Part shown: positions 1 through 64,000 of the stretch, in pieces
How positions within the stretch are numbered: the stretch's first letter is position 1
How the letters are laid out: each line of letters opens with the position of its first letter
Assembly: GCF_946479685.1 (NCBI RefSeq)
Contig: NZ_CAMLGS010000009.1
Coordinates: forward strand, 7,509-71,508
Origin: an uncultured Methylotenera sp.
Lineage (GTDB): Bacteria; Pseudomonadota; Gammaproteobacteria; Burkholderiales; Methylophilaceae
Length of the DNA: 64,000 bases
Direction of reading: 5' to 3'
Notes under the pieces: model-generated
Databases searched by the model: none
What the model was told of the DNA's origin: nothing
Seen by the model: the letters and a program-made list of their open reading frames with translations, nothing else
Program-made: the position numbers and the translations under genes

Positions 1-189
1 GTCACATTGCATATATCTCAGCCGATGACTGCACGCATCTGCGCATGCGTAAACGCGATGCTGATGACGCAAATCAAGCGCGGACTTTGTTATAAGTACT
101 GCTGGGATACTGTGTGAATATATTAATGTGCAGGCGAATAATTATTTCGCCTTGTTACTCAGGACGCCCCGCCCTAATTCAAACATTAC

Positions 190-415
190 GACTACATCAA
201 GGCAGGTCTCCTGACTCTCGGGTTGCGGCCTGACTCGCTGCCTTCCCAAATCTAACGACTCAGTGGCTAAGGGTGCGAACAGACTATCCGATTACAGTTG
301 CGGGGGCAGTACTGGAATAAGCACAAAGACGTTCACGTCCAATGGCCGCACCAGATTCCCTATTAATCAACCAGCGTGAAACGCTGGCTAAACCTTAATC
401 GCCGCAGTGTAGATT
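190..415 (-). promoter_or_regulatory. Cobalamin (adenosylcobalamin) riboswitch
   Basis: Read on the minus strand this stretch carries the hallmarks of a B12 riboswitch: the conserved core word GCCACTG (B12 box region) near 268, GGGAAGGC near 240, and the characteristic closing segment GAGTCAGGAGACCTGCC near 200-216. Several hairpins lie upstream, including CCAGCGTTTCACGCTGG near 370-390. It points leftwards, so the controlled gene starts beyond position 1. By analogy it would be a cobalamin transporter (btuB-like) or a further cob gene, repressed when B12 is plentiful. The 190 bases left of the aptamer hold no start of a gene that I can see and would be the expression platform and leader. Aptamer identity is seen from the motif; the target is inference. 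Confidence 0.9.
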
Positions 416-499
416 TTTAGGGGGTTAAAGTCAAGTTTAATTAGAAATATCAAGTAGATGCAGACTACTCAACCCCCTCTGATTACCAATGCAAAAGAT

Positions 500-558
500 G
501 CCAACGCAACCAAATTCGCGTAAAGCAGGCATTCAACCTTCTGAATTAAAAGTTAGCC
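500..558 (-). repeat. Degenerate attC-like recombination site
   Basis: This 59-bp segment is bounded by GGCTAAC and GTTGGC on the minus strand and has internal complementary pieces (AATTC and GAATT). Length and boundaries fit an integron attC site. It starts 14 bp after the stop of the 572-1330 membrane-protein gene, exactly where the attC of that cassette should be. The right box deviates from GTTRRRY, so the call is tentative. Confidence 0.4.
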
Positions 559-571
559 GCGACTAACATAA

Positions 572-1330
572 CTAATGCGCCTTTTGTGACGCGCGTTGAG
601 GAAACACAAATATGCAGAGCATAATCAATGCAATCAGCGCCGCTGTTGCAGAGTAACGACTTAACTCCAAGCCACCCTGTGCTGCTGGCTTATCCAAATA
701 GTCCCCGACAACAGCGCCCAGCGGTCTTGTAAGTACAAATGCAAACCAAAAAAGAACCGTGTGTGAGATTTTTGTGAAAAAGTAAGCTAGTGCAATTAGC
801 AGCAGTAAGCTGCTGAAAATAGCGGCGCCACCGAGATACCCAAGTCCAGCAGTGTCTGCAGTCCAATCGCCTAACGCAGTCCCAAGTGTCTGCGAAAACA
901 TGATAGTTAACCAGTAGAAAGATTCAGATTTTGGCGAACTGACTGTGCTGATGTTAATTGACCCCAAGGTGCGATACCAAATAAAAAACGAAACGATGAG
1001 TAACGTGAACAGAAGCGCTGTACCTCCAGAGTAACCAATACCAACTGAACGTGTGGCGAAATCTGCAAGTGTAGTACCAACGGTTGTTGAAGCGACAATT
1101 GTTGCCCAGTATAAAAAGGGATGAAACTGTTTTGCTTTAATTTGGGCTGCAACGGCTGTGATAAAAACGACCATAAAGATTGCCGTACTCACAAGGTAAC
1201 CGAGGTTCATGGACATTGAGACCGCATCCCCGCCAGTTTCACCTAGTGTTGTGGCAAATGTTTTGATAATCCAAAAGCCGAGCGTCACCTCCGGTACTTT
1301 GCATAATGCGTTACGAATATCCGTCTGCAT
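572..1330 (-). CDS. COG4705/DUF347-like integral membrane protein (cassette gene)
   Basis: A predicted inner-membrane protein of 252 residues made of repeated hydrophobic segments. Each repeat is followed by a conserved pattern such as FATTLGETGGD, STTVGTTLADF, SQTLGTALGDW and TRPLGAVVGDY: four copies of a T-x-G-x-x-x-G/A-D motif. This repeat pattern is that of the uncharacterised COG4705/DUF347 family, whose function is unknown. I start it at the ATG at 1330 because an AGGA-type ribosome site precedes it and because the reading frame further upstream runs into the attC site at 1352-1450. It lies between two attC-like sites (1352-1450 upstream, 500-558 downstream), so it is probably an integron gene cassette. 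Confidence 0.8.
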   Translation of the reverse strand: MQTDIRNALCKVPEVTLGFWIIKTFATTLGETGGDAVSMSMNLGYLVSTAIFMVVFITAVAAQIKAKQFHPFLYWATIVASTTVGTTLADFATRSVGIGYSGGTALLFTLLIVSFFIWYRTLGSINISTVSSPKSESFYWLTIMFSQTLGTALGDWTADTAGLGYLGGAAIFSSLLLLIALAYFFTKISHTVLFWFAFVLTRPLGAVVGDYLDKPAAQGGLELSRYSATAALIALIMLCIFVFPQRASQKAH

Positions 1331-1351
1331 GGGATTAGTTTTCCTTGTGAT

Positions 1352-1450
1352 GGCTAACGTTTGACCTGAGGGGCCACCGTAGCGGCGAAGCCGCGAAGGG
1401 AACACACAACCGCAGCTTGTGGGAGGTCCCTCTTGACGGATTGGTTAGGC
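1352..1450 (-). repeat. attC site of an integron cassette
   Basis: On the minus strand this 99-bp element begins GCCTAAC and ends GTTAGCC, matching the RYYYAAC...GTTRRRY attC frame. Its arms can pair around an extended imperfect hairpin (GAGGGACC against GGCCCCTC, and a GCGGC stem near 1383-1398). It separates the 60-residue protein gene from the COG4705-like gene, all in the same direction, as in a cassette array. Confidence 0.75.
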
Positions 1451-1597
1451 AAAAGGATACAATAAACCTTAGTCATGGGGAACATTCACACCAGAGAAAC
1501 ATTGTAAACAAAGTTAAACTAACTCTCGCGCAGAGTGATATCTTAGCTCTAAAAATGAGTGTACAGGCTCTGAATACAGGCGGAATGAACTTTGAAT

Positions 1598-1780
1598 CTA
1601 GCTATATTTGAAAGTGATAAAGCTCAATAAAGCTACAAATAACAATATAATAGCCCAGCCTAAATAAACCTCAATTTGCTTCGCTTTGATTTCTGGATAA
1701 CCCAGCTTCTTTACTATGCAATTGATGGCGATACTAGTTAAATCTGCTATTGCGCCAAAAATTACATCCTGAAGTGCCAT
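1598..1780 (-). CDS. Small hypothetical membrane protein (cassette gene)
   Basis: A 60-residue reading frame with an amphipathic N-terminal half and one clear hydrophobic segment at about residues 40-57 (WAIILLFVALLSFITF). I recognise no family. It starts five bases from a GTTAGGC core site (1785-1791) and is followed, after about 150 noncoding bases, by a full attC site. This spacing is typical of a promoterless integron cassette. Short size and lack of a recognisable motif keep confidence moderate. Confidence 0.5.
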   Translation of the reverse strand: MALQDVIFGAIADLTSIAINCIVKKLGYPEIKAKQIEVYLGWAIILLFVALLSFITFKYS

Positions 1781-1784
1781 AACT

Positions 1785-1811
1785 GCCTAACGTTGGAGAT
1801 TAACGGAATTT
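1785..1811 (-). repeat. Partial attC / cassette junction core
   Basis: GTTAGGC (minus strand, 1785-1791) preceded by CCAAC is a right-hand integron core site at the junction between the DUF1398-like cassette and the 60-residue cassette. A proper left half is not evident within the usual distance, so the attC is either eroded or overlaps the end of the upstream gene. Confidence 0.5.
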
Positions 1812-2218
1812 TAGACATCACTCGGCTTTGCCCCTGGAAACCACTCAACATGCTGGTCTCCTTGGCGCCCCAAATAAGTCACGCGCTGACCTCGAAGAAA
1901 CACGAAATACCCTTGAACGCCTGCGAGCATCGCACGTTCGCAAAACTGACGAAACTTCTGCCCATGCTGCTGGCTGTCCAAGATCGCAGCTTTAAGTGAC
2001 TCTGCGTCAAACACAGATGCAACATCTGGTAGTCCCTCAAATAGAATCGTCGCTGTTAAGGTCGATCCAGCAGCGGTGTAGAAGGTGAATGAGTTTGATG
2101 GATAGTCGACGTGGTAATACTCAACGCCCTCTGCAATGAGCTTTCCGACGATTTGTGGGAATGGCATTGAGCCGTCCAGCGTAGCTTTTGCAAGAGAGTT
2201 TATTACATCAGCGTTCAT
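1811..2218 (-). CDS. DUF1398-like protein (cassette gene)
   Basis: A soluble protein of 135 residues. It has a pattern of N-terminal helix, a beta-rich middle with GVEYYHVDYPSNSFTFY at about residues 31-47, and an aromatic C-terminal strand GVQGYFVFLRGQRVTYLG. This resembles the DUF1398 family (YbcV-like in E. coli), whose members share the sequence GVxxYxVD and a C-terminal GxxxYxV..R.V.Y.G signature. Function is unknown. A GGAGCG ribosome site lies just upstream. It sits between attC-like sites and reads in the same direction as the other cassettes. Confidence 0.75.
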   Translation of the reverse strand: MNADVINSLAKATLDGSMPFPQIVGKLIAEGVEYYHVDYPSNSFTFYTAAGSTLTATILFEGLPDVASVFDAESLKAAILDSQQHGQKFRQFCERAMLAGVQGYFVFLRGQRVTYLGRQGDQHVEWFPGAKPSDV

Positions 2219-2244
2219 AGCGCTCCTTGAGGATTGATTGTGAT

Positions 2245-2304
2245 GTCTAACGTTTGAATTAAGGGGCTGGCTTTAGCCAGTCCCGCTTGAATGATGGATT
2301 AGCC
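2245..2304 (-). repeat. attC site of an integron cassette
   Basis: A 60-bp element on the minus strand runs from GGCTAAT to GTTAGAC. The internal arms ATTCAAGCGGGACTGGC and GCCAGCCCCTTAATTCAAAC pair to give the extruded hairpin expected of attC (GACTGGC pairs with GCCAGCC around a short loop). The left core ends in T instead of C, a small degeneration. It lies directly after the stop of the 85-residue lipoprotein gene. Confidence 0.8.
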
Positions 2305-2314
2305 AAAACATAGC

Positions 2315-2572
2315 TCATTTTTTAAAACGGCCCTTCTCGCACCAAAACTTGTTTTTTACCTCAGGCTGAGCTTGGAAAAGTAACTGGGCTTGTTCACAGT
2401 TGCTGCGGTTGTATGCTTCATCTTCAGAGGCATCAAAGGTGGCAACATGAATTCTCATGTTTTCGTTGGTGACGCTATTTCTATAAAGCGTAAAAATTCG
2501 CTCATCAGATGCGCCACTAAGGGAGCACGCAGAGAGGATGATGGGAGCAACATACAAAAACAATTTAAACAT
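2315..2572 (-). CDS. Small predicted lipoprotein (cassette gene)
   Basis: An 85-residue protein with a short signal sequence ending in a lipobox, LSACS (Cys16), so probably a membrane-anchored lipoprotein. The mature part contains two cysteines (in NRSNCEQAQLLF and NKFWCEKGRF) that could form a disulfide in the periplasm. I recognise no family. It is the first cassette of the minus-strand array: a GTTAGCC core lies 22 bases upstream of its start (2594-2600) and an attC site follows its stop. Confidence 0.65.
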   Translation of the reverse strand: MFKLFLYVAPIILSACSLSGASDERIFTLYRNSVTNENMRIHVATFDASEDEAYNRSNCEQAQLLFQAQPEVKNKFWCEKGRFKK

Positions 2573-2593
2573 CGGCTGAACTCACTATTAGTT

Positions 2594-2600
2594 GGCTAAC
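2594..2600 (-). repeat. GTTAGCC core site at the head of the cassette array
   Basis: GTTAGCC on the minus strand marks the upstream edge of the first cassette. No second attC half and no integron integrase lie upstream, so it could be the remnant of an attI or attC site. The stretch 2601-2841 has no gene that I can see. Confidence 0.4.
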
Positions 2601-2845
2601 AGTAATTATAGAGACGCAGCAATTCTGTTCACCGATTGTAAACGATTACTTTTTTCATCACCACTACTGTGGTTAAGCTTGGCAACTCGAATGAGCCTGA
2701 GTCCAATACGCGAGCTTTCTGATGCGTAGCCGCGGTTGCATGGTCTTGTGGTGAATACGGTAAAAAAACTGTTGCATGATTAAAGTAAGTTCTCAAATAT
2801 AAAAACCACTTAGCTTGCCATTATTATCAATTCGGTCGACAATGA

Positions 2846-2857
2846 GAACGCTCGTTC
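2846..2857. promoter_or_regulatory. LexA (SOS) box, GAAC-N4-GTTC
   Basis: The perfect palindromic frame GAACGCTCGTTC lies 38 bases upstream of the lexA start, between a TCGACA -35-like word (2836-2841) and an AT-rich -10-like region (2862-2877). The GAAC-N4-GTTC form is that of Gram-positive SOS boxes, not the CTGT-N8-ACAG form of enteric bacteria. Position implies that LexA represses its own gene. Confidence 0.65.
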
Positions 2858-2895
2858 TTTTTAATGATAATTATATAAATACAGGGTATTCACAC

Positions 2896-3492
2896 ATGAC
2901 TGATTTTAATAAAGGGCATGAATCTGATATTGAGAAGCTGGGACAGCTAAGGGATTACTTTTCTACCTATCGCACGTTGCCAAGTTATAGCTACATGCAA
3001 ACGCTGTTAAACGTGAAATCAAAAAATACAGTTGCCCAATTGGTTGCTCGCTTGAAATTAATGGGTTTTCTGGAGATTGCCCCAGACAAAAAATTAAGCC
3101 CTGGCAAACGCTTCTTCGAGCGCCCACTCTCAAGTAATACGGTGCAAGCCGGCGGATTTACTGCTACTTACAATGATGGTGTAGATTACATTACGATTGA
3201 CGAATATCTTGTAAAAAAACCCTCAGTCACTGAATTAATTCCAGTTAAAGGTGACTCAATGAAAGACCTAGGTATCTTGGATGGAGATACTGTTATTGTC
3301 GAAAAGAGACCTTTTGCCAATATTGGCGATATCGTTGTTGCAATCATCGATGATAAATTCACCATTAAAACTTTGGGCAAAGAAAAAGATATGTTTGTAC
3401 TCATCCCGGCCAATAAAGACTTTGAAATCATTCGGCCTAAAGAGCAATTTGCAATCTATGGTGTTGTTGCCGGACAGTTTAGGAGTTACTAG
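2896..3492 (+). CDS. lexA: LexA SOS repressor (S24 family)
   Basis: A 198-residue transcription repressor with self-cleaving protease domain. The N-terminal 60 residues form a winged helix-turn-helix (YRTLPSYSYMQTLLNVKS, then LVARLKLMGFLEI). The protease part keeps the Ala85-Gly86 cleavage site in TVQAGGF, the nucleophile Ser121 in KGDSM and the general base Lys158 in FTIKTL. These positions match E. coli LexA (84/85, 119, 156) almost exactly. So it should be cleaved in RecA-activated SOS induction. I start at the ATG at 2896; the frame upstream crosses the promoter and LexA box. The DNA-binding helix differs from the enteric type, in line with the unusual box upstream. The rlpA-like gene follows 35 bases later. 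Confidence 0.85.
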   Translation: MTDFNKGHESDIEKLGQLRDYFSTYRTLPSYSYMQTLLNVKSKNTVAQLVARLKLMGFLEIAPDKKLSPGKRFFERPLSSNTVQAGGFTATYNDGVDYITIDEYLVKKPSVTELIPVKGDSMKDLGILDGDTVIVEKRPFANIGDIVVAIIDDKFTIKTLGKEKDMFVLIPANKDFEIIRPKEQFAIYGVVAGQFRSY

Positions 3493-3527
3493 CAACATTG
3501 TTGATACAACACACTAGAAACTGAAAG

Positions 3528-3941
3528 ATGGAACTCAATTTGAAAACGTTATCGATAATCTTATTTTTACTAGCTTTGTCCGGTTGTAGCAGCATACCAA
3601 CTGCTAATCGCGACAATATACCAACTGGTAGTCGCGACAATTGGATAGGACATACCGAATCGGGAGAGGCTTCTTTTTACGATGACAAATTTCAGAATCG
3701 AAAAACTGCGAGTGGAGAGCGATATAACCATAGTTTAAAAACAGCAGCTCATAACAAAATCCCTTTCGGTTCAAGCGTAAAGGTAACGAACAAGAATAAT
3801 GGCAAAAGCGTCGTTGTGAAAGTAAATGACCGTGGCCCTTTCGCAAAAGGTAGAGTTATTGATCTTTCAAAGTCTGCATTCAGTAGTATTGGCAACCCAT
3901 CTTCTGGTGTGATAGACGTTAGTATAGAAGTTGTACAATAG
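3528..3941 (+). CDS. RlpA-like septal ring lipoprotein (double-psi beta-barrel)
   Basis: A 137-residue secreted lipoprotein: signal sequence and lipobox LSGCSS (Cys20), then a DPBB domain with the family marks GEASFYDDKFQNRKTASGE, TAAHNKIPFGSSVKV and VKVNDRGPF. RlpA proteins bind or cleave denuded peptidoglycan glycan strands at the septum; the Asp in NDRGPF belongs to the catalytic pair of active members. It lacks the C-terminal SPOR domain of full-length RlpA, so septal targeting is uncertain. It follows lexA by 35 bp and could be co-transcribed. Confidence 0.85.
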   Translation: MELNLKTLSIILFLLALSGCSSIPTANRDNIPTGSRDNWIGHTESGEASFYDDKFQNRKTASGERYNHSLKTAAHNKIPFGSSVKVTNKNNGKSVVVKVNDRGPFAKGRVIDLSKSAFSSIGNPSSGVIDVSIEVVQ

Positions 3942-3943
3942 CA

Positions 3944-4002
3944 GATAACAATTTGTTCAAGTGTGACGTCGTTTCGCGGCACAACTTAATCAGGCATTGA
4001 AC
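3944..4002 (+). repeat. Degenerate attC-like site after the rlpA-like gene
   Basis: This 59-bp stretch starts two bases after the stop codon and has an attC layout: GATAAC at the left, ATTGAAC at the right, and inner arms TTCAAGTGTGACG and CGGCACAACTTAA that pair around TCGTTTCG. Both outer boxes are degenerate. It points the opposite way from the array at 500-2600, so it may be an isolated relic or a chance hairpin. Confidence 0.35.
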
Positions 4003-4052
4003 GTCCGCTTTGGGCTGAAAGCAGCGACATCAAGCGGCCCAAAGCAGACATT
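4000..4052. terminator. Large inverted repeat between convergent genes
   Basis: Arms at 4001-4015 (ACGTCCGCTTTGGGC) and 4037-4051 are complementary but for two G-T type differences, with a 21-base loop. It lies between the plus-strand rlpA-like gene and the minus-strand 143-residue gene. It may act as a bidirectional terminator, though a T-run is lacking; it may instead be a dispersed repeat. Confidence 0.4.
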
Positions 4053-4055
4053 AAT

Positions 4056-4487
4056 CTAAATTGAGTGTTGAGTTCCTTTAAGTCTATTTTCTAGGAAAAT
4101 CCCGAATAGATATTCTTCGCTACAGTTTGTACTAATCATTAAAGTATATATTTCAGAAATTAAAGCTAGCCAGCATTCCACTCTATTAATTTCTTCATCG
4201 CTCATTTTGCCACTTTTACGCAGACCACTTTCGGGATCTGATACCCATAAGCGTCCAAAGTGAAGAATACCCTGCACACCAGCAATTATTTCTGCATCAA
4301 TAGTTTTTACATTATTTACGAATGAGAATGAAACCCTAAGACACTCAATGATTTCCTTGAATAGCGAATCTGGTATTTGCTTTCTGTAAGGTTTCAAAAG
4401 TCCTAAAAACCCCTCTAACCAAGACTCGTCATTTGATATTAAAGACCCATGTATCCTTAGTCTTATTTTGGCTTGTTCATAGTTCAT
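4056..4487 (-). CDS. Hypothetical protein
   Basis: A 143-residue, mostly helical soluble protein (SWLEGFLGLLKPYRKQIPDSLF, then IAGVQGILHFGRLWV). No signal peptide, membrane segment or catalytic motif is visible, and I do not recognise the family. It stands alone between rlpA and cobQ on the minus strand, with no closely linked partner. Confidence 0.55.
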   Translation of the reverse strand: MNYEQAKIRLRIHGSLISNDESWLEGFLGLLKPYRKQIPDSLFKEIIECLRVSFSFVNNVKTIDAEIIAGVQGILHFGRLWVSDPESGLRKSGKMSDEEINRVECWLALISEIYTLMISTNCSEEYLFGIFLENRLKGTQHSI

Positions 4488-4620
4488 TCTTAAATAACCC
4501 TAATTGTTCAGTCTGAGAAAAATATAGAACTCAGTGAGAACCTACAACTCATTGAGTTCTTTGCATACAAGCGCATTCTGTTTATTGATTATTAAGTCGG
4601 GTGTAAAACCGCGCAACCAC

Positions 4621-6096
4621 CTAAGTTGTCAGGCTTGGATTAATTGGTAACTCGAGCGCATCCCAATTTAAATGCTGCTCTACGCAATCGGCCAAACGGT
4701 TTAGCTCGTCGTTTTTAAGCTGTTCATAATCAAAGTTCGGCTCAATCTGCAGTCCAGCCCATGCCAACCAAGCTGCGCATGCTTCTTTATGGTCAAACAG
4801 CCCATGCAAATAGGTGCCGGCAATTTGATTATCTTGCGAAACAGCGCCCTCTGGGCGATTTTCAAGAGAGAGTGCAGGCGTATTGAGCGCTGCGCCTGTT
4901 GTCACCCCCATATGGATTTCGTAGCCAGCCACCTGCGCATCGGCAAACGCCAAATGCCCGCTAACCTGCTTCAGCTGTTTGGTCTGCTCCAACGTGGTTT
5001 CCATGTCGAGCCAACCTAAGCCCTCACTAGAACCCGCATCGCCTTCTATGGCATAAGGGTCATGCAGCGCTTGCCCGAGCATCTGAAAACCGCCACAAAT
5101 GCCCAATACTTTTCCGCCATAGCGCAAATGGCGAGTGAGCGCTTGCTCCCAGCCATTGGCTCGTAGAAACTCAAGGTCGCCTCGTACATTCTTGCTGCCA
5201 GGCAATATCATCAGGTCAGCCGACGGTATTTCTTCGTTCACTTTAACAAACTGAAAATCTACCTGAGGGTGTAAACGCAGTGCATCAAAATCGGTGTGGT
5301 TACTGATATGGGGAATCACTGGCACAACTACTTTTATTCGCTTGCCAGCAGTTGTATCACTCGACTGTTGCAGCTTCGGCACTGAGTCTTCTGCCTCAAT
5401 ATGTAGCCCATGCAAATACGGTAGCACGCCTAATACCGGTTTACCTGTTTCCTGCGTAAGCCAGTCCAGCCCAGGCTGTAATAATGCAACATCACCACGA
5501 AAGCGATTTATGACAAAGCCAATCACGCGTGCGCGTTCACTTTCAGAGAGCAAGGCCATGGTACCGACTATATGTGCAAACACGCCGCCGCGGTCAATAT
5601 CGGCAATTAAAATCACCGGGCAATCCACTGCTTCGGCAAAGCCCATATTGGCAATATCACGGTCACGCAGGTTAATCTCGGCCGGGCTGCCTGCCCCCTC
5701 TACCACTACGCAATCATATTGCGTCTTTAAGCGCTCCCAAGAAGCTAGTACGGCGCGCATGGCTGTCGGCTTATAAGCATGGTAGCCCATCGCCTCCAAA
5801 TTACATGCAACTTTGCCATGCACAATCACCTGACAACCTGTATCCGAGTTGGGTTTTAGCAGAACTGGGTTCATATCGGTATGCGGCGCTAAGCCACACG
5901 CTTGCGCCTGCACCGCCTGTGCACGGCCTATCTCGCCGCCATCTACCGTCACCGCTGAATTTAAGGCCATATTTTGCGGCTTGAATGGGGCAACCCGCAC
6001 GCCTCTGCGATACAATACACGGCATATCGCTGCAACTAGCGTACTTTTACCGGCGTCCGATGTCGTCCCCTGAACCATAAGTGATTTAAATGTCAT
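4621..6096 (-). CDS. cobQ: Cobyric acid synthase
   Basis: CobQ/CbiP amidates four carboxyl side chains of adenosylcobyrinic a,c-diamide with glutamine as nitrogen donor and ATP as energy source. The 491 residues are the usual length. The N-terminal synthetase domain has the P-loop-like [11 protein letters not shown] (residues 10-20) and [14 protein letters not shown]. The C-terminal class I glutaminase domain has the nucleophile Cys in [10 protein letters not shown] and the His in [10 protein letters not shown]. It is divergent from cbiB, and the two annotated starts overlap by seven bases, so each promoter lies inside the other gene or one start is further in. It is transcribed away from the rest of the cob cluster. 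Confidence 0.95.
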
Positions 6097-7058
6097 TTGA
6101 TTATTATCCCATCATCAGCACCTATAGCACAGCCCTAGCGGTAATTACTGCGGTTTTGCTAGATGCCGTGCTTGGCGAACCTAAACGCTGGCACCCACTG
6201 GTAGGCTTTGGCTGGCTGGCACACAAAATAGAACACGCGCTCAACCGCAACATGCGCCCTTGCCTTGCCCGCCTAACGGGCCTGAGCGCTTGGCTATTGC
6301 TATTACTGCCGCTCACCGCCATTAGCTACCTTGCAAGCCATACCCCGTTGGCATGGGTTGTTGATGTTGTTTTGCTTTATTTAGCTATAGGCGCACAAAG
6401 TCTCACCCAGCATGCGCTACAAGTTCACACACCGCTGCTAGAGGGCAATCTGCCGCAAGCCCGGCATGCCATTAGCATGATTGTGAGCCGTGACACATCG
6501 CAATTAAATGAAACTGAAATTGCCACCGCCACCGTGGAGTCTGTATTGGAAAATGGCAATGACGCCATCTTTGGCGCGATTTTCTGGTTTGTATTATTTG
6601 GCGGGGCCGGAGCCGTGTTGTTTAGGCTAGCGAATACACTGGACGCCATGTGGGGCTATAGAACACCGCGCTTTTTATATTTTGGCTGGGCGGCCGCGCG
6701 CTTGGACGACATTTTAAATTTAATTCCCGCACGCCTTACTGCACTCAGTTACGCCTTATGCGGCCACACCCGCAGCGCATTAAAGTGCTGGATGGCACAA
6801 GCTAGCACCTGGTACAGCCCCAATGCCGGCCCGGTGATGTCAGCTGGCGCAGGCGCACTACAGGTGCAGCTCGGTGGCAACGCGGTGTATCACGGCACGG
6901 CAAAACAACGCCCAACCCTAGGCATGGGCACATTAGCCAATACGCAGCATATTTTAAGCGCTACCAACCTAGTCAAACGCAGCATGGCGCTATGGTGTTT
7001 AGTCATCATTGCAATATCTATGCTGATGCACATGAAAGGAAGCCTGACCCTTGCTTGA
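6090..7058 (+). CDS. cbiB: Adenosylcobinamide-phosphate synthase
   Basis: CbiB (CobD in Pseudomonas naming) joins aminopropanol phosphate to adenosylcobyric acid, a membrane-bound step. This 322-residue protein has the family start [20 protein letters not shown], the block [20 protein letters not shown] (about residues 130-150) and [17 protein letters not shown], with several membrane segments. The ATG at 6090 overlaps the cobQ start; family members usually begin close to LLDAVLGEP, so a later non-ATG start near 6130 is possible. It overlaps cobD by eight bases. Confidence 0.9.
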
Positions 7059-8037
7059 ACACGGTGGCAACTTAAGCGCCGCGGTGGCGCAATATAAAAT
7101 TCCACTGCAAAACTGGCTGGATGTATCGACAGGCATCAACCCCTGCCACTACCCTATCCCCGAGATTCCCGCGCAGCTATGGCGCAACCTGCCCAATGAT
7201 GAAGATGGGCTGATTGCAGCGGCGGCACAATACTATGGCTGCCAATCGCTACTCCCGACCAGCGGCTCACAAGCTGCACTACAGATACTGCCTAAGCTTA
7301 GAACTTTGGGCAAGGTTGCCATGCTCAATCCCATGTATCAGGAACACGCATACGCTTGGCAGCGCTACGGGCATCAGGTATCACGTTTCAGTGATTTAAA
7401 CGATGTAGCTGCCATTAACAATGCCGATGTCGTATTGGTGTGCAACCCCAACAACCCCACCGGCAAACAATTTACTCCACAAGATTTACTGCAGCTACAC
7501 GCAACGCTAGCCAAACGCGGCGGCTGGCTGATTGTGGATGAGGCATTTATGGATGCAACACCAGAACATAGCATTGCCCAATATGCGCATTTAGAAGGCT
7601 TATTTGTACTACGCTCATTAGGTAAGTTTTTTGGGTTAGCCGGTGCCAGGGTCGGTTTTTTGCTAGCAGCCCCCATACCGCTGCAACAAATAAAAGAAGA
7701 ATTAGGACCATGGACGATTACAGGCGCAAGCCGCTACATTGCCATGCTGGCGCTGCAAGACTCCACATGGCAGCAAAACACCAGACTAACCCTGGCAAAC
7801 AATAGCCAGCGCTTGGTAAATCTACTGACGACATATGGCCTAACACCTAGCGCCGGCACTGCCTTATTTCAGTATGTTGCGACAGATGCAGCGAGTGACT
7901 TACACGACAAGCTCGCACGACAAGGAGTTTGGGTCAGAAAGTTCACAGAACAGCCCGCATTAAGATTTGGCTTACCAGACGATAATCGCTGGCAGCAATT
8001 GGAACAGGCACTGCAAAGCCTGTCACAAAATTTATAG
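7051..8037 (+). CDS. cobD: Threonine-phosphate decarboxylase (CobD/CobC type)
   Basis: A 328-residue PLP enzyme of the class I/II aminotransferase fold that decarboxylates L-threonine O-3-phosphate to (R)-1-amino-2-propanol phosphate, the substrate of the CbiB step. Seen: VSTGINPCHYP near the start, CNPNNPTGK, VDEAFMD, and the PLP lysine in LRSLGKFFGLAGARVGF. The start is a TTG at 7051 with an AAGGAAG ribosome site about nine bases upstream, and it overlaps the end of cbiB, so the two are translationally coupled. Confidence 0.9.
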   Translation: MLEHGGNLSAAVAQYKIPLQNWLDVSTGINPCHYPIPEIPAQLWRNLPNDEDGLIAAAAQYYGCQSLLPTSGSQAALQILPKLRTLGKVAMLNPMYQEHAYAWQRYGHQVSRFSDLNDVAAINNADVVLVCNPNNPTGKQFTPQDLLQLHATLAKRGGWLIVDEAFMDATPEHSIAQYAHLEGLFVLRSLGKFFGLAGARVGFLLAAPIPLQQIKEELGPWTITGASRYIAMLALQDSTWQQNTRLTLANNSQRLVNLLTTYGLTPSAGTALFQYVATDAASDLHDKLARQGVWVRKFTEQPALRFGLPDDNRWQQLEQALQSLSQNL

Positions 8038-8119
8038 TACAACTTTTATAGCACAAACTTTAAGTACAAAATGACCGCGCACGATACGCATACGGATAAC
8101 ACCTGCGCCTCACACAGTC

Positions 8120-8686
8120 TTAGCGGTTAACAAACTGTATTTTAGGTACACTGTCACTGAGAGTGATTTGTGTCACACTGGCATGATCTATCACCAAGCG
8201 AAACAAACCTTTTAGTGGCATATTCAAGGCATCAGCCAGCATAGCGCGTATCACCCCGCCATGCGTCACCACCGCGACATTCTTTCCACGTAAGCAATCG
8301 CTCACTTCCTCGGTAAAGGCTTTGGCACGCTGATATAGCTGGGTAAAGCTCTCTCCATTGGGTGGCGACAAATGCGCATAATCATGCGCCCAAACATCAA
8401 ATAGTTCACGCGGGATACTATCCCAGGCCTGCATTTCCCAATCGCCAAAATGCAACTCCTTTAACCGCGCGTCAACCTGTACCTCACCCAAATTAAGCGC
8501 CTGCGCCAACTTGGTACAGCGCTGTAGCGGGCTGGCATACACCGCATCAAACTGGATGCCATCCAACTTTGCGCTCAACGCACTGCACTCTGCCGCAAAA
8601 TTGGCTGAAACATCCACATCGCTCTGCCCATAGCAAACACCAGCCGCAATATCCAAAGAAGTATGTCGAATCAAATGTAAATTCAT
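8120..8686 (-). CDS. cobC: Alpha-ribazole phosphatase (histidine phosphatase family)
   Basis: A 188-residue member of the phosphoglycerate-mutase-like histidine phosphatases. The phospho-accepting His is in LIRHTSLD, followed by CYGQSDVDVS, ASPLQRCTKLA, and the second His in VVTHGGVIRAM. In the cobalamin pathway CobC removes the 5'-phosphate of alpha-ribazole phosphate or adenosylcobalamin phosphate. Context supports this substrate: cobS lies ten bases upstream and cobT overlaps cobS, in one minus-strand operon. Confidence 0.9.
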   Translation of the reverse strand: MNLHLIRHTSLDIAAGVCYGQSDVDVSANFAAECSALSAKLDGIQFDAVYASPLQRCTKLAQALNLGEVQVDARLKELHFGDWEMQAWDSIPRELFDVWAHDYAHLSPPNGESFTQLYQRAKAFTEEVSDCLRGKNVAVVTHGGVIRAMLADALNMPLKGLFRLVIDHASVTQITLSDSVPKIQFVNR

Positions 8687-8696
8687 AACCGCGAGC

Positions 8697-9503
8697 TCAT
8701 AGTTGCTGCGCCCATACCAGCAAGCCCAAGTAAAAGGCTAACTCTGTCATCTGCTGCATCGCACCCAAACAATCACCCGTATAGCCACCTAGCCAGCGTT
8801 TGATTTTATTGCGCCACCACACCCAAACACACACCACCGGCGTTAAACAGCAAACAGCTAGCCACAGCCAGTCCGTCGCACTCAGCAGCACCGGGGAGAA
8901 ATTCAAATACAGTAGCGGAATCGGCGCCAAACCAAACAACATCGCGAGCAGCAAGCCTGGTGCTTTTATTTTAGTTGCCAGCGGCTTTGCCTTGCCGCTT
9001 TCCCGTACATAATCCAAATCAGCCATCACCAATAGCGCGCACAAGCGGCTAAACGCATGCGCAATTACCAACACAAAGGGTAGAAAATAAGCAGGCAAGG
9101 CGTTAAGTAGCTGATATTTGCTAAACAGCGCCATAAACAAAGCAATGGCGCCATAAGCTCCAAGCCTGGAATCCTGCATAATGGCCAATATGCGTTCGGT
9201 GTCCCAACCGCCACCTAAACCATCAGCGCTATCGGCCAGCCCGTCCTCGTGAAATGCACCGGTGATATAAATCGTCATCGCCATGCTTATCAGCACCGCA
9301 ATATCCTGTGGCAAAAATTTACTCGCTAGCGCGAATGCACCCGCGCCTATCAAGCCGACAAAAATTCCGACTAATGGAAAATATTTGGCAGCACGATTCA
9401 AATCATCAGGATGAAAGTCGCCAAACACAGGCACAGGAATCCGCGTAAAGAAGCTCACCGCTAACAACATATAGCGTCGTTCGTTACGCAGAAAAGCAAT
9501 CAC
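8697..9503 (-). CDS. cobS: Adenosylcobinamide-GDP ribazoletransferase (cobalamin synthase)
   Basis: CobS is a polytopic inner-membrane enzyme that joins adenosylcobinamide-GDP to alpha-ribazole. The 268-residue protein carries the family's acidic Mg-binding motif [17 protein letters not shown] at about residues 83-99, then [10 protein letters not shown], and six or so hydrophobic segments. Its start overlaps the cobT stop by four bases. No cobU/cobP gene for the preceding GDP-transfer step is present in the window. Confidence 0.95.
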
Positions 9504-10564
9504 GCAGCAGTCCCGTCAGCAGTGCTCACGCCAGCACTTTCAAACGAGGCCATCTCGTTCATAAAGTTAACCGCAGCCTGCACCAAAGGATAAGCCAACG
9601 CAGCACCTGTACCCTCACCAAGACGCAAACCGATATCCAGCAGAGGCTTAGCACCTAAATGTGCTAACAAGCGGCGATGCCCAGCCTCGCCAGAGCAATG
9701 CGTAAATACGCAATATTGCAGAATATTCGGCTGCAATTGCGCCGCAACCAGCAAAGCTGCCGTTGCAATAAAGCCATCAATTAACAATACAGCATGCTGC
9801 TCAGCGGCGCCCAGCATGGCACCAGCCATCATTGCGATTTCATAGCCGCCAAAAGTCGCCAGCACATCCAGTGCATTATCGCCACGCAAGCCGTGGAAAT
9901 CGATAGCCTGCTTAAGTATAGATAACTTCTGCGCCAGCCCTGCATCATCCAAGCCTGTGCCGCGCCCCACGCATTCCTCAATCGGAATGGCGCACAGCAC
10001 ACTCATCAAACAGCTGGCTGACGACGTATTGCCAATGCCCATCTCGCCAAAACCAAATACATTGCAACCAGCGGCAGCTTCCTGCTTAGCTAGCGATGCT
10101 CCGGTTGCCAGCGCCTGCTGACATTGCGCAGCGGTCATGGCCGCCTCTTGCAAGAAGTTAGCCGTGCCGGCCGCCACTTTGGCATGTACCAAATCTGTAT
10201 TCGCATCAAAATTGTGATTCACGCCAGCGTCAATCACTCGCAAACGCATATTATGCTGACGCGCAAACACATTAATCGCTGCACCTCCCTGCAGAAAATT
10301 CAGCACCATCTGCGCAGTAACGGCTTGCGGATAAGGGCTCACCCCGGAATTGACTACACCGTGATCCCCCGCAAACACCATTAAAGTTGGGTTAGAGAGT
10401 TGTGGCGTCAGGGTTTGCTGAATCAAACCCAACTGCAAAGCCACCGCCTCTAACTGCCCAAGCGCACCTAGAGGTTTAGTTTTATGATTAATTTTATCAA
10501 CAAGCGCCGCCTGCAGCGACTGACTTAATGACCCGATTTTTGGTAAATTTGTGTTTAAATTCAT
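9500..10564 (-). CDS. cobT: Nicotinate-nucleotide-dimethylbenzimidazole phosphoribosyltransferase
   Basis: CobT makes alpha-ribazole phosphate from dimethylbenzimidazole and nicotinate mononucleotide. The 354-residue protein has the substrate-binding start [12 protein letters not shown], the [17 protein letters not shown] block, [11 protein letters not shown], and the catalytic Glu in [11 protein letters not shown] near the C terminus. It is the first gene of the cobT-cobS-cobC minus-strand operon. I see no riboswitch in the short space between it and tRNA-Phe. Confidence 0.95.
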
Positions 10565-10659
10565 AGGGAAAGATTTTACATGAGAGCCACCTAGATATCA
10601 CGCAAAGCCGCTACAAACTTTCGCATTAAAAATAAATATACAAAAATATGAAAATATCT

Positions 10660-10689
10660 TTGTCAGATTCTAATTTAGTTTGCTATAAT
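10660..10689 (+). promoter_or_regulatory. Promoter of tRNA-Phe
   Basis: TTGTCA (10660-10665) and a perfect TATAAT (10684-10689) are 18 bp apart. A GC-rich GCGCGCC stretch follows, as in stringently controlled stable-RNA promoters. The tRNA starts 45 bases downstream. Confidence 0.75.
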
Positions 10690-10733
10690 GCGCGCCTTGC
10701 AACGATAAACCGAATGCTGCAAGTAGTAAGAAA

Positions 10734-10809
10734 GGCCGGGTAGCTCAGTCGGTAGAGCAGCGGATTGAAAATCCGCGTGTCGCCAGTTCGATTCTGGCCC
10801 CGGCCACCA
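10734..10809 (+). tRNA. tRNA-Phe (GAA)
   Basis: A full cloverleaf of 76 bases with encoded CCA: acceptor GGCCGGG pairing with CCCGGCC, D-loop TAGCTCAGTCGGTAGAGCA, anticodon GAA in GATTGAAAATC, and T-loop GGTTCGATTCT-like arm. It stands alone with its own promoter and terminator. Confidence 0.97.
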
Positions 10810-10816
10810 GAATTTA

Positions 10817-10847
10817 AAAGGGTTTAGCTTTTGCTAAACCCTTTTTT
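10817..10847 (+). terminator. Intrinsic terminator of tRNA-Phe
   Basis: AAGGGTTTAGC and GCTAAACCCTT form a perfect stem with a short TTTT loop, followed by a T-run. The stretch 10848-11093 that follows shows no gene. Confidence 0.9.
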
Positions 10848-11093
10848 CATTTGGTGAACGTGACAATTCAATCACGCTAACCTTCCGACTAACAGCGAAT
10901 GAATCAATAATACTCGCGGCATTTACCTCATATTCAATAGCAAGCTACTCGCTAGCATCCTATCATCAGTAAGCTTAGCTCATTAATCAACCCTTGACCG
11001 CACTCAGCACTAACAATAAACAACATACGATTACCCGTATCACAAATAACGTCGAAACAAGAACAAGAGGGCCCACAGGGCAACAGATTAACA

Positions 11094-12680
11094 TTAAGCC
11101 TTATTTAATCGTTTACAGCATAATCGTATGACTTCGTGCAATGGCTGCGGCTTACCAAATAACCAACCTTGTGCGAACTGGACACCATGCTCGCGAAGAA
11201 GCTGGGCCTGATCCTCAGTTTCCACCCCTTCAGCAATCATCTGAATCTTTAATTGTTTTGCCATCTCAATAATGTGCAGCACCACGTAACTTGTCGGAGC
11301 ATCTCTCCCAATCTTATCGACAAATGATTTATCAATTTTAAGATAATCAATTTCAAAAGATTCGAGATAAGATAAGCTGGAATAGCCAGTACCAAAGTCA
11401 TCCAGTGCGACACCGATACCTTGCTTACGGATTTCCGTCAGCATCACCTTAGCCAAATCCGCCTGCATAAATCCGCGCTCAGTTGCTTCCACCATTAAAT
11501 TAAATCTATTTGCACCCGTTGCTTGTATTAAGCCATTTAAAAGTTGGATTGTATTACTCGAGTGTAAATCAGATGCTGACAAGTTAATTCCGAGGTGGAA
11601 TTCAGGATACTGTTTGAACAAATCCTCTGCATCTTTTGACACCAATTTAATGACGCGCTTGGTGAGGCTTTCTATCAAGCCGGCATCCTCCGCTGCCTGA
11701 ATAAACCGATCTGGAGGCACCATTTCACCACTTGAGCGCTTCCAACGCATTAATGCCTCTGCACCGACACACTCACCAGTTTGCAAATTAATGACTGGCT
11801 GATAAAGCATAAAAAACTCATTCCGCTTAAGCGCCGCCTTAAGCATGGACGGCATAGATATCTGCACCGACACTAAGTAATAGATGGAGATGGCTAAAAT
11901 CAAGCCCGCAATAAGTCCTATCGGGACCAGTATCATGGATAGATTACGTGTATGTTTATCCATGTATGAGGCTGGCAATGCCGCTAACCCAGCAGTTCTA
12001 TATTTCTGAGACCTTGCAATACCAATGACATATCCATCCTTCACAAATGTCTCTTCAGGCTGATTCCCTAAGTTTGCAAGCCACTCTGGATCAAAGTTGC
12101 CACGGGATGCAAATAAACGCAGATTGTCCTGAGAAAAACTTGCAAGTGAAACATCCTTTTCAGAAGCTGTTGCATCAATAAGTAAACTCTTATTCAGAAT
12201 GAAGGCATAGCCATTTCTTTCCAAAACAGTGAATGTTGTATCTGGCGCAAATGCAATTTGCACATTAATACGAATCGCGTTTCCCAAAGCAGAAACCCAA
12301 TCCACAGGGCCAAGATTCCAGCCCACTTCATTCTTACCTAAAGAAGAGCAGACTAAGATATTATTTTTCACGTGACCCATTGCCTGTATATAACTAGATC
12401 TCAGGTCAACATTTCTCATGATGCTAATACCTTGTTTTGAGCAGGGATCAGCCAACTGAGCATCACTAATAAGTTGAAAACCATATCTAATTTGGTCTGA
12501 AGTGGCTTCTGTCCTAGCTAGCACGTCTCTCGCATAAGACAGAACCTTTTGACGCTCTTCGCGCTGCCCCTGCTTCCAGGATTGATCAATGGCAAAGAAA
12601 ATTGGGGCAGCTAAAGCAATAAAGGCGATGAGTATGGTGAATAATTTTATTGGTGTTGATGCCGATTTAAGCATTTGCAA
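11094..12680 (-). CDS. CSS-motif sensor c-di-GMP phosphodiesterase (EAL)
   Basis: A 528-residue inner-membrane protein. A membrane segment at about 12-31 is followed by a periplasmic CSS-motif domain (DPCSKQG near 78 and LVCSSLG near 109; the paired cysteines sense periplasmic redox state). A second membrane segment lies at about 248-270, then a cytoplasmic EAL domain. The catalytic marks are kept: GAEALMRW, LGINLSASDL, EATERGFM, and DDFGTGYSSLSYL. It should hydrolyse cyclic di-GMP and so favour motility or dispersal. It is a single gene. Nothing is recognised in the 212-base gap before it (12681-12892). Confidence 0.92.
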   Translation of the reverse strand: MQMLKSASTPIKLFTILIAFIALAAPIFFAIDQSWKQGQREERQKVLSYARDVLARTEATSDQIRYGFQLISDAQLADPCSKQGISIMRNVDLRSSYIQAMGHVKNNILVCSSLGKNEVGWNLGPVDWVSALGNAIRINVQIAFAPDTTFTVLERNGYAFILNKSLLIDATASEKDVSLASFSQDNLRLFASRGNFDPEWLANLGNQPEETFVKDGYVIGIARSQKYRTAGLAALPASYMDKHTRNLSMILVPIGLIAGLILAISIYYLVSVQISMPSMLKAALKRNEFFMLYQPVINLQTGECVGAEALMRWKRSSGEMVPPDRFIQAAEDAGLIESLTKRVIKLVSKDAEDLFKQYPEFHLGINLSASDLHSSNTIQLLNGLIQATGANRFNLMVEATERGFMQADLAKVMLTEIRKQGIGVALDDFGTGYSSLSYLESFEIDYLKIDKSFVDKIGRDAPTSYVVLHIIEMAKQLKIQMIAEGVETEDQAQLLREHGVQFAQGWLFGKPQPLHEVIRLCCKRLNKA

Positions 12681-12892
12681 GATGTCCTATTCACAGGCTA
12701 TATACAATCAAACAACTGTACTGGAATATCACTCAAACATTCAGAATATGCAGATAAATAATTAGTCCAAATGTAAAGCCAATATTACCAACGTAACAAT
12801 TATGCCATGCTCTAGCAAGACAACATATTGATTTATATTACTTTATAAATTGATAGCCTGCGTGCCGCATTGAGACGCCTTGTAAATAGACA

Positions 12893-14416
12893 CTAGCGCT
12901 TAGTAGCAAGCCCCATCGCATCTTCCATCACATAATAGATATAACTTTGCTCTTGTATGCCATGAAATAATTGTGCATTAGGGCCGCCGGCAAAAATAGC
13001 GACATCCTCCCCGCCATGAGTTTCTGATGCCAGTGGCACCATTACTTCCTGGTGAAAGTCCGGGTCTTCGGTATTCACAGCACTCATATCTTCCACCCGG
13101 CCAGCACGCGGCGCTTTTGCATGCGCATCGCCATCGGTCGCATATCCTGCACCATTGGCAAAACTGATGGTGGTATAGGGGTTACCATCCAACGCCTTTT
13201 CCGGGGCGGCATCACCCGGAAATACCACTTTGCCCAATATGGGGTTGCCACGTTTGGCATAGCCGCCTATCGTCAGGGTGTGACTGTGGTCGGCCGTCAC
13301 GATAATGAGCGTATCTTTCATATCGACCTTACGCATAGCCAACCTAACCGCGTCAGATAAAGCCACGGTTTCACTTAGGGTGCGGTAAGCATTGTTTGCA
13401 TGCGATGCATGGTCGATACGGCCAGCCTCTACCATTAAGAAATAGCCTTTTTTGTTACGCTTTAATACATCAATCGCTTTATCGGTCATTTCTGCCAGAG
13501 ATGGCTCACCGCCAGCATCCGTCGGACGATCATGGTCATACTTCATATGTGATGGCTCAAACAGGCCCAATAATCGCTGACCGCTTGCCGGATTAAAGGC
13601 ATCAAACTGCGCTTTATTCCATACATAGTGCGCGTTAAATTTTGTTTGGAACTCCTGTATTAGATTTCGCCCATCGTTACGCTTACCTTGAACGTTAGAG
13701 TACTCAGGGTCACTCTGTGTTTTAGGCAATAAATAGCTACGGCCACCGCCTAATGCCACCTCCAGACCATCGCCGAGCTGATTCGGCCCAAAGCTATCGA
13801 CCAGCTGAGCGGCAATATCTTTTACATCCGTCCCGGCCGGTAGATTGCTATCTGCCTCCCAATCGCGGTTACTCGTATGCGCATAGGTAGCGGCAGGTGT
13901 GGCATGAGTAATGCGGGCGGTGGATACGATGCCGGTAGCGCGCCCACTTAACTCAGCCTTTTCCAAAATAGTAGTTAGCTTGTTTGCTTGTATCACTGCG
14001 CCACTAGGCTCTGAGCGCGTAACAGACTGGTTAACAGACAAGCCACCATCGTTGGTTTTTACACCGGTCACTATCGCAGTCATGGTAGGCGCCGAGTCGG
14101 AGGTTTGCTGATTGGCAGAATAGGTTTTAGAAAGCGCCAAATAAGGCAAACGCTCAAATGCTAATTGATTACGCTCACCATCTTCACCTTTACGCTGCCC
14201 TTCAAAAATACGCGAAGCAGTAATGGTTGAGATACCCATCCCATCCCCTACAAACAAAATCACGTTCTTAGCGCGCCCTAATTCCGGTTGCAGCTTTTTT
14301 GCAGCAGCTAATGCCGCTTCACCGTCATTAATCCAGGTCTGCGCATTCTCCGCCATGACGGATGCGCTACCCACTAAACATGCTCCTGAGAGCAGGATTA
14401 AACTCAATCTATTCAT
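12893..14416 (-). CDS. phoA: Periplasmic alkaline phosphatase
   Basis: A 507-residue alkaline phosphatase with signal peptide (cleavage near SVMA-EN at residue 22). Metal ligands and active site are visible: VGDGMG (Asp), the nucleophile Ser in SDSAPTMTAIVTG, EAGRIDHASHANN, TADHSHTLTIGG and SETHGGEDVAIFA. It releases phosphate from organic monoesters during phosphate starvation. I see no convincing Pho box, only CTGTCGTCACAATTGACT about 90 bases upstream, a weak match. Confidence 0.92.
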   Translation of the reverse strand: MNRLSLILLSGACLVGSASVMAENAQTWINDGEAALAAAKKLQPELGRAKNVILFVGDGMGISTITASRIFEGQRKGEDGERNQLAFERLPYLALSKTYSANQQTSDSAPTMTAIVTGVKTNDGGLSVNQSVTRSEPSGAVIQANKLTTILEKAELSGRATGIVSTARITHATPAATYAHTSNRDWEADSNLPAGTDVKDIAAQLVDSFGPNQLGDGLEVALGGGRSYLLPKTQSDPEYSNVQGKRNDGRNLIQEFQTKFNAHYVWNKAQFDAFNPASGQRLLGLFEPSHMKYDHDRPTDAGGEPSLAEMTDKAIDVLKRNKKGYFLMVEAGRIDHASHANNAYRTLSETVALSDAVRLAMRKVDMKDTLIIVTADHSHTLTIGGYAKRGNPILGKVVFPGDAAPEKALDGNPYTTISFANGAGYATDGDAHAKAPRAGRVEDMSAVNTEDPDFHQEVMVPLASETHGGEDVAIFAGGPNAQLFHGIQEQSYIYYVMEDAMGLATKR

Positions 14417-15006
14417 GCTTATCGTTCCTAACCTAAACTAAAAAACACTGTTATCTACAATATTGCACTTCATCTCATCATTACATCATATAAGTCAATT
14501 GTGACGACAGTATGGAATGACCGTCAACACGGCTTGGGCAGATATCAACACGCCACTCGGCGCTTTAGCCACATCCACAATTTATGTGGATAACTTTGTG
14601 GGCGCGATGGGGATAGCAGCGCTAAGTGACTGGCACACATAGCAAACGCCCAATCGTAGAAATTTTGAACACAGAACACCGCGCCCTTAACGGAAACAAA
14701 CCAATAACTAGCGCGCAAAGAGGTACAAATTCAAGATTTATATAGGAATATTAACGCGTTATATTCATGAGACCACGTTTTGTATTACCATATAGGCATC
14801 ATCATCCATCATCTGCAGGCCGCATATAGGCGATGCTGCATGCGAGTCAGCATAAAACAAATGACGGCGTAGCTTGTCTACCGTTGAGTATGATCAAAAC
14901 TTGTATATACGCAAGCGTGCAAACAGTTAAATGCAGGCATCACCAATACAAGTTGTTGCCACTTAATTTTTTAGTTAGTTATTTTTAGTTACTTCAGGTT
15001 TATTTA
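14417..15006. other. 590-base gene-free stretch with a DnaA-box palindrome
   Basis: No coding potential is seen. The notable element is a perfect 7-bp inverted repeat ATCCACA-ATTTA-TGTGGAT at 14573-14591. Its right half forms a perfect DnaA box (TGTGGATAA at 14585-14593, reverse complement TTATCCACA), and its left half is a weaker one. The rest probably contains the promoters of phoA and of the rhodanese gene, which I cannot place with confidence. Confidence 0.4.
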
Positions 15007-15342
15007 ATGAGCACTTACAATGAAATTGACGCACATGACCTATCTGTCATGCTGAGCAAAAAATCACTTCTACTGGTAGATGTACGTAATGATGACGAGG
15101 TTGCGCGCGGCGTGATTGAGAATGCCGTACACATTCCATTAGCCATGCTACCGGTTCAGTATGAGTCGCTCACCAAGGCAGAAACCATCGTGTTTTACTG
15201 TCATAGCGGCGTACGCTCAGCGCATGCAGCGGCGTTTGCTGCCAGCAAGGGCTGTAAGCACGTTTATAATTTAGCAGGTGGCGTGCTGGCTTGGGCGCGT
15301 GCCGGCTATCACTTTGTGCCATTCAACCCTCTGTCTAAATAA
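15007..15342 (+). CDS. Rhodanese-like sulfurtransferase
   Basis: A single rhodanese domain of 111 residues. The active-site loop is CHSGVRS with the persulfide-carrying Cys at about residue 75, preceded by LVDVRNDDE and followed by YNLAGGVLAWARAGY. It transfers sulfane sulfur to acceptors. A TusA-like carrier follows 33 bases downstream, suggesting a sulfur relay pair in one operon. Confidence 0.9.
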   Translation: MSTYNEIDAHDLSVMLSKKSLLLVDVRNDDEVARGVIENAVHIPLAMLPVQYESLTKAETIVFYCHSGVRSAHAAAFAASKGCKHVYNLAGGVLAWARAGYHFVPFNPLSK

Positions 15343-15374
15343 CCCCCCGCTCTTAGCAACACAGGAAAACCATT

Positions 15375-15608
15375 ATGCATTTTGATAAAGTAGTTGATGC
15401 CACAGGTCTAAACTGCCCACTACCGATTTTGCGCTGTAAAAAAGGCCTGAATGATATGGCGCCTGCGCAAGTGCTAAAAATCATCTCTACCGACCCAGGC
15501 TCAGTGAAAGACTTTAACGCTTTTTGCGTGCAAACCGGGCATGAGCTTTTACTGTTAGAAGAGGACGAAACCGCTTTTACCTTCTACATCAAAAAGCGCA
15601 CCAGCTAA
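15375..15608 (+). CDS. TusA/SirA-family sulfur carrier protein
   Basis: A 77-residue protein with the family signature DATGLNCPLPILRCKKGL, where the Cys of the CPxP motif (residue about 14) carries the persulfide, and KIISTDPGSVKDF. TusA proteins pass sulfur to tRNA modification, molybdenum cofactor synthesis or sulfur oxidation. Pairing with the adjacent rhodanese supports a general sulfur-transfer role; the final acceptor is not shown. An AGGAAAACC ribosome site precedes the ATG. Confidence 0.9.
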   Translation: MHFDKVVDATGLNCPLPILRCKKGLNDMAPAQVLKIISTDPGSVKDFNAFCVQTGHELLLLEEDETAFTFYIKKRTS

Positions 15609-15651
15609 TAGCTATACGCATTAGCGTATTCAAGGCCAATCTTTAGCCGCA

Positions 15652-15702
15652 TAAAAAAACGCCGCATGCTGAACCGAGTTAATCGGCTCCGCATGCGGCG
15701 TT
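15652..15702 (-). terminator. Intrinsic terminator of valS
   Basis: AACGCCGCATGC (15691-15702 on the minus strand) pairs with GCATGCGGCGTT across a loop. In the minus direction the hairpin is followed by a run of seven T. It ends valS transcription and may also stop the convergent tusA-like gene. Confidence 0.9.
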
Positions 15703-15721
15703 AAATATTAGCAAATAGCCC

Positions 15722-18610
15722 TTATTTAAGCTTAGCTAACTGCGCTTGCAGCTTATCCAAACTAGCACTAAAGTCTGCCACACGCGCTTTTTCCTGCTCT
15801 ACCACCGCAGCTGGCGCTCTTGCTACAAAACTCTCGTTATTAAGCTTACCATTGGCTTTGTTGATTTCAGCTTCCAAACGCGCAATTTCTTTACCTAAAC
15901 GCTCTTTTTCTGCTGCAACATCGATCTCAACTTTCAGCATCAGCTTAAAGTCATTCACCAGCATCACCGGTGCATCAGCCTCTGGCAACTCGGTAACAAT
16001 GGCTACATCCTCAAGCTTAGCCAGTGCTTTCAGGTAAGGTGCGTAGGCGGTTAATGCCTCTGCATCACCCGCAGCAATCAGTGGCACGCGTGCCGCTGGG
16101 GAAATACCCATTTCACCGCGTAAACTGCGGCATGCATCCACCGCTTGCTTCAGCTGTGCTACCCATGCCTCTGAGGCTTCATCCAGCTTGCCTAACTGCG
16201 CTTTTGGATACACCTCCAGCATGATACTGGCGCCGTGTTTTTCCGTCATTGGCGCTACCGTTTGCCAAATTTCTTCGGTGATAAACGGCATAATCGGGTG
16301 AGCTAGGCGTAAGATGGTTTCCAGCACGCGCAGCAGGGTACGGCGAGTACCGATTTTCTCTGCCTCGTTACCGTTTTGCATCTGTACTTTAGCCAACTCT
16401 AGATACCAGTCGCAGTACTCATCCCACACAAACTCGTAAATGGCTTTAGCGGCCAAGTCAAAACGGTAGTCTTCAAACGCACGCTCAACTTCAGCTTCTG
16501 TGCGCTGCAAAACACTCACTATCCAGCGGTCTGCAGCTGAGAATACACGACCGCCTTCTACGCAGCTGCCAAGCCCAAAGCCATTGTCCTGGCCTTCGGT
16601 ATTCATCAGCACAAAGCGCGTAGCGTTCCACAACTTATTGCAGAAATTGCGGTAACCGTCACAGCGCTGCAAATCGAATTTAATGTCACGGCCTGGCGAA
16701 GCTAATGCCGCAAACGTGAAGCGTAGCGCATCGGTACCGTAAGCGTTAATGCCTTCCGGGAACTCTTTACGCGTGCGCTTCTCAATTTTTTCCGCGTCTT
16801 TCGGGTTCATCAAACCTGTGGTGCGCTTTTTAATCAGCTCATCTAGGCCAATGCCGTCAATCAAGTCAATCGGGTCTAGCACGTTGCCTTTAGATTTACT
16901 CATCTTCTGGCCTTCGGCATCGCGAATCAAGCCGTGCACATACACGTGCTTGAACGGAATCTTGCCGGTGATATGCGTGGTCATCATCACCATACGCGCC
17001 ACCCAGAAGAAAATAATATCAAAACCAGTCACCAGCACTGAAGATGGCAAATACTGCTGCAAGGCAACATTGGCTGCATCTTTCTCCGCATCGCCAGTCC
17101 AGTCCAGCGTTGAGAATGGCCATAGGGCTGATGAATACCAGGTATCCAGCACGTCATCATCACGCTTCAGATTACCTGTATAGCCGTCTTTAGCCGCCTG
17201 TGCCTTAGCCTCTGCCTCATCATGCGCCACGTAGACTTTGCCCTCATCAGAATACCAAGCAGGAATCTGATGGCCCCACCATAGCTGGCGAGAAATACAC
17301 CAATCTTGAATGTTATTCAGCCACTGGTTGTAGGTGTTAACCCAGTTTTCAGGGTAGAACTTAATCTCGCCGCTGGCCACCACGTCTAACGCTTTTTGTG
17401 TGATGGATTTGCCGTCAGCTGCAGGCTTGCTCATCGCTACGAACCATTGGTCGGTGAGCATAGGCTCAATCACCACATTGGTACGGTCGCCACGCGGCAC
17501 TTTGAGTTTATGCTTTTCAGCTTTAACCAGATAGTTTTGTGCCTCTAAGTCTGCCACCACCTGTTTACGCGCAGCAAACCGCTCCAAGCCAACCAAGTTG
17601 GCAGGCATAGCGATAGACGGCTTAGCCGCGCCATCTGCTGCCCACACTTCAGCGGCTGCTGGCACAAAGCCTTGCAGATTAAGAATAACAATTTTATCCA
17701 AACCTTGACGCTGACCGACCATATTGTCGTTAAAGTCATGCGCAGGCGTTACTTTCACCACACCGGTACCGAATTCCAAATCAACGTAGTCGTCGGCAAT
17801 AATCGGGATTTCACGGTTGCACAGTGGTAATTGTACGGTTTTACCAATCAGATGCTTGTAGCGCGCATCTTCCGGATGCACCATCACCGCCACGTCACCT
17901 AGCATAGTTTCCGGACGTGTGGTTGCTACAGTTAAATGACCAGAACCATCCGCCAACGGATAGTTGATGTGCCACATAAAGCCATCTTCTTCTTCCTGCA
18001 CCACTTCTAGGTCAGATACCGCAGTGCCTAGCTTCACGTCCCAGTTCACCAGGCGCTTGCCGCGGTAAATCAAACCTTCGTTATACAGGCGGACAAAAGT
18101 CTCGGTCACTACTTTATTCAAACCGGCATCCATCGTGAAGCGCTCGCGGCTCCAGTCTGGTGAGGTGCCTAAGCGGCGCATCTGTTTAGTGATGGTGCCG
18201 CCTGAGTATTCTTTCCACTCCCACACTTTTTCCAAGAACTTTTCGCGGCCTAAATCATGGCGCGATACACCTTGCGCATCCAACTGGCGCTCTACTACAA
18301 TTTGCGTAGCGATACCGGCATGGTCAGTACCTGGCTGCCACAGTGTGTTGTCGCCACGCATACGGTGGTAGCGTGTCAGTGCGTCCATCAGGGTCTGGTT
18401 AAAGCCATGCCCCATGTGCAGTGTGCCAGTGACGTTAGGTGGCGGCAATAAGATACAGAAGTTGTCTTGCTTGGTGGTGTCTAGACCTGCGCCATAATAG
18501 CCCTGCCCCTCCCAGAATTCATACCATTTACTTTCTATGGTTTTAGGGTCGAAGGATTTGGCTAGCTCTTTGTTTTCTTGCATGTTTTGTGTCGAGTTTT
18601 CAGTTGTCAT
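15722..18610 (-). CDS. valS: Valyl-tRNA synthetase
   Basis: A class Ia aminoacyl-tRNA synthetase of 962 residues, normal for ValRS. Signature motifs: HMGHGF after PNVTGTL (HIGH box, about residue 65), [10 protein letters not shown], the editing domain with [10 protein letters not shown], and [12 protein letters not shown] (KMSKS box). The C-terminal coiled coil ([18 protein letters not shown]) that binds tRNA is present. It charges tRNA-Val and edits mischarged threonine. Confidence 0.97.
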
Positions 18611-18643
18611 AACCTAGCATTTTAGCACAGGGCAAACCTGCTG

Positions 18644-19540
18644 TTATAGCGCGAGGTAGCTCGCCACAAAAGAAAACAGAACTGCAATAGCAAATATGCT
18701 GAAATGCACAATGGCCCAATAGCGATAGCCCTGCCTTAAGGCTTGCGGTGTAATGCCGGATATCACAAATAGGCGCTTGTTTTGAGGCTGGGCAATAAGA
18801 TGCTGCTCGCTTTTTAGCAACTGACTCTGCTGACGCACCACTTCTGCATAAGCCTGCTCACGAGCATGCTCCCACTCCAGCATATCGATTTCCCCATCCC
18901 GATTCAGGTCAAATCGCTGTAGCAGCCTGGATTTAGATTGCTTCCATTGCGTCAGCAGTTTGCCCGCCTCCCGGTTGATTTCCGCCTCGGTATGCGCTTG
19001 TGTGCCAGTATCTAAATCACCCAGCACATAGATAGATTTATCCGCAAACAGCACGTCCTCAATATAGCGATGCTCGTTTTGCGTGACCACATGCCGCTTT
19101 GCTGCATAGATATCCGCGCCCTTGGGGTCTACCAAACATACACCAGTTTCATCATGCAGCTCAAACACCTGCTCGCTGACTTGGTAATCCTCTAAGCGCC
19201 ACATTTGGTTGCTATCACGCGCGTACACCCAAAGCCGATACCACACACAAGCCACACCTTGAATAGGACTGCGCATGGGCAGTCGCTGTTTAGACTTACC
19301 AAACAGCTCTACATAACCTTGAGCCGCTGATGCAATGGTAGAGATGGGAACCTCGGATATTGCCAATAGCCTTTTATAGTTAAATGCCCAAGCCAATATC
19401 GCGATCAAGGCACTCACGCCGAACAGCATGGGGAGCTGCTGCGCTTGCCTATCCTGAAAATCCACATACACACCCGCCAGCACCAAGCCTAGACAAACAC
19501 AAAGGGCAAGCGGGTTTAAATAATAACTACGCAGGCGCAT
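18644..19540 (-). CDS. GIDE-like membrane protein with an EF-hand loop
   Basis: A 298-residue membrane protein: two N-terminal hydrophobic segments (about 10-28 and 38-54), a cytoplasmic region resembling the GIDE domain (GKSKQRLPMRSPIQGVACVW, then DETGVCLVDPKGA), and a C-terminal hydrophobic segment (about 275-297). Within it DLNRDGEIDMLEW is a canonical EF-hand calcium-binding loop. The lemA gene ends eight bases upstream; such membrane proteins often accompany LemA. Function is not established; no RING finger is visible. Confidence 0.7.
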   Translation of the reverse strand: MRLRSYYLNPLALCVCLGLVLAGVYVDFQDRQAQQLPMLFGVSALIAILAWAFNYKRLLAISEVPISTIASAAQGYVELFGKSKQRLPMRSPIQGVACVWYRLWVYARDSNQMWRLEDYQVSEQVFELHDETGVCLVDPKGADIYAAKRHVVTQNEHRYIEDVLFADKSIYVLGDLDTGTQAHTEAEINREAGKLLTQWKQSKSRLLQRFDLNRDGEIDMLEWEHAREQAYAEVVRQQSQLLKSEQHLIAQPQNKRLFVISGITPQALRQGYRYWAIVHFSIFAIAVLFSFVASYLAL

Positions 19541-19548
19541 AGCGCCAC

Positions 19549-20118
19549 CTACAGTTTGGCATTAAAGCGCTGACTCACGTCAACATCGGCTAACTCTTCA
19601 CTGGAGAATTTAAGTAATGACTCTTTGGCAAAACCTAGCAGCCTAGCCACGATTAAATCCGGGAACTGCTGCACCCGCACATTGTTGATGTAAACACTAT
19701 CGTTATAAAACTCGCGGCGGTCTGCGATTTGATTTTCAAGCCCGGTGATACGGGTCTGCAACATCAGGAAATTTTGGTTAGATTTAAGCTCTGGGTAGCT
19801 TTCCGCCACTGCAAACAGACCACCTAAGCCCACACGCAACGCGCTTTCTGCCTGCCCCAGCGCAGCAACATCATGCTGGTCGCGAGCGTCATTTACCTGC
19901 GCACGCGCCTGAATCACTTTTTCTAGCGTGGCCTGCTCGTGCTGCATATACTGGCGGCAAGTATCTATCAGTTTAGGCAGTTCATCATTGCGCTGTTTTA
20001 ACAGCACACTGATATTGGACCATGCTTTCTCAACGTTATTTTTAACACTGACCAAGCTGTTGTAGGTGATTACAAAATACAGCACGACAACGGCTAACAC
20101 TATCCACACTAACATCAT
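19549..20118 (-). CDS. lemA: LemA family protein
   Basis: A 189-residue protein with an N-terminal membrane anchor (MLVWIVLAVVVLYFVITY) followed by the long helical LemA domain: NSLVSVKNNVEKAWSNISV, LKQRNDELPKLIDT, and RITGLENQIADRREFYND near the C terminus. LemA proteins are conserved envelope proteins of uncertain role. It is co-transcribed with the GIDE-like gene downstream. Confidence 0.92.
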   Translation of the reverse strand: MMLVWIVLAVVVLYFVITYNSLVSVKNNVEKAWSNISVLLKQRNDELPKLIDTCRQYMQHEQATLEKVIQARAQVNDARDQHDVAALGQAESALRVGLGGLFAVAESYPELKSNQNFLMLQTRITGLENQIADRREFYNDSVYINNVRVQQFPDLIVARLLGFAKESLLKFSSEELADVDVSQRFNAKL

Positions 20119-20217
20119 ATCCCCTTATTTTTATTGATGATATTTTCCCGCGACCAATCATAGGCTGCAGTCGTTATGGATAGTAGCATTTAGTGCTTAA
20201 AGATTACACCCGTAAGA

Positions 20218-21438
20218 TTAAACATCCGCCATCAACAATGGGCCAACTTTTTCCCAGTAGCGAGAAAAACGCCTTAAGCGCCGCTCACTCAGCCGCACAT
20301 TAGCCAACCCCGGCACAGGCTCCCATTTCGGGGAGAATGGCATTAGTATCTCTTTAAGCTTAAGATTAGGCGTATCCTGCGTAAAAACCTGCCCCACGCC
20401 TTTTTGCATCAATACAGCGTGGGTATCACCCACCCACACTTCCACATTCATCATTTCATGCAGGCAGTCTGCCACGAACTGCAAACGATTTAGCGACCAA
20501 TGCCCACACAACACAGGGTCAAACACAAAGATTTTAGGATAAGGCTTACTCAGCAAAACATTCTGCGCCGATAGCATTTCATCATGCACCAGCACCGCAA
20601 CTGCTTTAAATGTATGCGTAGCCTTCATCGGCAACGGCTTCAAAGCGTAGCGCTTGGCGCTAGTAGCAAGTGGCGGCGTAAAGCGTGCACTTAGCTCCTC
20701 GTAGCTCGCATCGAACGGACATTGTGCGGTGCACGTGCTGCAATATTTACCGCCGGTATAACGTTCCAGGTTTTCTTTATTAAAGTAGTAGGGCTTAGAA
20801 CTAAAGGTCGAGGCAATCCATTGCCAGGACAAATGGTTGCTAGCGAGGTCGCCATCCAGCAAGTGCGCTTCAAACCAGTCTGCAGCCTCACGCCAATCTA
20901 CTTTGAGCTGATGCACGACATAGCTGGCAAACCACATACGCGCATGGTTGTGCATATAACCCGTTTCCAGCAGCTCTGTAACAAAACCATCCATGCAAGG
21001 CAGGCCAGTCTGCGCTTGCTTCACGGCCTCGCTCAGCGGCTGATAATCAAGACTGACCTTAGGTGGCTCCATTTCGCTAAAAATCGCGTTACCTTCATAA
21101 AACCAGACTTGCCGCCAAAAGTCGCGCCAGGCCAGTTCCATCAACAGTTTCTCTCCTTGTAAGCCAAATTTCTGCTTCACAAAGGTAAATACTTCATTGA
21201 GGGTTAAACAGCCGTGACGTAAATAGGGAGATAAATGGGTGACCGAGCCATTGATAAAACTGCGGTTACGCCCATACTGCACGGCATCAATCGCGTGCAG
21301 CTTTTTTAACGCATTGGTCTTGCCGCCAGACCACTCCATGGCCAAGTCGGGGCCTTTTGCCTGCGTGAAGATACGCTTAACGTAATGCAATCGCTCTAGC
21401 CGATCACTCGGTAGATTAAGTTTCTGTGCGGGGCTCAT
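20218..21438 (-). CDS. Photolyase/cryptochrome-like FAD-binding protein, unusual domain order
   Basis: A 406-residue flavoprotein. The photolyase FAD domain occupies the first 270 residues: GSVTHLSPYLRHGCLT, ELAWRDFWRQVW, TGYMHNHARMWFASYVVHQL, LASNHLSWQWIASTFSSKPY. The usual N-terminal antenna domain is missing; instead, residues about 285-400 look like an alpha/beta Rossmann-type domain (KIFVFDPVLCGHWSLNRLQF) that resembles that antenna domain placed at the end. A small Cys cluster CSTCTAQC lies between. DNA repair activity is uncertain. I start at the ATG at 21438 because an AGGAA site precedes it. Confidence 0.8.
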   Translation of the reverse strand: MSPAQKLNLPSDRLERLHYVKRIFTQAKGPDLAMEWSGGKTNALKKLHAIDAVQYGRNRSFINGSVTHLSPYLRHGCLTLNEVFTFVKQKFGLQGEKLLMELAWRDFWRQVWFYEGNAIFSEMEPPKVSLDYQPLSEAVKQAQTGLPCMDGFVTELLETGYMHNHARMWFASYVVHQLKVDWREAADWFEAHLLDGDLASNHLSWQWIASTFSSKPYYFNKENLERYTGGKYCSTCTAQCPFDASYEELSARFTPPLATSAKRYALKPLPMKATHTFKAVAVLVHDEMLSAQNVLLSKPYPKIFVFDPVLCGHWSLNRLQFVADCLHEMMNVEVWVGDTHAVLMQKGVGQVFTQDTPNLKLKEILMPFSPKWEPVPGLANVRLSERRLRRFSRYWEKVGPLLMADV

Positions 21439-21594
21439 AGGACTATTTCCTACAATGTTAACAAAGTGCAACATACCACCCAAAAGGGTACACCTTTTGA
21501 AAAAAATTTTATACTAAAAATATTGAAATATCATGCAATAATAATCACCGATGTTGAGTCTTAACACTTATCAATCTTTTTATCAGGACATTAA

Positions 21595-22044
21595 ATGATA
21601 GAAGCAACCTGGGTTTGGGCGGTATTGGGTATTGCTTTAATCGCAGTAGAAATATTGGCGATTGGCACTTTATATATCTTATGGTTTGGCATCGCAGCTA
21701 TTTGCTTGGCTATTGTCACTTGGCTATTTCCTAACATTCCGCACGCTATACAATTCATTGCCTTTGCCATTCTTTCCATCGGCTCTTTAGCCATTTGGCG
21801 GCGCTATTACAAAAGAACCGACAGCAACTCAGCCGTAGGACAATCGCAAGGCGAAGAGATTGGTCGCATCGGCACTGTGCTGCAAGCAACCAGCCCGGCA
21901 CAAAACGGTTTGATTGGCTTCACGCAAGGTCTGATGGGTAGCCGCGAATGGGTGGCAGTATCCGACGAGTTAATTGAAATCAACAGCCAGGCCAAAGTAA
22001 TCGCGGTTGAAGGCAATACACTACGCATTGCAAAAGTTAGCTAA
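21595..22044 (+). CDS. NfeD-like membrane protein
   Basis: A 149-residue protein with three or four N-terminal hydrophobic segments up to residue 68 and a C-terminal OB-fold domain beginning at about residue 85 (IGRIGTVLQATSPAQNGLIGF). This is the short NfeD (YbbK-type) arrangement. NfeD proteins partner with SPFH proteins in membrane microdomains, and indeed an SPFH gene follows 34 bases downstream. Confidence 0.88.
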   Translation: MIEATWVWAVLGIALIAVEILAIGTLYILWFGIAAICLAIVTWLFPNIPHAIQFIAFAILSIGSLAIWRRYYKRTDSNSAVGQSQGEEIGRIGTVLQATSPAQNGLIGFTQGLMGSREWVAVSDELIEINSQAKVIAVEGNTLRIAKVS

Positions 22045-22078
22045 CGTTTTTTAACCTTCCAATTAAGGAAATTTCCAA

Positions 22079-22921
22079 ATGACAGAGTTTAGTTTAGTAC
22101 TCATATTTTTAGTGATTGTCGCCATCATTAAGGGCGTGCGCATAGTGCCGCAAGGTGAAGAATGGGTGGTAGAGCGCTTAGGCAAGTTTGCTGGCGTACT
22201 CACGCCAGGCTTGCATGTCATCAACCCGATTTTTACCCGTGTAAGCTACAAAGTTACCACCAAAGATATTATTCTGGATGTACCGGAACAAGAAGTGATC
22301 ACCCGCGACAACGCGGTAATTTTAGCTAATGCCGTGGCATTTATTAAAGTCACTAAAATTGACCGCGCCGTGTATGGCATTGAAAACTTCCGTGAAGCCA
22401 TGCGCAACATGGTGCAAACCAGTTTGCGCTCTATTATTGGCGGCATGGATTTAAACCAAGCGCTTACCTCACGCGACCGCATTAAATCTGAACTGAAACT
22501 GGCAATTGCTGATGAAGCGCTAGACTGGGGTTTAACAGTCAAATCGGTTGAGATTCAAGACATCAAACCATCGCCTAATATGCAAGACGCGATGGAACGC
22601 CAAGCCGCTGCCGAGCGCGAAAGAGTGGCGGTTGTGACCGAGGCTGAAGGCGCAAAACAATCACTTATTTTAAATGCGGAAGCACGCTTAGAAGCAGCAC
22701 GTAAAGATGCAGAGGCGCAAATGGTGGCGGCAAAAGCATCGGCTGAGTCTATTAAATTCATTACCGAAGCAGTACAGGAAAACAACGCATCCGCTATGTT
22801 CTTGTTAGGTGACCGCTACATTACGGCACTGCAAAAGATGTCGGCATCTGAGAACAGCAAAGTGGTGGTGATGCCAGGTGATTTGGTCGGCGCAGTGAAA
22901 AGCTTAGTAGGCGGTAAATAG
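22079..22921 (+). CDS. SPFH/band-7 family membrane protein (QmcA/stomatin-like)
   Basis: A 280-residue protein with an N-terminal membrane segment (SLVLIFLVIVAIIKGV), then the SPFH domain starting RIVPQGEEWVVERLGKFAGV, containing LDVPEQEVITRDNAVI, and a helical tail rich in Ala, Glu and Arg (AMERQAAAERERVAVVTEAEGAK is part of the coiled coil). Such proteins oligomerise into membrane scaffolds. It forms a pair with the upstream NfeD-like gene and ends at a strong terminator. Confidence 0.9.
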   Translation: MTEFSLVLIFLVIVAIIKGVRIVPQGEEWVVERLGKFAGVLTPGLHVINPIFTRVSYKVTTKDIILDVPEQEVITRDNAVILANAVAFIKVTKIDRAVYGIENFREAMRNMVQTSLRSIIGGMDLNQALTSRDRIKSELKLAIADEALDWGLTVKSVEIQDIKPSPNMQDAMERQAAAERERVAVVTEAEGAKQSLILNAEARLEAARKDAEAQMVAAKASAESIKFITEAVQENNASAMFLLGDRYITALQKMSASENSKVVVMPGDLVGAVKSLVGGK

Positions 22922-22929
22922 GTAATTAC

Positions 22930-22959
22930 CCCCTCTCGCCTCTAGCGGGAGGGGCTTTT
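22930..22959 (+). terminator. Intrinsic terminator of the NfeD/SPFH operon
   Basis: CCCCTCTCGC (22930-22939) and GCGGGAGGGG (22945-22954) form a GC-rich stem with a five-base loop, followed by CTTTT. It touches the stop codon of the convergent moeB-like gene. Confidence 0.85.
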
Positions 22960-23704
22960 AAGTGCCGCACACAGCACAAGCTGGGTCTTTACTCAGCTTG
23001 ATAGTGCGCCACTCCATAGCGAGCGCATCCAGCAAGAGTAACCGCCCTTGCAAACTATCACCTATCCCCATCAGAATTTTCAGCGCTTCTGCTGCTTGGC
23101 AGGTGCCTATCATGCCGACTAATGGCGCAAAAACACCGTTGGTAGCACAGCGTAAATCACTATCCTCACCGTTATCGGGGAACAGGCAGTGGTAACACGG
23201 GCTAACATCCGAGCGCATGTCATATACCGTAACCTGCCCTTCAAAACCAATGGCAGCACCAGACACCAATGGCTTTTTCAACTGCACGCAAAGGCGGTTC
23301 AACAGATAGCGCGTAGCAAAGTTATCGCTGCAATCTATCACCACGCCTACTTGGGCAATCAATTTCTCAAAATCTGCCGCTGACGATTTTTCACAGACGG
23401 TATGCACCGTCACTTCAGGATTAATTGCCTGCAGCGTTGCTTGCGCCGATAGCGCTTTATTCACCCCCACAGCTTTTGTAGTATGCACAATCTGGCGCTG
23501 CAAATTTGTTAAATCCACCACGTCAAAATCACAGATGGTGATAGTGCCGACACCGGCAGCCGCTAAATACAAGGCCGCTGGCGAACCTAAGCCACCTGCA
23601 CCTACGATTAGGGCGTGGCTATGTACTAATTTATCCTGCCCTTCGTACTCAATCTGCGGCAGCAGAATATGGCGGCTATAGCGGAGAAGTTGGTTGTCGT
23701 TCAT
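22958..23704 (-). CDS. MoeB/ThiF/HesA-family adenylyltransferase
   Basis: A 248-residue E1-like enzyme that adenylates the C-terminal glycine of a ubiquitin-like sulfur carrier (MoaD or ThiS). Seen: YSRHILLPQIEYEGQDKL, the nucleotide loop VGAGGLGSPAALYLAAAGVG, NLQRQIVH, DCSDNFATRYLLN, and the zinc-binding cysteines CYHC and CAVC near the end. MoaD/ThiS partners are not in the window, so molybdopterin versus thiamine use cannot be decided. It follows the prepilin gene by three bases and may be transcribed with the pilus cluster. Confidence 0.9.
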   Translation of the reverse strand: MNDNQLLRYSRHILLPQIEYEGQDKLVHSHALIVGAGGLGSPAALYLAAAGVGTITICDFDVVDLTNLQRQIVHTTKAVGVNKALSAQATLQAINPEVTVHTVCEKSSAADFEKLIAQVGVVIDCSDNFATRYLLNRLCVQLKKPLVSGAAIGFEGQVTVYDMRSDVSPCYHCLFPDNGEDSDLRCATNGVFAPLVGMIGTCQAAEALKILMGIGDSLQGRLLLLDALAMEWRTIKLSKDPACAVCGT

Positions 23705-23707
23705 AGG

Positions 23708-24532
23708 TTAATGCAATTGTCCTGCTTCGATCATGGCATTATAGAGAACATAAGGAGAAATCCAAGTGACGATATGATCAAACTCGCCATTAGGGTCAGC
23801 GGCACTTCTCGGTTCGTGGCTTACAAATACGCCATCATCAACAATCCCATTAGCATCGGCATCATTTAAATTGGCCGTTTCGTCTGCACCACCAATCGCT
23901 TGGTTACCTGTAGCGCCGATGGAGTAAATAACCGCCACAGCGTTATTAATCAGATAATTTGTTTCAGGCACTGCCGCAGAACACGCAATGGCAGTGATTC
24001 CGACAGCACTGGCACAAACCCGCAAGTCCGGCTGCAAATTGGACATACCCACAATATTCATACCATCAGCTTCATTCACTGACGGGGTCGCAACATTATC
24101 TGCAATATTGGTCGTAAAATCTGGTGTCGCGGCACCACCTGCGCTAGATTGCGTCACTGCATAACGGATACGATTATTCCAGCCATCTAGTGCAAAGCCC
24201 TGTGCATCAGCGGGCTGAAGGCCCAAGGTAGCTGCCGGTAAAAAACCTACGGCCTGCGTGCAAGCAGCCGTACCGCCTAATGGCTGCTCCATACCATTGC
24301 TAGCCGCGGTGGCCGGGCAAGGCAAGCGACCATGTTGTTGAGCAAAACCCAATAACGCCCTCTTGGCAATCTCTAATGTATTTTCTGTTTGTGATTGCGC
24401 CTGCTGCTGTCGTTGCACTTGCATAGGCATCAGTAACGCACCAAGAACGAACCCAAGGATAACAATGACAATAGCCATTTCTACCAATGTAAATCCGGCA
24501 ACACTGCGATGTGAGAATGATTTTTTCATCAT
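23708..24532 (-). CDS. Type IV prepilin-like protein (type II secretion/MSHA pseudopilin)
   Basis: A 274-residue protein with a classical class III prepilin leader: basic N terminus, cleavage after Gly in AGFTLVEMAIVIVILG (Glu at +5), and the long hydrophobic N-terminal helix. The rest is a large globular domain with paired cysteines (LPCPATA, TAACTQAVG, RVCASAVGITAIACS). It is larger than a major pilin and is likely a minor pilin. The next gene upstream also encodes a pilin-like protein, and the starts and stops overlap. Confidence 0.85.
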   Translation of the reverse strand: MMKKSFSHRSVAGFTLVEMAIVIVILGFVLGALLMPMQVQRQQQAQSQTENTLEIAKRALLGFAQQHGRLPCPATAASNGMEQPLGGTAACTQAVGFLPAATLGLQPADAQGFALDGWNNRIRYAVTQSSAGGAATPDFTTNIADNVATPSVNEADGMNIVGMSNLQPDLRVCASAVGITAIACSAAVPETNYLINNAVAVIYSIGATGNQAIGGADETANLNDADANGIVDDGVFVSHEPRSAADPNGEFDHIVTWISPYVLYNAMIEAGQLH

Positions 24533-26223
24533 GGCGCTACGATATAAGTGTGGTCATTGTAATTTGGAGTTCTTGTTATATTTTGCCTATCAAAGATTTG
24601 GTTTGCATTAGTATTTTCAATACTATCTAAATAATCATTCACCGCACATGATGGCCTTGCCTGATCTCCAACTTTAGAGATTACACTAAATGGTGCAATG
24701 ATTGGACGACCAGTACCAATCAACAAACTATCGACGTTTATTTTGCCGCCGCCCGTTAACTTAACACCGCCTCTAGATGATGCATAATAAAAATAATCGT
24801 ACCATCGATTACTCATAATCCATGCCGGCAGCTGTGACCCACCAGTATTAAAAACTTGGTCACTGCAGGAAACCCTAGCAGCACTCCCTACACCGGCTCC
24901 TAAACATGTGACATCAGTACAGGCCAAACTGCAACGCGAGTTAGCAGAGGTGAACTCCCCTCCCTTAAAAGTAACCGTACCGTTGAAATTAGCGTTACAG
25001 CTACCCAGAGCATTACAACTAAAAGTCTGCCCACCTCTTGAGCACGAGCCCGCACCGGTGCAGGTGCAATCTCGCCCTGAGTAAGAACAAGCGCCAGAAT
25101 AGCTCGTAAAATTATTATTTTTCCGCATTACAATTGAACTGATATTCGTAAAGCCAGTACTGCAACTTGCACTCGTCCCGCCGCCACGACTATAGTTACA
25201 AGTAAAATCAGCCGGCGCAACGTTACCTATGGGTAAAAAACCAGTGGTGTTTGAGGCTACGCACGCATAATCTTTACTGCTACCTAAACTAGCCGCGTAT
25301 GGAAAATAACCGACGCCCCTTGCATTCGGTCTGACACCCGATGCAGGCTCATAGTAATTCAATAGAGAGTTCTTTAGCGCGCCTGCGGCTCGTGCCTCCA
25401 GCGCAGCCATGAGTTCATCAATGGTAATGTAAACCAGTTTATCGTTGTAATAATAAGGTTCAACGGATTGGTCTTTATAGGTAGGGTCGGTCTTAGAAAC
25501 ACGCCTGTAATCATCACCAATAATAAACTCCTGAACCGGATTCGTCGCTATGTCCTGATAACCATAGTTCTTATATTGCGTACCGTCCGCCATCACAACC
25601 TTATCCAGATATTGATTAGCATCAGCACCACCACCCGACCTATCCTGATTGGGCAACGGAGCGCCAGGGGAAAAAATCACCACGGCCACGCGGTCGGAAA
25701 TAATCACCCCATTGCGGTTTCTAACAACAAACCATGGCACCGTAGGAACATTCACTATGCCAGGATTAATCACAGGCAGCGCATCTGCAGCGCTTTTTCT
25801 AATCAGATTCTGCGACACCGAATACCAGAGCTGTTCGCCACCACCGTCCAGCAGGGAGAAACCTAAACCATTCTGGGGTGACACGCAGTTCACATCACTC
25901 AAAACTGGCAAACGACCTATAAGATGAGAGCCGTTAAGCCCTACCGTAACACAATCACTTCTAGTGTCATATTTATTCGGATCATCGTTTCTATCGGGGA
26001 AAGGCATGATGCCCGGAAAATTGGGATGACTCACCGACCATGCAATCAAAGCAGACTTAGCCTCATTCAGCACGTGCATGGTTTTTTCATCCTGAGCGGC
26101 TTGCAGGTTTGATACGTTGAACATTTTATACATGAACGCGGCAGCGCCTAGCCCAATAATAAATGCGATAAGAATAAGCACCATTCCTTGCTGGACATTA
26201 CGCCTCGGAGGACAATTATTCAT
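24529..26223 (-). CDS. Large cysteine-rich pilin-like protein
   Basis: A protein of about 564 residues with an N-terminal hydrophobic helix (GMVLILIAFIIGLGAAAF) of prepilin type, but without the usual F at +1 and E at +5. It resembles the MshP/PilX sort of minor pilins at its N terminus only. Around residues 320-455 there are 13 cysteines within a Gly/Ser-rich stretch (for example GRDCTCTGAGSCSRGG), suggesting a disulfide-rich tip or adhesin region. I prefer the ATG at 26223, which overlaps the stop of the upstream gene; the frame is open a little further. Confidence 0.7.
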   Translation of the reverse strand: MNNCPPRRNVQQGMVLILIAFIIGLGAAAFMYKMFNVSNLQAAQDEKTMHVLNEAKSALIAWSVSHPNFPGIMPFPDRNDDPNKYDTRSDCVTVGLNGSHLIGRLPVLSDVNCVSPQNGLGFSLLDGGGEQLWYSVSQNLIRKSAADALPVINPGIVNVPTVPWFVVRNRNGVIISDRVAVVIFSPGAPLPNQDRSGGGADANQYLDKVVMADGTQYKNYGYQDIATNPVQEFIIGDDYRRVSKTDPTYKDQSVEPYYYNDKLVYITIDELMAALEARAAGALKNSLLNYYEPASGVRPNARGVGYFPYAASLGSSKDYACVASNTTGFLPIGNVAPADFTCNYSRGGGTSASCSTGFTNISSIVMRKNNNFTSYSGACSYSGRDCTCTGAGSCSRGGQTFSCNALGSCNANFNGTVTFKGGEFTSANSRCSLACTDVTCLGAGVGSAARVSCSDQVFNTGGSQLPAWIMSNRWYDYFYYASSRGGVKLTGGGKINVDSLLIGTGRPIIAPFSVISKVGDQARPSCAVNDYLDSIENTNANQIFDRQNITRTPNYNDHTYIVAP

Positions 26224-26749
26224 CACCACCAATCACCCCAGCCTCTTCCAGCCTGAGCCGTTTGGCTTTTTCTACCACCTGCAGTTCTTTAACTTGACTG
26301 GTCTCAGGCTCATACACCTGCCCAGCTTTCAGCCTAATTTTTTTACCACCGGTTTGCACATCAACACCTTCGGCATTAGCGGCTTTGCTGGAGAAGCCTC
26401 GACGGTTGATGCGCCCAATTTGCACATTATCGACCGCACCGCCTTCTTGCACAGCCTGATTATTAATCCAAAGCGTACCGCTTACTCCATCGCTACGCTT
26501 GACGTAACCCTGCATAGTGATAGGTGCAGAATTGTCTACTGGCAACTGGTCTGCATCACTTGCTGTCGGCTCTTCTTCCTTAGTGGGTGCCACTTTTAGC
26601 TGCTGGCTTTGTCTTAGCTTGTCTAGCTTCTCACGTTCGGCAGGCTTACTGAATAAGCGCCCAAAGTCATCATTAGGCGCAGCGTGAGCGGTCGCAAGCC
26701 CGACGCTTAACAGACCAACAACCATCATTCGTAGCAGTAATTTCAACAT
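26216..26749 (-). CDS. Pilus assembly protein, MshK/PilP-like position
   Basis: A 177-residue secreted protein with an N-terminal signal sequence (MLKLLLRMMVVGLLSVGLATAHA cleaved near residue 24). A C-terminal region reads MQGYVKRSDGVSGTLWIN and RLKAGQVYEP, which resembles the short beta domain of MshK. In MSHA loci MshK follows MshI and MshJ, as it does here. By analogy it would link the inner-membrane complex to the secretin. Confidence 0.65.
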   Translation of the reverse strand: MLKLLLRMMVVGLLSVGLATAHAAPNDDFGRLFSKPAEREKLDKLRQSQQLKVAPTKEEEPTASDADQLPVDNSAPITMQGYVKRSDGVSGTLWINNQAVQEGGAVDNVQIGRINRRGFSSKAANAEGVDVQTGGKKIRLKAGQVYEPETSQVKELQVVEKAKRLRLEEAGVIGGDE

Positions 26750-26751
26750 GA

Positions 26752-27393
26752 CTATGGCCCCACTGCTGTTTGGCTGACTGCTGGGATAGAGGTAGGCTCA
26801 CGCAAAGTGAGCCAATCCAGCTCGCATTGCGCATGCAAGTTGGCTATCAACTGACTGCTCAACGCGCTGCTCTCGTTCAGCCTGGTAATTTCGCAGTCTC
26901 TTAATATTAGCTCAGCAACATTGGCTTTACTTAACGACTCTGTGAGTTGCAATAAATCGCCTTCATGCAGCATATCCAGCTCAAACTGCATCACCGAACG
27001 ATTCAATGTAAAGCCGCCTAGATTTGGGGCAAATGCCGGTGTGTATTTTTCCTGCTGTTTGATGCTGTATTTAATCCCAAATAATTTATGGTTTTTATGT
27101 TGCTCGCGCAGACTTTCTACCCACTCGATGCGGCGCTCCTCTCCCACAAAACCTCTATTAATCAGGGTTTGATATTGCGGCAAATAGGCAGTAATAACCT
27201 CTTTTTCCAAACCGGAAGACTGATAGCGCTGACGAGCAGCATTGAGCAGGCTCTGCTGCTTAAGTAATGCAAGCTCTTGCTCAGCCCTATATTGTTGCAC
27301 CAGCACAATACAGGCAATGACGATGGCAATCACCACCCCCAAAATAACCAGTGGCGTCTGCAGTTTTTTCCAGTCATTTGGCTCTAGTTTCAT
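26752..27393 (-). CDS. PilO/MshJ-like inner-membrane assembly protein
   Basis: A 213-residue bitopic membrane protein: short cytoplasmic tail, one membrane segment (about 14-33, PLVILGVVIAIVIACIVLV), a coiled coil (QQYRAEQELALLKQQSLL) and a periplasmic ferredoxin-like domain. This layout is that of PilO/MshJ. It overlaps the upstream PilM/N-like gene by four bases and the next gene follows two bases later. Confidence 0.7.
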   Translation of the reverse strand: MKLEPNDWKKLQTPLVILGVVIAIVIACIVLVQQYRAEQELALLKQQSLLNAARQRYQSSGLEKEVITAYLPQYQTLINRGFVGEERRIEWVESLREQHKNHKLFGIKYSIKQQEKYTPAFAPNLGGFTLNRSVMQFELDMLHEGDLLQLTESLSKANVAELILRDCEITRLNESSALSSQLIANLHAQCELDWLTLREPTSIPAVSQTAVGP

Positions 27394-29039
27394 GATGGCT
27401 GAGCCCCGCTGGCATTAGTAGCATCAGGCACCGACTTGAGCACTATTTTTAATTTAAAAAACGCCGGCTGCTTTTGCGTAGACTGCTCATCCGTGGTGCT
27501 GCCCTGCAGGCTGACAAATGAGCTCACGTTCACAGGCTCTTGCAGCACAACCACCTCGGCCACGCGGGCGTCGGCCTTAATGTTGGCCACAAACTGATTC
27601 AGGCTATTTAACGCACGGCGATAATCGCCAGTAAAACCAGAAATTTCCGCTGTAAGAAAAGCCACTTCAACTAACTTAGTAGGGTCTGCCGGCGGCATCG
27701 CGTTAGCGACTGGTTGTGCGCTGTTGGTGGTAGTTGATAGCGGCGTAAATTTATCCTGATCGTTCAGGTTGCTGTCATTGGTCAGCACCCAATGCATGCG
27801 GTCAATCTGCACTTCATCCAAGCTACCCTGCGCAGTGGGCGCGAGCGCTGCGCCTACCACCTGCATCATCAGCCTAGGCGACTTAGGAAAAGCGGCAATG
27901 GTTTTATCTAACTCTACCGCCACTTTCAAATCATTCGCATTAATCTGCGTTACTGGGAAATCTTTTGCGGCCTCGTCATATCGATGCTGCTGAATCTGCG
28001 TATCTTGCAGCGCTTGCTCAACCGCGGTTTTATGATCCCAACCCTCTTTAAACATCCATGCTGCCGCAGCCATCCCAAACAAGCCAACCAAGGCAGTCCC
28101 TATCGCCAGCGCTTGCTTCAGCTTATTGAACTGGAAGGATTTAGTAAGCCAGTCTGGCGCCAGATTATCGACAACATGCCCGCTAGCCAGCAATTGCATA
28201 TGCATCAGCTCCGGCTTTTCTTGCAACAAGCTCACTGGCAAGCCCAGGGTTTTTGCCAAGCTACTGAGGTTCACATCGGTGCAATTCAAACCCTGTTCTT
28301 GGCTGATACCTTGGCTAATCTGCTGGGTAGAGCCAGTAGCACTCACTAGCGCTAGGTTTAATGGGGTTTCGCGCGTGATATAACGCTGGCTCATTAAATA
28401 GAGCCGCGTTTTCTCTATCTCTACCAGATAAAAATATCCCAATTGCCCTGGCCCGTCTGGCACTTTCGGTACCAATCGGCTCATACGCAAACACCCGTTG
28501 TGGAAATAAGTTTGGCGTAATCCAGAAGATAGCCTCTCGCATAACAACAAGTGCGGCTCAGTTAACTTCAACTGCCGCATCAATACCTGGCTTAGCGTTG
28601 GCAGCAAGTAAACACCTACTAACTGCGCCTCCTGTGCCTTAATAATGGCAATCCAAGCCTGCATGAAGTCATCTTTACTGATGGCAACAAACAGGAAATT
28701 ATCATCTCTACGCTTGTCTTTATCTCGATCAAGAAAATGTGCCGTGCGGAAATCCAAGCCGCGGTAATGCTGATTCAGCTTACGTGTAATCAGCTCGTGC
28801 TTGGCACTACCCGTAGTATGCGGCAAACTTTCAAGCCTAAAATCTTCCTCCACGGCATCTGCTATTAAATAAACCGGGCTAGATGGGTATTGCTGTAAAA
28901 AGGCTGAAAACGCCTGATGTCCGGCCTCGTTATTTTCAAAGGCCTGGTTACCTTTGAGCTTGCCCGCATACCAAACGCCAACCAGCAGCTGATTGGCCGT
29001 AGCGCATAACACTAGTTTGTTTGGATTAGCGAATATCAT
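27390..29039 (-). CDS. MshI-like protein combining PilM-like and PilN-like parts
   Basis: A 549-residue protein. The first 300 residues look like a cytoplasmic actin-fold (PilM-like) domain without a clear ATP-binding motif. One membrane segment follows at about 312-331 (ALAIGTALVGLFGMAAAAW), then a periplasmic coiled coil and a PilN-like domain. PilM and PilN are usually separate proteins; MshI-type proteins combine them. It is followed by the PilO-like gene with a four-base overlap. Confidence 0.65.
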   Translation of the reverse strand: MIFANPNKLVLCATANQLLVGVWYAGKLKGNQAFENNEAGHQAFSAFLQQYPSSPVYLIADAVEEDFRLESLPHTTGSAKHELITRKLNQHYRGLDFRTAHFLDRDKDKRRDDNFLFVAISKDDFMQAWIAIIKAQEAQLVGVYLLPTLSQVLMRQLKLTEPHLLLCERLSSGLRQTYFHNGCLRMSRLVPKVPDGPGQLGYFYLVEIEKTRLYLMSQRYITRETPLNLALVSATGSTQQISQGISQEQGLNCTDVNLSSLAKTLGLPVSLLQEKPELMHMQLLASGHVVDNLAPDWLTKSFQFNKLKQALAIGTALVGLFGMAAAAWMFKEGWDHKTAVEQALQDTQIQQHRYDEAAKDFPVTQINANDLKVAVELDKTIAAFPKSPRLMMQVVGAALAPTAQGSLDEVQIDRMHWVLTNDSNLNDQDKFTPLSTTTNSAQPVANAMPPADPTKLVEVAFLTAEISGFTGDYRRALNSLNQFVANIKADARVAEVVVLQEPVNVSSFVSLQGSTTDEQSTQKQPAFFKLKIVLKSVPDATNASGAQPS

Positions 29040-29060
29040 GCTTTGTTATATTTAAACCAG

Positions 29061-30266
29061 TTAAATTTTAAGCTTACTAAATGAGTCATACACCGGCCCG
29101 AGTACGGAGAACATAATGAACGCCAGTATGCCGCCCAGCAGCACCGTTAGCGCAGGCTCTATCATCTTGAGCATTTTCTGCATGGAGTCATTCACATCAC
29201 GGTCATAAAAATAGCTGATATTGAGCAACGATTTATCTAATGCGCCAGTACTCTCGCCCACCTTAATCATACGCACGACTAGCTGCGGAAACAGCCCAGC
29301 ATTACGGAAGCTCTCACTCATAGCATCCCCCGCGTTAATCTGCGTATGCACCCGCGTTAATGCATCCGCCACTACGCGGTTGCCTACGATGTTTTCACAG
29401 ATTTTAATCGCATCTAAAATTGGAATACCGGTTTGATACATTAAAGCAAAATAACGGGCAAAGCGCGCCATGATAATTTTATGCAAAATCGGCCCTGTCA
29501 CTGGGATGTTTAATTTAAACATATCAAAACGGTAACGAGCAGCAGGGTTGGTGCGTATCGTTGCTGCCAGTGCTAACACCGCCGCTACCGGCAAGCCAAG
29601 AATCAACCACCAATAGCTGACAAAGGCGTTCGACATCGCAATTAAAATCTGCGTGTTCAGTGGCAACTCCTGCCCCATATTACGCAGGAAAGACACCATT
29701 TGCGGCACAACATATATCATTAAAAACACCACCGCCAGCAACACCACTACAGCAACAAATGCCGGGTAAGCCAACAGCTTCTTGGTTTGTGACATCAGCT
29801 CATCTTGCCAGCGTATGGTATTAAACAGATTACCCAACACCACCGATAACTGACCAGTGCGCTCACCCGCATCAATCAGGCTCACAAACACATCACTAAA
29901 TACTGCGGGATGCTCGGCCAATGCCTGCGACAGCATTTTACCGCCTTCAACCTCGGCACTGATGGCACCCAGCACTTTTTGGAAATAAGGGTTATTACTG
30001 CTCTCGCGCAGATCTACCAAGCACTCCAGCAACGGCACACCGGCACTGGATAGCTGCTCCAGCTGGAAGCAAAACATCACTAAATCTTGGTTAGTGACTT
30101 TATTACGATTAAACAGGCTGGTAGACCTAGTCGCCGGACGAAAGGTAATTAAATCCAAGCCCATGCGCTCTAGGCGAATCTCTAGATCCACCTCATTCAG
30201 CGCATCTACCTGCCCCATGGCAAAGCGGCCTAATTTATCAACGGCTTTATAACTAAAGGATGGCAT
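29061..30266 (-). CDS. mshG: Type II secretion/type IV pilus inner-membrane platform protein (GspF/MshG)
   Basis: A 401-residue GspF-family protein with two homologous helical domains, each starting with a pattern such as LVMFCFQLEQLSSAGVPLLE and FARYFALMYQTGIPILDAI, and three membrane segments (about 165-190, 215-235, 372-395). It forms the inner-membrane platform on which the assembly ATPase acts. The ATPase gene lies four bases upstream, the standard pairing. The name mshG is by family and gene order. Confidence 0.88.
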   Translation of the reverse strand: MPSFSYKAVDKLGRFAMGQVDALNEVDLEIRLERMGLDLITFRPATRSTSLFNRNKVTNQDLVMFCFQLEQLSSAGVPLLECLVDLRESSNNPYFQKVLGAISAEVEGGKMLSQALAEHPAVFSDVFVSLIDAGERTGQLSVVLGNLFNTIRWQDELMSQTKKLLAYPAFVAVVVLLAVVFLMIYVVPQMVSFLRNMGQELPLNTQILIAMSNAFVSYWWLILGLPVAAVLALAATIRTNPAARYRFDMFKLNIPVTGPILHKIIMARFARYFALMYQTGIPILDAIKICENIVGNRVVADALTRVHTQINAGDAMSESFRNAGLFPQLVVRMIKVGESTGALDKSLLNISYFYDRDVNDSMQKMLKMIEPALTVLLGGILAFIMFSVLGPVYDSFSKLKI

Positions 30267-30269
30267 AGC

Positions 30270-31976
30270 TTAGGTACTGATCCTGCTGGTTAAGTCAATC
30301 ACCCGCATCACTTCGCTCACGCTGGTATATCCCTCTAAAATGCGTCGCACTCCATCCTCAGCCAAGGTGATAAAACCTTTATCCAGCGCCACTTTTTTCA
30401 ATTCATCCAAGTGTGCTCGACGTGAAATCAAGGCATCCATATCAGTATCGATGCGTAGCAATTCAATAATTGCCATCCGCCCGCGATAACCGGTTTGATT
30501 GCAATGCTTACATCCTTTGGGTTTGTAAATTGGCGTCTGATCGTTTGCCTTAAGCTGCAATATCTTGCGCTCCAGGTCATCGGGTTTATGTTTTTCTTTG
30601 CAGTGTGGGCATAGCACGCGTACCAAGCGCTGCGCCACCACACCGATAATATTACCGGCCATAATGTCAGGCAAAATACCAATATCGGTTAAACGCGGGA
30701 AAGCGCCTAATGCTGAATTGGTATGTAAGGTACTAAACACCTGATGCCCAGTCATCGCCGCGCGGAACGCCATCATGGCGGTATCCGCATCGCGGATCTC
30801 ACCCACTAAAATGATATCTGGGTCTTGCCGCATGATAGAGCGAATACCATTGGCAAAATCTACCTTATTCACTTCTGCCACAGAGGTCTGGCGCATCATG
30901 GTCACCGGGTATTCCACCGGGTCTTCCAAAGTCATGATATTCACGGCTTCCGTGTTCTGGTGCGTGAGCAATGAATACAAGGTGGTGGTCTTACCGCTAC
31001 CGGTTGGACCGGTCACTATCAGAATCCCTTCAGGGCGAGTCATCATCAGCTGCAGCTCATCCAGTGTTTCTGGACGCAGCCCCATGCGCTCCATCGGGAT
31101 AATAGATTTTTCACGGTCGAGCACGCGCAATACGATGTTTTCGCCGTGGATAGTTGGATGCGTAGACACCCTAAAATCAATAGGACGGCCGCATAAATTC
31201 ATGTTCAAGCGGCCATCCTGCGGCGCGCGAGTTTCCGCGATATCCAAGCCGCTAACCACTTTTAGGCGAACGGCTAAGCCCCCCCAGTAACTTTTATGCA
31301 AACTTCTAATTTGCTGCAATACACCGTCGATTCTGTAGCGTATGCGCAAGAAAGCCAGCTCTGGCTCAAAGTGAATATCAGAGGCACCGCGCTTTACTGC
31401 ATCCATCAATAAAGCACCGACCAAGCGCACCACCGGCTGCGTGTATTCATTATCATCGGCACTTAAGCTTTGATAATCTATTTCGCCGGTTTCAATCTCG
31501 CGCAAAATACCATCAACCGACAGCTCATAGCCGTAAAACTGGTCGATAACTTCTTCCAGCTGCGCTTCTGCAGCCAGCACCGGTTTTAATTGTATCTGCC
31601 CGCCCAACATGGCACGCAATTGATCCAATGCCACTACATTGAACAAATCGGCCATGGCCACGACCATAGTTTGGGTCTGTGTATCGTACGCTACTGGCAA
31701 TAAATGATAACGGCGTGAAAAGTCTTGCGGTACCATCTGCAGCGCTTCAAAGTCAGCTACTACGGTGGTTAAATCTATACTATCGGTGCCGATAGTATGC
31801 GCAACTGTGTCACGCACCATGGCCTCAGTGACAAAGCCGAGGCGTACCAGTTGGCGACCTAACGGCAGGTCGTTATGCTCTTGCTCAATAAGCGCGATGC
31901 GCAGCTGATCCTGGCTAATTAAGCCCTGCTGCACCATCAACTCGCCTAAGCGAATTTTACGCCGCTGTTCAGCCAT
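30270..31976 (-). CDS. mshE: Pilus assembly ATPase (GspE/MshE)
   Basis: A 568-residue GspE-type hexameric ATPase that powers pilus polymerisation. The N-terminal MshEN domain (LGELMVQQGLISQDQLRIAL, which in relatives binds c-di-GMP) precedes the ATPase core with Walker A GPTGSGKTTTLYSLL, the Asp box, Walker B IILVGEIRD, and the zinc site CPHC...CKHC near residue 475-500. The presence of MshEN suggests control by c-di-GMP; this is inference from the family. Confidence 0.92.
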   Translation of the reverse strand: MAEQRRKIRLGELMVQQGLISQDQLRIALIEQEHNDLPLGRQLVRLGFVTEAMVRDTVAHTIGTDSIDLTTVVADFEALQMVPQDFSRRYHLLPVAYDTQTQTMVVAMADLFNVVALDQLRAMLGGQIQLKPVLAAEAQLEEVIDQFYGYELSVDGILREIETGEIDYQSLSADDNEYTQPVVRLVGALLMDAVKRGASDIHFEPELAFLRIRYRIDGVLQQIRSLHKSYWGGLAVRLKVVSGLDIAETRAPQDGRLNMNLCGRPIDFRVSTHPTIHGENIVLRVLDREKSIIPMERMGLRPETLDELQLMMTRPEGILIVTGPTGSGKTTTLYSLLTHQNTEAVNIMTLEDPVEYPVTMMRQTSVAEVNKVDFANGIRSIMRQDPDIILVGEIRDADTAMMAFRAAMTGHQVFSTLHTNSALGAFPRLTDIGILPDIMAGNIIGVVAQRLVRVLCPHCKEKHKPDDLERKILQLKANDQTPIYKPKGCKHCNQTGYRGRMAIIELLRIDTDMDALISRRAHLDELKKVALDKGFITLAEDGVRRILEGYTSVSEVMRVIDLTSRIST

Positions 31977-32081
31977 TTACTTTAGCCTGTTTATATAAGT
32001 TCATTCTTGTTTTTTCTTTACTTAATCGGCACCACAACCATCTTGAGTCACGACAATCTTGCGTATGATGTAACGGCCTTA

Positions 32082-33632
32082 TTACTGCAACGCGCGTATC
32101 CTAGCCTCTAACTGCGCACGGTCAGGACTCGCAGCGCCTGTCATATTCAATAGATCAAGCGCACGTTGATATTGCACTAAGGCCAGCTTAGGCTTACCTA
32201 AATGCTCCAAACTAATCGCCAGGTTAAATGCATAATCGGCACTTATCGGTGCAAACTGGCTGGCACTAAAATAAGCCGCTTGTGCAGCAGCCCACTGATT
32301 TTGCGCTGCGTACAAATTACCTAAAGCCGCATGTAAATTAGCCGCCTCCGGCTGGCGCGCCAGCATGCTTTTAATTTTGCTCTCGGCGCCTACCGCGTCG
32401 GTACTAGCCTCTAAATCTGCCAGCGCTGATTGCGCGATGCTATTTCTAGGCTCAATGTCCGTTACCTTACGATACCAGCCAATAGCATCCATGGTGCGTG
32501 CCTGACGCTGCGCAATGGCCGCCATACCCAGCAAAGCGTCTACATTCCTGACATCTTTTTGTAGCACCTGGCGATATTTTTGCTGCGCCAAAGCATCATC
32601 TCCACGGCTAAATGCCTCATATGCAGCCAGCAATGTCGGGTCCACGCCCGCAGCCTGTGCTTTACTCACAAGCTTTAGCGGCTCTTTTGGCTCAGCAGCA
32701 GAACTTTCGCGCCGACCACCCTCATTCACTGGTACTGACTTATGCACAACCGGCTGCTGTGCGGCAGATATCGCATCGCCCGCAGCAGGCTCACCCGCTG
32801 ATATTTCGTTATCTGCCTTCCCGGCTAGTTTATGTTTCTCTAATGTCGGCTTTTCTATTGGCTTTGCTAATATTGGTTTTACTAGCTCAGACTTCACGTC
32901 AGTAGCGCTATCCTGCACTTTTGGTGCAACAACCTCCTCACCCTCAACAACATCAGTATGTGCGTCACCTTCTGCACTCTGCCCATTAGCAGTATCAGCC
33001 ACAGGCTCATTAGCAATATTACTTTCGACAGGGGCAACCTGAGGTGTTGGCGGCGGTACCGGCGTGACAACCACCACCTCACTAGCGCCTAATGCTTGAA
33101 TGTATTTATACCCTTGCAAGCCCAGCAAAATCATCAAGGCACCAGCTACCCCCAGTAGAAGCAATGCTGTACGCGAACTCGCAGTTTTAACTGCATGATT
33201 TGCCACAAACACACTAGCTGCTGCTTTTTGGCTATCTCTAGCAACATCAGCCTGTGCTTTTAGATTTGCAACGCTGGCGCGTGCCGCTTCGTTAAATGCA
33301 TCAGCCTTAGTCTTGGCTTTAGCTGCGCTCTTTGCTGGCGTAGCTGCAGGTTTAGCTGGGGTACCTTCTTTTCGCTTAATATCGCTACTCGTTAAACCTG
33401 CCTCTTCAGCCAAAGACAAATCCACATCTCTAAAGGCACTTTTATCTGGTGTTAAAGTGAGCTGCTCCGCCTTATCAGTCGCAGTGTCCACAACAGCGGC
33501 TGCTGCAGCGTCATCCAACTCAAGTTTTAATGGCGATAGCGACAACTCATCAGCAGGCTCCGAGCGCGCCGACTTTTCAGCCTTTTGCTTATCCTTTTCG
33601 GCTGTCGCCAGCGCCTTGATTAGCAAACTCAT
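32082..33632 (-). CDS. mshN: TPR protein, MshN-like
   Basis: A 516-residue bitopic membrane protein. The start MSLLIKALATAEKDKQ is characteristic of MshN. A low-complexity cytoplasmic stretch rich in Ala and Lys leads to a membrane segment (about 152-172, TALLLLGVAGALMILLGL), then a disordered Pro/Val/Glu-rich linker, and four or more tetratricopeptide repeats at about 335-510 (for example WYRKVTDIEPRNSIAQSALADL). It probably bridges the inner membrane and the secretin. Confidence 0.8.
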   Translation of the reverse strand: MSLLIKALATAEKDKQKAEKSARSEPADELSLSPLKLELDDAAAAAVVDTATDKAEQLTLTPDKSAFRDVDLSLAEEAGLTSSDIKRKEGTPAKPAATPAKSAAKAKTKADAFNEAARASVANLKAQADVARDSQKAAASVFVANHAVKTASSRTALLLLGVAGALMILLGLQGYKYIQALGASEVVVVTPVPPPTPQVAPVESNIANEPVADTANGQSAEGDAHTDVVEGEEVVAPKVQDSATDVKSELVKPILAKPIEKPTLEKHKLAGKADNEISAGEPAAGDAISAAQQPVVHKSVPVNEGGRRESSAAEPKEPLKLVSKAQAAGVDPTLLAAYEAFSRGDDALAQQKYRQVLQKDVRNVDALLGMAAIAQRQARTMDAIGWYRKVTDIEPRNSIAQSALADLEASTDAVGAESKIKSMLARQPEAANLHAALGNLYAAQNQWAAAQAAYFSASQFAPISADYAFNLAISLEHLGKPKLALVQYQRALDLLNMTGAASPDRAQLEARIRALQ

Positions 33633-33639
33633 TTGCTAA

Positions 33640-35541
33640 CTACCTCTCACTCTCGGCTTCTAGTGTATTTGCCAACTGCTGTGATGGCAGATACTGTTTA
33701 TACGAGGCCAACTCATCACTTTCTAAACTAGCATTCTTAATCACGGTTGGACGCAGGAAAATCACCAGCTCGGTTTTGTTGTTGGCATCATTTCTGCCTT
33801 TAAATGCTTTACCAACGCCAGGAATATCAGCAAGCCCAGGCACGCTGTCAGAATTACGCTGAATCTCATCCTGCATCAAACCTCCCAACACAGCAGTACT
33901 ACCGCTATTGATTTGCAGAATCGACTCCATTTCACGCACTTGTATTTGTGGAATATAACTTGGCACCTCATCTTTTAATGAAGGGTTAGGATCCTGCACC
34001 CCCTTGCCAACAGCTCTTGATATAGTGGGACGCACATTGACATTCACAAAATTTGTATCGCTAATCTGAGGGGTCACGCTCATTACTACACCCACAGGCA
34101 CAGTATTTGGGGTGGTCGTGATTGTAGTAAATGGCTGACTGCCGATTGAACCGGGCGTTTGCTGTGCTTGCACGGTAAAATAGACTAGGTTATCGACCAC
34201 TTTAAGCACTGCCGTTTGATTATTAAGCACCATAAGCTTAGGACTTGAGAGCACCTTTGTATCACCAAACTGCCTTAGCAGATTAATCGATGCAGCAATA
34301 TCACCCAGAGGACTCAACGGATTAAAATACCCCGCAATTAACCCAGTTCCTTCGCCTCGAGTGGTTAAATCACCTGGCGAAAAATTATCTGAGTTCAAAT
34401 TCTGACTAAACGTAAAGCCACTTCCTGCGCCTGCTCTACCAAGCCTTCTCCAATCGATACCGGTCTGAAAACCATCGTTAAGACGCACCTCTACAATGGT
34501 CGCCTCAATTAACACTTGCTTTTTGGCACTGGATAACACCCTATCCAGAAACTCCTGAACCTTCTCGTGTTGTTTATTCGTGGCTCTAACGCTAATCACG
34601 CCAGACTCTGGATGAGCAATGACATTCGCAGCAAACAAAGTTTTATATTCAGAACGCTGATCTTCTCTTAACTCCTTATCCGTTTTTTTAGCCTCACTGC
34701 TCGACTTATCATTGCTTGATTTTTCCTTTTCCGCTTTATCCGTAGCATCCTGTCCTTCTAAGCTACCAAATCGGGTGACAATAACCTCTTTATCCGTTTC
34801 TGCGAGTAACTCTTTTAGATTCTGAATAAGCGACTCCCACAAATGATTTTTCGATTCACTGGTAACAGAGGTGCGAGAGCTGTTATTCGCACCGCCACCT
34901 GAGGTGGTTGTCGCAGTGGTCGTCCCTCCAGCGTTTGTCGTTGCGGCACGTCCCGTACTGGAAATTTCCGCCGCAGCTCCAATAAAACCCGTCGTGTCAC
35001 GATTCATATTTACATAATCAACCTTATATGTTCTCAACACGGGCTGATCAGGCGTTATCGTCAATACATTGCCCTTAACGTTATACGTTAAATCGACCTG
35101 TTTGGATAAACGCTCTAAAATCGCAGGCAAGGTCTGGTCTACGGCATTTAAAGTCACACGCCCTTGAATAGCAGGGTGAATATCAATATTAAGTTTGCTG
35201 TCTCTAGCAATGGCAAACAGCACCTCTTTTACAGGCGTGTCATACACCACAATACTGTAAACAGGCTCTTTAGCTTTAGCTTTAGGTGGCGGTAAATAAG
35301 GGCTGTTTGTAACAGGCTTAGGGATAGCTGCAATAGGTGTAGCAGGTTTTGACGTTAAGGATGGCGCTGAGGTGTTTTTACCATCAATGTGCCCCGTTGA
35401 TGGCTTCACTTTAGATTGGTGTGAGCACGCAGACACCCCAAAAATCAGGGCCATGCATAGCAGTATTGATACTGTTTTATTATTGATCACGGCTTGGTTA
35501 CCCCTACATTCTGCAACTTTATCTATTCGCTCTATAGTCAT
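33640..35541 (-). CDS. mshL: MSHA-type outer-membrane secretin
   Basis: A 633-residue secretin with a lipobox (FGVSACS, Cys near residue 39). The N-terminal short STN-type domain (VLFAIARDSKLNIDIHPAIQG) is followed by an N1-like domain with a Ser/Thr/Gly-rich insert, and the C-terminal beta-barrel domain has GLIAGYFNPLSPLGDIAASI and VLGGLMQDEIQ. It forms the outer-membrane gate. A start at an internal GTG (about 35490) would give a more usual signal sequence. Confidence 0.88.
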   Translation of the reverse strand: MTIERIDKVAECRGNQAVINNKTVSILLCMALIFGVSACSHQSKVKPSTGHIDGKNTSAPSLTSKPATPIAAIPKPVTNSPYLPPPKAKAKEPVYSIVVYDTPVKEVLFAIARDSKLNIDIHPAIQGRVTLNAVDQTLPAILERLSKQVDLTYNVKGNVLTITPDQPVLRTYKVDYVNMNRDTTGFIGAAAEISSTGRAATTNAGGTTTATTTSGGGANNSSRTSVTSESKNHLWESLIQNLKELLAETDKEVIVTRFGSLEGQDATDKAEKEKSSNDKSSSEAKKTDKELREDQRSEYKTLFAANVIAHPESGVISVRATNKQHEKVQEFLDRVLSSAKKQVLIEATIVEVRLNDGFQTGIDWRRLGRAGAGSGFTFSQNLNSDNFSPGDLTTRGEGTGLIAGYFNPLSPLGDIAASINLLRQFGDTKVLSSPKLMVLNNQTAVLKVVDNLVYFTVQAQQTPGSIGSQPFTTITTTPNTVPVGVVMSVTPQISDTNFVNVNVRPTISRAVGKGVQDPNPSLKDEVPSYIPQIQVREMESILQINSGSTAVLGGLMQDEIQRNSDSVPGLADIPGVGKAFKGRNDANNKTELVIFLRPTVIKNASLESDELASYKQYLPSQQLANTLEAESER

Positions 35542-35748
35542 TTTCCACGATACCGCAAAAAAAGCAAGAAAATACTAGCAGCAACAATAAGTTACAGCAA
35601 TAAATCAAGGTTATTACTGAGGTAAGACACAAAACTTTATGGCGAATCTGGCTATATTTTAACCTCGCGCCCGCTTACACCACCAATTCCAGCTAACGCC
35701 ATCAGCAATACAGACTTAGACTGTCACGCAACTGTCGCAAACCAAAGC

Positions 35749-37263
35749 TTAATTAACCAGCGTAATATCTTTACTAATACCAGCCAGCGTTCTTAAATAG
35801 GGACGATTATTTTTAATATAAGGCGGCAAGTTTTTTAATGCTTCCAACGCCTCAGTGCGCTCTGCATAAGCACCATATAGCACTACGGTGTATAAGCCAT
35901 CAGCTTTGCGCATGCGGTAGAGGTAAATATTATCTACTTCCACTTGCCGACTTAAGCCCTCAAGCTCCGCTACCAAGGGAGCATCCTCCGCCTGCCCAGC
36001 TATCGATGCCGTATTGGGTACCGATTTAATTTGCAGCAAGACAGTTTCTGGCTTTGCATTTTGCAATAACTTATTCATTGCATCCAAACGCTGGCTGACC
36101 AAGCCGTCGCTGCCCTTAACTTCTGCGACAACCGGTTTAGCACTTGCCGCAGCCGCCGGCGCCACAGCAGGGTTAGCAAAGGACAACGCAGACAAGTCTT
36201 TCACACTCACCTGTGTATTGGCAACGGCAACTGCAGACTGCTTTATCGCTTGGGAGGCGCCAGTGTTCAGAGGAGTTGGTTTAACATCAACTGGCTTCTT
36301 TGTGGCAGCCGGCTGCACCGTCACTTTAGCTGGACTTTGCTGAACAGAGCGCTGCCACATGGCAGCAGCTAATACGCCACTTATAAGCACTAATAGCAGA
36401 CTAGACCAAACGGCAAACCGCTTATATCGCGCCAATGGCTGCCCATATAAACTTTCTGCAAATTCACTATCCTGAATCGCAGCCTTTACATGTTTAGGGG
36501 TGACTTGATAGACATTGTCCGCAAACGCGGCCAGCAATGCTTTATCCGCCAGGATATTCACGCGCCGCACCAAGCCCTGTGCCGCATGTGACAGCTTTTT
36601 AATTGAGGCATCTGTAAACAAATGCGGACCATGATAACCCGCTGCCCGCAACCTAAAAATCAGGTACTCACCTACGTCTTTGGTTTGCAGTGGGCTCAAA
36701 TTAAAGCGGTGCGTAATACGCTCACGCAACTGGCGAATTTGCTCTTGATTTAAATTCTCATCCAGCTCAGGCTGACCAAACAACACGATCTGCAGCAATT
36801 TATCTTGCTTGGTTTCCAGGTTAGATAGCAGGCGAATCTCCTCCAGCGTTGCCAGCGGCATGCCTTGTGCCTCTTCTACAAAAATGACAACCTGTCGCCC
36901 TTCGGCATGGCGACTCAACAGATGCGCCTGCAAGGCCTGCATCACTTTTAGACGATCTGCATCTTTAGGTAACTCAAGCTGCAGCTCAAACGCAATCGCA
37001 TGCAGCACATCTTCAGGTGCTACGCTGGGGTTGGCTAGGTAAATACTTTCGATACTCTCGGGAAGTATGGTTTGCAGCATGCGGCACAACATGGTTTTGC
37101 CACTTCCCACCTCACCGACGACTTTGATAATACCCTCACCATTACTAATGGCATACACCAAGGCATCCAACACGGCGCCCCGATTACCACCAGAAAAGAA
37201 AAAATCTGTATTCGGGGTAATCTTGAACGGGGGCTGCTGTAAACCAAAATGTGGATAGTACAA
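35749..37263 (-). CDS. mshM: ExeA/MshM-like AAA ATPase with C-terminal SPOR-like domain
   Basis: A 504-residue protein. The N-terminal AAA domain of the ExeA type has the start MYYPHFGLQQPPFKITPNTDF, Walker A GEVGSGKTMLCRML (about 49-62) and Walker B VVIFVEEAQGMP. A membrane segment lies at about 287-304. The C-terminal 60 residues (YTVVLYGAYAERTEALEAL, then PYLRTLAGI) look like a SPOR peptidoglycan-binding domain. ExeA-type proteins help place the secretin through the cell wall; a SPOR domain fits that. The gene lies 18 bases from the response regulator. Confidence 0.82.
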   Translation of the reverse strand: MYYPHFGLQQPPFKITPNTDFFFSGGNRGAVLDALVYAISNGEGIIKVVGEVGSGKTMLCRMLQTILPESIESIYLANPSVAPEDVLHAIAFELQLELPKDADRLKVMQALQAHLLSRHAEGRQVVIFVEEAQGMPLATLEEIRLLSNLETKQDKLLQIVLFGQPELDENLNQEQIRQLRERITHRFNLSPLQTKDVGEYLIFRLRAAGYHGPHLFTDASIKKLSHAAQGLVRRVNILADKALLAAFADNVYQVTPKHVKAAIQDSEFAESLYGQPLARYKRFAVWSSLLLVLISGVLAAAMWQRSVQQSPAKVTVQPAATKKPVDVKPTPLNTGASQAIKQSAVAVANTQVSVKDLSALSFANPAVAPAAAASAKPVVAEVKGSDGLVSQRLDAMNKLLQNAKPETVLLQIKSVPNTASIAGQAEDAPLVAELEGLSRQVEVDNIYLYRMRKADGLYTVVLYGAYAERTEALEALKNLPPYIKNNRPYLRTLAGISKDITLVN

Positions 37264-37281
37264 GTGATTTCCTAGCGACGA

Positions 37282-38703
37282 TTAGTCTTCTTGTGTGTTC
37301 ATGCGGCTATACAGCGTGGTACGGTTAACATTGAGCAATTTCGCCGCCTGACTTAAATTGCCATGCGTCATTTTCATGGCAGCATCAATGTACGCACGCT
37401 CCCAAGATTTCAGCACGGCATCCAAGCTCACATTCACTTGGCGCTGCAAGTGTTTTTGCGCTTGCGCAGTCATGCTTGCATCATCATTAAAATCAAAGGT
37501 ATCTGTGCCTGAGGCCCGTTCGCTTAAATCAAACTCTGCCACCAACTCATTTTCTTTCACCGTCTTGCCTGAGTATTTAGCAATTAAGCGTATCACCACA
37601 TTGCGCAACTCGCGCACATTGCCGGGGAAGTCATAATCCAGCCAGCGCACTTCGGCTTTGGTGTCGAGCTTGAAAGGCGCTTTATCAATTTGCTTGGTAT
37701 AAAACTCTATAAAATGATCGCGCAACAAATGTTTATCTTCCGCCAACTCACGTAATGGCGGCACATGCACCGTGAACACGCTCAAGCGGTGGTATAAATC
37801 TGACCTAAACTTGCCAGCGCGCACTTCGGCCCTTAAATCGCGATTGGTCGCAGCCACGATACGCGCGCGGCTTTTGCGTGTTTGCGTTTCACCGATACGC
37901 TGGTACTCACCATTCTCCAACACACGTAGCAATTTGGCCTGCAGTTCTAATGGTAGCTCACCAATCTCATCTAAAAATAAGGTGCCGTCACCCGTATCCT
38001 CAAAGTAGCCAGCATGCGCAGCTACCGCACCGGTAAACGCGCCTTTGGCATGCCCAAACAAGATAGACTCTGCCAGCAGCGGTGAAACCGCAGCGCAGTT
38101 AACAGATAAATAAGGGTACAACAAACGCTGGCTGGCAAAATGAAAGCTACTTGCAACCAACTCTTTACCACTGCCAGATTCACCTTCAATCAAAACCGGA
38201 AAAGGAGAATCTGCAAACTGGCGAATCTGCATACGCAGCGCTTGAATAGGCAAACTATTGCCAAGCAAACCGCCATTTTCCTGCTCCACGCGCATTTCGT
38301 TCAATTCCACATCTTGAACTTTGAGCGCATTCAGCAACATGTCTTTAAGCTTTTCTACATCGCAAGGCTTAGCAATAAAGTCTACAGCCCCCAACGCCAG
38401 CGCATGCTTCACATTCACGTCATCACTTTGACCTGAAAGCACATGGATTTTAATGGTGGGAGAGTGTGTCAGCAGCGCGCTAATTACTTTAAAGCCTTCT
38501 TCAGGAGTATGTGGTGTTGGCGGCAGGCCTAAATCGACTAAAGCCAAGGCGGGAGGGGAGTCTAACTGCTGAAGCAAACTTTTCAACTGCGTGTACGACT
38601 CTGCTACACACACTTCAAAATATTTACTCAACACAAAATGCAAGGTATCAGTGATTAGCGGGTCATCATCAATAATCATCAATACAGGACGTAGCGCCGC
38701 CAT
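37282..38703 (-). CDS. Sigma-54 dependent response regulator (NtrC family)
   Basis: A 473-residue transcription activator in three parts. The receiver domain (LMIIDDDPLITDTL, phospho-acceptor Asp in ALVDLGLPP, Lys in FIAKPCD) is followed by a sigma-54 AAA+ domain with Walker A GESGSGKE, the sigma-54 contact loop GAFTGA and LFLDEIGELPLELQAKLLRV. A Fis-type HTH ends the protein (NLSQAAKLLNVNRTTLYSRM). The start at 38703 has an AAGGG ribosome site seven bases upstream. No histidine kinase is nearby. It is the first gene before the pilus cluster and may control it; I found no clear -24/-12 promoter. Confidence 0.9.
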   Translation of the reverse strand: MAALRPVLMIIDDDPLITDTLHFVLSKYFEVCVAESYTQLKSLLQQLDSPPALALVDLGLPPTPHTPEEGFKVISALLTHSPTIKIHVLSGQSDDVNVKHALALGAVDFIAKPCDVEKLKDMLLNALKVQDVELNEMRVEQENGGLLGNSLPIQALRMQIRQFADSPFPVLIEGESGSGKELVASSFHFASQRLLYPYLSVNCAAVSPLLAESILFGHAKGAFTGAVAAHAGYFEDTGDGTLFLDEIGELPLELQAKLLRVLENGEYQRIGETQTRKSRARIVAATNRDLRAEVRAGKFRSDLYHRLSVFTVHVPPLRELAEDKHLLRDHFIEFYTKQIDKAPFKLDTKAEVRWLDYDFPGNVRELRNVVIRLIAKYSGKTVKENELVAEFDLSERASGTDTFDFNDDASMTAQAQKHLQRQVNVSLDAVLKSWERAYIDAAMKMTHGNLSQAAKLLNVNRTTLYSRMNTQED

Positions 38704-38964
38704 TAACAAACCCTTTTTTAAATTAGATAACAACTATAACCAATGCCACTATAGCCTGAATAGTTTGATGTATCAATACTTCCACCTAGATGCAATCACC
38801 AGGAGATAAATCAAGGCAAAACGATACAGAAAACACCCCAGCGCATTGCATTCAACTTAACAATTAAGGGAGTTAAGATCAGCACAAATCCGAAGACACA
38901 TCTACCAATGCTCAATTGCGCCTAATGCCGATTTACTTGGTAATTTTGCTTAAGAAGGTAAGCA

Positions 38965-39003
38965 AGAAAAAATAAGCCCTACATTTCTGTAGGGCTTATT
39001 AAT
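38965..39003 (-). terminator. Intrinsic terminator, probably the original end of the tRNA operon
   Basis: AATAAGCCCTAC and GTAGGGCTTATT form a perfect 12-bp stem (38971-39000), followed on the minus strand by TTTTTTC. It lies three to five bases from the left attachment repeat, so before insertion it would have followed tRNA-His directly. The region 38704-38970 to its left holds no gene that I can see. Confidence 0.85.
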
Positions 39004-39005
39004 AT

Positions 39006-39023
39006 ATGGGGTGGCTGATGGGG
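39006..39023. repeat. Left attachment site (attL), 18-bp direct repeat
   Basis: ATGGGGTGGCTGATGGGG is identical to 61507-61524, the 3' end of tRNA-His (on the opposite strand: CCCCATCAGCCACCCCAT). Weaker similarity continues for about 12 bases beyond. It marks the left end of the integrated element. Confidence 0.92.
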
Positions 39024-39098
39024 TTCTACCCCATGCAATTCCAAGTCGAAGTTAATCAACGAGTTACAAGTCTAGTATAGCGTATAACACTCAAAATA

Positions 39099-39122
39099 AG
39101 TGCTACCGTTAGTGCTACCCTT
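39099..39122 (+). repeat. Left arm-type integrase repeats (GTGCTACC)
   Basis: AAGTGCTACCGTTAGTGCTAC contains two GTGCTAC words 11 bases apart. The same arrangement in the same orientation is found at the right end (61432-61452, AAGTGCTACCCTTGGTGCTAC). They lie about 75 bases inside the left core repeat and are probably the arm sites of the integrase. Confidence 0.6.
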
Positions 39123-39155
39123 TTCAAGCTCATCCAAAACCTAATTCAGATTGTC

Positions 39156-39237
39156 ATTTGTCGACAAATAAATATCGACAAGGCGTTGACTTCCCAGATT
39201 TACCTTCTATGTTGTGTCGTAAGACAAACGACACAAC
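39156..39237 (+). promoter_or_regulatory. rep promoter with palindromic operators
   Basis: Before the rep start are a perfect 14-bp palindrome ATTTGTCGACAAAT (39156-39169), a promoter-like pair TTGACT (39186-39191) and TATGTT (39208-39213) 16 bp apart, and a perfect 10-bp inverted repeat GTTGTGTCGT/ACGACACAAC (39211-39220, 39228-39237) that ends two bases before the ATG. The last repeat overlaps the promoter and could be an operator, an RNA hairpin that hides the start codon, or a Rep-binding site. Confidence 0.5.
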
Positions 39238-39239
39238 GG

Positions 39240-40196
39240 ATGAACCAACAACTAGAAGATTTTTACTCTCACCTCAATGAAGCCGTCATAACAACTAACG
39301 ACTTTGAAGAAGGCACAAAATATCGCAAGCGCGAAAAAGTACAGCAATTCGCATATTGTGGCCTCAACCCTATGTATCGCAGATATTTAAGTTTTGATCT
39401 TGATGAACAAGGATCAGCGTTCAAGTTTGAAGATGTGAATCTACCGCCCCCGACCATCATTACGATAAACCCTACGAACAAGCACTGTCATTATTTATAT
39501 CATTTAAAAACACCCGTGGCTTACCACGAAAATAGCCGTAGCAAACCTCAACAGTATTTCGAAGCCGTGCAAGATGCCATGACAAGTCGTTTAAATGCAG
39601 ACACGGCATACAGCCACACAATCACTAAAAACCCTTTACATGCAAGATGGCAAGTCATCACAAATAAGGCTAGTTATGACTTGGGTGATTTTCTAGAATA
39701 TATAGATATCAATAAGCTCACAGTAGACAAAGCACTTATTGAGAGGATGGATTGCCGTGGTCGCAATGATTTATTGTTTCACACGCTTAGATTGTGGGGC
39801 TACCGTTCGGTCCATAACTTTATCACCGAGGAAAGTTGGCGCCAGGAAGCCCGAAACAAGGCCCAAGAGATCAATGTCAGCTTCTCTGACCCATTACCAT
39901 ATAAAGAAGTATTTCATACAGCAAATGCCACATCAAAATGGATATGGAGAAATCGTCATAGCTTAGGTGGTAGAGAAAAAGTGCTTACTTTTACTAATGA
40001 ATCTGCTCAAGAGCGCATGAGTAAAGGGGCTGAATACACCAATGCACTAAGAACAAAAAAGGCGATACAAACAATACAAGAAGCCGTCAATTTATTAGTT
40101 GCCTCTGGCTTAAGCATCACCCAGAAAAGTGTTCAAATCAGGTGTGGTCTGAATATTAAAACGGTCCGAAAGTACTGGCCCCAAATTAACAAATAG
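39240..40196 (+). CDS. ColE2-type replication initiator (replicase family)
   Basis: A 318-residue protein resembling the ColE2/ColE3 Rep family, which act as plasmid-specific primases. Seen: the core TIITINPTNKHCHYLYHLKTPV (family pattern INP.NGHAHY.Y.L..PV; only part quoted matters: NPTNKHCHYLY), KNPLHARWQV, then a PriCT-like segment CRGRNDLLFHTLRLWGY, and a C-terminal helix-turn-helix (SITQKSVQIRCGLNIKTVRK). I start at the ATG at 39240; an upstream TTG in frame would place the start within the promoter. It suggests that the element replicates after excision, or derives from a plasmid. Confidence 0.75.
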   Translation: MNQQLEDFYSHLNEAVITTNDFEEGTKYRKREKVQQFAYCGLNPMYRRYLSFDLDEQGSAFKFEDVNLPPPTIITINPTNKHCHYLYHLKTPVAYHENSRSKPQQYFEAVQDAMTSRLNADTAYSHTITKNPLHARWQVITNKASYDLGDFLEYIDINKLTVDKALIERMDCRGRNDLLFHTLRLWGYRSVHNFITEESWRQEARNKAQEINVSFSDPLPYKEVFHTANATSKWIWRNRHSLGGREKVLTFTNESAQERMSKGAEYTNALRTKKAIQTIQEAVNLLVASGLSITQKSVQIRCGLNIKTVRKYWPQINK

Positions 40197-40389
40197 GCAG
40201 CACAATATTGCATCAAAATCACATGTACCCACAACGGCGTGCATCAGTTAATTAGCAGAACTATAGCTGAAGGAGATATTTAAACAAATGAGCAAAATCT
40301 GACAAGACAAATGAGGAAGCTGAAAAACAAAAAACTGATATAAACCATCAGTTGAATGTTTAAGCTAAAAAACTGGCTAAGCTAAGTGA

Positions 40390-40689
40390 TTAAATTTTGA
40401 TCTTTTTCACACTTGCTTTTCTCGGTATAACTTTAAGGAGTGATTCGTATAGATCCAAAGCTTCGATTCGCTTAGCTAAATTTTGAGCAATGTTATCAAA
40501 TTCAAAATCAGAGCAACCGTCATAAATAGTGGAAATATATTCATCAAGAAAATCTTCAGCCTCTTTATATTCTATTCTTAACTGATCATAAATCTGCTTA
40601 GCCTGACGATATTCCTCCTCCTCAATTTTCTGCAAGAACAATGTAACTAAAGCATCGAACTCAATACAATCATCATTAGAATTACTCAT
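40390..40689 (-). CDS. Small acidic hypothetical protein
   Basis: A 99-residue, strongly acidic, helical protein (FLQKIEEEEYRQAKQIYDQL). No family is recognised. The frame is open further upstream, but inside the methyltransferase gene. I choose the ATG at 40689, or its twin at 40692, which overlaps the methyltransferase stop (ATGATGAGTAA), so translation is coupled. An acidic small partner of a DNA-modifying enzyme could be a regulator; this is a guess. Confidence 0.55.
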   Translation of the reverse strand: MSNSNDDCIEFDALVTLFLQKIEEEEYRQAKQIYDQLRIEYKEAEDFLDEYISTIYDGCSDFEFDNIAQNLAKRIEALDLYESLLKVIPRKASVKKIKI

Positions 40690-41923
40690 CATTGCTAGCC
40701 TCCTGACTATTTGATTGCACAGTTTGCTGAACGCATTCATTACCCCAACCTGCCCATCCTTGAGCTGGCACACCTCTGCAAAATAATTCAATCTTGCTAA
40801 GCTCTGGATACATATCATCAATAATTTGGTACATTTCGTCAGGTTTACGGCTATGCTCACGGCGTTTAAATTTCAATACAGATGAAGGGCGAGCACCGTA
40901 TGGCACTTCTGGCACACATCCTTTTGTAGCAATTATCAGCACTTCGTGACCTTGGCGAAAATATGTGCCTTGACCAGCAAAATCCTTATCCCAAACAGCA
41001 CTCGTTTTAAACTTGAAACCCCATGCACTCACCACTTCCACAGCCTCTGGTAATAGTGAGGATGAGCACCACATAAACAAAACTGCGTCATCAGCAGATA
41101 TTTGGCTAATTGGCATCTCGCAGATTTCTTTCACAGACATGCATGGATATCCAACAGCAAGCTCACCCATGTAATCCCAAGGCGGGTCCGCGTAAATTAC
41201 ACTGAATGTGCCTAGTGAAGATTCCAAAGGTTTGTTATTAGCTCTTTTAGCTTCGATTTCTTGGATACGCTCTATACGACGATTTTCAAACTTAGCTTTA
41301 TTGATGGCTTTGCTGGCTTCTTGAATTGCTTTGATGTCATCAAAGTTGAGTTGTGATTGATCTTCTTTTGCGAGTTGGGCAAGTTTTGCTGCATTGCTGA
41401 TATCAAGCTTTCCCTCAGAGACTGCAGCGATGAGCTCCGGAATACCGTTGTTTAAGACTTTCTTTCCTCGCTGAACCGAGTCAACTGAAATGCCCAACTC
41501 TTCTGCCACTTTTCTTTGGGATAATGCTCCAGCAGTATGCTGATTTGAGCCAACAGATGAGTTGGTCAATCTCGCTGCAATAATTGCCTTTTGACTTTCT
41601 GTAAGATGACGTCTGTGCAAATTGATACTAACTACAGATTGCTCTGCAGATTTATCATTCGCGGCTTCCAGCTCTGCGAATTTAGGGATGATTCCTAATG
41701 CGGAACATGCACGTAAGCGATGTCGCCCATCTACCACTTTTCCACCATACATAAGGATTGGCATTTGTAATCCATTCTGCGCGATATCCTGTTTGAGTTC
41801 ATCAAACTGAGATTCCGACATCTCTGGGAACAGATTAGCTATCGGGTGAATTGCTAATCCGTTTGGTGATACCTCATTTTCTAAGCCAATAGAACTATTA
41901 CTTACATTATGTTTTTCTGTCAT
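40682..41923 (-). CDS. ParB-like domain fused to MT-A70 family DNA adenine methyltransferase
   Basis: A 413-residue fusion. The N terminus has a ParB/Srx-type nuclease domain (LKQDIAQNGLQMPILMYGG, VVDGRHRLRACSALG at about 63-76). A helix-turn-helix follows (SQRKVAEELGISVDSVQRGK, about 135-154), and the last 180 residues form an MT-A70 methyltransferase with the catalytic DPPW at 246-249 and VLFMWCSSSLLPEAV. Similar fusions occur on phages and mobile elements and are thought to make N6-methyladenine. It has a clear AAGGAG ribosome site. No cognate endonuclease is adjacent, so it may protect the element from host restriction. Confidence 0.85.
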   Translation of the reverse strand: MTEKHNVSNSSIGLENEVSPNGLAIHPIANLFPEMSESQFDELKQDIAQNGLQMPILMYGGKVVDGRHRLRACSALGIIPKFAELEAANDKSAEQSVVSINLHRRHLTESQKAIIAARLTNSSVGSNQHTAGALSQRKVAEELGISVDSVQRGKKVLNNGIPELIAAVSEGKLDISNAAKLAQLAKEDQSQLNFDDIKAIQEASKAINKAKFENRRIERIQEIEAKRANNKPLESSLGTFSVIYADPPWDYMGELAVGYPCMSVKEICEMPISQISADDAVLFMWCSSSLLPEAVEVVSAWGFKFKTSAVWDKDFAGQGTYFRQGHEVLIIATKGCVPEVPYGARPSSVLKFKRREHSRKPDEMYQIIDDMYPELSKIELFCRGVPAQGWAGWGNECVQQTVQSNSQEASNDE

Positions 41924-42203
41924 TTTTAATTCTCCTTATTAGTAAATATCTTTAATAGTGTTAACTGATTGAAGATGTATCCATTCTAGAAAATTGTGCA
42001 GTTGAAATTAATAGGTCTTAATTAGGTATTAAAAAGCTATGCTTTATTGCCAACCTTTAAAACCAGGTTTACTGATAAAAAATAATCAACGTCAAATTTT
42101 CTTGGGGGGATTTTAATGAGTTACTTTCAGCTTAATAAAATCCTAAAAATGCAATCAAAAAGCTGTTAGTATTTTTTAACTAATGCGATATTGGAATTTG
42201 ATA

Positions 42204-43187
42204 ATGGCAGGCAGAGGTAGGCAACCACGTAGACTGATTGACACCATGAGAACGCAACTATGGGTGCATCAATTAAAACAACTAATGCATGCCAAGAGTT
42301 TTTATGAACTGAATGAAAAGTTTGAAGCTTTTAATACCAATTACAGCTCAGATTATGCAAATGGCAGCACTGGCGTTAACTCAACAACGCGGAAGCTAGT
42401 CGATCAAGAACTAAAAAACAAATATGGTTTTGAATCTATTCAAGCCAGTGATTTTTACAACATTGGTCCAACAGTTGAAGATGATGATGGCGAAGTAGAG
42501 TTTGTCAGGTTTTGGGATGCCTTAGACGGCCCAATTGAAGGGCTATGGGATATCTTGTTTTGGTATGATTTTTCTGCTGAACTACAACATGAGCTAGGAT
42601 TGTCTTTTAAAGTCAAAATCAGTCTAATCATTGCAAGACTATTCAACACTACTGATCCACCAAATGAATGGCTTCAAAAGGATCGGCCAAACTTTGTTGC
42701 TGAAGCTTATCGCTGTGGAGAAATATCGGTCGATTTAAAATTGCTCATAACAGTCATTGCAGTATGGAGACTTGCCAACTTCATGAAGGATAGCGTTCAT
42801 TTAGTCAACTACATGATGATTGGATTATTGGATAAAGCTGCTGAAGATTTGATATCGCCACTCGCTCCTAAGCTCAAAGAAATAAACAAAAACCGAGCAA
42901 CTAATAAAATTGAAAAACCTATAAAAACAAACGAATATCCAAGTTTTTATAGTAACCTTTTACAGCATTTGATAAACCTTGATTCACCGAAAGTACAGAG
43001 ATTTAATGAGGTTGTCGACAAATTCAACGGCTACATTCCTGCAAGCCCGAATCTAATTTCTCACGAGGATGGGAGTGAATCTTTTGAGTTTAAGCAAGAA
43101 AGAGGATTTGAGCACTTTAAAGAAAATGCTCAAGGCACTAGAGTTTCTGAATGTTTAAAATCCAAATTTCAGACTATCATAGGATAG
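42204..43187 (+). CDS. Hypothetical protein of unknown family
   Basis: A 327-residue soluble protein that I do not recognise. It begins MAGRGRQPRRLIDTMRTQLW, a basic N terminus, then a long helical region with many Trp and Phe residues (WDALDGPIEGLWDILFWYDF near 108-127). No catalytic or membrane motif is visible. The ATG at 42204 is preceded by GGAAT at a good distance; the earlier ATG at 42183 has no ribosome site. It stands in the 280-base-spaced region next to the methyltransferase, divergent from it, and is followed by another unknown gene and Hachiman. Confidence 0.6.
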   Translation: MAGRGRQPRRLIDTMRTQLWVHQLKQLMHAKSFYELNEKFEAFNTNYSSDYANGSTGVNSTTRKLVDQELKNKYGFESIQASDFYNIGPTVEDDDGEVEFVRFWDALDGPIEGLWDILFWYDFSAELQHELGLSFKVKISLIIARLFNTTDPPNEWLQKDRPNFVAEAYRCGEISVDLKLLITVIAVWRLANFMKDSVHLVNYMMIGLLDKAAEDLISPLAPKLKEINKNRATNKIEKPIKTNEYPSFYSNLLQHLINLDSPKVQRFNEVVDKFNGYIPASPNLISHEDGSESFEFKQERGFEHFKENAQGTRVSECLKSKFQTIIG

Positions 43188-43356
43188 TTACAACCCTCTT
43201 TATAACGTTTAATATCTGGTATAAAACCGATTGAGGATTGAGGTAATAATCCTATAGAAATATGATTTATTTAAGATTCCTGCATTTAAATTTGGAGGCT
43301 CATCAGAGTTTGGTTATAGTTGCATAATCAAAAAATGATTAAGAATTCAACCCAAA

Positions 43357-44229
43357 ATGAACCGAATTAAGAAAAATATTACTGTTCGTTTTTTCTCCAT
43401 TGAGACAAAAGGTAAGCTTTTAGAAAGCTTTGCTTCCGCATTTGCTGCAAACAAACTAAATGATAATTCTCGAATCTTAAATCTTAAGCTAAAGAAGCAC
43501 CTAATTAAGATTTCTGAAGAGCATAGCGTAGCTGGCATAAATGCTTATGCAGTGACGGTCGTTCGTGAGAGAAATACCTGGCAAACAAAAGCAACGAGTG
43601 ATGGCTCAATTACTGGGTTAGCTCTTAATCAAGGCATTATTGGGGATCCATATTTCTTTTTTGTTGTTCCAAGTAAGAGCATTATGCTTGGGTTTACTAC
43701 AGGCCCAAGTGGAAGTTTGATTGCAGTTGGCAAAACCATGCTGGATCAATTTAATTCTGACCGTCTTTCAGAGGTTAAATTGGATCTTATAGCGAAAGAA
43801 AAAGATTACGGTTTACTTAGAGATTTACCATCCTATAGTAATTTACACTTCAAAATTCAGTCTTCGTCATTAGCTGATATCTCTGATGATGCGCCACAAA
43901 TGATCAGAAATCTGAGTTCTGCACCTTACATCGACAATAATATGCAGTTGGAACTGGATCTTGATATCAATGATGAAACTAAAGAGGTTTTATCTAAAGA
44001 GATGATTCTGGAACTAGTTGAATTTTTAGCAGACCATGAGGGTTGTAACTTCCTTAAAGTAAAAGGAGTCAACGATAATGGGAATCCAGTGCGCTTGGAT
44101 TTCGGTAATGCATTCATAAACTTTAAAACTGAAATCCAAACCAGAGAGCAGTTTGTCGATGAGACTCTTGCAACCAAGGTTCTGAAAGACGCACTGACTG
44201 ATTACATCGAGGCAAAGCTTAGTGTTTAA
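43357..44229 (+). CDS. Hypothetical protein of unknown family, next to Hachiman
   Basis: A 290-residue soluble protein, beginning MNRIKKNITVRFFSIETKGK and containing a beta-rich middle (YFFFVVPSKSIMLGFTTGPSG) and an acidic C-terminal half. I do not recognise the family and see no catalytic motif. It is convergent with hamB and overlaps it by 11 bases at the 3' ends, which suggests long co-evolution. It could be an accessory or a separate defence gene. Nothing more can be claimed from sequence alone. Confidence 0.65.
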   Translation: MNRIKKNITVRFFSIETKGKLLESFASAFAANKLNDNSRILNLKLKKHLIKISEEHSVAGINAYAVTVVRERNTWQTKATSDGSITGLALNQGIIGDPYFFFVVPSKSIMLGFTTGPSGSLIAVGKTMLDQFNSDRLSEVKLDLIAKEKDYGLLRDLPSYSNLHFKIQSSSLADISDDAPQMIRNLSSAPYIDNNMQLELDLDINDETKEVLSKEMILELVEFLADHEGCNFLKVKGVNDNGNPVRLDFGNAFINFKTEIQTREQFVDETLATKVLKDALTDYIEAKLSV

Positions 44230-46726
44230 ACAGCCCTAATAGCTCTTTCCGAGTGACGTTGTGTATTTCAGAGAGTGCATTCGAATTTAGTAATTCAATG
44301 AGATCTGCATAAGTTTTAATCTCAACCCCAGGTCCAAGTAACTCATCAATTTCAATAGCAGCCTCACGCGACGTGCCTAAGTTTATTAGACCAACAACGC
44401 GATCTTTATATGCCCCGATTTCTAAGTAGGAGTGAAGATTGGCTTTGGAGAGTTCCAATCCTCTATCTGCACGCACGTTGTTTAGTAATAGCTGATAACA
44501 ACGTAGAGCATTAGCTAAACGAAACATCACATCTGTATTGATGGTTTTCATTATTTTTCTGATGGCGGAGTTTGTGCTACCAGTAATTCCACGATCTTTA
44601 TTGAATTGAATTTGGTCGGTAATGATTTCTTTGAGACTATCTCCACGAACCCATTTTCGGGCAATTAGACACACGAAGTCTATCGAGTCATTTTCCTTGG
44701 GCGTAAAAATAAAAAACTCATTTAACTTGTAACATACGGCAAGAAGAGTCTCACGTAATTTAGGTGACATGGGATGAGGAAGTGTCCAATCCTCTAATGA
44801 GCCTAAGCTTGATAGAAATTCGTAGAGATTATTCTGCTGAATATAACCTACAGTAGGGTTGGATTCTAAGGTGAATGTCGGGACTTTTAGATTTGCATGT
44901 GCCGTACCAACAGTTTCTACCAGCAACTTGCGAGCAGGGGCACTTAACTGTAGGTCCTCAGCATTGATGGTATTAGCCAAGTTTTCACTGGCAAACTCTC
45001 TGAGAAGTTTGTTGGCTATCGAGTAATGTTTGTACTGATCACTTTGAGAGTTATCATAATTGCCAGTAAGGGCTGACAGAACACTATCCAACTCTTCATT
45101 AAGTGCTTTGAAGTAGGTTGGGATTTTCTTCTCTTCATCTATTTTCTCTTCAAAGTAGTCTTGAACAGTCCACGTCTTATGGTTGAACAGGAATACGTTG
45201 CCAGAAAAGTGTTTTAACATCCTGCCAGCTCTGCCAGTGATGTTATTGAGTTTTACATCTTCAAGCGGTATTGATGGTTCACCAAACACCGGTTGCATGG
45301 GGTTTTCAAGAAACAAGTTCTTGGCAGGTAGGTTAACGCCTTCTGCTAAAGTGCTGGTACAGGCTATGAAGTTGATATATCCACCTTTGACAAGATTCTC
45401 TACCATGATGCGGACTGAGCTTGGTAATGGGCCATAATGAAAGGCAACACCACTCCTTAGATTGTCGGCAAGACTGTAGTCCTCATGAATGAAATTTTCG
45501 ACATAGTTCGCAGCCTCCTCCTGAGAGGAATGTGGGACGTAGTCTGGAATTTCCTGCTTTACTAGGGCAGCAAGGTCATCAGCCATATTTTCACAATAAT
45601 CAGGTCTATTTCTAAAAATGATATTGTTCTGACCTTGACCTAATTTAAACACTACATCAGCGAATTTCGTCCCTTTAAAACCTTTTGGAATTGAGTAAGA
45701 GCAGTTTTCATTGAACAACGATACTTTCAGGTTTGTACCAATGGTATCTACATTCATTAATATCTTGGCAACTGGTGAGTGTTTTGTAATTTGCTTTTTA
45801 AATTTGACTTCTTTGAAAATAGTGCTGAAGGAATCTTGATAACTATCAGACGGCATGCTGATAATGATTTGAGGTAAACTATTCTCTAGTACCTTTTCAA
45901 TTGTGATGTGAAGTAAGACTCCTCTACTTTCATCAGTAATATTATGGGCTTCATCAATAAATAAGTAGTTGAAGTTGATATCACCCTTAAGCATGACTTC
46001 ATGCAGTCTTTCTTGAGTCATGACAAAGAAAGTCTTTGAGCGGAATTGACCGTCCCTTGGGACAGTACAAATCTCAATATCTTTTCCGAGGTCTTGTTCT
46101 TTTATCAGCTCATATAGTTTGCTTGCCACCTCGGTAATGAGCGCTCTTGTCGGCACAACAATTGCAGCAAATGCGCCATCACTTCTCCCAACACTATCAA
46201 GTAAGTAATTTAAAATGATGTGAGTTTTACCTGCTGAAGTTGGTGCTGAAGTAATGACATCCTCACCTGAAACCAGCTGTTCCCATAAGACTCTTTGGAA
46301 ATCAGTCAAGGTAAATTCCATTTCTTCAACGGTGTTTAGGTCACGCCTGAAGTCGTTAAGCGCATGTAGATCAAAACTATATTGGTATTGAACCTCTGGA
46401 TAACGTTCGGTCAATAGGTCTATATTGGGGAAATCTCCGCTACTTGCAAATAGATTATTGGCAATTGGTATTAAAGCAGGATGTTCATTGCCATATAGGT
46501 CCAGTAGCATGGCCAATAGAACCGCACCTTCATCTTTAAAGATTTTATGTTCTGATTTATGAAATATCTGTGCTGCATCAGCTAACTTCTTGATCTCTCC
46601 CTTTTCAAGAGGCTTATTTTTACCAATCAAGTCGGTCACATAAGAGCTGAACAATTGCTGCCTACTTTGGTTGTAGGCATTGCTGTTGATGACTTTTTCG
46701 GAGAGTGTTCGGAAGAATTCACTCAT
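44219..46726 (-). CDS. hamB: Hachiman defence helicase HamB
   Basis: An 835-residue superfamily 2 helicase of the Ski2-like type. Walker A APTSAGKT at 161-168, DEAH box FIDEAHNI (258-261 DEAH), motif V region TSTLAEGVNLPAKN at 457-470, motif VI NNITGRAGRM at 495-503. The C-terminal 300 residues are helical. The gene overlaps the DUF1837 gene upstream by four bases (ATGA), the standard Hachiman order hamA-hamB. In Hachiman the helicase is thought to survey DNA and release the HamA nuclease during phage infection. Confidence 0.88.
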   Translation of the reverse strand: MSEFFRTLSEKVINSNAYNQSRQQLFSSYVTDLIGKNKPLEKGEIKKLADAAQIFHKSEHKIFKDEGAVLLAMLLDLYGNEHPALIPIANNLFASSGDFPNIDLLTERYPEVQYQYSFDLHALNDFRRDLNTVEEMEFTLTDFQRVLWEQLVSGEDVITSAPTSAGKTHIILNYLLDSVGRSDGAFAAIVVPTRALITEVASKLYELIKEQDLGKDIEICTVPRDGQFRSKTFFVMTQERLHEVMLKGDINFNYLFIDEAHNITDESRGVLLHITIEKVLENSLPQIIISMPSDSYQDSFSTIFKEVKFKKQITKHSPVAKILMNVDTIGTNLKVSLFNENCSYSIPKGFKGTKFADVVFKLGQGQNNIIFRNRPDYCENMADDLAALVKQEIPDYVPHSSQEEAANYVENFIHEDYSLADNLRSGVAFHYGPLPSSVRIMVENLVKGGYINFIACTSTLAEGVNLPAKNLFLENPMQPVFGEPSIPLEDVKLNNITGRAGRMLKHFSGNVFLFNHKTWTVQDYFEEKIDEEKKIPTYFKALNEELDSVLSALTGNYDNSQSDQYKHYSIANKLLREFASENLANTINAEDLQLSAPARKLLVETVGTAHANLKVPTFTLESNPTVGYIQQNNLYEFLSSLGSLEDWTLPHPMSPKLRETLLAVCYKLNEFFIFTPKENDSIDFVCLIARKWVRGDSLKEIITDQIQFNKDRGITGSTNSAIRKIMKTINTDVMFRLANALRCYQLLLNNVRADRGLELSKANLHSYLEIGAYKDRVVGLINLGTSREAAIEIDELLGPGVEIKTYADLIELLNSNALSEIHNVTRKELLGLFKH

Positions 46727-47613
46727 TTAGTTATCCCCATATAAGAAATAAACTCCTTAGTGAGCTCTTCTAAGCAAGTGAAAGGGAGCATCAAAAGGAT
46801 AGTTTTGTCGCAACTCAAATCTTGTTTTTTTAACTTTGAGTAGAAGTCTTCAACGTAGTCTGTGGCTTTTGCCTTATATGCTTCAATAAATTTTGCTTCA
46901 TCTATCATTAATTCAGGCTGTGTAAATCCGATAAAGCAAGGCGAGTGAATCACATCAGTAAAATCGTTACCTCCAAATGGGTCCAGTAATTCTAGCAATT
47001 CGTTTTTGGTTTCTGGCGTAATGCCCGGAAAGTCCAAATGCGAATCTATAAGGTTAAATTCATGTTCGAATTTTCCTTGAGCATTTTTGATCGATTCAGT
47101 AGCACTCAGTGCAGCAGATTTAAAGTTTTTATGTAGTTTAGATTCGCCTAAGAATACTCTGAATGCACCATCAATATATTGACCATGCACAGCATCGGCT
47201 CCATGTGCATGCACTTGGCCAGAGCCCTTCGCAGATATCTTGCTAATTAATTTAGGAGCACTTAGGTAAACGTCCAGTAATGTGAACAAAATTAGTTCAC
47301 CAAGAGCACCTTGCGCAGTATTGGCTTTGAGAAAACTTGCAGATTTTTTGAATAGGCTTTCAGGAGAGCGAGGATTTTTTAGTCCTAACTTCTCTTCTAT
47401 GTCTCTACAGGAAAGAACAAAATTTGTGAGAATCCCATCTTTAATTTTTTCAAAAAAATCTAGATGAGATGTCTTTCCACCAGCAATAGGAAGGTAAACG
47501 AGGAGTGTCTGTACAGCTGTACCATCACCTAGCGTGTGAGTAAACTCAACCTCTTTTAGAATCTGTTTGATCTCATCAGCATTTTTTAATTGGGATTGAA
47601 GTTTTTTCTCCAT
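46723..47613 (-). CDS. hamA: Hachiman defence nuclease HamA (DUF1837)
   Basis: A 296-residue DUF1837 protein with a PD-(D/E)XK nuclease layout: Glu106 in GALGELILF, Asp140 in HGADAVHG, and Glu157-x-Lys159 in LGESKLH. These are the expected catalytic residues and all are present, so it should be an active DNase. It is the first gene of the hamA-hamB operon. Hachiman protects against many phages by degrading DNA, with loss of the infected cell. The gene pair is complete here. Confidence 0.88.
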   Translation of the reverse strand: MEKKLQSQLKNADEIKQILKEVEFTHTLGDGTAVQTLLVYLPIAGGKTSHLDFFEKIKDGILTNFVLSCRDIEEKLGLKNPRSPESLFKKSASFLKANTAQGALGELILFTLLDVYLSAPKLISKISAKGSGQVHAHGADAVHGQYIDGAFRVFLGESKLHKNFKSAALSATESIKNAQGKFEHEFNLIDSHLDFPGITPETKNELLELLDPFGGNDFTDVIHSPCFIGFTQPELMIDEAKFIEAYKAKATDYVEDFYSKLKKQDLSCDKTILLMLPFTCLEELTKEFISYMGITK

Positions 47614-48078
47614 GGATCTTTCCCCAAATCACTTCGCAATCGCTTATTAATTATTAGAGTTTTTATTGAACTCACCTCTGCAAGATGCCAAGATGAGAGT
47701 TCAAACGAACCAATTTGTATCCATTGACACTTCTTCCATATGACAACCTTACCATTCTTATTTTTATTGTCCTGTACTTCTAATTTAATTTAGATAGCAA
47801 AGCGATTCTAGACTAAGTTGCTTTGGATGGGAAATTTTGATTTTGAATGTCCTCTTGGGGCCAATTTTTATGCTTTAGTTAAAGAATACACAGCTAATAG
47901 ATTAGTGCTTAAATTTCTAGCCTACAGCTCAAGCGACACCCTAAAAACTAACAACGCTTTCTCCATGCATAATTTTTATTCACCCGTCACAAGCCTTTTA
48001 TTTCACTCAAAAGCCCATCTAGACTTGCTTTTCGTTCAAAACCTACTACAACTAAATTAAGGCTAAGATCAAGCAAGG
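47614..48078. other. AT-rich gene-free stretch upstream of hamA
   Basis: I see no credible gene here. It must hold the hamA promoter on the minus strand, near 47640-47760, but I cannot place it with confidence. Confidence 0.4.
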
Positions 48079-48180
48079 TTAACCAATTGCCCGTGTTAAA
48101 TATCGGCAATTGTTAATTTGGGCGCTGCCCAATCCCAGTGTTTGACACGTCTATCGGTATAAAAATAATAAGGAGCCGAG
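48079..48180 (+). other. Candidate origin of transfer (oriT)
   Basis: Just upstream of mobC lie a perfect 8-bp inverted repeat CAATTGCC/GGCAATTG (48084-48091 and 48105-48112, extended by near-matching TTAAC/GTTAA on each side) and a second short hairpin GGGC-GCT-GCCC (48120-48130). These are followed by an unpaired stretch. An inverted repeat next to a nick region immediately before mobC and the relaxase is the common oriT arrangement. The nick site cannot be assigned. Confidence 0.5.
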
Positions 48181-48181
48181 G

Positions 48182-48577
48182 ATGGTAAGTAGAATTAAAT
48201 TGAAGAACGGACAAGCAGGACCTGATGGCAATAGTTTCTTACGTGACAAAAGAGTAGAAATTAGGGTATGCCAGCAAGAGTATGAAAAACTAGAAAAGCA
48301 CGCCTTAGAAGCTGGCTATTTAAATGTAGCTCAATATTTACGTGAATCTGGCTTAACCCGTAAGCAAATCACCTCCCCTTCCACGAAGCAAAAAGAGAAT
48401 AACCAATGGCTGTATGAAATCAATCGTATAGGTAATAACGTCAATCAGATTGCAAGGCACCTAAACCAAGGCAAAGTACCTGATGAAGAAATGCTAATGC
48501 TCTTATTACAAATACAAGACATGGCTCAAGACACCCTTAAAGAAGCGCTAAAATCAGATAATGAGGACATCGTATGA
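48182..48577 (+). CDS. mobC: MobC-like mobilisation accessory protein
   Basis: A 131-residue protein with a ribbon-helix-helix-like N-terminal part (KRVEIRVCQQEYEKLEKHA, then NVAQYLRESGL) and the MobC signature INRIGNNVNQIARHLNQGK at about 80-98. MobC binds oriT and helps the relaxase to open the DNA. It has an AAGGAG-type ribosome site and overlaps the relaxase gene by four bases. Confidence 0.85.
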   Translation: MVSRIKLKNGQAGPDGNSFLRDKRVEIRVCQQEYEKLEKHALEAGYLNVAQYLRESGLTRKQITSPSTKQKENNQWLYEINRIGNNVNQIARHLNQGKVPDEEMLMLLLQIQDMAQDTLKEALKSDNEDIV

Positions 48578-49929
48578 TTGTGCGAATCTTCAAATCAGGC
48601 GTGTCAAATGGCGAATCGCCAGTCAAGTATTTGCTTGGTAATACAGACCATGCAGGCAATGAACGTGCAGTAAAACCTGAAATATTAGAAGGCAATCCCC
48701 AAACTACAATTTCTGTCATCAATTCTATCCAGCGCAAATATAAATACATATCTGGCTGTATAAGCTTTAGGGATTCAGAAAAACCAACCAGATCCCAGCT
48801 TTACGAAATTATTGATGATTTTAAAAAGACCTTTTGTCCAGGTCTCACTGGTGATAATTTCAATAGCTTATTTGTATTACATCAAGACAAAGGCAACACT
48901 GAGATTCACTTTGTGTTTCCTAACCAAATTTTAGCTAATAGCGCTCATGGTGCTGGCCGTAGATTTAACATCCACCCACCTGGAAAACAAAACATCCAAT
49001 TCTTTGAGTCGTTTGTCAAAGTCACCAATCAAAAATTAGGCTATGCACAAGTAATTCCAGATCCACTAAAAATAGCATTTACTGATTTTGAACGTAAAAC
49101 TCCTGAAGGCAAGAAAGACAAATCCAATAAACGTTGGATACAGCGAAGCATTATCCAAGCGATTCATAAAGGCGACATTAAAAACAGAGATGACCTTTGC
49201 AAACATTTAGATGAGAACTTAGGAGTAACCGTTACAAGACAAGGCAAAGATTACTTATCGGTAAAGCTACCCGGAGCATTAAAAGCTAAACGATTACGAG
49301 GTGCTTTATACGGTGAAGATGCCAACTATCAAGAGTTGATTAAACAATCCATAGCATCTAAACAACCCTATTACTTAAATCCCACAGAATTTAAGGCAGA
49401 GCAAACCAAGCTTAATTCTTTTATACACGCCCGTGAGCAATTCAATATCAAAGCTTATTTAACAGCCAGACCCATGAGAAGGTTTGCAAAGAAAGTAAAT
49501 CCAATACTAACAACTACAACAAGGAGAAACCCAATGGCAAAAACTAACCATCTAACAGTAATGAAAAGAATTATTCTTGAAGCCTTACTCACTACAAGAA
49601 AAAAATCTGTGCCACCAACACCTTCAAGAGTTATGCCCGACATGAAAACTACAATGAGTAACGTGGCAAGCATCAGAGATAAAGGACTTGGGGTTACTAA
49701 ATCTCCAGCAACTCTTGATCTGGATGCATTAAAGATGACTATCGCAGAAGTTGAAACGAACATGCATGAAGCTATTGGAAAAATGAATAAAGCCAGGAAT
49801 CCGATTGAGTCAGCAAGATTAAAGCAGCGTGTTATCCAACTGAAGATTCAACTAGAAAAACTATATGCTGAGATGAGGGCAATACAGATTAAATTTGGAT
49901 TGAGTATAAGTACGCCAAAACCAAAATAA
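48574..49929 (+). CDS. Relaxase (MobA/VirD2 type)
   Basis: A 451-residue relaxase. The metal-binding motif HQDKGNTEIH at 103-112 corresponds to HxDxxxxxxH of MOBP-type relaxases, with one of the three usual His replaced by Glu; a candidate nucleophile Tyr19 sits in SPVKYLLG. It nicks one strand at oriT and leads it into a recipient. The C-terminal 150 residues are basic and helical. No coupling protein or type IV secretion gene is present, so mobilisation needs a helper. Confidence 0.85.
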   Translation: MIVRIFKSGVSNGESPVKYLLGNTDHAGNERAVKPEILEGNPQTTISVINSIQRKYKYISGCISFRDSEKPTRSQLYEIIDDFKKTFCPGLTGDNFNSLFVLHQDKGNTEIHFVFPNQILANSAHGAGRRFNIHPPGKQNIQFFESFVKVTNQKLGYAQVIPDPLKIAFTDFERKTPEGKKDKSNKRWIQRSIIQAIHKGDIKNRDDLCKHLDENLGVTVTRQGKDYLSVKLPGALKAKRLRGALYGEDANYQELIKQSIASKQPYYLNPTEFKAEQTKLNSFIHAREQFNIKAYLTARPMRRFAKKVNPILTTTTRRNPMAKTNHLTVMKRIILEALLTTRKKSVPPTPSRVMPDMKTTMSNVASIRDKGLGVTKSPATLDLDALKMTIAEVETNMHEAIGKMNKARNPIESARLKQRVIQLKIQLEKLYAEMRAIQIKFGLSISTPKPK

Positions 49930-49963
49930 CGAAACATCAAAAAATGCACTAAAACGGTTAAAC

Positions 49964-49980
49964 TTACATAGATGATGTAA
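49964..49980. promoter_or_regulatory. Inverted repeat before the hsd operon
   Basis: TTACAT-AGATG-ATGTAA is a perfect 6-bp inverted repeat about 50 bases before the hsdM start, in the only gap in front of the operon. It may be an operator; no local regulator can be assigned. Confidence 0.35.
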
Positions 49981-50028
49981 ATAAAAACAATACTTAAAAT
50001 TTAGTGTATTAAAAAATACAGGGATACC

Positions 50029-51570
50029 ATGGCAAAAGAACAAGTAACTAAACAAGAGCCACTAGAAAAACAACTGTGGAAAGCTGCCGACAAACTCCGC
50101 AAAAATATAGATGCAGCCGAATATAAACACATCGTTCTCGGTCTTATATTTCTCAAATATATCTCAGACACCTTTGAGCAGCAATTTGCCAAGTTACAAG
50201 CTGGCGAAGGTGAGTACGCAGGTGCTGATCCTGAAGACAAAGACGAATACGCAGCAGAGAACGTGTTCTTCGTTCCGCAAGATGCGCGCTGGTCTTATCT
50301 ACAATCACAAGCTAAACAACCTGAAATTGGCAAAATGGTGGATAACGCCATGGATGCTATTGAAAAAGAAAATGCATCACTTAAAGGCGTACTCCCAAAA
50401 GTATTCGCACGTGACAATTTAGACCCAGCCAGCCTTGGGCAATTGATTGATTTGGTCAGCAATATTGCTCTGGGTGATGCAAAGTCACGCAGTGCAGATG
50501 TGCTAGGCCATGTATTTGAATATTTTCTTGGTGAATTTGCACTAGCAGAAGGCAAGCAAGGTGGTCAGTTCTATACACCACGTTCTGTTGTTGAGTTATT
50601 GGTTGAAATGCTAGAGCCATACAATGGGCGAGTATTTGATCCCTGCTGTGGATCAGGTGGCATGTTTGTGCAAAGTGAAAAGTTTGTAGAAGACCACCAA
50701 GGCAAAGTTAATGACATTTCCATCTACGGACAAGAAAGTAATCAAACCACATGGCGCTTAGCTAAAATGAACCTTGCCATTCGTGGTATTGAAGCTAGCC
50801 AAGTGAAATGGAACAACGAAGGTAGCTTTTTAAACGATGCACACAAAGATTTAAAAGCTGATTACATCATCGCCAATCCACCTTTCAACGTAAGCGACTG
50901 GTCTGGAGAACTACTCCGCACCGATGGCCGCTGGCAATATGGCGTACCGCCCGCTGGCAATGCCAACTTTGCATGGCTGCAACACTTTATCTACCATCTG
51001 GCTCCTACGGGCCAAGCAGGTGTGGTACTGGCAAAAGGCGCACTGACCAGCAAAACTTCGGGTGAAGGCGAAATCCGCAAAGCACTGATTGAGCAAGGCA
51101 ATGTGATTGACTGTATCGTCAATCTACCAGCCAAACTATTCCTTAACACGCAAATCCCCGCTGCCTTATGGTTTATGAGCCGCAACCGTACCAATGGCAA
51201 ATTCAGAAACCGCAGTAACGAGATATTGTTTATTGATGCCCGCAACCTTGGCCACCTGATTAACCGCCGTACCAAAGAGCTAAGCCATGAGGATATTAAA
51301 CAAATCACTGACACTTACCACAATTGGCGCAACCCAAACGGCAACTACCAAGATATTGCGGGCTTTTGCGCATCCGTCAGCTTAGATCGTGTAAAAGATC
51401 TAGACTATGTACTCACACCTGGTCGCTATGTTGGCTTGCCTGATGATGAAGATGACTTCAATTTTACTGAGCGCTTTAACGCCCTAAAAGCAGAATTTGA
51501 GGCACAGTTGATTGAGGAAGATAAGCTCAATAAAGTGATCGCAGAGAACTTGGAGAGGGTGAAGCTGTGA
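50029..51570 (+). CDS. hsdM: Type I restriction-modification methyltransferase subunit
   Basis: A 513-residue HsdM. The N-terminal helical domain ([20 protein letters not shown]) is followed by an adenine-N6 methyltransferase domain with the SAM site [11 protein letters not shown] (DPCCGSGG at 204-211) and the catalytic NPPF at 283-286; [13 protein letters not shown] precedes. It modifies the host copy of the target site and is part of the M2S and R2M2S complexes. An AGGG ribosome site precedes the ATG, and the stop overlaps hsdS. Confidence 0.95.
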
Positions 51571-52682
51571 GTGAATTAAAGCCTTGTAAGCTTGGCGATG
51601 TTGTTAGCTTTGGAAATGGTAAATCTCGACCATCAACCCAAGGCAATATCCCAATTTATGGCGGAAACGGCATACTCGGATACTGTGCAGACAGTAACTA
51701 TGATGGGGAGACGATTGTTATTGGTAGAGTAGGCGCATATTGCGGAGCAACATACTACGAAAATCAGCCAATTTGGATTTCTGATAACGCACTTTCTGCA
51801 AAACCAAAAGGGCGAAATAACACAAAGTTTTTCTATTATTTTTTAAAAGATATGGACTTGAATCAGCATGCTGGTGGTTCAAGTCACCCTCTCGTTACTC
51901 AGACACTACTGAACTCTTTAGATGTTGAAGTTGTAGAGTGCCCTGAAGAACAAAAAGCCATCGCCTCAGTCCTCAGCAGTTTAGATGACAAAATCGACCT
52001 GCTACACCGCCAAAACACCACCCTAGAACGCATGGCCGAAACGCTGTTCAGACAGTGGTTTGTAGAAGAGGCGCAGGAGGATTGGATTGAAACAAAAATC
52101 AAAGACTTTGATGTATTGGTATCTGACTTTGTGGCAAACGGAAGCTTTGCATCACTCAAGGAAAATGTAACTTTAGTTACAGATAAAGAAGATTATGCTT
52201 TATTCATAAGAAATACTGACTTAAAGAGCAATTTTTCTACTAAGGTTTATGTAACGGAACACTCCTACAACTTTCTTAGTAAAACAAAGTTATTTGGTGG
52301 TGAGGTTATTATCTCAAGTGTGGGTGATGTTGGCTCAGTTTTTAGGTGTCCTAAATTTAATATTCCAATGACCTTAGGGAATAATGTAATTATGCTTAAG
52401 TCTGAGTTTAATTTGTTTTTTTACTTATTCTTCAAAGGCGATTATGGTCAAAGTTTGATTTACGGAATTACATCAGGAAGTGTTCAAGAAAAGTTTAATA
52501 AAACTGCATTCAGAGATTTAATACTTACCTATCCAAGTATTGAATATATTAAAAACTTTGAACGGGCAGTTGCCCCATGGTTTTCAAGAGTAGATTTAAA
52601 TAAATCACAAATAAAAACCTTAGAAAAACTCCGTGATAACTTGCTGCCCAAGCTGCTGAGCGGTGAGGTGAGGGCAACTTAA
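51567..52682 (+). CDS. hsdS: Type I restriction-modification specificity subunit
   Basis: A 371-residue HsdS with two target recognition domains separated by the conserved helix [20 protein letters not shown] (about 131-150) and ended by the second one, [17 protein letters not shown]. The recognised sequence cannot be read from the protein. It starts with GTG, inside the hsdM stop (GTGA), and its TAA shares a base with the ATG of the next gene, so the three are translationally coupled. Confidence 0.92.
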
Positions 52683-54385
52683 TGAAGCTACAAAGAATAA
52701 AAATCGAAAAGTTTAGAGGGATTCGTTTATCAGAAATTAACGTGGGGAATGAGTTAGCAATAGTTGGACAAAATAGTGCTGGAAAATCCTCTATATTGCG
52801 AGCGCTCAATGCTTTTTTTAATTTTGATAGTGAGCAAAAATCATTTACCACTGGTCGACATAATTTTCAAAATACATCTACATCTGTTATCGAGGTGGAA
52901 TTCTCAGACGTACCAATCGCGTGTACTTTACCTAGAACGAATGCGAATTCTACAAACTTAATATTGCGCCTGAGATATAAAAAATCTCCAGTTTGGCAGG
53001 TGTATTCTAGTGGCACATGGCAGGCTCTTCAAAGTGATTGGATTGATGAATTAAGGAAATTTATTAAATATGTTTATGTGCCATTAAGAAGAGACCATGA
53101 AGTGTCAGGTTGGGGAGATAATGGTTTACTGAAATCAGCGGTTGATGCATGGATGTTAAGTCATACGAGTAAGCGAGATACTATCAGCCCCCAAGTTTCC
53201 CGACTTGCAAGCTTTATACAAAACGGTGCATTAAAGGGGCTAACCAAACACCTCGATAAAGTAACACCTATTAATGGGAGCTTTGCCTTTAACTTGGAGT
53301 TTGGAGCTCTACCAGATTATCGATTACTAATAAATGAACTGGTATTAAAAATATCTGAAGGAACTATTGTTGTTGACATAGAAGACTGTGGAAGCGGAAC
53401 ACAAAGTTTATCCGCTTTTGCATTGTACTCATATTTAGCTGAGCTTGAAGGTAATACATATATTTTGGGAATTGAAGAGCCTGAACAAAACCTGCACCCA
53501 CAAGCACAGAGAGAACTTCTAAAAAGCCTTAAGAGCCTGCCCATGCAAGTGTTATTTACTACTCACTCTACCGTTATTGTTGATGAGCTAGACCATGATG
53601 AGGTTGTTCTTTGCAGACGTATAAAGTCTTCAACAAGAGATATTGAAATTAATACCACTCAACTTGATAGCGGATTTTGGAGAGAAAATAGCCTCGATAA
53701 GAACAAGTACTATCAATTTTATAAAAGACGAAATTCAGAATTTTTCTTTTCAAATTTTGTGATTTTGACCGAAAGTCCGATTGATGCTGAAATTGTCAAA
53801 AAGCTTTTAATTGATGCGAAAGTTGACCCTATAGAATATGGCGTTTCTATATTAAGTCTAGATGGTGTTGATTCACTACCTTATGCATTTCATCTACTTA
53901 CAGAGTTGAGTTTTTCATTTGCAACAATTGTTGATAAAGACTACTTTTTACCATATTTGAATGATGAGTTAGTTAAGAGTAGAAGTACAAATGGGTTTCC
54001 AAGATACAAGAGAGAATATCAGGCTGGTACGATAATAGATAAATTGCTACCAGGTTTACAAGATAGAAACCAATTACTTAATTTTTTTCATATCAATCAT
54101 TCCAAAGCAATGACAATACTAGAAGAGTTTAATGTTTACTGTTTTAAATGGTCTCTGGAAGTTGATTTGGTAAATTCTGGCCCAGCAAAACAATTCCTCT
54201 ACAGGAAGCTAGGTATTCCTGCGAATCAACAGTCAAGTAAAACCTTATTAGAGCAACATCATAAAGCGTTAAAGCGCCTAGAACACTTGATGCCGACTGT
54301 TAGCTCTTTGAAGCCCACAAACCTTCCTAACTCATACAGTCGAATTAAGAAGTCTCTATCTTTGAAAATAAGAGCAAATAAATGA
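52682..54385 (+). CDS. OLD-like ATPase with TOPRIM nuclease domain inside the hsd operon
   Basis: A 567-residue protein. The ABC-type ATPase domain has Walker A GQNSAGKS at 29-36, signature CGSGTQS at 236-242 and Walker B ILGIEEPEQNLHPQ at 261-274. The C-terminal half is a TOPRIM nuclease (FVILTESPIDAEIV with Glu364; TIVDKDYF with the DxD-like pair at 428-430). This is the layout of overcoming-lysogenization-defect nucleases and of GajA, but no GajB-type helicase is adjacent. Coupled to hsdS, it probably is an added antiviral effector of the operon. Confidence 0.82.
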   Translation: MKLQRIKIEKFRGIRLSEINVGNELAIVGQNSAGKSSILRALNAFFNFDSEQKSFTTGRHNFQNTSTSVIEVEFSDVPIACTLPRTNANSTNLILRLRYKKSPVWQVYSSGTWQALQSDWIDELRKFIKYVYVPLRRDHEVSGWGDNGLLKSAVDAWMLSHTSKRDTISPQVSRLASFIQNGALKGLTKHLDKVTPINGSFAFNLEFGALPDYRLLINELVLKISEGTIVVDIEDCGSGTQSLSAFALYSYLAELEGNTYILGIEEPEQNLHPQAQRELLKSLKSLPMQVLFTTHSTVIVDELDHDEVVLCRRIKSSTRDIEINTTQLDSGFWRENSLDKNKYYQFYKRRNSEFFFSNFVILTESPIDAEIVKKLLIDAKVDPIEYGVSILSLDGVDSLPYAFHLLTELSFSFATIVDKDYFLPYLNDELVKSRSTNGFPRYKREYQAGTIIDKLLPGLQDRNQLLNFFHINHSKAMTILEEFNVYCFKWSLEVDLVNSGPAKQFLYRKLGIPANQQSSKTLLEQHHKALKRLEHLMPTVSSLKPTNLPNSYSRIKKSLSLKIRANK

Positions 54386-54406
54386 TATTTCATTTAAGGA
54401 ACATCA

Positions 54407-55435
54407 ATGAGTGACCTGCTACCACAAGCAACTAACTTTATTCTTTATACCGCACCGAATGGCGATGTGCAGTTGAATGTTGTTTTGCAAGAAGAGACAG
54501 TTTGGCTTAATCAGCGTGGAATGGAGTCATTGTTTAATGTTGCAAAGTCTACACTTAGCGAGCATTTGAAGAACATTTATGACAGTGGCGAATTGGCCCG
54601 TGAGGCAACTGTTCGGAATTTCCGAACAGTTCAAATTGAGGGTGGACGCGAAGTCGCTAGAAATATTGATTACTATAATTTGGACGCGATTATCTCTGTT
54701 GGGTATCGCGTTAACTCTTACGAGGCTACGCAGTTCCGCATTTGGGCAACTCGAACGCTTAAAGAATATATTATCAAAGGCTTTGTATTGGATGATGAAC
54801 GGCTCAAGCAAGGCACTCAGGTATTTGGTAAAGATTACTTTGATGAGTTGCTTGATCGCATCCGTGAGATACGCGCTAGTGAAAGAAGGTTTTACCAAAA
54901 GATTACTGACATCTATGCTTTATCGGCTGATTATGACAAGAACGCTACTCTTACCAAAGATTTTTTTGCTACTGTTCAAAATAAGCTGCACTGGGCAATT
55001 ACAGGCAAAACTTCAGCTGAAATAGTTTATAAATCTGCGAATGCATCTTTACCAAATATGGGCTTAATGACATTCAAAAACGCCCCAGACGGAAAAGTAT
55101 TAAAGGGTGATATTTCCATAGCCAAGAACTACCTTTCGGAACAGCACATTAAAGAGCTAGAGCGTATTGTTTCAGCTTACTTAGATTTAGCTGAAAACCG
55201 TGCCGAGCGACAAATTGTGATGAAAATGGCTGATTGGGTAACGTTCTTAAATAGCTTTTTAGAACTTTCAAATTACCCAATTTTGCAGGACAACGGCAAA
55301 ATAAGTGCTGAGATGGCAAAATTAAAAGCTGAAAAAGAATACGAGGTGTTTAGAGTAAAGCAAGATCAACAATATGTGTCTGATTTTGATAAAACTGTAA
55401 AATCTCTCAAAAAACCTGAAAACAAGAAAAAGTAA
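54407..55435 (+). CDS. rhuM: RhuM family protein
   Basis: A 342-residue protein of the RhuM family, with the opening FILYTAPNGDVQLNVVLQEETVWLNQ, SVGYRVNSYEATQFRIWAT and the helical second half LKEYIIKGFVLDDERL. (Only short pieces are diagnostic: VWLNQ, and YRVNS.) RhuM proteins are common inside type I restriction operons; their role is unknown. It has a HTH-like part near residues 35-55 (AKSTLSEHLKNIY). It stands between the OLD-like gene and hsdR in the same direction. Confidence 0.85.
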   Translation: MSDLLPQATNFILYTAPNGDVQLNVVLQEETVWLNQRGMESLFNVAKSTLSEHLKNIYDSGELAREATVRNFRTVQIEGGREVARNIDYYNLDAIISVGYRVNSYEATQFRIWATRTLKEYIIKGFVLDDERLKQGTQVFGKDYFDELLDRIREIRASERRFYQKITDIYALSADYDKNATLTKDFFATVQNKLHWAITGKTSAEIVYKSANASLPNMGLMTFKNAPDGKVLKGDISIAKNYLSEQHIKELERIVSAYLDLAENRAERQIVMKMADWVTFLNSFLELSNYPILQDNGKISAEMAKLKAEKEYEVFRVKQDQQYVSDFDKTVKSLKKPENKKK

Positions 55436-55450
55436 AATCTAGGGCTATCT

Positions 55451-58400
55451 TTGGAAAATCTAAACGAAAATGCGATTGAAGTATTAGCGATTGAACGCTT
55501 ACAAGCACTCGGCTACGAATACATATATGCCCCAGGCATCGCACCTGACGGCAGCACGCCCGAACGTGAAAGCTTTGCTGATGTATTACTCATCAAGCGA
55601 TTGCAAGCAGCCGTTAGACGTATTAATCCCACCATTGCTCAGCCAGCACTAGATGAAGCAATTAAAGTCATTCAACGCATTAGCTCCCCTGAACTACTTG
55701 CTAACAACGAAACATTTCACAGACTACTCACAGAGGGCGTAAATGTAAGCTATCAAAAAGATGGCAATCAACGCGGTGATTTGGTGTGGTTGGTGGACTT
55801 TGCCAACCCTGACAATAATGAGTTTTTGGTGGCGAACCAGTTCACCATTATTGAAAACAACCAAAACAAACGCCCAGATTTGATTTTGTTTGTGAATGGT
55901 ATTCCACTCGTAGTGATTGAGCTTAAAAATGCGACTGACGAGAATGCCACAATCAAATCTGCTTATCAGCAACTGAGCACCTACAAAGAAACAATACCTA
56001 GCTTATTTACTTACAATGGTTTTGTGGTTGTTTCAGATGGGCTAGAAGCAAAAGCTGGCTCAATCTCAGCCGGGTTAAGTCGCTATATGGCTTGGAAAAC
56101 TGCTGATGGTAAAACAGAGGCTTCAAAACTGATTGGGCAACTGGAAACACTGATCGACGGCATGCTGAACAAAGTGACGTTGCTGGATTTGATTCGTCAT
56201 TTTATTGTTTTTGAAAAGTCCTCAAAGGAAGGCCCCAAGCAAGCAGATGGCACGCCTGGCCTCGTTAGTATCAGCACCGTTAAAAAACTAGCTGCGTATC
56301 ATCAATACTATGCAGTCAATGCTGCTGTCATATCAACATTAAGGGCTACCGCTGAGGCGGTAAGCTTAGCACAAACGCCTGCCAGTTATGGCTTGAGTGA
56401 TGTTCGTAGCCAGCCTAAGGGGGATCGCAAGGCTGGTGTGGTGTGGCATACACAAGGTAGTGGAAAATCACTCTCTATGGTGTTTTATACAGGGAAGATT
56501 GTCCTTGCTCTGAACAACCCTACTATTTTAGTGATTACCGATAGAAACGACTTAGACGACCAACTATTTGACACCTTTGCATCCTCATCACAGTTGCTGC
56601 GCCAAGAGCCTAAGCAAGTGGAGGATCGACAACAACTCAAAGAGTTGTTGAAAGTGGCATCAGGTGGCGTGATCTTTACAACCATCCAAAAATTTCAGCC
56701 TGAAGAAGGCAATATTTACGAAACGTTATCTGAGCGCAGAAACATCGTTGTCATTGCCGATGAAGCCCATCGCACCCAATATGGCTTTAAAGCTAAAACT
56801 GTTGATGACAAGAACAAAGCTGGTGATGTCATTGGTCAAAAGATTGTGTACGGGTTTGCCAAATATATGCGTGATGCATTACCGAATGCTACATACCTAG
56901 GATTTACAGGCACACCGATTGAAAGTACAGATGTAAATACACCAGCAGTATTTGGTAATTATGTAGATATCTACGATATTGCCCAAGCCGTAGAAGATGG
57001 CGCTACGGTGCGCATTTATTACGAAAGCCGATTAGCCAAAGTTCAGTTAAGCGATGAAGGCAAAAAACTAGTGGCTGAGCTTGATGAAGAGCTTGATCAA
57101 GACGAGCTCTCAGAAACGCAAAAAGCCAAAGCTAAGTGGACACAAATAGAAGCACTGATTGGTAGTGAAAGACGCATTCAAAACATTGCACAAGATATTG
57201 TGGCGCATTTTGAACAAAGACAAGAAGTGTTTGATGGAAAAGGCATGATTGTCAGCATGTCTAGAAGAATTGCTGCTGAACTATATGATGCAATTATTAA
57301 GCTTAAACCTGAGTGGCATTCAAACGAATTGCACAAAGGTGCTATCAAAGTGGTAATGACAGCATCTTCTGCTGATGGCCCAATGCTTGCCAAACACCAT
57401 ACAACGAAGCTACAGCGTAAAGCACTCGCTGAGCGTATGAAAGATCCCGACGACGAATTAAAACTCGTTATCGTGCGTGATATGTGGCTTACAGGCTTTG
57501 ATGCGCCTAGCATGCATACTCTATATATAGACAAGCCAATGAAGGGCCACAATCTGATGCAAGCGATTGCTAGGGTTAACCGTGTATATAAAGACAAGCC
57601 AGGTGGTTTGATTGTTGACTATCTGGGAATTGCATCAGACCTGAAGGAAGCTTTATCTTTTTATTCTGATGCAGGTGGTAAAGGCAACCCAGCCGAGACA
57701 CAAGAGCAAGCAGTCGCATTGATGCTAGAAAAGCTTGAAGTTGTCTCAGACATGTATCACGGCTTCCCTTATGAGGACTACTTTGAAGCAGACACCTCTA
57801 AAAAGCTATCTTTGATTCTTGCAGCCGAGGAACATATTCTGAGCATTGACGATGGTAAGCGACGTTATGTGAATGAGGTCACTGCACTGTCTCAAGCTTT
57901 CGCTATTGCCATTCCCCACGATCAAGCCATGGATGTGAAAGATGAAGTTGCTTTCTTTCAAGCTGTAAAAGCACGATTAGCTAAATTTGATAGTACAGGT
58001 AATGGCAAGACCGATGAGGAAATTGAAACAACGATACGCCAGGTGATTGATAAGGCATTAGTTTCAGAACAGGTGATTGATGTATTTGATGCTGCCGGCA
58101 TCAAAAAACCTGATATCTCTATTTTGTCTGAAGAGTTTTTGCTTGAGCTTAAAAATCATGAGCATAAAAACGTTGCACTAGAAGTGTTAAAAAAACTACT
58201 CAACGATGAGCTTAAAGTACGAGCCAAGAAAAACTTGGTGCAAAGCCGAAGCTTAATGGAAATGCTAGAAAACGCCATTAAGAAGTATCACAACAAAATA
58301 CTGACAGCAGCTGAAGTCATGGACGAACTGATTAAAATCAGTAAAGAAATAGTAGCTTCCGATGATGAAGCTAAAAATCTAGGCTTATCGGAGTTTGAAT

Positions 58401-58672
58401 ATGCGTTCTATTCAGCCGTTGCTAACAACAATAGTGCTAAGGAACTTATGCAACACGACCAGTTACGTGAGTTGGCAGTAGTGTTAACGCAACGTGTTAG
58501 AGAAAATGCATCCATTGACTGGACGATTAAGGAAAGCGTAAAAGCCAAACTCAAAGTTATCGTAAAACGTACATTACGACAATTTGGCTATCCGCCTGAT
58601 ATGCAATTGTTAGCAACTGAGACAATCATGAAACAAGCTGAAATGATTGCCTCAGAATTAACAAAGAGCTAA
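55451..58672 (+). CDS. hsdR: Type I restriction enzyme, endonuclease/translocase subunit
   Basis: A 1073-residue HsdR. The nuclease domain has Asp143 in RPDLILF and Glu157-x-Lys159 in VIELKN. The motor has Walker A HTQGSGKS (about 333-340), DEAH at 437-440 and GFTGTPIE. It cuts unmodified DNA after ATP-driven translocation. The start is TTG with an AGGG ribosome site six bases before; the next residues (ENAIEVLAIERLQALGY) match the usual start of the family, so it is a genuine start. Confidence 0.93.
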   Translation: MENLNENAIEVLAIERLQALGYEYIYAPGIAPDGSTPERESFADVLLIKRLQAAVRRINPTIAQPALDEAIKVIQRISSPELLANNETFHRLLTEGVNVSYQKDGNQRGDLVWLVDFANPDNNEFLVANQFTIIENNQNKRPDLILFVNGIPLVVIELKNATDENATIKSAYQQLSTYKETIPSLFTYNGFVVVSDGLEAKAGSISAGLSRYMAWKTADGKTEASKLIGQLETLIDGMLNKVTLLDLIRHFIVFEKSSKEGPKQADGTPGLVSISTVKKLAAYHQYYAVNAAVISTLRATAEAVSLAQTPASYGLSDVRSQPKGDRKAGVVWHTQGSGKSLSMVFYTGKIVLALNNPTILVITDRNDLDDQLFDTFASSSQLLRQEPKQVEDRQQLKELLKVASGGVIFTTIQKFQPEEGNIYETLSERRNIVVIADEAHRTQYGFKAKTVDDKNKAGDVIGQKIVYGFAKYMRDALPNATYLGFTGTPIESTDVNTPAVFGNYVDIYDIAQAVEDGATVRIYYESRLAKVQLSDEGKKLVAELDEELDQDELSETQKAKAKWTQIEALIGSERRIQNIAQDIVAHFEQRQEVFDGKGMIVSMSRRIAAELYDAIIKLKPEWHSNELHKGAIKVVMTASSADGPMLAKHHTTKLQRKALAERMKDPDDELKLVIVRDMWLTGFDAPSMHTLYIDKPMKGHNLMQAIARVNRVYKDKPGGLIVDYLGIASDLKEALSFYSDAGGKGNPAETQEQAVALMLEKLEVVSDMYHGFPYEDYFEADTSKKLSLILAAEEHILSIDDGKRRYVNEVTALSQAFAIAIPHDQAMDVKDEVAFFQAVKARLAKFDSTGNGKTDEEIETTIRQVIDKALVSEQVIDVFDAAGIKKPDISILSEEFLLELKNHEHKNVALEVLKKLLNDELKVRAKKNLVQSRSLMEMLENAIKKYHNKILTAAEVMDELIKISKEIVASDDEAKNLGLSEFEYAFYSAVANNNSAKELMQHDQLRELAVVLTQRVRENASIDWTIKESVKAKLKVIVKRTLRQFGYPPDMQLLATETIMKQAEMIASELTKS

Positions 58673-58682
58673 TGGGGAACAG

Positions 58683-59222
58683 TTATCTTTCGTTGATATT
58701 TTGCTGAAAGATTTCCATCCATCTTTTAAGCTCTATCTCAGTTTTTTTGTTGTTATGCTCACTCCAGGGAAAAGCTACTCGCCACTCAGGATTATCAATG
58801 TCTTTCACTTTCAGAAAAAATCCAGAGCCAGCTTCATTTTCTTTATTTTGTCGGTAATTTTGTGCACCCTCTGCTAACGTCCTATTGCTCATAGAAGTAC
58901 CACCAGTTTTCAAACTGTATGACCAGTCACGAATATCTCTGAAGTCATACTTCTTAAACTTGTCCCCATCAAGCAAGTGAACTTGGCGTGTTGCTGTGTT
59001 GACACCAATACCAGTAAGCTTATGGTAATGCTGATAGTTACATCCCTCAGCTAGCCTTGACCACTCTGCTTTCTTGCTGGCATTTTGCATTCTGGCGTTA
59101 ATAGGTTGCCATATTAACCAGCCACCTAGCCCACCTCCGACAAAAAGAAAAATTGAGTTATGCATCTCTATATAGTAAGCATAGCCAATCAAAATAAGTA
59201 TCACACCAAAGAATATCTTCAC
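58683..59222 (-). CDS. Small membrane protein (DUF4755-like)
   Basis: A 179-residue protein with two N-terminal hydrophobic segments (FFGVILILIGYAYYI and SIFLFVGGGLGGWLIW) and a cytoplasmic domain with YDFRDIRDW and VKDIDNPEWRVAF, which resembles DUF4755. Function unknown. It lies after the hsdR stop in opposite orientation, with a lipoprotein gene twelve bases upstream. Confidence 0.6.
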   Translation of the reverse strand: MKIFFGVILILIGYAYYIEMHNSIFLFVGGGLGGWLIWQPINARMQNASKKAEWSRLAEGCNYQHYHKLTGIGVNTATRQVHLLDGDKFKKYDFRDIRDWSYSLKTGGTSMSNRTLAEGAQNYRQNKENEAGSGFFLKVKDIDNPEWRVAFPWSEHNNKKTEIELKRWMEIFQQNINER

Positions 59223-59233
59223 AGCTTGCCCCT

Positions 59234-59515
59234 TTATTGTTTTTTCTTAAGATTACCAAACGGCGTTTTTAGCGATCCATCTTCTAGAATGGTGAAGATA
59301 ATATTCTGCCCATTGCTTTCTACCTTAACCTTATTGCCATCTACTTCGTACCTGCCTTCAGTTTCAATACCAATCGCACTCATCAAAACTTTATCGCCAG
59401 ATTCAAACGTATAACTCACTACGCCTGTCTTATCTGCATACTCACCACTTAACTTTGAACCACAGGCAGACAATAGAAACAACATAGTCAATACACATAT
59501 TTTTCTCACACACAC
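59234..59515 (-). CDS. Predicted small lipoprotein
   Basis: A 93-residue protein with signal sequence and lipobox LLSACGSK (Cys18) and a small beta-rich mature part (YADKTGVVSYTFESGDKVLM). This type of repeated beta-hairpin domain occurs in many small lipoproteins that accompany phage-derived genes, but I cannot name the family. It is divergent from the XRE regulator across an operator-rich gap. Confidence 0.65.
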   Translation of the reverse strand: MCVRKICVLTMLFLLSACGSKLSGEYADKTGVVSYTFESGDKVLMSAIGIETEGRYEVDGNKVKVESNGQNIIFTILEDGSLKTPFGNLKKKQ

Positions 59516-59523
59516 CTCTTATT

Positions 59524-59595
59524 CAACTTTAAAGGTTGTATTTCAACGTAATAAGCACTTCATGTCAACAGGTTGATAGTCAACTATATAGGTTG
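59524..59595. promoter_or_regulatory. Paired operators CAAC-N7-GTTG
   Basis: CAACTTTAAAGGTTG (59524-59538) and CAACTATATAGGTTG (59581-59595) share the same dyad and the same seven-base spacer. A third pair with shorter spacing, CAACAGGTTG, lies at 59566-59575. They occupy the gap between the divergent lipoprotein and XRE genes and are the likely binding sites of that regulator. Confidence 0.65.
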
Positions 59596-59603
59596 AGTTA
59601 ATT

Positions 59604-59948
59604 ATGATGACAAAATCTAAAAAATATTTAGCTGAGCAGATAGGTCAGTGCATAGCCAAACGTAGGCTTGCTGCTGGGTTTACTCAGCATCAGGTCGCTG
59701 AAAAGCTTGGAATAGGCTATGAGGCGGTTTCCAGAATGGAACGTGGGGTGACAATACCGACCGTGATTAGACTGGCTGATTTAGCCGAGATATTCGGCTG
59801 TGGTATTCAAGAACTTTTAATTGAGTCTAGCGATAGACCTGATGAGCAAGCTGAGCAGATTAAAAACATGCTGGCAAAGCTGAATAGCGAAGACAGAAAT
59901 ATGATCTTGGAAACCATACAAAAGCTCTATCTTCGCCTAAAACCATAG
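59604..59948 (+). CDS. XRE-family transcriptional regulator
   Basis: A 114-residue repressor with a Cro/CI-type helix-turn-helix (AAGFTQHQVAEKLGIGYEAV, then SRMERG at about 22-46) and a helical C-terminal part (PDEQAEQIKNMLAKLNSED). It is divergent from the small lipoprotein/membrane pair and reads towards the integrase stop. The dyads in front of it suggest autoregulation and control of the divergent genes. Confidence 0.88.
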   Translation: MMTKSKKYLAEQIGQCIAKRRLAAGFTQHQVAEKLGIGYEAVSRMERGVTIPTVIRLADLAEIFGCGIQELLIESSDRPDEQAEQIKNMLAKLNSEDRNMILETIQKLYLRLKP

Positions 59949-59955
59949 ATTCCTG

Positions 59956-61407
59956 CTACTGATTAGCCACCTTCTTATCCTCGTTGTATGCCTTTTTGGC
60001 TTCTTTTCTTTTCATACTTCTGATCAACTCATACATAAAATTGTCTGACTCAAAGTCAAAATGAAACTCACCAAAATCCACACCGTGCTCAATTTGATTA
60101 AGGTGTGTCAGCATATAACTTAAAGAAAGATGCTCCTTACTTTTGGCTCCCTCTTCTTCACTTCCATAAGTCTCATCAGTGATATCGAAGTCAATATGAT
60201 GCCCAAGAATAGACTTGCGCAAATTTGAGGGGTATTTTGCGTCGTCCATTTTAGCGCTGAGGGTTTTTCTTAAGCTGTGAAACGTTTTCAGTTCCTCATC
60301 CACTTTAATCAACTCTTGCTTATGCTTTGTGAAGTTATAACCTAAAGTTTTACCGTATCCATTTTTTGTTTTGATGAGATACGGATATAAATGAGAGTCC
60401 TCACCATAGTTTTTCAAAACATATGCGTGATAATCCAGAAAGTTAGTTTTAAGAATAAATCTAGGAATGGGTAAAATGCGCTTTGATGACTCAGTTTTTA
60501 GCTCTTTGTCATCGCCATACTCATTAATATCAATAACCCAGGTACCACCACTATCATAGATATCGGTCACACGAAGCTGTGCAGCTTCTTCCAACCTTAA
60601 GCCCATCGTTAATGCTATTAGGGGGGAGTAGAATAAATCTGGTTTTCTAAAACGCTTGAAATAACCCTCCACTTCAAACAACCGGCCAATCTCTTCTGGT
60701 CTAAAACGCACATAGCTATCTGTGACAGACTTTAGCTGTGATTTTTTTACTAAATGAAGATTGGCAAATGGATTTTTAAATTTATATTGTTCTATTTGAA
60801 TTAAGTAGTCAAAAAACTGCTTAATAGATTTGGTGTGATTATCTACTGTAAGTGGGCTGGCTTCTTTAGTATTGATATGATCTCTATAATCAGTGGCGAA
60901 TGTTTTTTGTACAGCCTCTGCATCTGTTATTTTCTTTGAACGCGCATAATTGATAAATTTAGTCACTCTTGAGTAGTAAGCATCGCGTGTAGCTTCAGAA
61001 TAAACTTTATAGGTCGCACTCTTCCAACTTTTAAAGCCGTCATCTAACGAATACAATTTTGGAGGGGCTACTATAGGCTTGGATACTTTCATGCCTATAC
61101 GGTCGACTAAATCATCATAGGCAGCCTTTTCTGCTGGACTATCAAGATTAAAGTCATATGAAGTGCCCTCATGCTCAACTTTGAGTGCAGGAAACCTTTT
61201 GTCATCACCTATCGCCATACTTTTTAGCCATTCCTCAAATGCAAGATTGATCTTTAATGCCCGAATGTAAGCAACGCTTCTATCCTTGGTTTTAAGACTA
61301 TAAATTATTTTGGGATGCTGAGTATAAGGAATCAGGTTTTTTGGCACTAGCAGGCGTATGTAATACACGCCTGAAGCTTTTTGGTAGGTTCTTGAGGGTG
61401 TGGGCAT
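59956..61407 (-). CDS. int: Tyrosine recombinase (site-specific integrase)
   Basis: A 483-residue integrase. The N-terminal part (TYQKASGVYYIRLLVPKNL) resembles the arm-binding region of related island integrases; a core-binding SAM-like domain follows. The catalytic set is complete: Arg in MGLRLEEAAQLR (about 271), Lys in TESSKR, His-x-x-Arg in FHSLRKT (377-380), His in LGHHID (403) and the nucleophile Tyr in DETYGS (414). I start at the ATG at 61407 with a GGAG site six bases before; an in-frame TTG further upstream overlaps that site. It is next to tRNA-His and reads in the same direction. Confidence 0.93.
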   Translation of the reverse strand: MPTPSRTYQKASGVYYIRLLVPKNLIPYTQHPKIIYSLKTKDRSVAYIRALKINLAFEEWLKSMAIGDDKRFPALKVEHEGTSYDFNLDSPAEKAAYDDLVDRIGMKVSKPIVAPPKLYSLDDGFKSWKSATYKVYSEATRDAYYSRVTKFINYARSKKITDAEAVQKTFATDYRDHINTKEASPLTVDNHTKSIKQFFDYLIQIEQYKFKNPFANLHLVKKSQLKSVTDSYVRFRPEEIGRLFEVEGYFKRFRKPDLFYSPLIALTMGLRLEEAAQLRVTDIYDSGGTWVIDINEYGDDKELKTESSKRILPIPRFILKTNFLDYHAYVLKNYGEDSHLYPYLIKTKNGYGKTLGYNFTKHKQELIKVDEELKTFHSLRKTLSAKMDDAKYPSNLRKSILGHHIDFDITDETYGSEEEGAKSKEHLSLSYMLTHLNQIEHGVDFGEFHFDFESDNFMYELIRSMKRKEAKKAYNEDKKVANQ

Positions 61408-61431
61408 CACTTTCTCCAAGTAATGACTTGG

Positions 61432-61452
61432 AAGTGCTACCCTTGGTGCTAC
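61432..61452 (+). repeat. Right arm-type integrase repeats (GTGCTACC)
   Basis: AAGTGCTACCCTTGGTGCTAC repeats the pattern seen at 39099-39119. It lies about 55 bases inside the right core repeat, immediately before the int start, so integrase binding here could also control its own gene. Confidence 0.6.
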
Positions 61453-61506
61453 TGCTTACAAAATAGATACACAGCTAAGTGCATAATTTTAAACAGTAAT
61501 AAGAAA

Positions 61507-61524
61507 ATGGGGTGGCTGATGGGG
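61507..61524. repeat. Right attachment site (attR), overlapping tRNA-His
   Basis: An exact 18-bp copy of 39006-39023. It covers the 3' acceptor strand with CCA and part of the T arm of tRNA-His, so insertion restores an intact tRNA. Confidence 0.92.
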
Positions 61525-61584
61525 CTCGAACCCACGACAACTGGAATCACAATCCAGGGCTCTACCAGCTGAGCTACAGCCACC
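61508..61584 (-). tRNA. tRNA-His (GTG)
   Basis: A complete cloverleaf on the minus strand: G(-1), acceptor GTGGCTG pairing with CAGCCAC, C73 and encoded CCA; anticodon GTG in GATTGTGATTC; T arm GGGTTCGAGCCCC. The extra G at -1 paired with C73 is the identity element of histidine tRNAs. Its 3' end is the insertion site of the element. Confidence 0.96.
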
Positions 61585-61608
61585 ACGGAAACTGACGGGT
61601 CAGAATCT

Positions 61609-61685
61609 TGGCCTGCCCGACAGGAATCGAACCTGTAACCCCCAGCTTAGAAGGCTGGTGCTCTATCCGGTTGAGCTACGGGCAG
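61609..61685 (-). tRNA. tRNA-Arg (TCT)
   Basis: On the minus strand: acceptor CTGCCCG with CGGGCAG, D-loop GTAGCTCAACCGGATAGAG, anticodon TCT in CCTTCTAAG, T arm AGGTTCGATTCCT, and encoded CCA. It reads AGA and AGG codons. It is the second tRNA of a Pro-Arg-His operon. Confidence 0.95.
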
Positions 61686-61790
61686 ATTTTGGTTACAAGG
61701 CTTTACATCATCTACAACATAAAGCACTCATTTTCGGGCTGACTTTTAATTTGGGTGTTAAAAGTATGCACTTCTAACACCCAAAAATTT

Positions 61791-61867
61791 TGGTCGGCGT
61801 GGAGAGATTCGAACTCCCGACATCCTGCTCCCAAAGCAGGCGCGCTACCAGGCTACGCTACACGCCG
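61791..61867 (-). tRNA. tRNA-Pro (TGG)
   Basis: On the minus strand: acceptor CGGCGTG with CACGCCG, anticodon TGG in CTTTGGGAG, T arm GAGTTCGAATCTC, and encoded CCA. It is the first tRNA of the operon with Arg and His. Confidence 0.95.
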
Positions 61868-61877
61868 AAGAGGCAGT

Positions 61878-61906
61878 AATATAACCAAAACTAAGATTAA
61901 GGTCAA
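61878..61906 (-). promoter_or_regulatory. Promoter of the tRNA-Pro/Arg/His operon
   Basis: TTGACC (61901-61906) and TATATT (61878-61883) on the minus strand are 17 bp apart. The -10 lies ten bases before the tRNA-Pro 5' end, so the leader is very short. Integrase lies further downstream in the same direction. Confidence 0.75.
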
Positions 61907-61970
61907 TCGCTATATGCTAAAATAACGCTTTATTTCACAAATTAATTGAATTTTTAGATTCTGACACCCA

Positions 61971-62837
61971 ATGACTGCTCAAATTATCAATGGCAAAGCG
62001 ATTGCCGACAATTTATTAGACTCAATCAAAGAAAGAATCAACCAACGCCTGTTAGCGAATAAGCGCGCACCTGGCCTTGCGGTTATCTTAATCGGTGCAG
62101 ATCCGGCCTCAGCTATTTATGTACGTAACAAACGCCTGGCCTGTGAAAAAGTGGGCATTCATTCCGTAGCCTACGACTTACCAGCGACCACCACTGAGCA
62201 AGAATTGCTGGCCTTAATCACACAGCTTAACCAAGACGATACGATAGACGGCATTTTGGTGCAGTCACCACTGCCGCCACAAATCGAAGAAGAGCATGTG
62301 ATTGAATGCATCAGCCCAAGCAAGGACGTGGACGGATTCCATCCATACAATATTGGACGCTTAGCTGTGCGCCAGCCTACCCTGCGTTCATGCACACCAT
62401 TTGGTGTAATTAAAATGCTAGAGGCAACAGGCATCAACCTGATGGGACTGGATGCACTAGTCGTTGGCGTATCCAACCACGTCGGTCGCCCAATGGGCTT
62501 AGAGCTACTACTAGCCGGCTGCACCGTGACTAGCTGCCACCGCCATACCAAAGATCTGGCCAGGATGGTAGCGCAAGCCGACCTCGTGGTAGCCGCCGCA
62601 GGTAAACCTGGCCTCATTAAAGGCGAGTGGATCAAGCCTGGCGCCATCGTGATCGACATCGGCATCAACCGCTTGGAAGATGGCCGCATTTGCGGTGATG
62701 TAGATTTTAACGTAGCAAAAGAACGTGCAGGCTTTATCACACCAGTACCAGGCGGCGTTGGCCCAATGACAGTAGCCACCCTGATGGAAAACACCTTACT
62801 CTCATTAGAACTTAGCGAACAAGGTAGTGCAATTTAA
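61971..62837 (+). CDS. folD: Methylenetetrahydrofolate dehydrogenase/cyclohydrolase
   Basis: A bifunctional 288-residue enzyme converting methylene- to methenyl- and formyl-tetrahydrofolate. Seen: the active-site Tyr-x-x-x-Lys in [41 protein letters not shown], the NADP site [13 protein letters not shown] (usually GRSxxVGxP; here SNHVGRP) and [15 protein letters not shown] near the end. It links the C1 pool, which would be central if the organism is a methylotroph. Confidence 0.95.
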
Positions 62838-62986
62838 TCACATGAAATCAATCGGATAGATGCAGAGCAATTACGCTTTTGCATCAAACCGTTAATCAGT
62901 GTACACTCATGCGCTGATTTTACGAGCTAGCATATTTGCCAGCTCGGTTCTCAATAATTTTAATTTTTTGTATTTGGGTAATTATT

Positions 62987-63409
62987 ATGGCAGATGTAAT
63001 TAGTAAGCAATTCACGCCTTATCAGCCGAAGCCTGATGAAGAATACATGAGCAAAGCTCAGCTAGATCACTTCCGCTCAATCTTAAATGACTGGAAAGCT
63101 GAGTTAAGCGAAGAACTCGACCGCACCGTGCACACAATGCAGGATGAAGTGACGATGTTTGCTGACCCGAACGACAGAGCCAGCCAAGAATCTGACATGA
63201 CGCTGGAACTACGCAACCGCGACCGCGAACGTAAACTCATTAAGAAAATTGACGAAACTCTGCGCAACATAGAGCACGATGATTACGGTTACTGCGAAGG
63301 CTGCGGCATTGAGATTGGATTAAAGCGTTTAGAAGCACGCCCTACCGCTACCCTATGCATAGACTGCAAAACGCTGGATGAACTAAGAGAGCGCCAAGTA
63401 GCTAAATAA
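62987..63409 (+). CDS. dksA: RNA polymerase-binding transcription factor DksA
   Basis: A 140-residue DksA. The N-terminal coiled coil carries the tip motif with Asp residues (FADPNDRASQES), and a C-terminal zinc finger has four cysteines (CEGCGIEIG and CIDC). It acts with ppGpp on RNA polymerase in the stringent response. I start at the ATG at 62987, since the family starts here and the upstream extension is hydrophobic and unlike DksA. Confidence 0.95.
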   Translation: MADVISKQFTPYQPKPDEEYMSKAQLDHFRSILNDWKAELSEELDRTVHTMQDEVTMFADPNDRASQESDMTLELRNRDRERKLIKKIDETLRNIEHDDYGYCEGCGIEIGLKRLEARPTATLCIDCKTLDELRERQVAK

Positions 63410-63478
63410 CCAGATTAAGCTAGCGACTAAGCCTTAGTATTTTATACATTCAAGCGCTTTATGCATTAGATTGATAAC

Positions 63479-63506
63479 AAAAAGCCCGCATACGCGGGCT
63501 TTTTGT
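63479..63506 (+). terminator. Intrinsic terminator between dksA and pnp
   Basis: AAAAGCCCGC-ATAC-GCGGGCTTTTT is a strong hairpin with A and T runs on both sides, so it can stop transcription from both convergent genes. Confidence 0.92.
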
Positions 63507-63533
63507 TAGGTAATGAGTTACACGGCTAGCGCA

Positions 63534-64000
63534 TTACTCATCAGCTTCTGATTCAGCTTTCGCTTCAGCAGCAGGCGGATCAATCAAAGCTTTCATGCTT
63601 AGACGTACACGACCTTTTTCATCAGCTTCTACTACTTTAACTTTCACTACATCGCCTTCTTTCAAGAAGTCAGCAACTGCATTTACACGTTGATGTGCAA
63701 TTTGTGAAATATGTAGCAAGCCATCTTTACCTGGAATCAAAGTCACGATCGCACCGAAATCAAGCAACTTGATCACAGTACCTTCGTAAGTTTGACCTAC
63801 TTCAACTTCAGCAGTGATTTCTGCAATGCGACGTTGTGCTTCTGCACCTTGCTCAGAGCTAGTGCATGCAATTTTCACTGTACCGTCATCTTCGATATCA
63901 ATCGTGGTGCCAGTTTCTTCAGTTAAAGCACGAATTACCGCACCGCCTTTACCGATCACATCACGGATTTTCTCAGGATTGATCTTCATGGTGATGATGC
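63534..64000 (-). CDS. pnp: Polynucleotide phosphorylase, C-terminal part (cut by the window)
   Basis: The last 155 residues of PNPase, open past the right end of the window. The KH domain has [20 protein letters not shown] and the S1 RNA-binding domain has [13 protein letters not shown] and [12 protein letters not shown], ending in an acidic tail. PNPase degrades mRNA from the 3' end and is part of the degradosome. The apparent ATG at 63989 is an internal methionine, not the start. Confidence 0.95.

Follow-up and report, generated by a model that had tools for sequence, protein, structure and literature searches.

What kind of mobile element combines a tRNA-associated integrase with a plasmid-type replication initiator and mobilization genes? 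This question is raised by an island in a 64,000-nt window (the whole stretch of DNA analysed here) of contig NZ_CAMLGS010000009.1 (GCF_946479685.1) from an uncultured Methylotenera sp. of the Methylophilaceae. We consider it likely that the island belongs to the integrative and mobilizable elements (IMEs) and carries a ColE2-type replicon of its own, with a predicted capacity for excision, replication and transfer and a putative origin.

Ends, target site and defence cargo

The element is about 22.5 kb long, is framed by an exact 18-bp repeat and is seated in the 3' end of a tRNA-His gene. An imperfect extension of the repeat reaches 28 nt at 89% identity, with the left copy running to 39033, and positions 61508-61524 form the 3' end of the intact tRNA-His on the minus strand. 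The features at the ends are:

38971-39000, minus strand: terminator-like hairpin, outside the element; the same kind lies directly beside tRNA-His in five close relatives
39006-39023, plus strand: attL core, left attachment repeat; exact 18-bp match to 61507-61524, present also where the M. mobilis element begins on the left
39100-39118, plus strand: two GTGCTAC repeats, putative integrase arm sites, left; two also on the same side of the M. mobilis element
59956-61407, minus strand: tyrosine integrase with a DUF6538 N-terminus (PF20172, PF00589)
61434-61452, plus strand: two GTGCTAC repeats, putative integrase arm sites, right; one exact copy only on the same side in M. mobilis
61507-61524, plus strand: attR core, right attachment repeat, within tRNA-His; exact 18-bp match to 39006-39023
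61508-61583, minus strand: tRNA-His, intact, the target gene (ARAGORN, Rfam)

An empty attachment site in sister genomes, which the preliminary description had named as a check, was found in five of the six closest genomes. In these the hairpin adjoins tRNA-His; in the window it is found immediately outside the left repeat. Because the relatives have an uninterrupted tRNA-His and the window's hairpin has been displaced in this way, the end repeat is not a chance match. The sixth genome, that of M. mobilis, contains a sister element. Its 18-bp repeat is identical, at a spacing of 22.55 kb, and it has the same backbone, but its defence genes differ in part. Thus, neither outcome that would have counted against the preliminary description, a site never empty or a region without variation among relatives, was observed. 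The element is also richer in A+T than the left flank, with a G+C content of about 35-44% versus 41-53%, mostly above 45%, in the flank.

Homologues and upstream conservation place the start of the integrase at ATG 61407 rather than at the first in-frame TTG, about 0.1 kb from tRNA-His. Residues R275, K305, H381, R384, H407 and Y418 (numbering from 61419), which we take to be the catalytic residues, are invariant among 30 relatives. A Pfam scan of 19 element ORFs revealed no excisionase.

The element brings Hachiman, type I restriction, an OLD-like nuclease and RhuM, and part of this set is exchangeable cargo:

43357-44229, plus strand: cargo gene beside Hachiman, function unknown; no Pfam or PADLOC match, no relative in the elements of M. 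mobilis and G460 (a more distant Methylophilaceae genome)
44219-46726, minus strand: hamB, Hachiman helicase (PADLOC HamB, profile 1-834 of 836, E 0)
46723-47613, minus strand: hamA, Hachiman nuclease (PF08878, E 6e-35; PADLOC HamA, E 1e-133)
50029-51570, plus strand: hsdM, type I methyltransferase (PF02384, E 9e-109)
51567-52682, plus strand: hsdS, specificity subunit (PF01420); 33% identity to the M. mobilis counterpart
52682-54385, plus strand: OLD-like ATPase/TOPRIM nuclease, cargo within the hsd operon (PF13175, PF20469; PADLOC Old/GajA)
54407-55435, plus strand: RhuM-family gene, cargo within the hsd operon (PF13310, E 6e-114; PADLOC PDC-S05)
55451-58672, plus strand: hsdR, type I restriction subunit (PF04313, PF18766, PF11867)

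Both Hachiman genes are full length and adjacent, and the type I restriction-modification set is complete (HsdM, HsdS, HsdR). Gabija consists of GajA together with GajB; the Old/GajA-like protein here lies between HsdS and RhuM with no GajB among the matches listed, and Gabija was rejected. Known or candidate defence genes are present in all five elements whose ends were mapped, in differing sets.

The backbone and a candidate origin

The remaining genes include a replicon and a mobilization module, listed with the other elements in which relatives were found:

39211-39237, plus strand: perfect inverted repeat, 10 bp, just before rep, possible control element; arms identical in M. mobilis and G460 and similar in G082, folding as a 10-bp stem
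39240-40196, plus strand: rep, ColE2-type replication initiator/primase, 318 aa (PF03090, E 7e-53; profile match to 3vw4, E 9e-9)
40219-40262, plus strand: candidate replication origin, conserved core TCAGNTAATTAGC at 40244-40256, downstream of rep
40682-41923, minus strand: ParB-N/MT-A70 adenine methyltransferase fusion, backbone (PF05063, E 1e-24; ParB TIGR00180, E 4e-7, below cut-off; MT-A70 structures)
42183-43187, plus strand: backbone gene, function unknown; no Pfam match, 18 relatives, 78-79% identity in M. mobilis and G460; predicted structure of low confidence (mean pLDDT 50)
47915-48181, plus strand: conserved non-coding stretch before mobC, candidate oriT from its position; kept in M. 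mobilis, largely in G460
48182-48577, plus strand: mobC, NikA/MobC-like relaxosome protein (PF21983, PF05713)
48574-49929, plus strand: mobA, MbeA/VirD2-like relaxase (PF03432, E 1e-6, partial; NF047848, E 3e-25, below cut-off)
58683-59222, minus strand: DUF4755 gene (PF15947, E 1.5e-55); also in M. mobilis
59234-59515, minus strand: small gene, function unknown; 78% identity in M. mobilis
59604-59948, plus strand: HTH_3 regulator (PF01381, E 4e-15); relatives in M. mobilis, G460, G905 and G747

Rep, MobC, HamA, HamB, HsdM, HsdS and HsdR have unbroken reading frames, with profile matches that cover most of their length. The frame of the relaxase is unbroken too, but its Pfam match is partial (42-99 of 132). 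The main components named in the preliminary description thus hold up: an island of 22.5 kb in tRNA-His with an exact 18-bp repeat at both ends, a complete integrase at the tRNA (its start now corrected), a ColE2-like Rep, a MobC/relaxase pair and at least two complete defence systems.

Judged by its sequence, Rep is of the ColE2 type: it has the PF03090 replicase domain, and its alignment matches the solved chain 3vw4, which the tool names only "Rep" and which is presumably ColE2-P9 Rep. Homologues and upstream conservation again favour an ATG start (39240) over the first in-frame TTG, and D71, D73 and H102 (numbering from 39186) are invariant in 24 sequences. With dN/dS values of 0.055-0.079 at a dS of about 1, Rep is under purifying selection, which is compatible with replication after excision without proving it. 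A covarying RNA at the upstream inverted repeat was rejected because the alignment of five sequences was poor, and we therefore restrict the claim to the inverted repeat itself.

The 13-nt core of the candidate origin occurs in nine elements (exactly in seven, with one mismatch in two), and in eight of the nine it lies 46-59 nt past the rep stop. Such a core could instead mark an insertion hot spot or serve the ParB-methyltransferase as a parS-like partition site. In G584 it is 3.65 kb away from rep, at about 0.24 kb from the ParB-methyltransferase gene, and the second of two copies in G625 is also about 0.24 kb from that gene, as a partition site would suggest. We nevertheless consider this alternative rather unlikely, given the position 46-59 nt after rep in eight of nine elements, the core that follows rep in G747 with no ParB-methyltransferase recognised in 19.9 kb, and the report that origins of ColE2-like plasmids usually lie directly downstream of repA (PMC2831885). 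The core was not found after nine of 18 Rep places of relatives, all nine with distant Reps, and was not found in the two ColE2-type plasmids in which it was sought.

Probable mobility and a proposed life cycle

Several comparisons suggest that this backbone has had more than one partner and more than one host. In G460 it occupies tRNA-Gly, with a Rep 85% identical and an integrase 24% identical to those of the window. DNA identity between the two is 75-86% for five backbone genes versus 68% for folD, which suggests that host lineages have exchanged the backbone. Distant versions in tRNA-Gly were found in Trinickia and Caballeronia, and those of G584 and G905 have repeats of 18-20 nt; no end repeats were found in the stretches tried of G625 and G747. 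Several very different tyrosine integrases are paired with the same Rep backbone across these elements, and integrases therefore seem to have been exchanged. Acquisition of an integrase by a plasmid, as suggested in the preliminary description, is thus too simple an account. None of four genomes with 44%-identical integrases gave a Rep profile match, so this Rep is no fixed companion of the wider integrase type. A search of viral contigs with the integrase returned one record. Among free plasmids no close Rep turned up (the best-ranked match was at 32%, and none of the 2,810 records that matched reached 60%), and the best 15 ranked plasmid matches of mobA are 26-33% identical. At the DNA level, the whole element matched plasmids only in hsdM (72%, eight Acinetobacter records) and over 37 nt at the tRNA-His end (one Aeromonas record), and it had no match among phages.

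The element has the site-specific integration, direct repeats and integrase of an IME. It encodes its own relaxase and relaxosome proteins but lacks a full conjugation machinery, with no type IV secretion family recognised in a Pfam scan of 19 element ORFs. In the life cycle that we propose, the integrase would excise the element between the two tRNA-His repeats, giving a circle whose joined attachment site would be flanked by the integrase on one side and by rep on the other. Rep would act on the origin just downstream of its gene, so that the circle could keep replicating. MobC and the relaxase would nick the oriT before mobC, a helper conjugative element would carry the circle, and the integrase would insert it into tRNA-His of the recipient.

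A quieter history might also account for the locus, in which a formerly mobile island inserted once in the ancestor of the window host and M. mobilis and is now inherited vertically. Rep and Mob would then be retained with little or no use, and homologous recombination would account for the changes in cargo. An unrooted tree joins the two hosts (support 100/100), and fourfold-site divergence between them is 0.24-0.67 for ten element genes versus 0.25-0.50 for four chromosomal genes. Since the element genes are about as diverged as the chromosomal ones, one old insertion could explain both copies and present activity is not required. By these sequence comparisons the two copies may descend from a single old insertion, which fits no worse than independent insertions would. 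Even so, a history of purely vertical inheritance since then seems rather improbable to us, because dN/dS is low in rep, mobC, mobA and int, no broken backbone genes were seen, and the backbone is closer than folD in G460, where it travels with another integrase. It is far less probable still that the element is a phage satellite whose primase-type Rep amplifies it after helper-phage induction and which spreads in phage particles. An integrase, a primase-type Rep and defence genes are features that satellites too can hold, but MobC and the relaxase are present and conserved, capsid, terminase and packaging families are lacking among the element ORFs scanned, and no Rep relatives were found in viral contigs.

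Beyond the mobilizable element itself, we tentatively envisage a defence-carrying family in Methylophilaceae and Burkholderiaceae, a reading that is plausible though somewhat short of probable. Its heritable core would be the replicon and mobilization module, and the core after rep would be a shared origin. Integrases would be captured and exchanged, so that the circle would be the lasting form and tRNA integration a replaceable kind of storage.

Known systems and significance

IMEs with their own replicon, even with a PF03090-class Rep, have already been published, and the element described here is a further one. The SGI1-like islands GIVchO27-1 and GISen-26, of the mobilizable SGI1 group, are reported to have an alternative replication protein with the PF03090 replicase domain that is also found in our Rep, and their origin is described as still to be characterised (PMC7433901). 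They have the trmE target and layout of SGI1, however, whereas the window element has a tRNA-His target, a MobC/MbeA-type relaxase and a ParB-methyltransferase. SGI1 itself is reported to replicate in its excised form with a dedicated Rep and an origin directly downstream of rep (PMC7433901, PMC7826253), the arrangement that we propose for the window element, but its Rep is of another, iteron-based type and the replicating form was seen only with a helper plasmid. BcenGI2, like the window element, is an IME in a tRNA gene with a plasmid-type initiator, as reported for other IMEs also (PMC5704250); its initiator is of the Rep_3 type, and we found no mention of a ColE2-type Rep in the passages of that review consulted. 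The Sphingobium plasmid pPDL2 is likewise mobilizable, with an integrase, an attP for a tRNA gene and a working repA/oriV (PMC3516476), but it was found as a free plasmid, its Rep is of another type and its cargo is catabolic. Many integrated elements with AEP primases are reported in tRNA genes, some of them mobilizable, and ColE2 Rep-like proteins form one AEP family; the elements surveyed there have other families (PrimPol-PV1) (PMC5862659).

According to a 2017 review, no study had yet addressed how IMEs replicate after excision (PMC5704250); replication of excised SGI1 has been reported since (PMC7433901). The family described here provides a compact test set, in which one block of rep and candidate origin, under clear selection, is found with very different integrases, two tRNA types and varied defence genes. 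For islands with a PF03090-class Rep, among them the two SGI1-like islands whose origin is reported as uncharacterised (PMC7433901), it also supplies a concrete candidate for the origin. Finally, this family of elements may illustrate one possible route by which sets of defence genes pass between environmental bacteria.

Limits, genes and selection

Two exact copies of an 18-bp repeat, starting at 39006 and 61507, bound a 22.5-kb element integrated at the 3' end of tRNA-His, so that the island proposed in the preliminary description is real and its limits were placed correctly. Its G+C content lies below that of most of the left flank. The surrounding folD/tRNA stretch matches six Methylophilaceae genomes at 84-88%, with the genome that we take to be M. 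mobilis (G500) closest, and the window is judged to come from the chromosome of a Methylophilaceae bacterium near Methylotenera. The genes of the element are uninterrupted and run from left to right as follows.

Gene order of the element
rep (PF03090), leftmost gene
40682-41923, ParB-N/MT-A70 fusion gene, next after rep
42183-43187, backbone gene of unknown function, after the fusion gene
cargo gene of unknown function, between the 42183-43187 gene and Hachiman
Hachiman hamB and hamA, then mobC and the relaxase gene
hsdM, hsdS, OLD-like nuclease, RhuM and hsdR, in that order, right of the relaxase gene
DUF4755 gene, small gene and HTH regulator gene, in that order, right of hsdR
tyrosine integrase gene (DUF6538-type), rightmost, adjoining the tRNA

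A Pfam scan of 20 ORFs (19 of the element plus folD) bore out the integrase, ColE2-like Rep and MobC/relaxase pair of the preliminary description, and Rep also aligned with the solved Rep chain 3vw4 (E 9e-9). The claim of at least two complete defence systems holds as well, with Hachiman hamA/hamB and hsdM/hsdS/hsdR present. Conjugation-apparatus and phage structural families had no match among the 20 ORFs. The 40682-41923 gene fuses a ParB/Noc-type N-terminus to an MT-A70 adenine methyltransferase, and the fusion may serve partition, self-methylation or both. The 42183-43187 protein has no known domain, an AlphaFold model of low confidence, and 18 relatives among ~5.8 billion proteins searched.

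With dN/dS values of 0.055 (window-G500) and 0.079 (window versus G460, a more distant Methylophilaceae genome), both at dS ~1 and near the 0.02-0.07 of three chromosomal genes, Rep does not look like a relic. The mobC, mobA and int genes are constrained too (0.04-0.18).

Empty sites and a sister element

We compared 30 relatives' loci around tRNA-His and folD, which extend past the tRNA by at most 1.5 kb. The repeat-forming 3' end of the tRNA is present in 29; it was not found in L042, where the match begins within the tRNA. Integrase-like frames occur in three of the 30, namely the window's integrase in G500 and others, within ~1.5 kb of tRNA-His, in two further Methylophilaceae genomes (L028 and L046), and several elements may make use of this site. 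We took 16.5-39.8 kb around it from each of the six closest genomes. The aligned left-neighbour stretch stops 0.2-0.9 kb short of tRNA-His in four of them (G537, G501, G539, G506), with a terminator hairpin in between, and the fifth (G502) has the hairpin and a 3.9-kb gap in which no integrase-like frame was found. The site is therefore empty in five of the six, as the preliminary description had anticipated for sister genomes, and occupied in G500. About 2.7 kb of the G502 gap (L051) matches, at 81%, a G500 stretch (L050) with 159- and 825-aa genes beside the attachment site, left of tRNA-His, that is absent from the window.

The G500 element has the same repeat, at a start-to-start spacing of 22,554 bp, and its backbone (rep, ParB-methyltransferase, the 42183-43187 gene, mobC, mobA, hsdM, hsdR, DUF4755, small gene, HTH and int) is 78-94% identical to the window's in amino acids. 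The region nevertheless varies between relatives, a point on which the preliminary description had made its proposal depend, since two cargo places differ. At one, the window has its gene of unknown function and Hachiman, whereas G500 has two genes that matched nothing in Pfam or PADLOC. The other, the hsdS-hsdR gap, is a cargo site holding the OLD-like and RhuM genes in the window (52682-55435) and HATPase, KwaA, KwaB, HTH and PIN genes in G500 (L049:8436-13077); the HsdS proteins are only 33% identical.

Six chromosomal genes from seven genomes (8,449 alignment columns) give an unrooted tree that splits the window and G500 from the other five at 100/100, making their hosts sisters if the root falls outside the pair. 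Fourfold-site divergence between the two is 0.24-0.67 for ten element genes, overlapping the 0.25-0.50 of four chromosomal genes. Given this pairing and overlap, a single ancestral insertion followed by cargo exchange explains the pair as well as two insertions do.

A wider family and a candidate origin

Rep searches with alignment A2 hit 4 of 187 Methylophilaceae genomes (E <= 1e-20), 6 of 399 at order level and, at E <= 1e-60, 4 of 398 in the family of genome G004, draws that may overlap. They gave 18 Rep places, 17 with longer flanks and one (G282:C265) as the search locus only. The core TCAGNTAATTAGC lies 48 nt past the rep stop in the window. On both strands of the loci scanned, every exact copy of the core follows rep, and the copies belong to the window, G500, G460, G434 and G082, which amounts to 4 of the 14 Rep places of the Methylophilaceae and order-level searches; a longer pattern was scanned on 0.93 Mb. 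Nine of the ten remaining places, all with Rep identity of 39% or less, have no core with up to one mismatch from -150 to +200 nt of the rep stop, and the tenth, G282:C265, has a one-mismatch core ~0.3 kb past the end of the Rep match. The four genomes from the family-of-G004 search carry it exactly (G584, taken as Trinickia terrae, and G905, taken as Caballeronia udeis) or with one mismatch (G625, G747).

Nine elements thus bear the core (window, G500, G460, G434:C195, G082:C10, G584, G905, G625, G747), and both ends are mapped in five. An integrase is present in eight, with none in G082, where the contig ends 2.9 kb from rep. The ParB-methyltransferase is likewise present in eight (not found in G747), and a relaxase in six (not found in the scanned DNA of G434, G082 and G625). 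The core starts 46-59 nt after rep in eight and 3.65 kb from it in G584. Because the origin of ColE2-like plasmids is usually immediately downstream of repA, according to PMC2831885, a replication origin is the likeliest reading of this candidate; the main rival is that the core is a partition site instead. A search of two ColE2-type plasmids did not find the core. In G625 it occurs twice, with one mismatch each time (positions 20952 and 24374 on the joined contig L113+L114); the ~3.4 kb that the copies enclose lies between rep and the gene for the ParB-methyltransferase, as though cargo came in with a duplicated core.

The G460 element (15.06 kb, 28-nt repeat) lies in the 5' part of tRNA-Gly. 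Its Rep (85%), ParB-methyltransferase (87%), 42183-43187 protein (79%), MobC (92%) and relaxase (74%) resemble those of the window, and its integrase is just 24% identical over 268 residues. Since five backbone genes are 75-86% identical in DNA and folD only 68%, the backbone appears to have moved between host lineages. G434 combines a 68% Rep with another integrase on a 5.1-kb contig. The elements of G584 (20.2 kb, 20-nt repeats) and G905 (15.3 kb, 18-nt repeats) lie in the tRNA-Gly 3' end and have a 57% Rep with MobC, relaxase and ParB-methyltransferase. Cargo is Shedu in G905; SIR2, putative AbiC and a PD-Lambda-2-like gene in G584; and, in G460, an SMC-like ATPase and a cytosine methyltransferase with an MvaI/BcnI-type nuclease. 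Among the 28 pairs of eight integrases, window-G500 (90%) and G584-G905 (59%) stand above the other 26 (21.5-37.7%). One profile recovers all eight as tyrosine recombinases, so they differ greatly but should not be called unrelated.

Proposed cycle and known relatives

In the proposed cycle, the integrase would excise the element as a circle, which Rep would replicate and a helper mobilize before reinsertion. The integrase gene and rep occupy the two ends of the integrated element; with those ends joined, they would be divergently oriented on either side of the attachment site. GTGCTAC repeats, one pair per side in the window and two left plus one exact copy right in M. mobilis, could be integrase arm sites.

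PMC5704250 reviews integrative and mobilizable elements (IMEs) that carry replication initiators. PMC7433901 reports demonstrated replication of SGI1 and, for two SGI1-like islands, a PF03090 Rep whose origin was uncharacterised, and PMC3516476 describes pPDL2, a free plasmid with repA, an integrase and an attP for a tRNA gene; the Methylophilaceae islands treated in the part of PMC10872708 consulted are other islands. Titles and abstract openings of the open-licence papers listed on Methylotenera islands, ColE2-type IMEs, defence-carrying IMEs, Burkholderia tRNA-Gly islands and ParB plasmid-like islands gave no description of this family, which may be in print elsewhere. The element is a further case of a known kind, IMEs with their own replication initiator, with a small family of relatives, and its moderate interest lies in a conserved replicon joined with differing integrases and defence genes.
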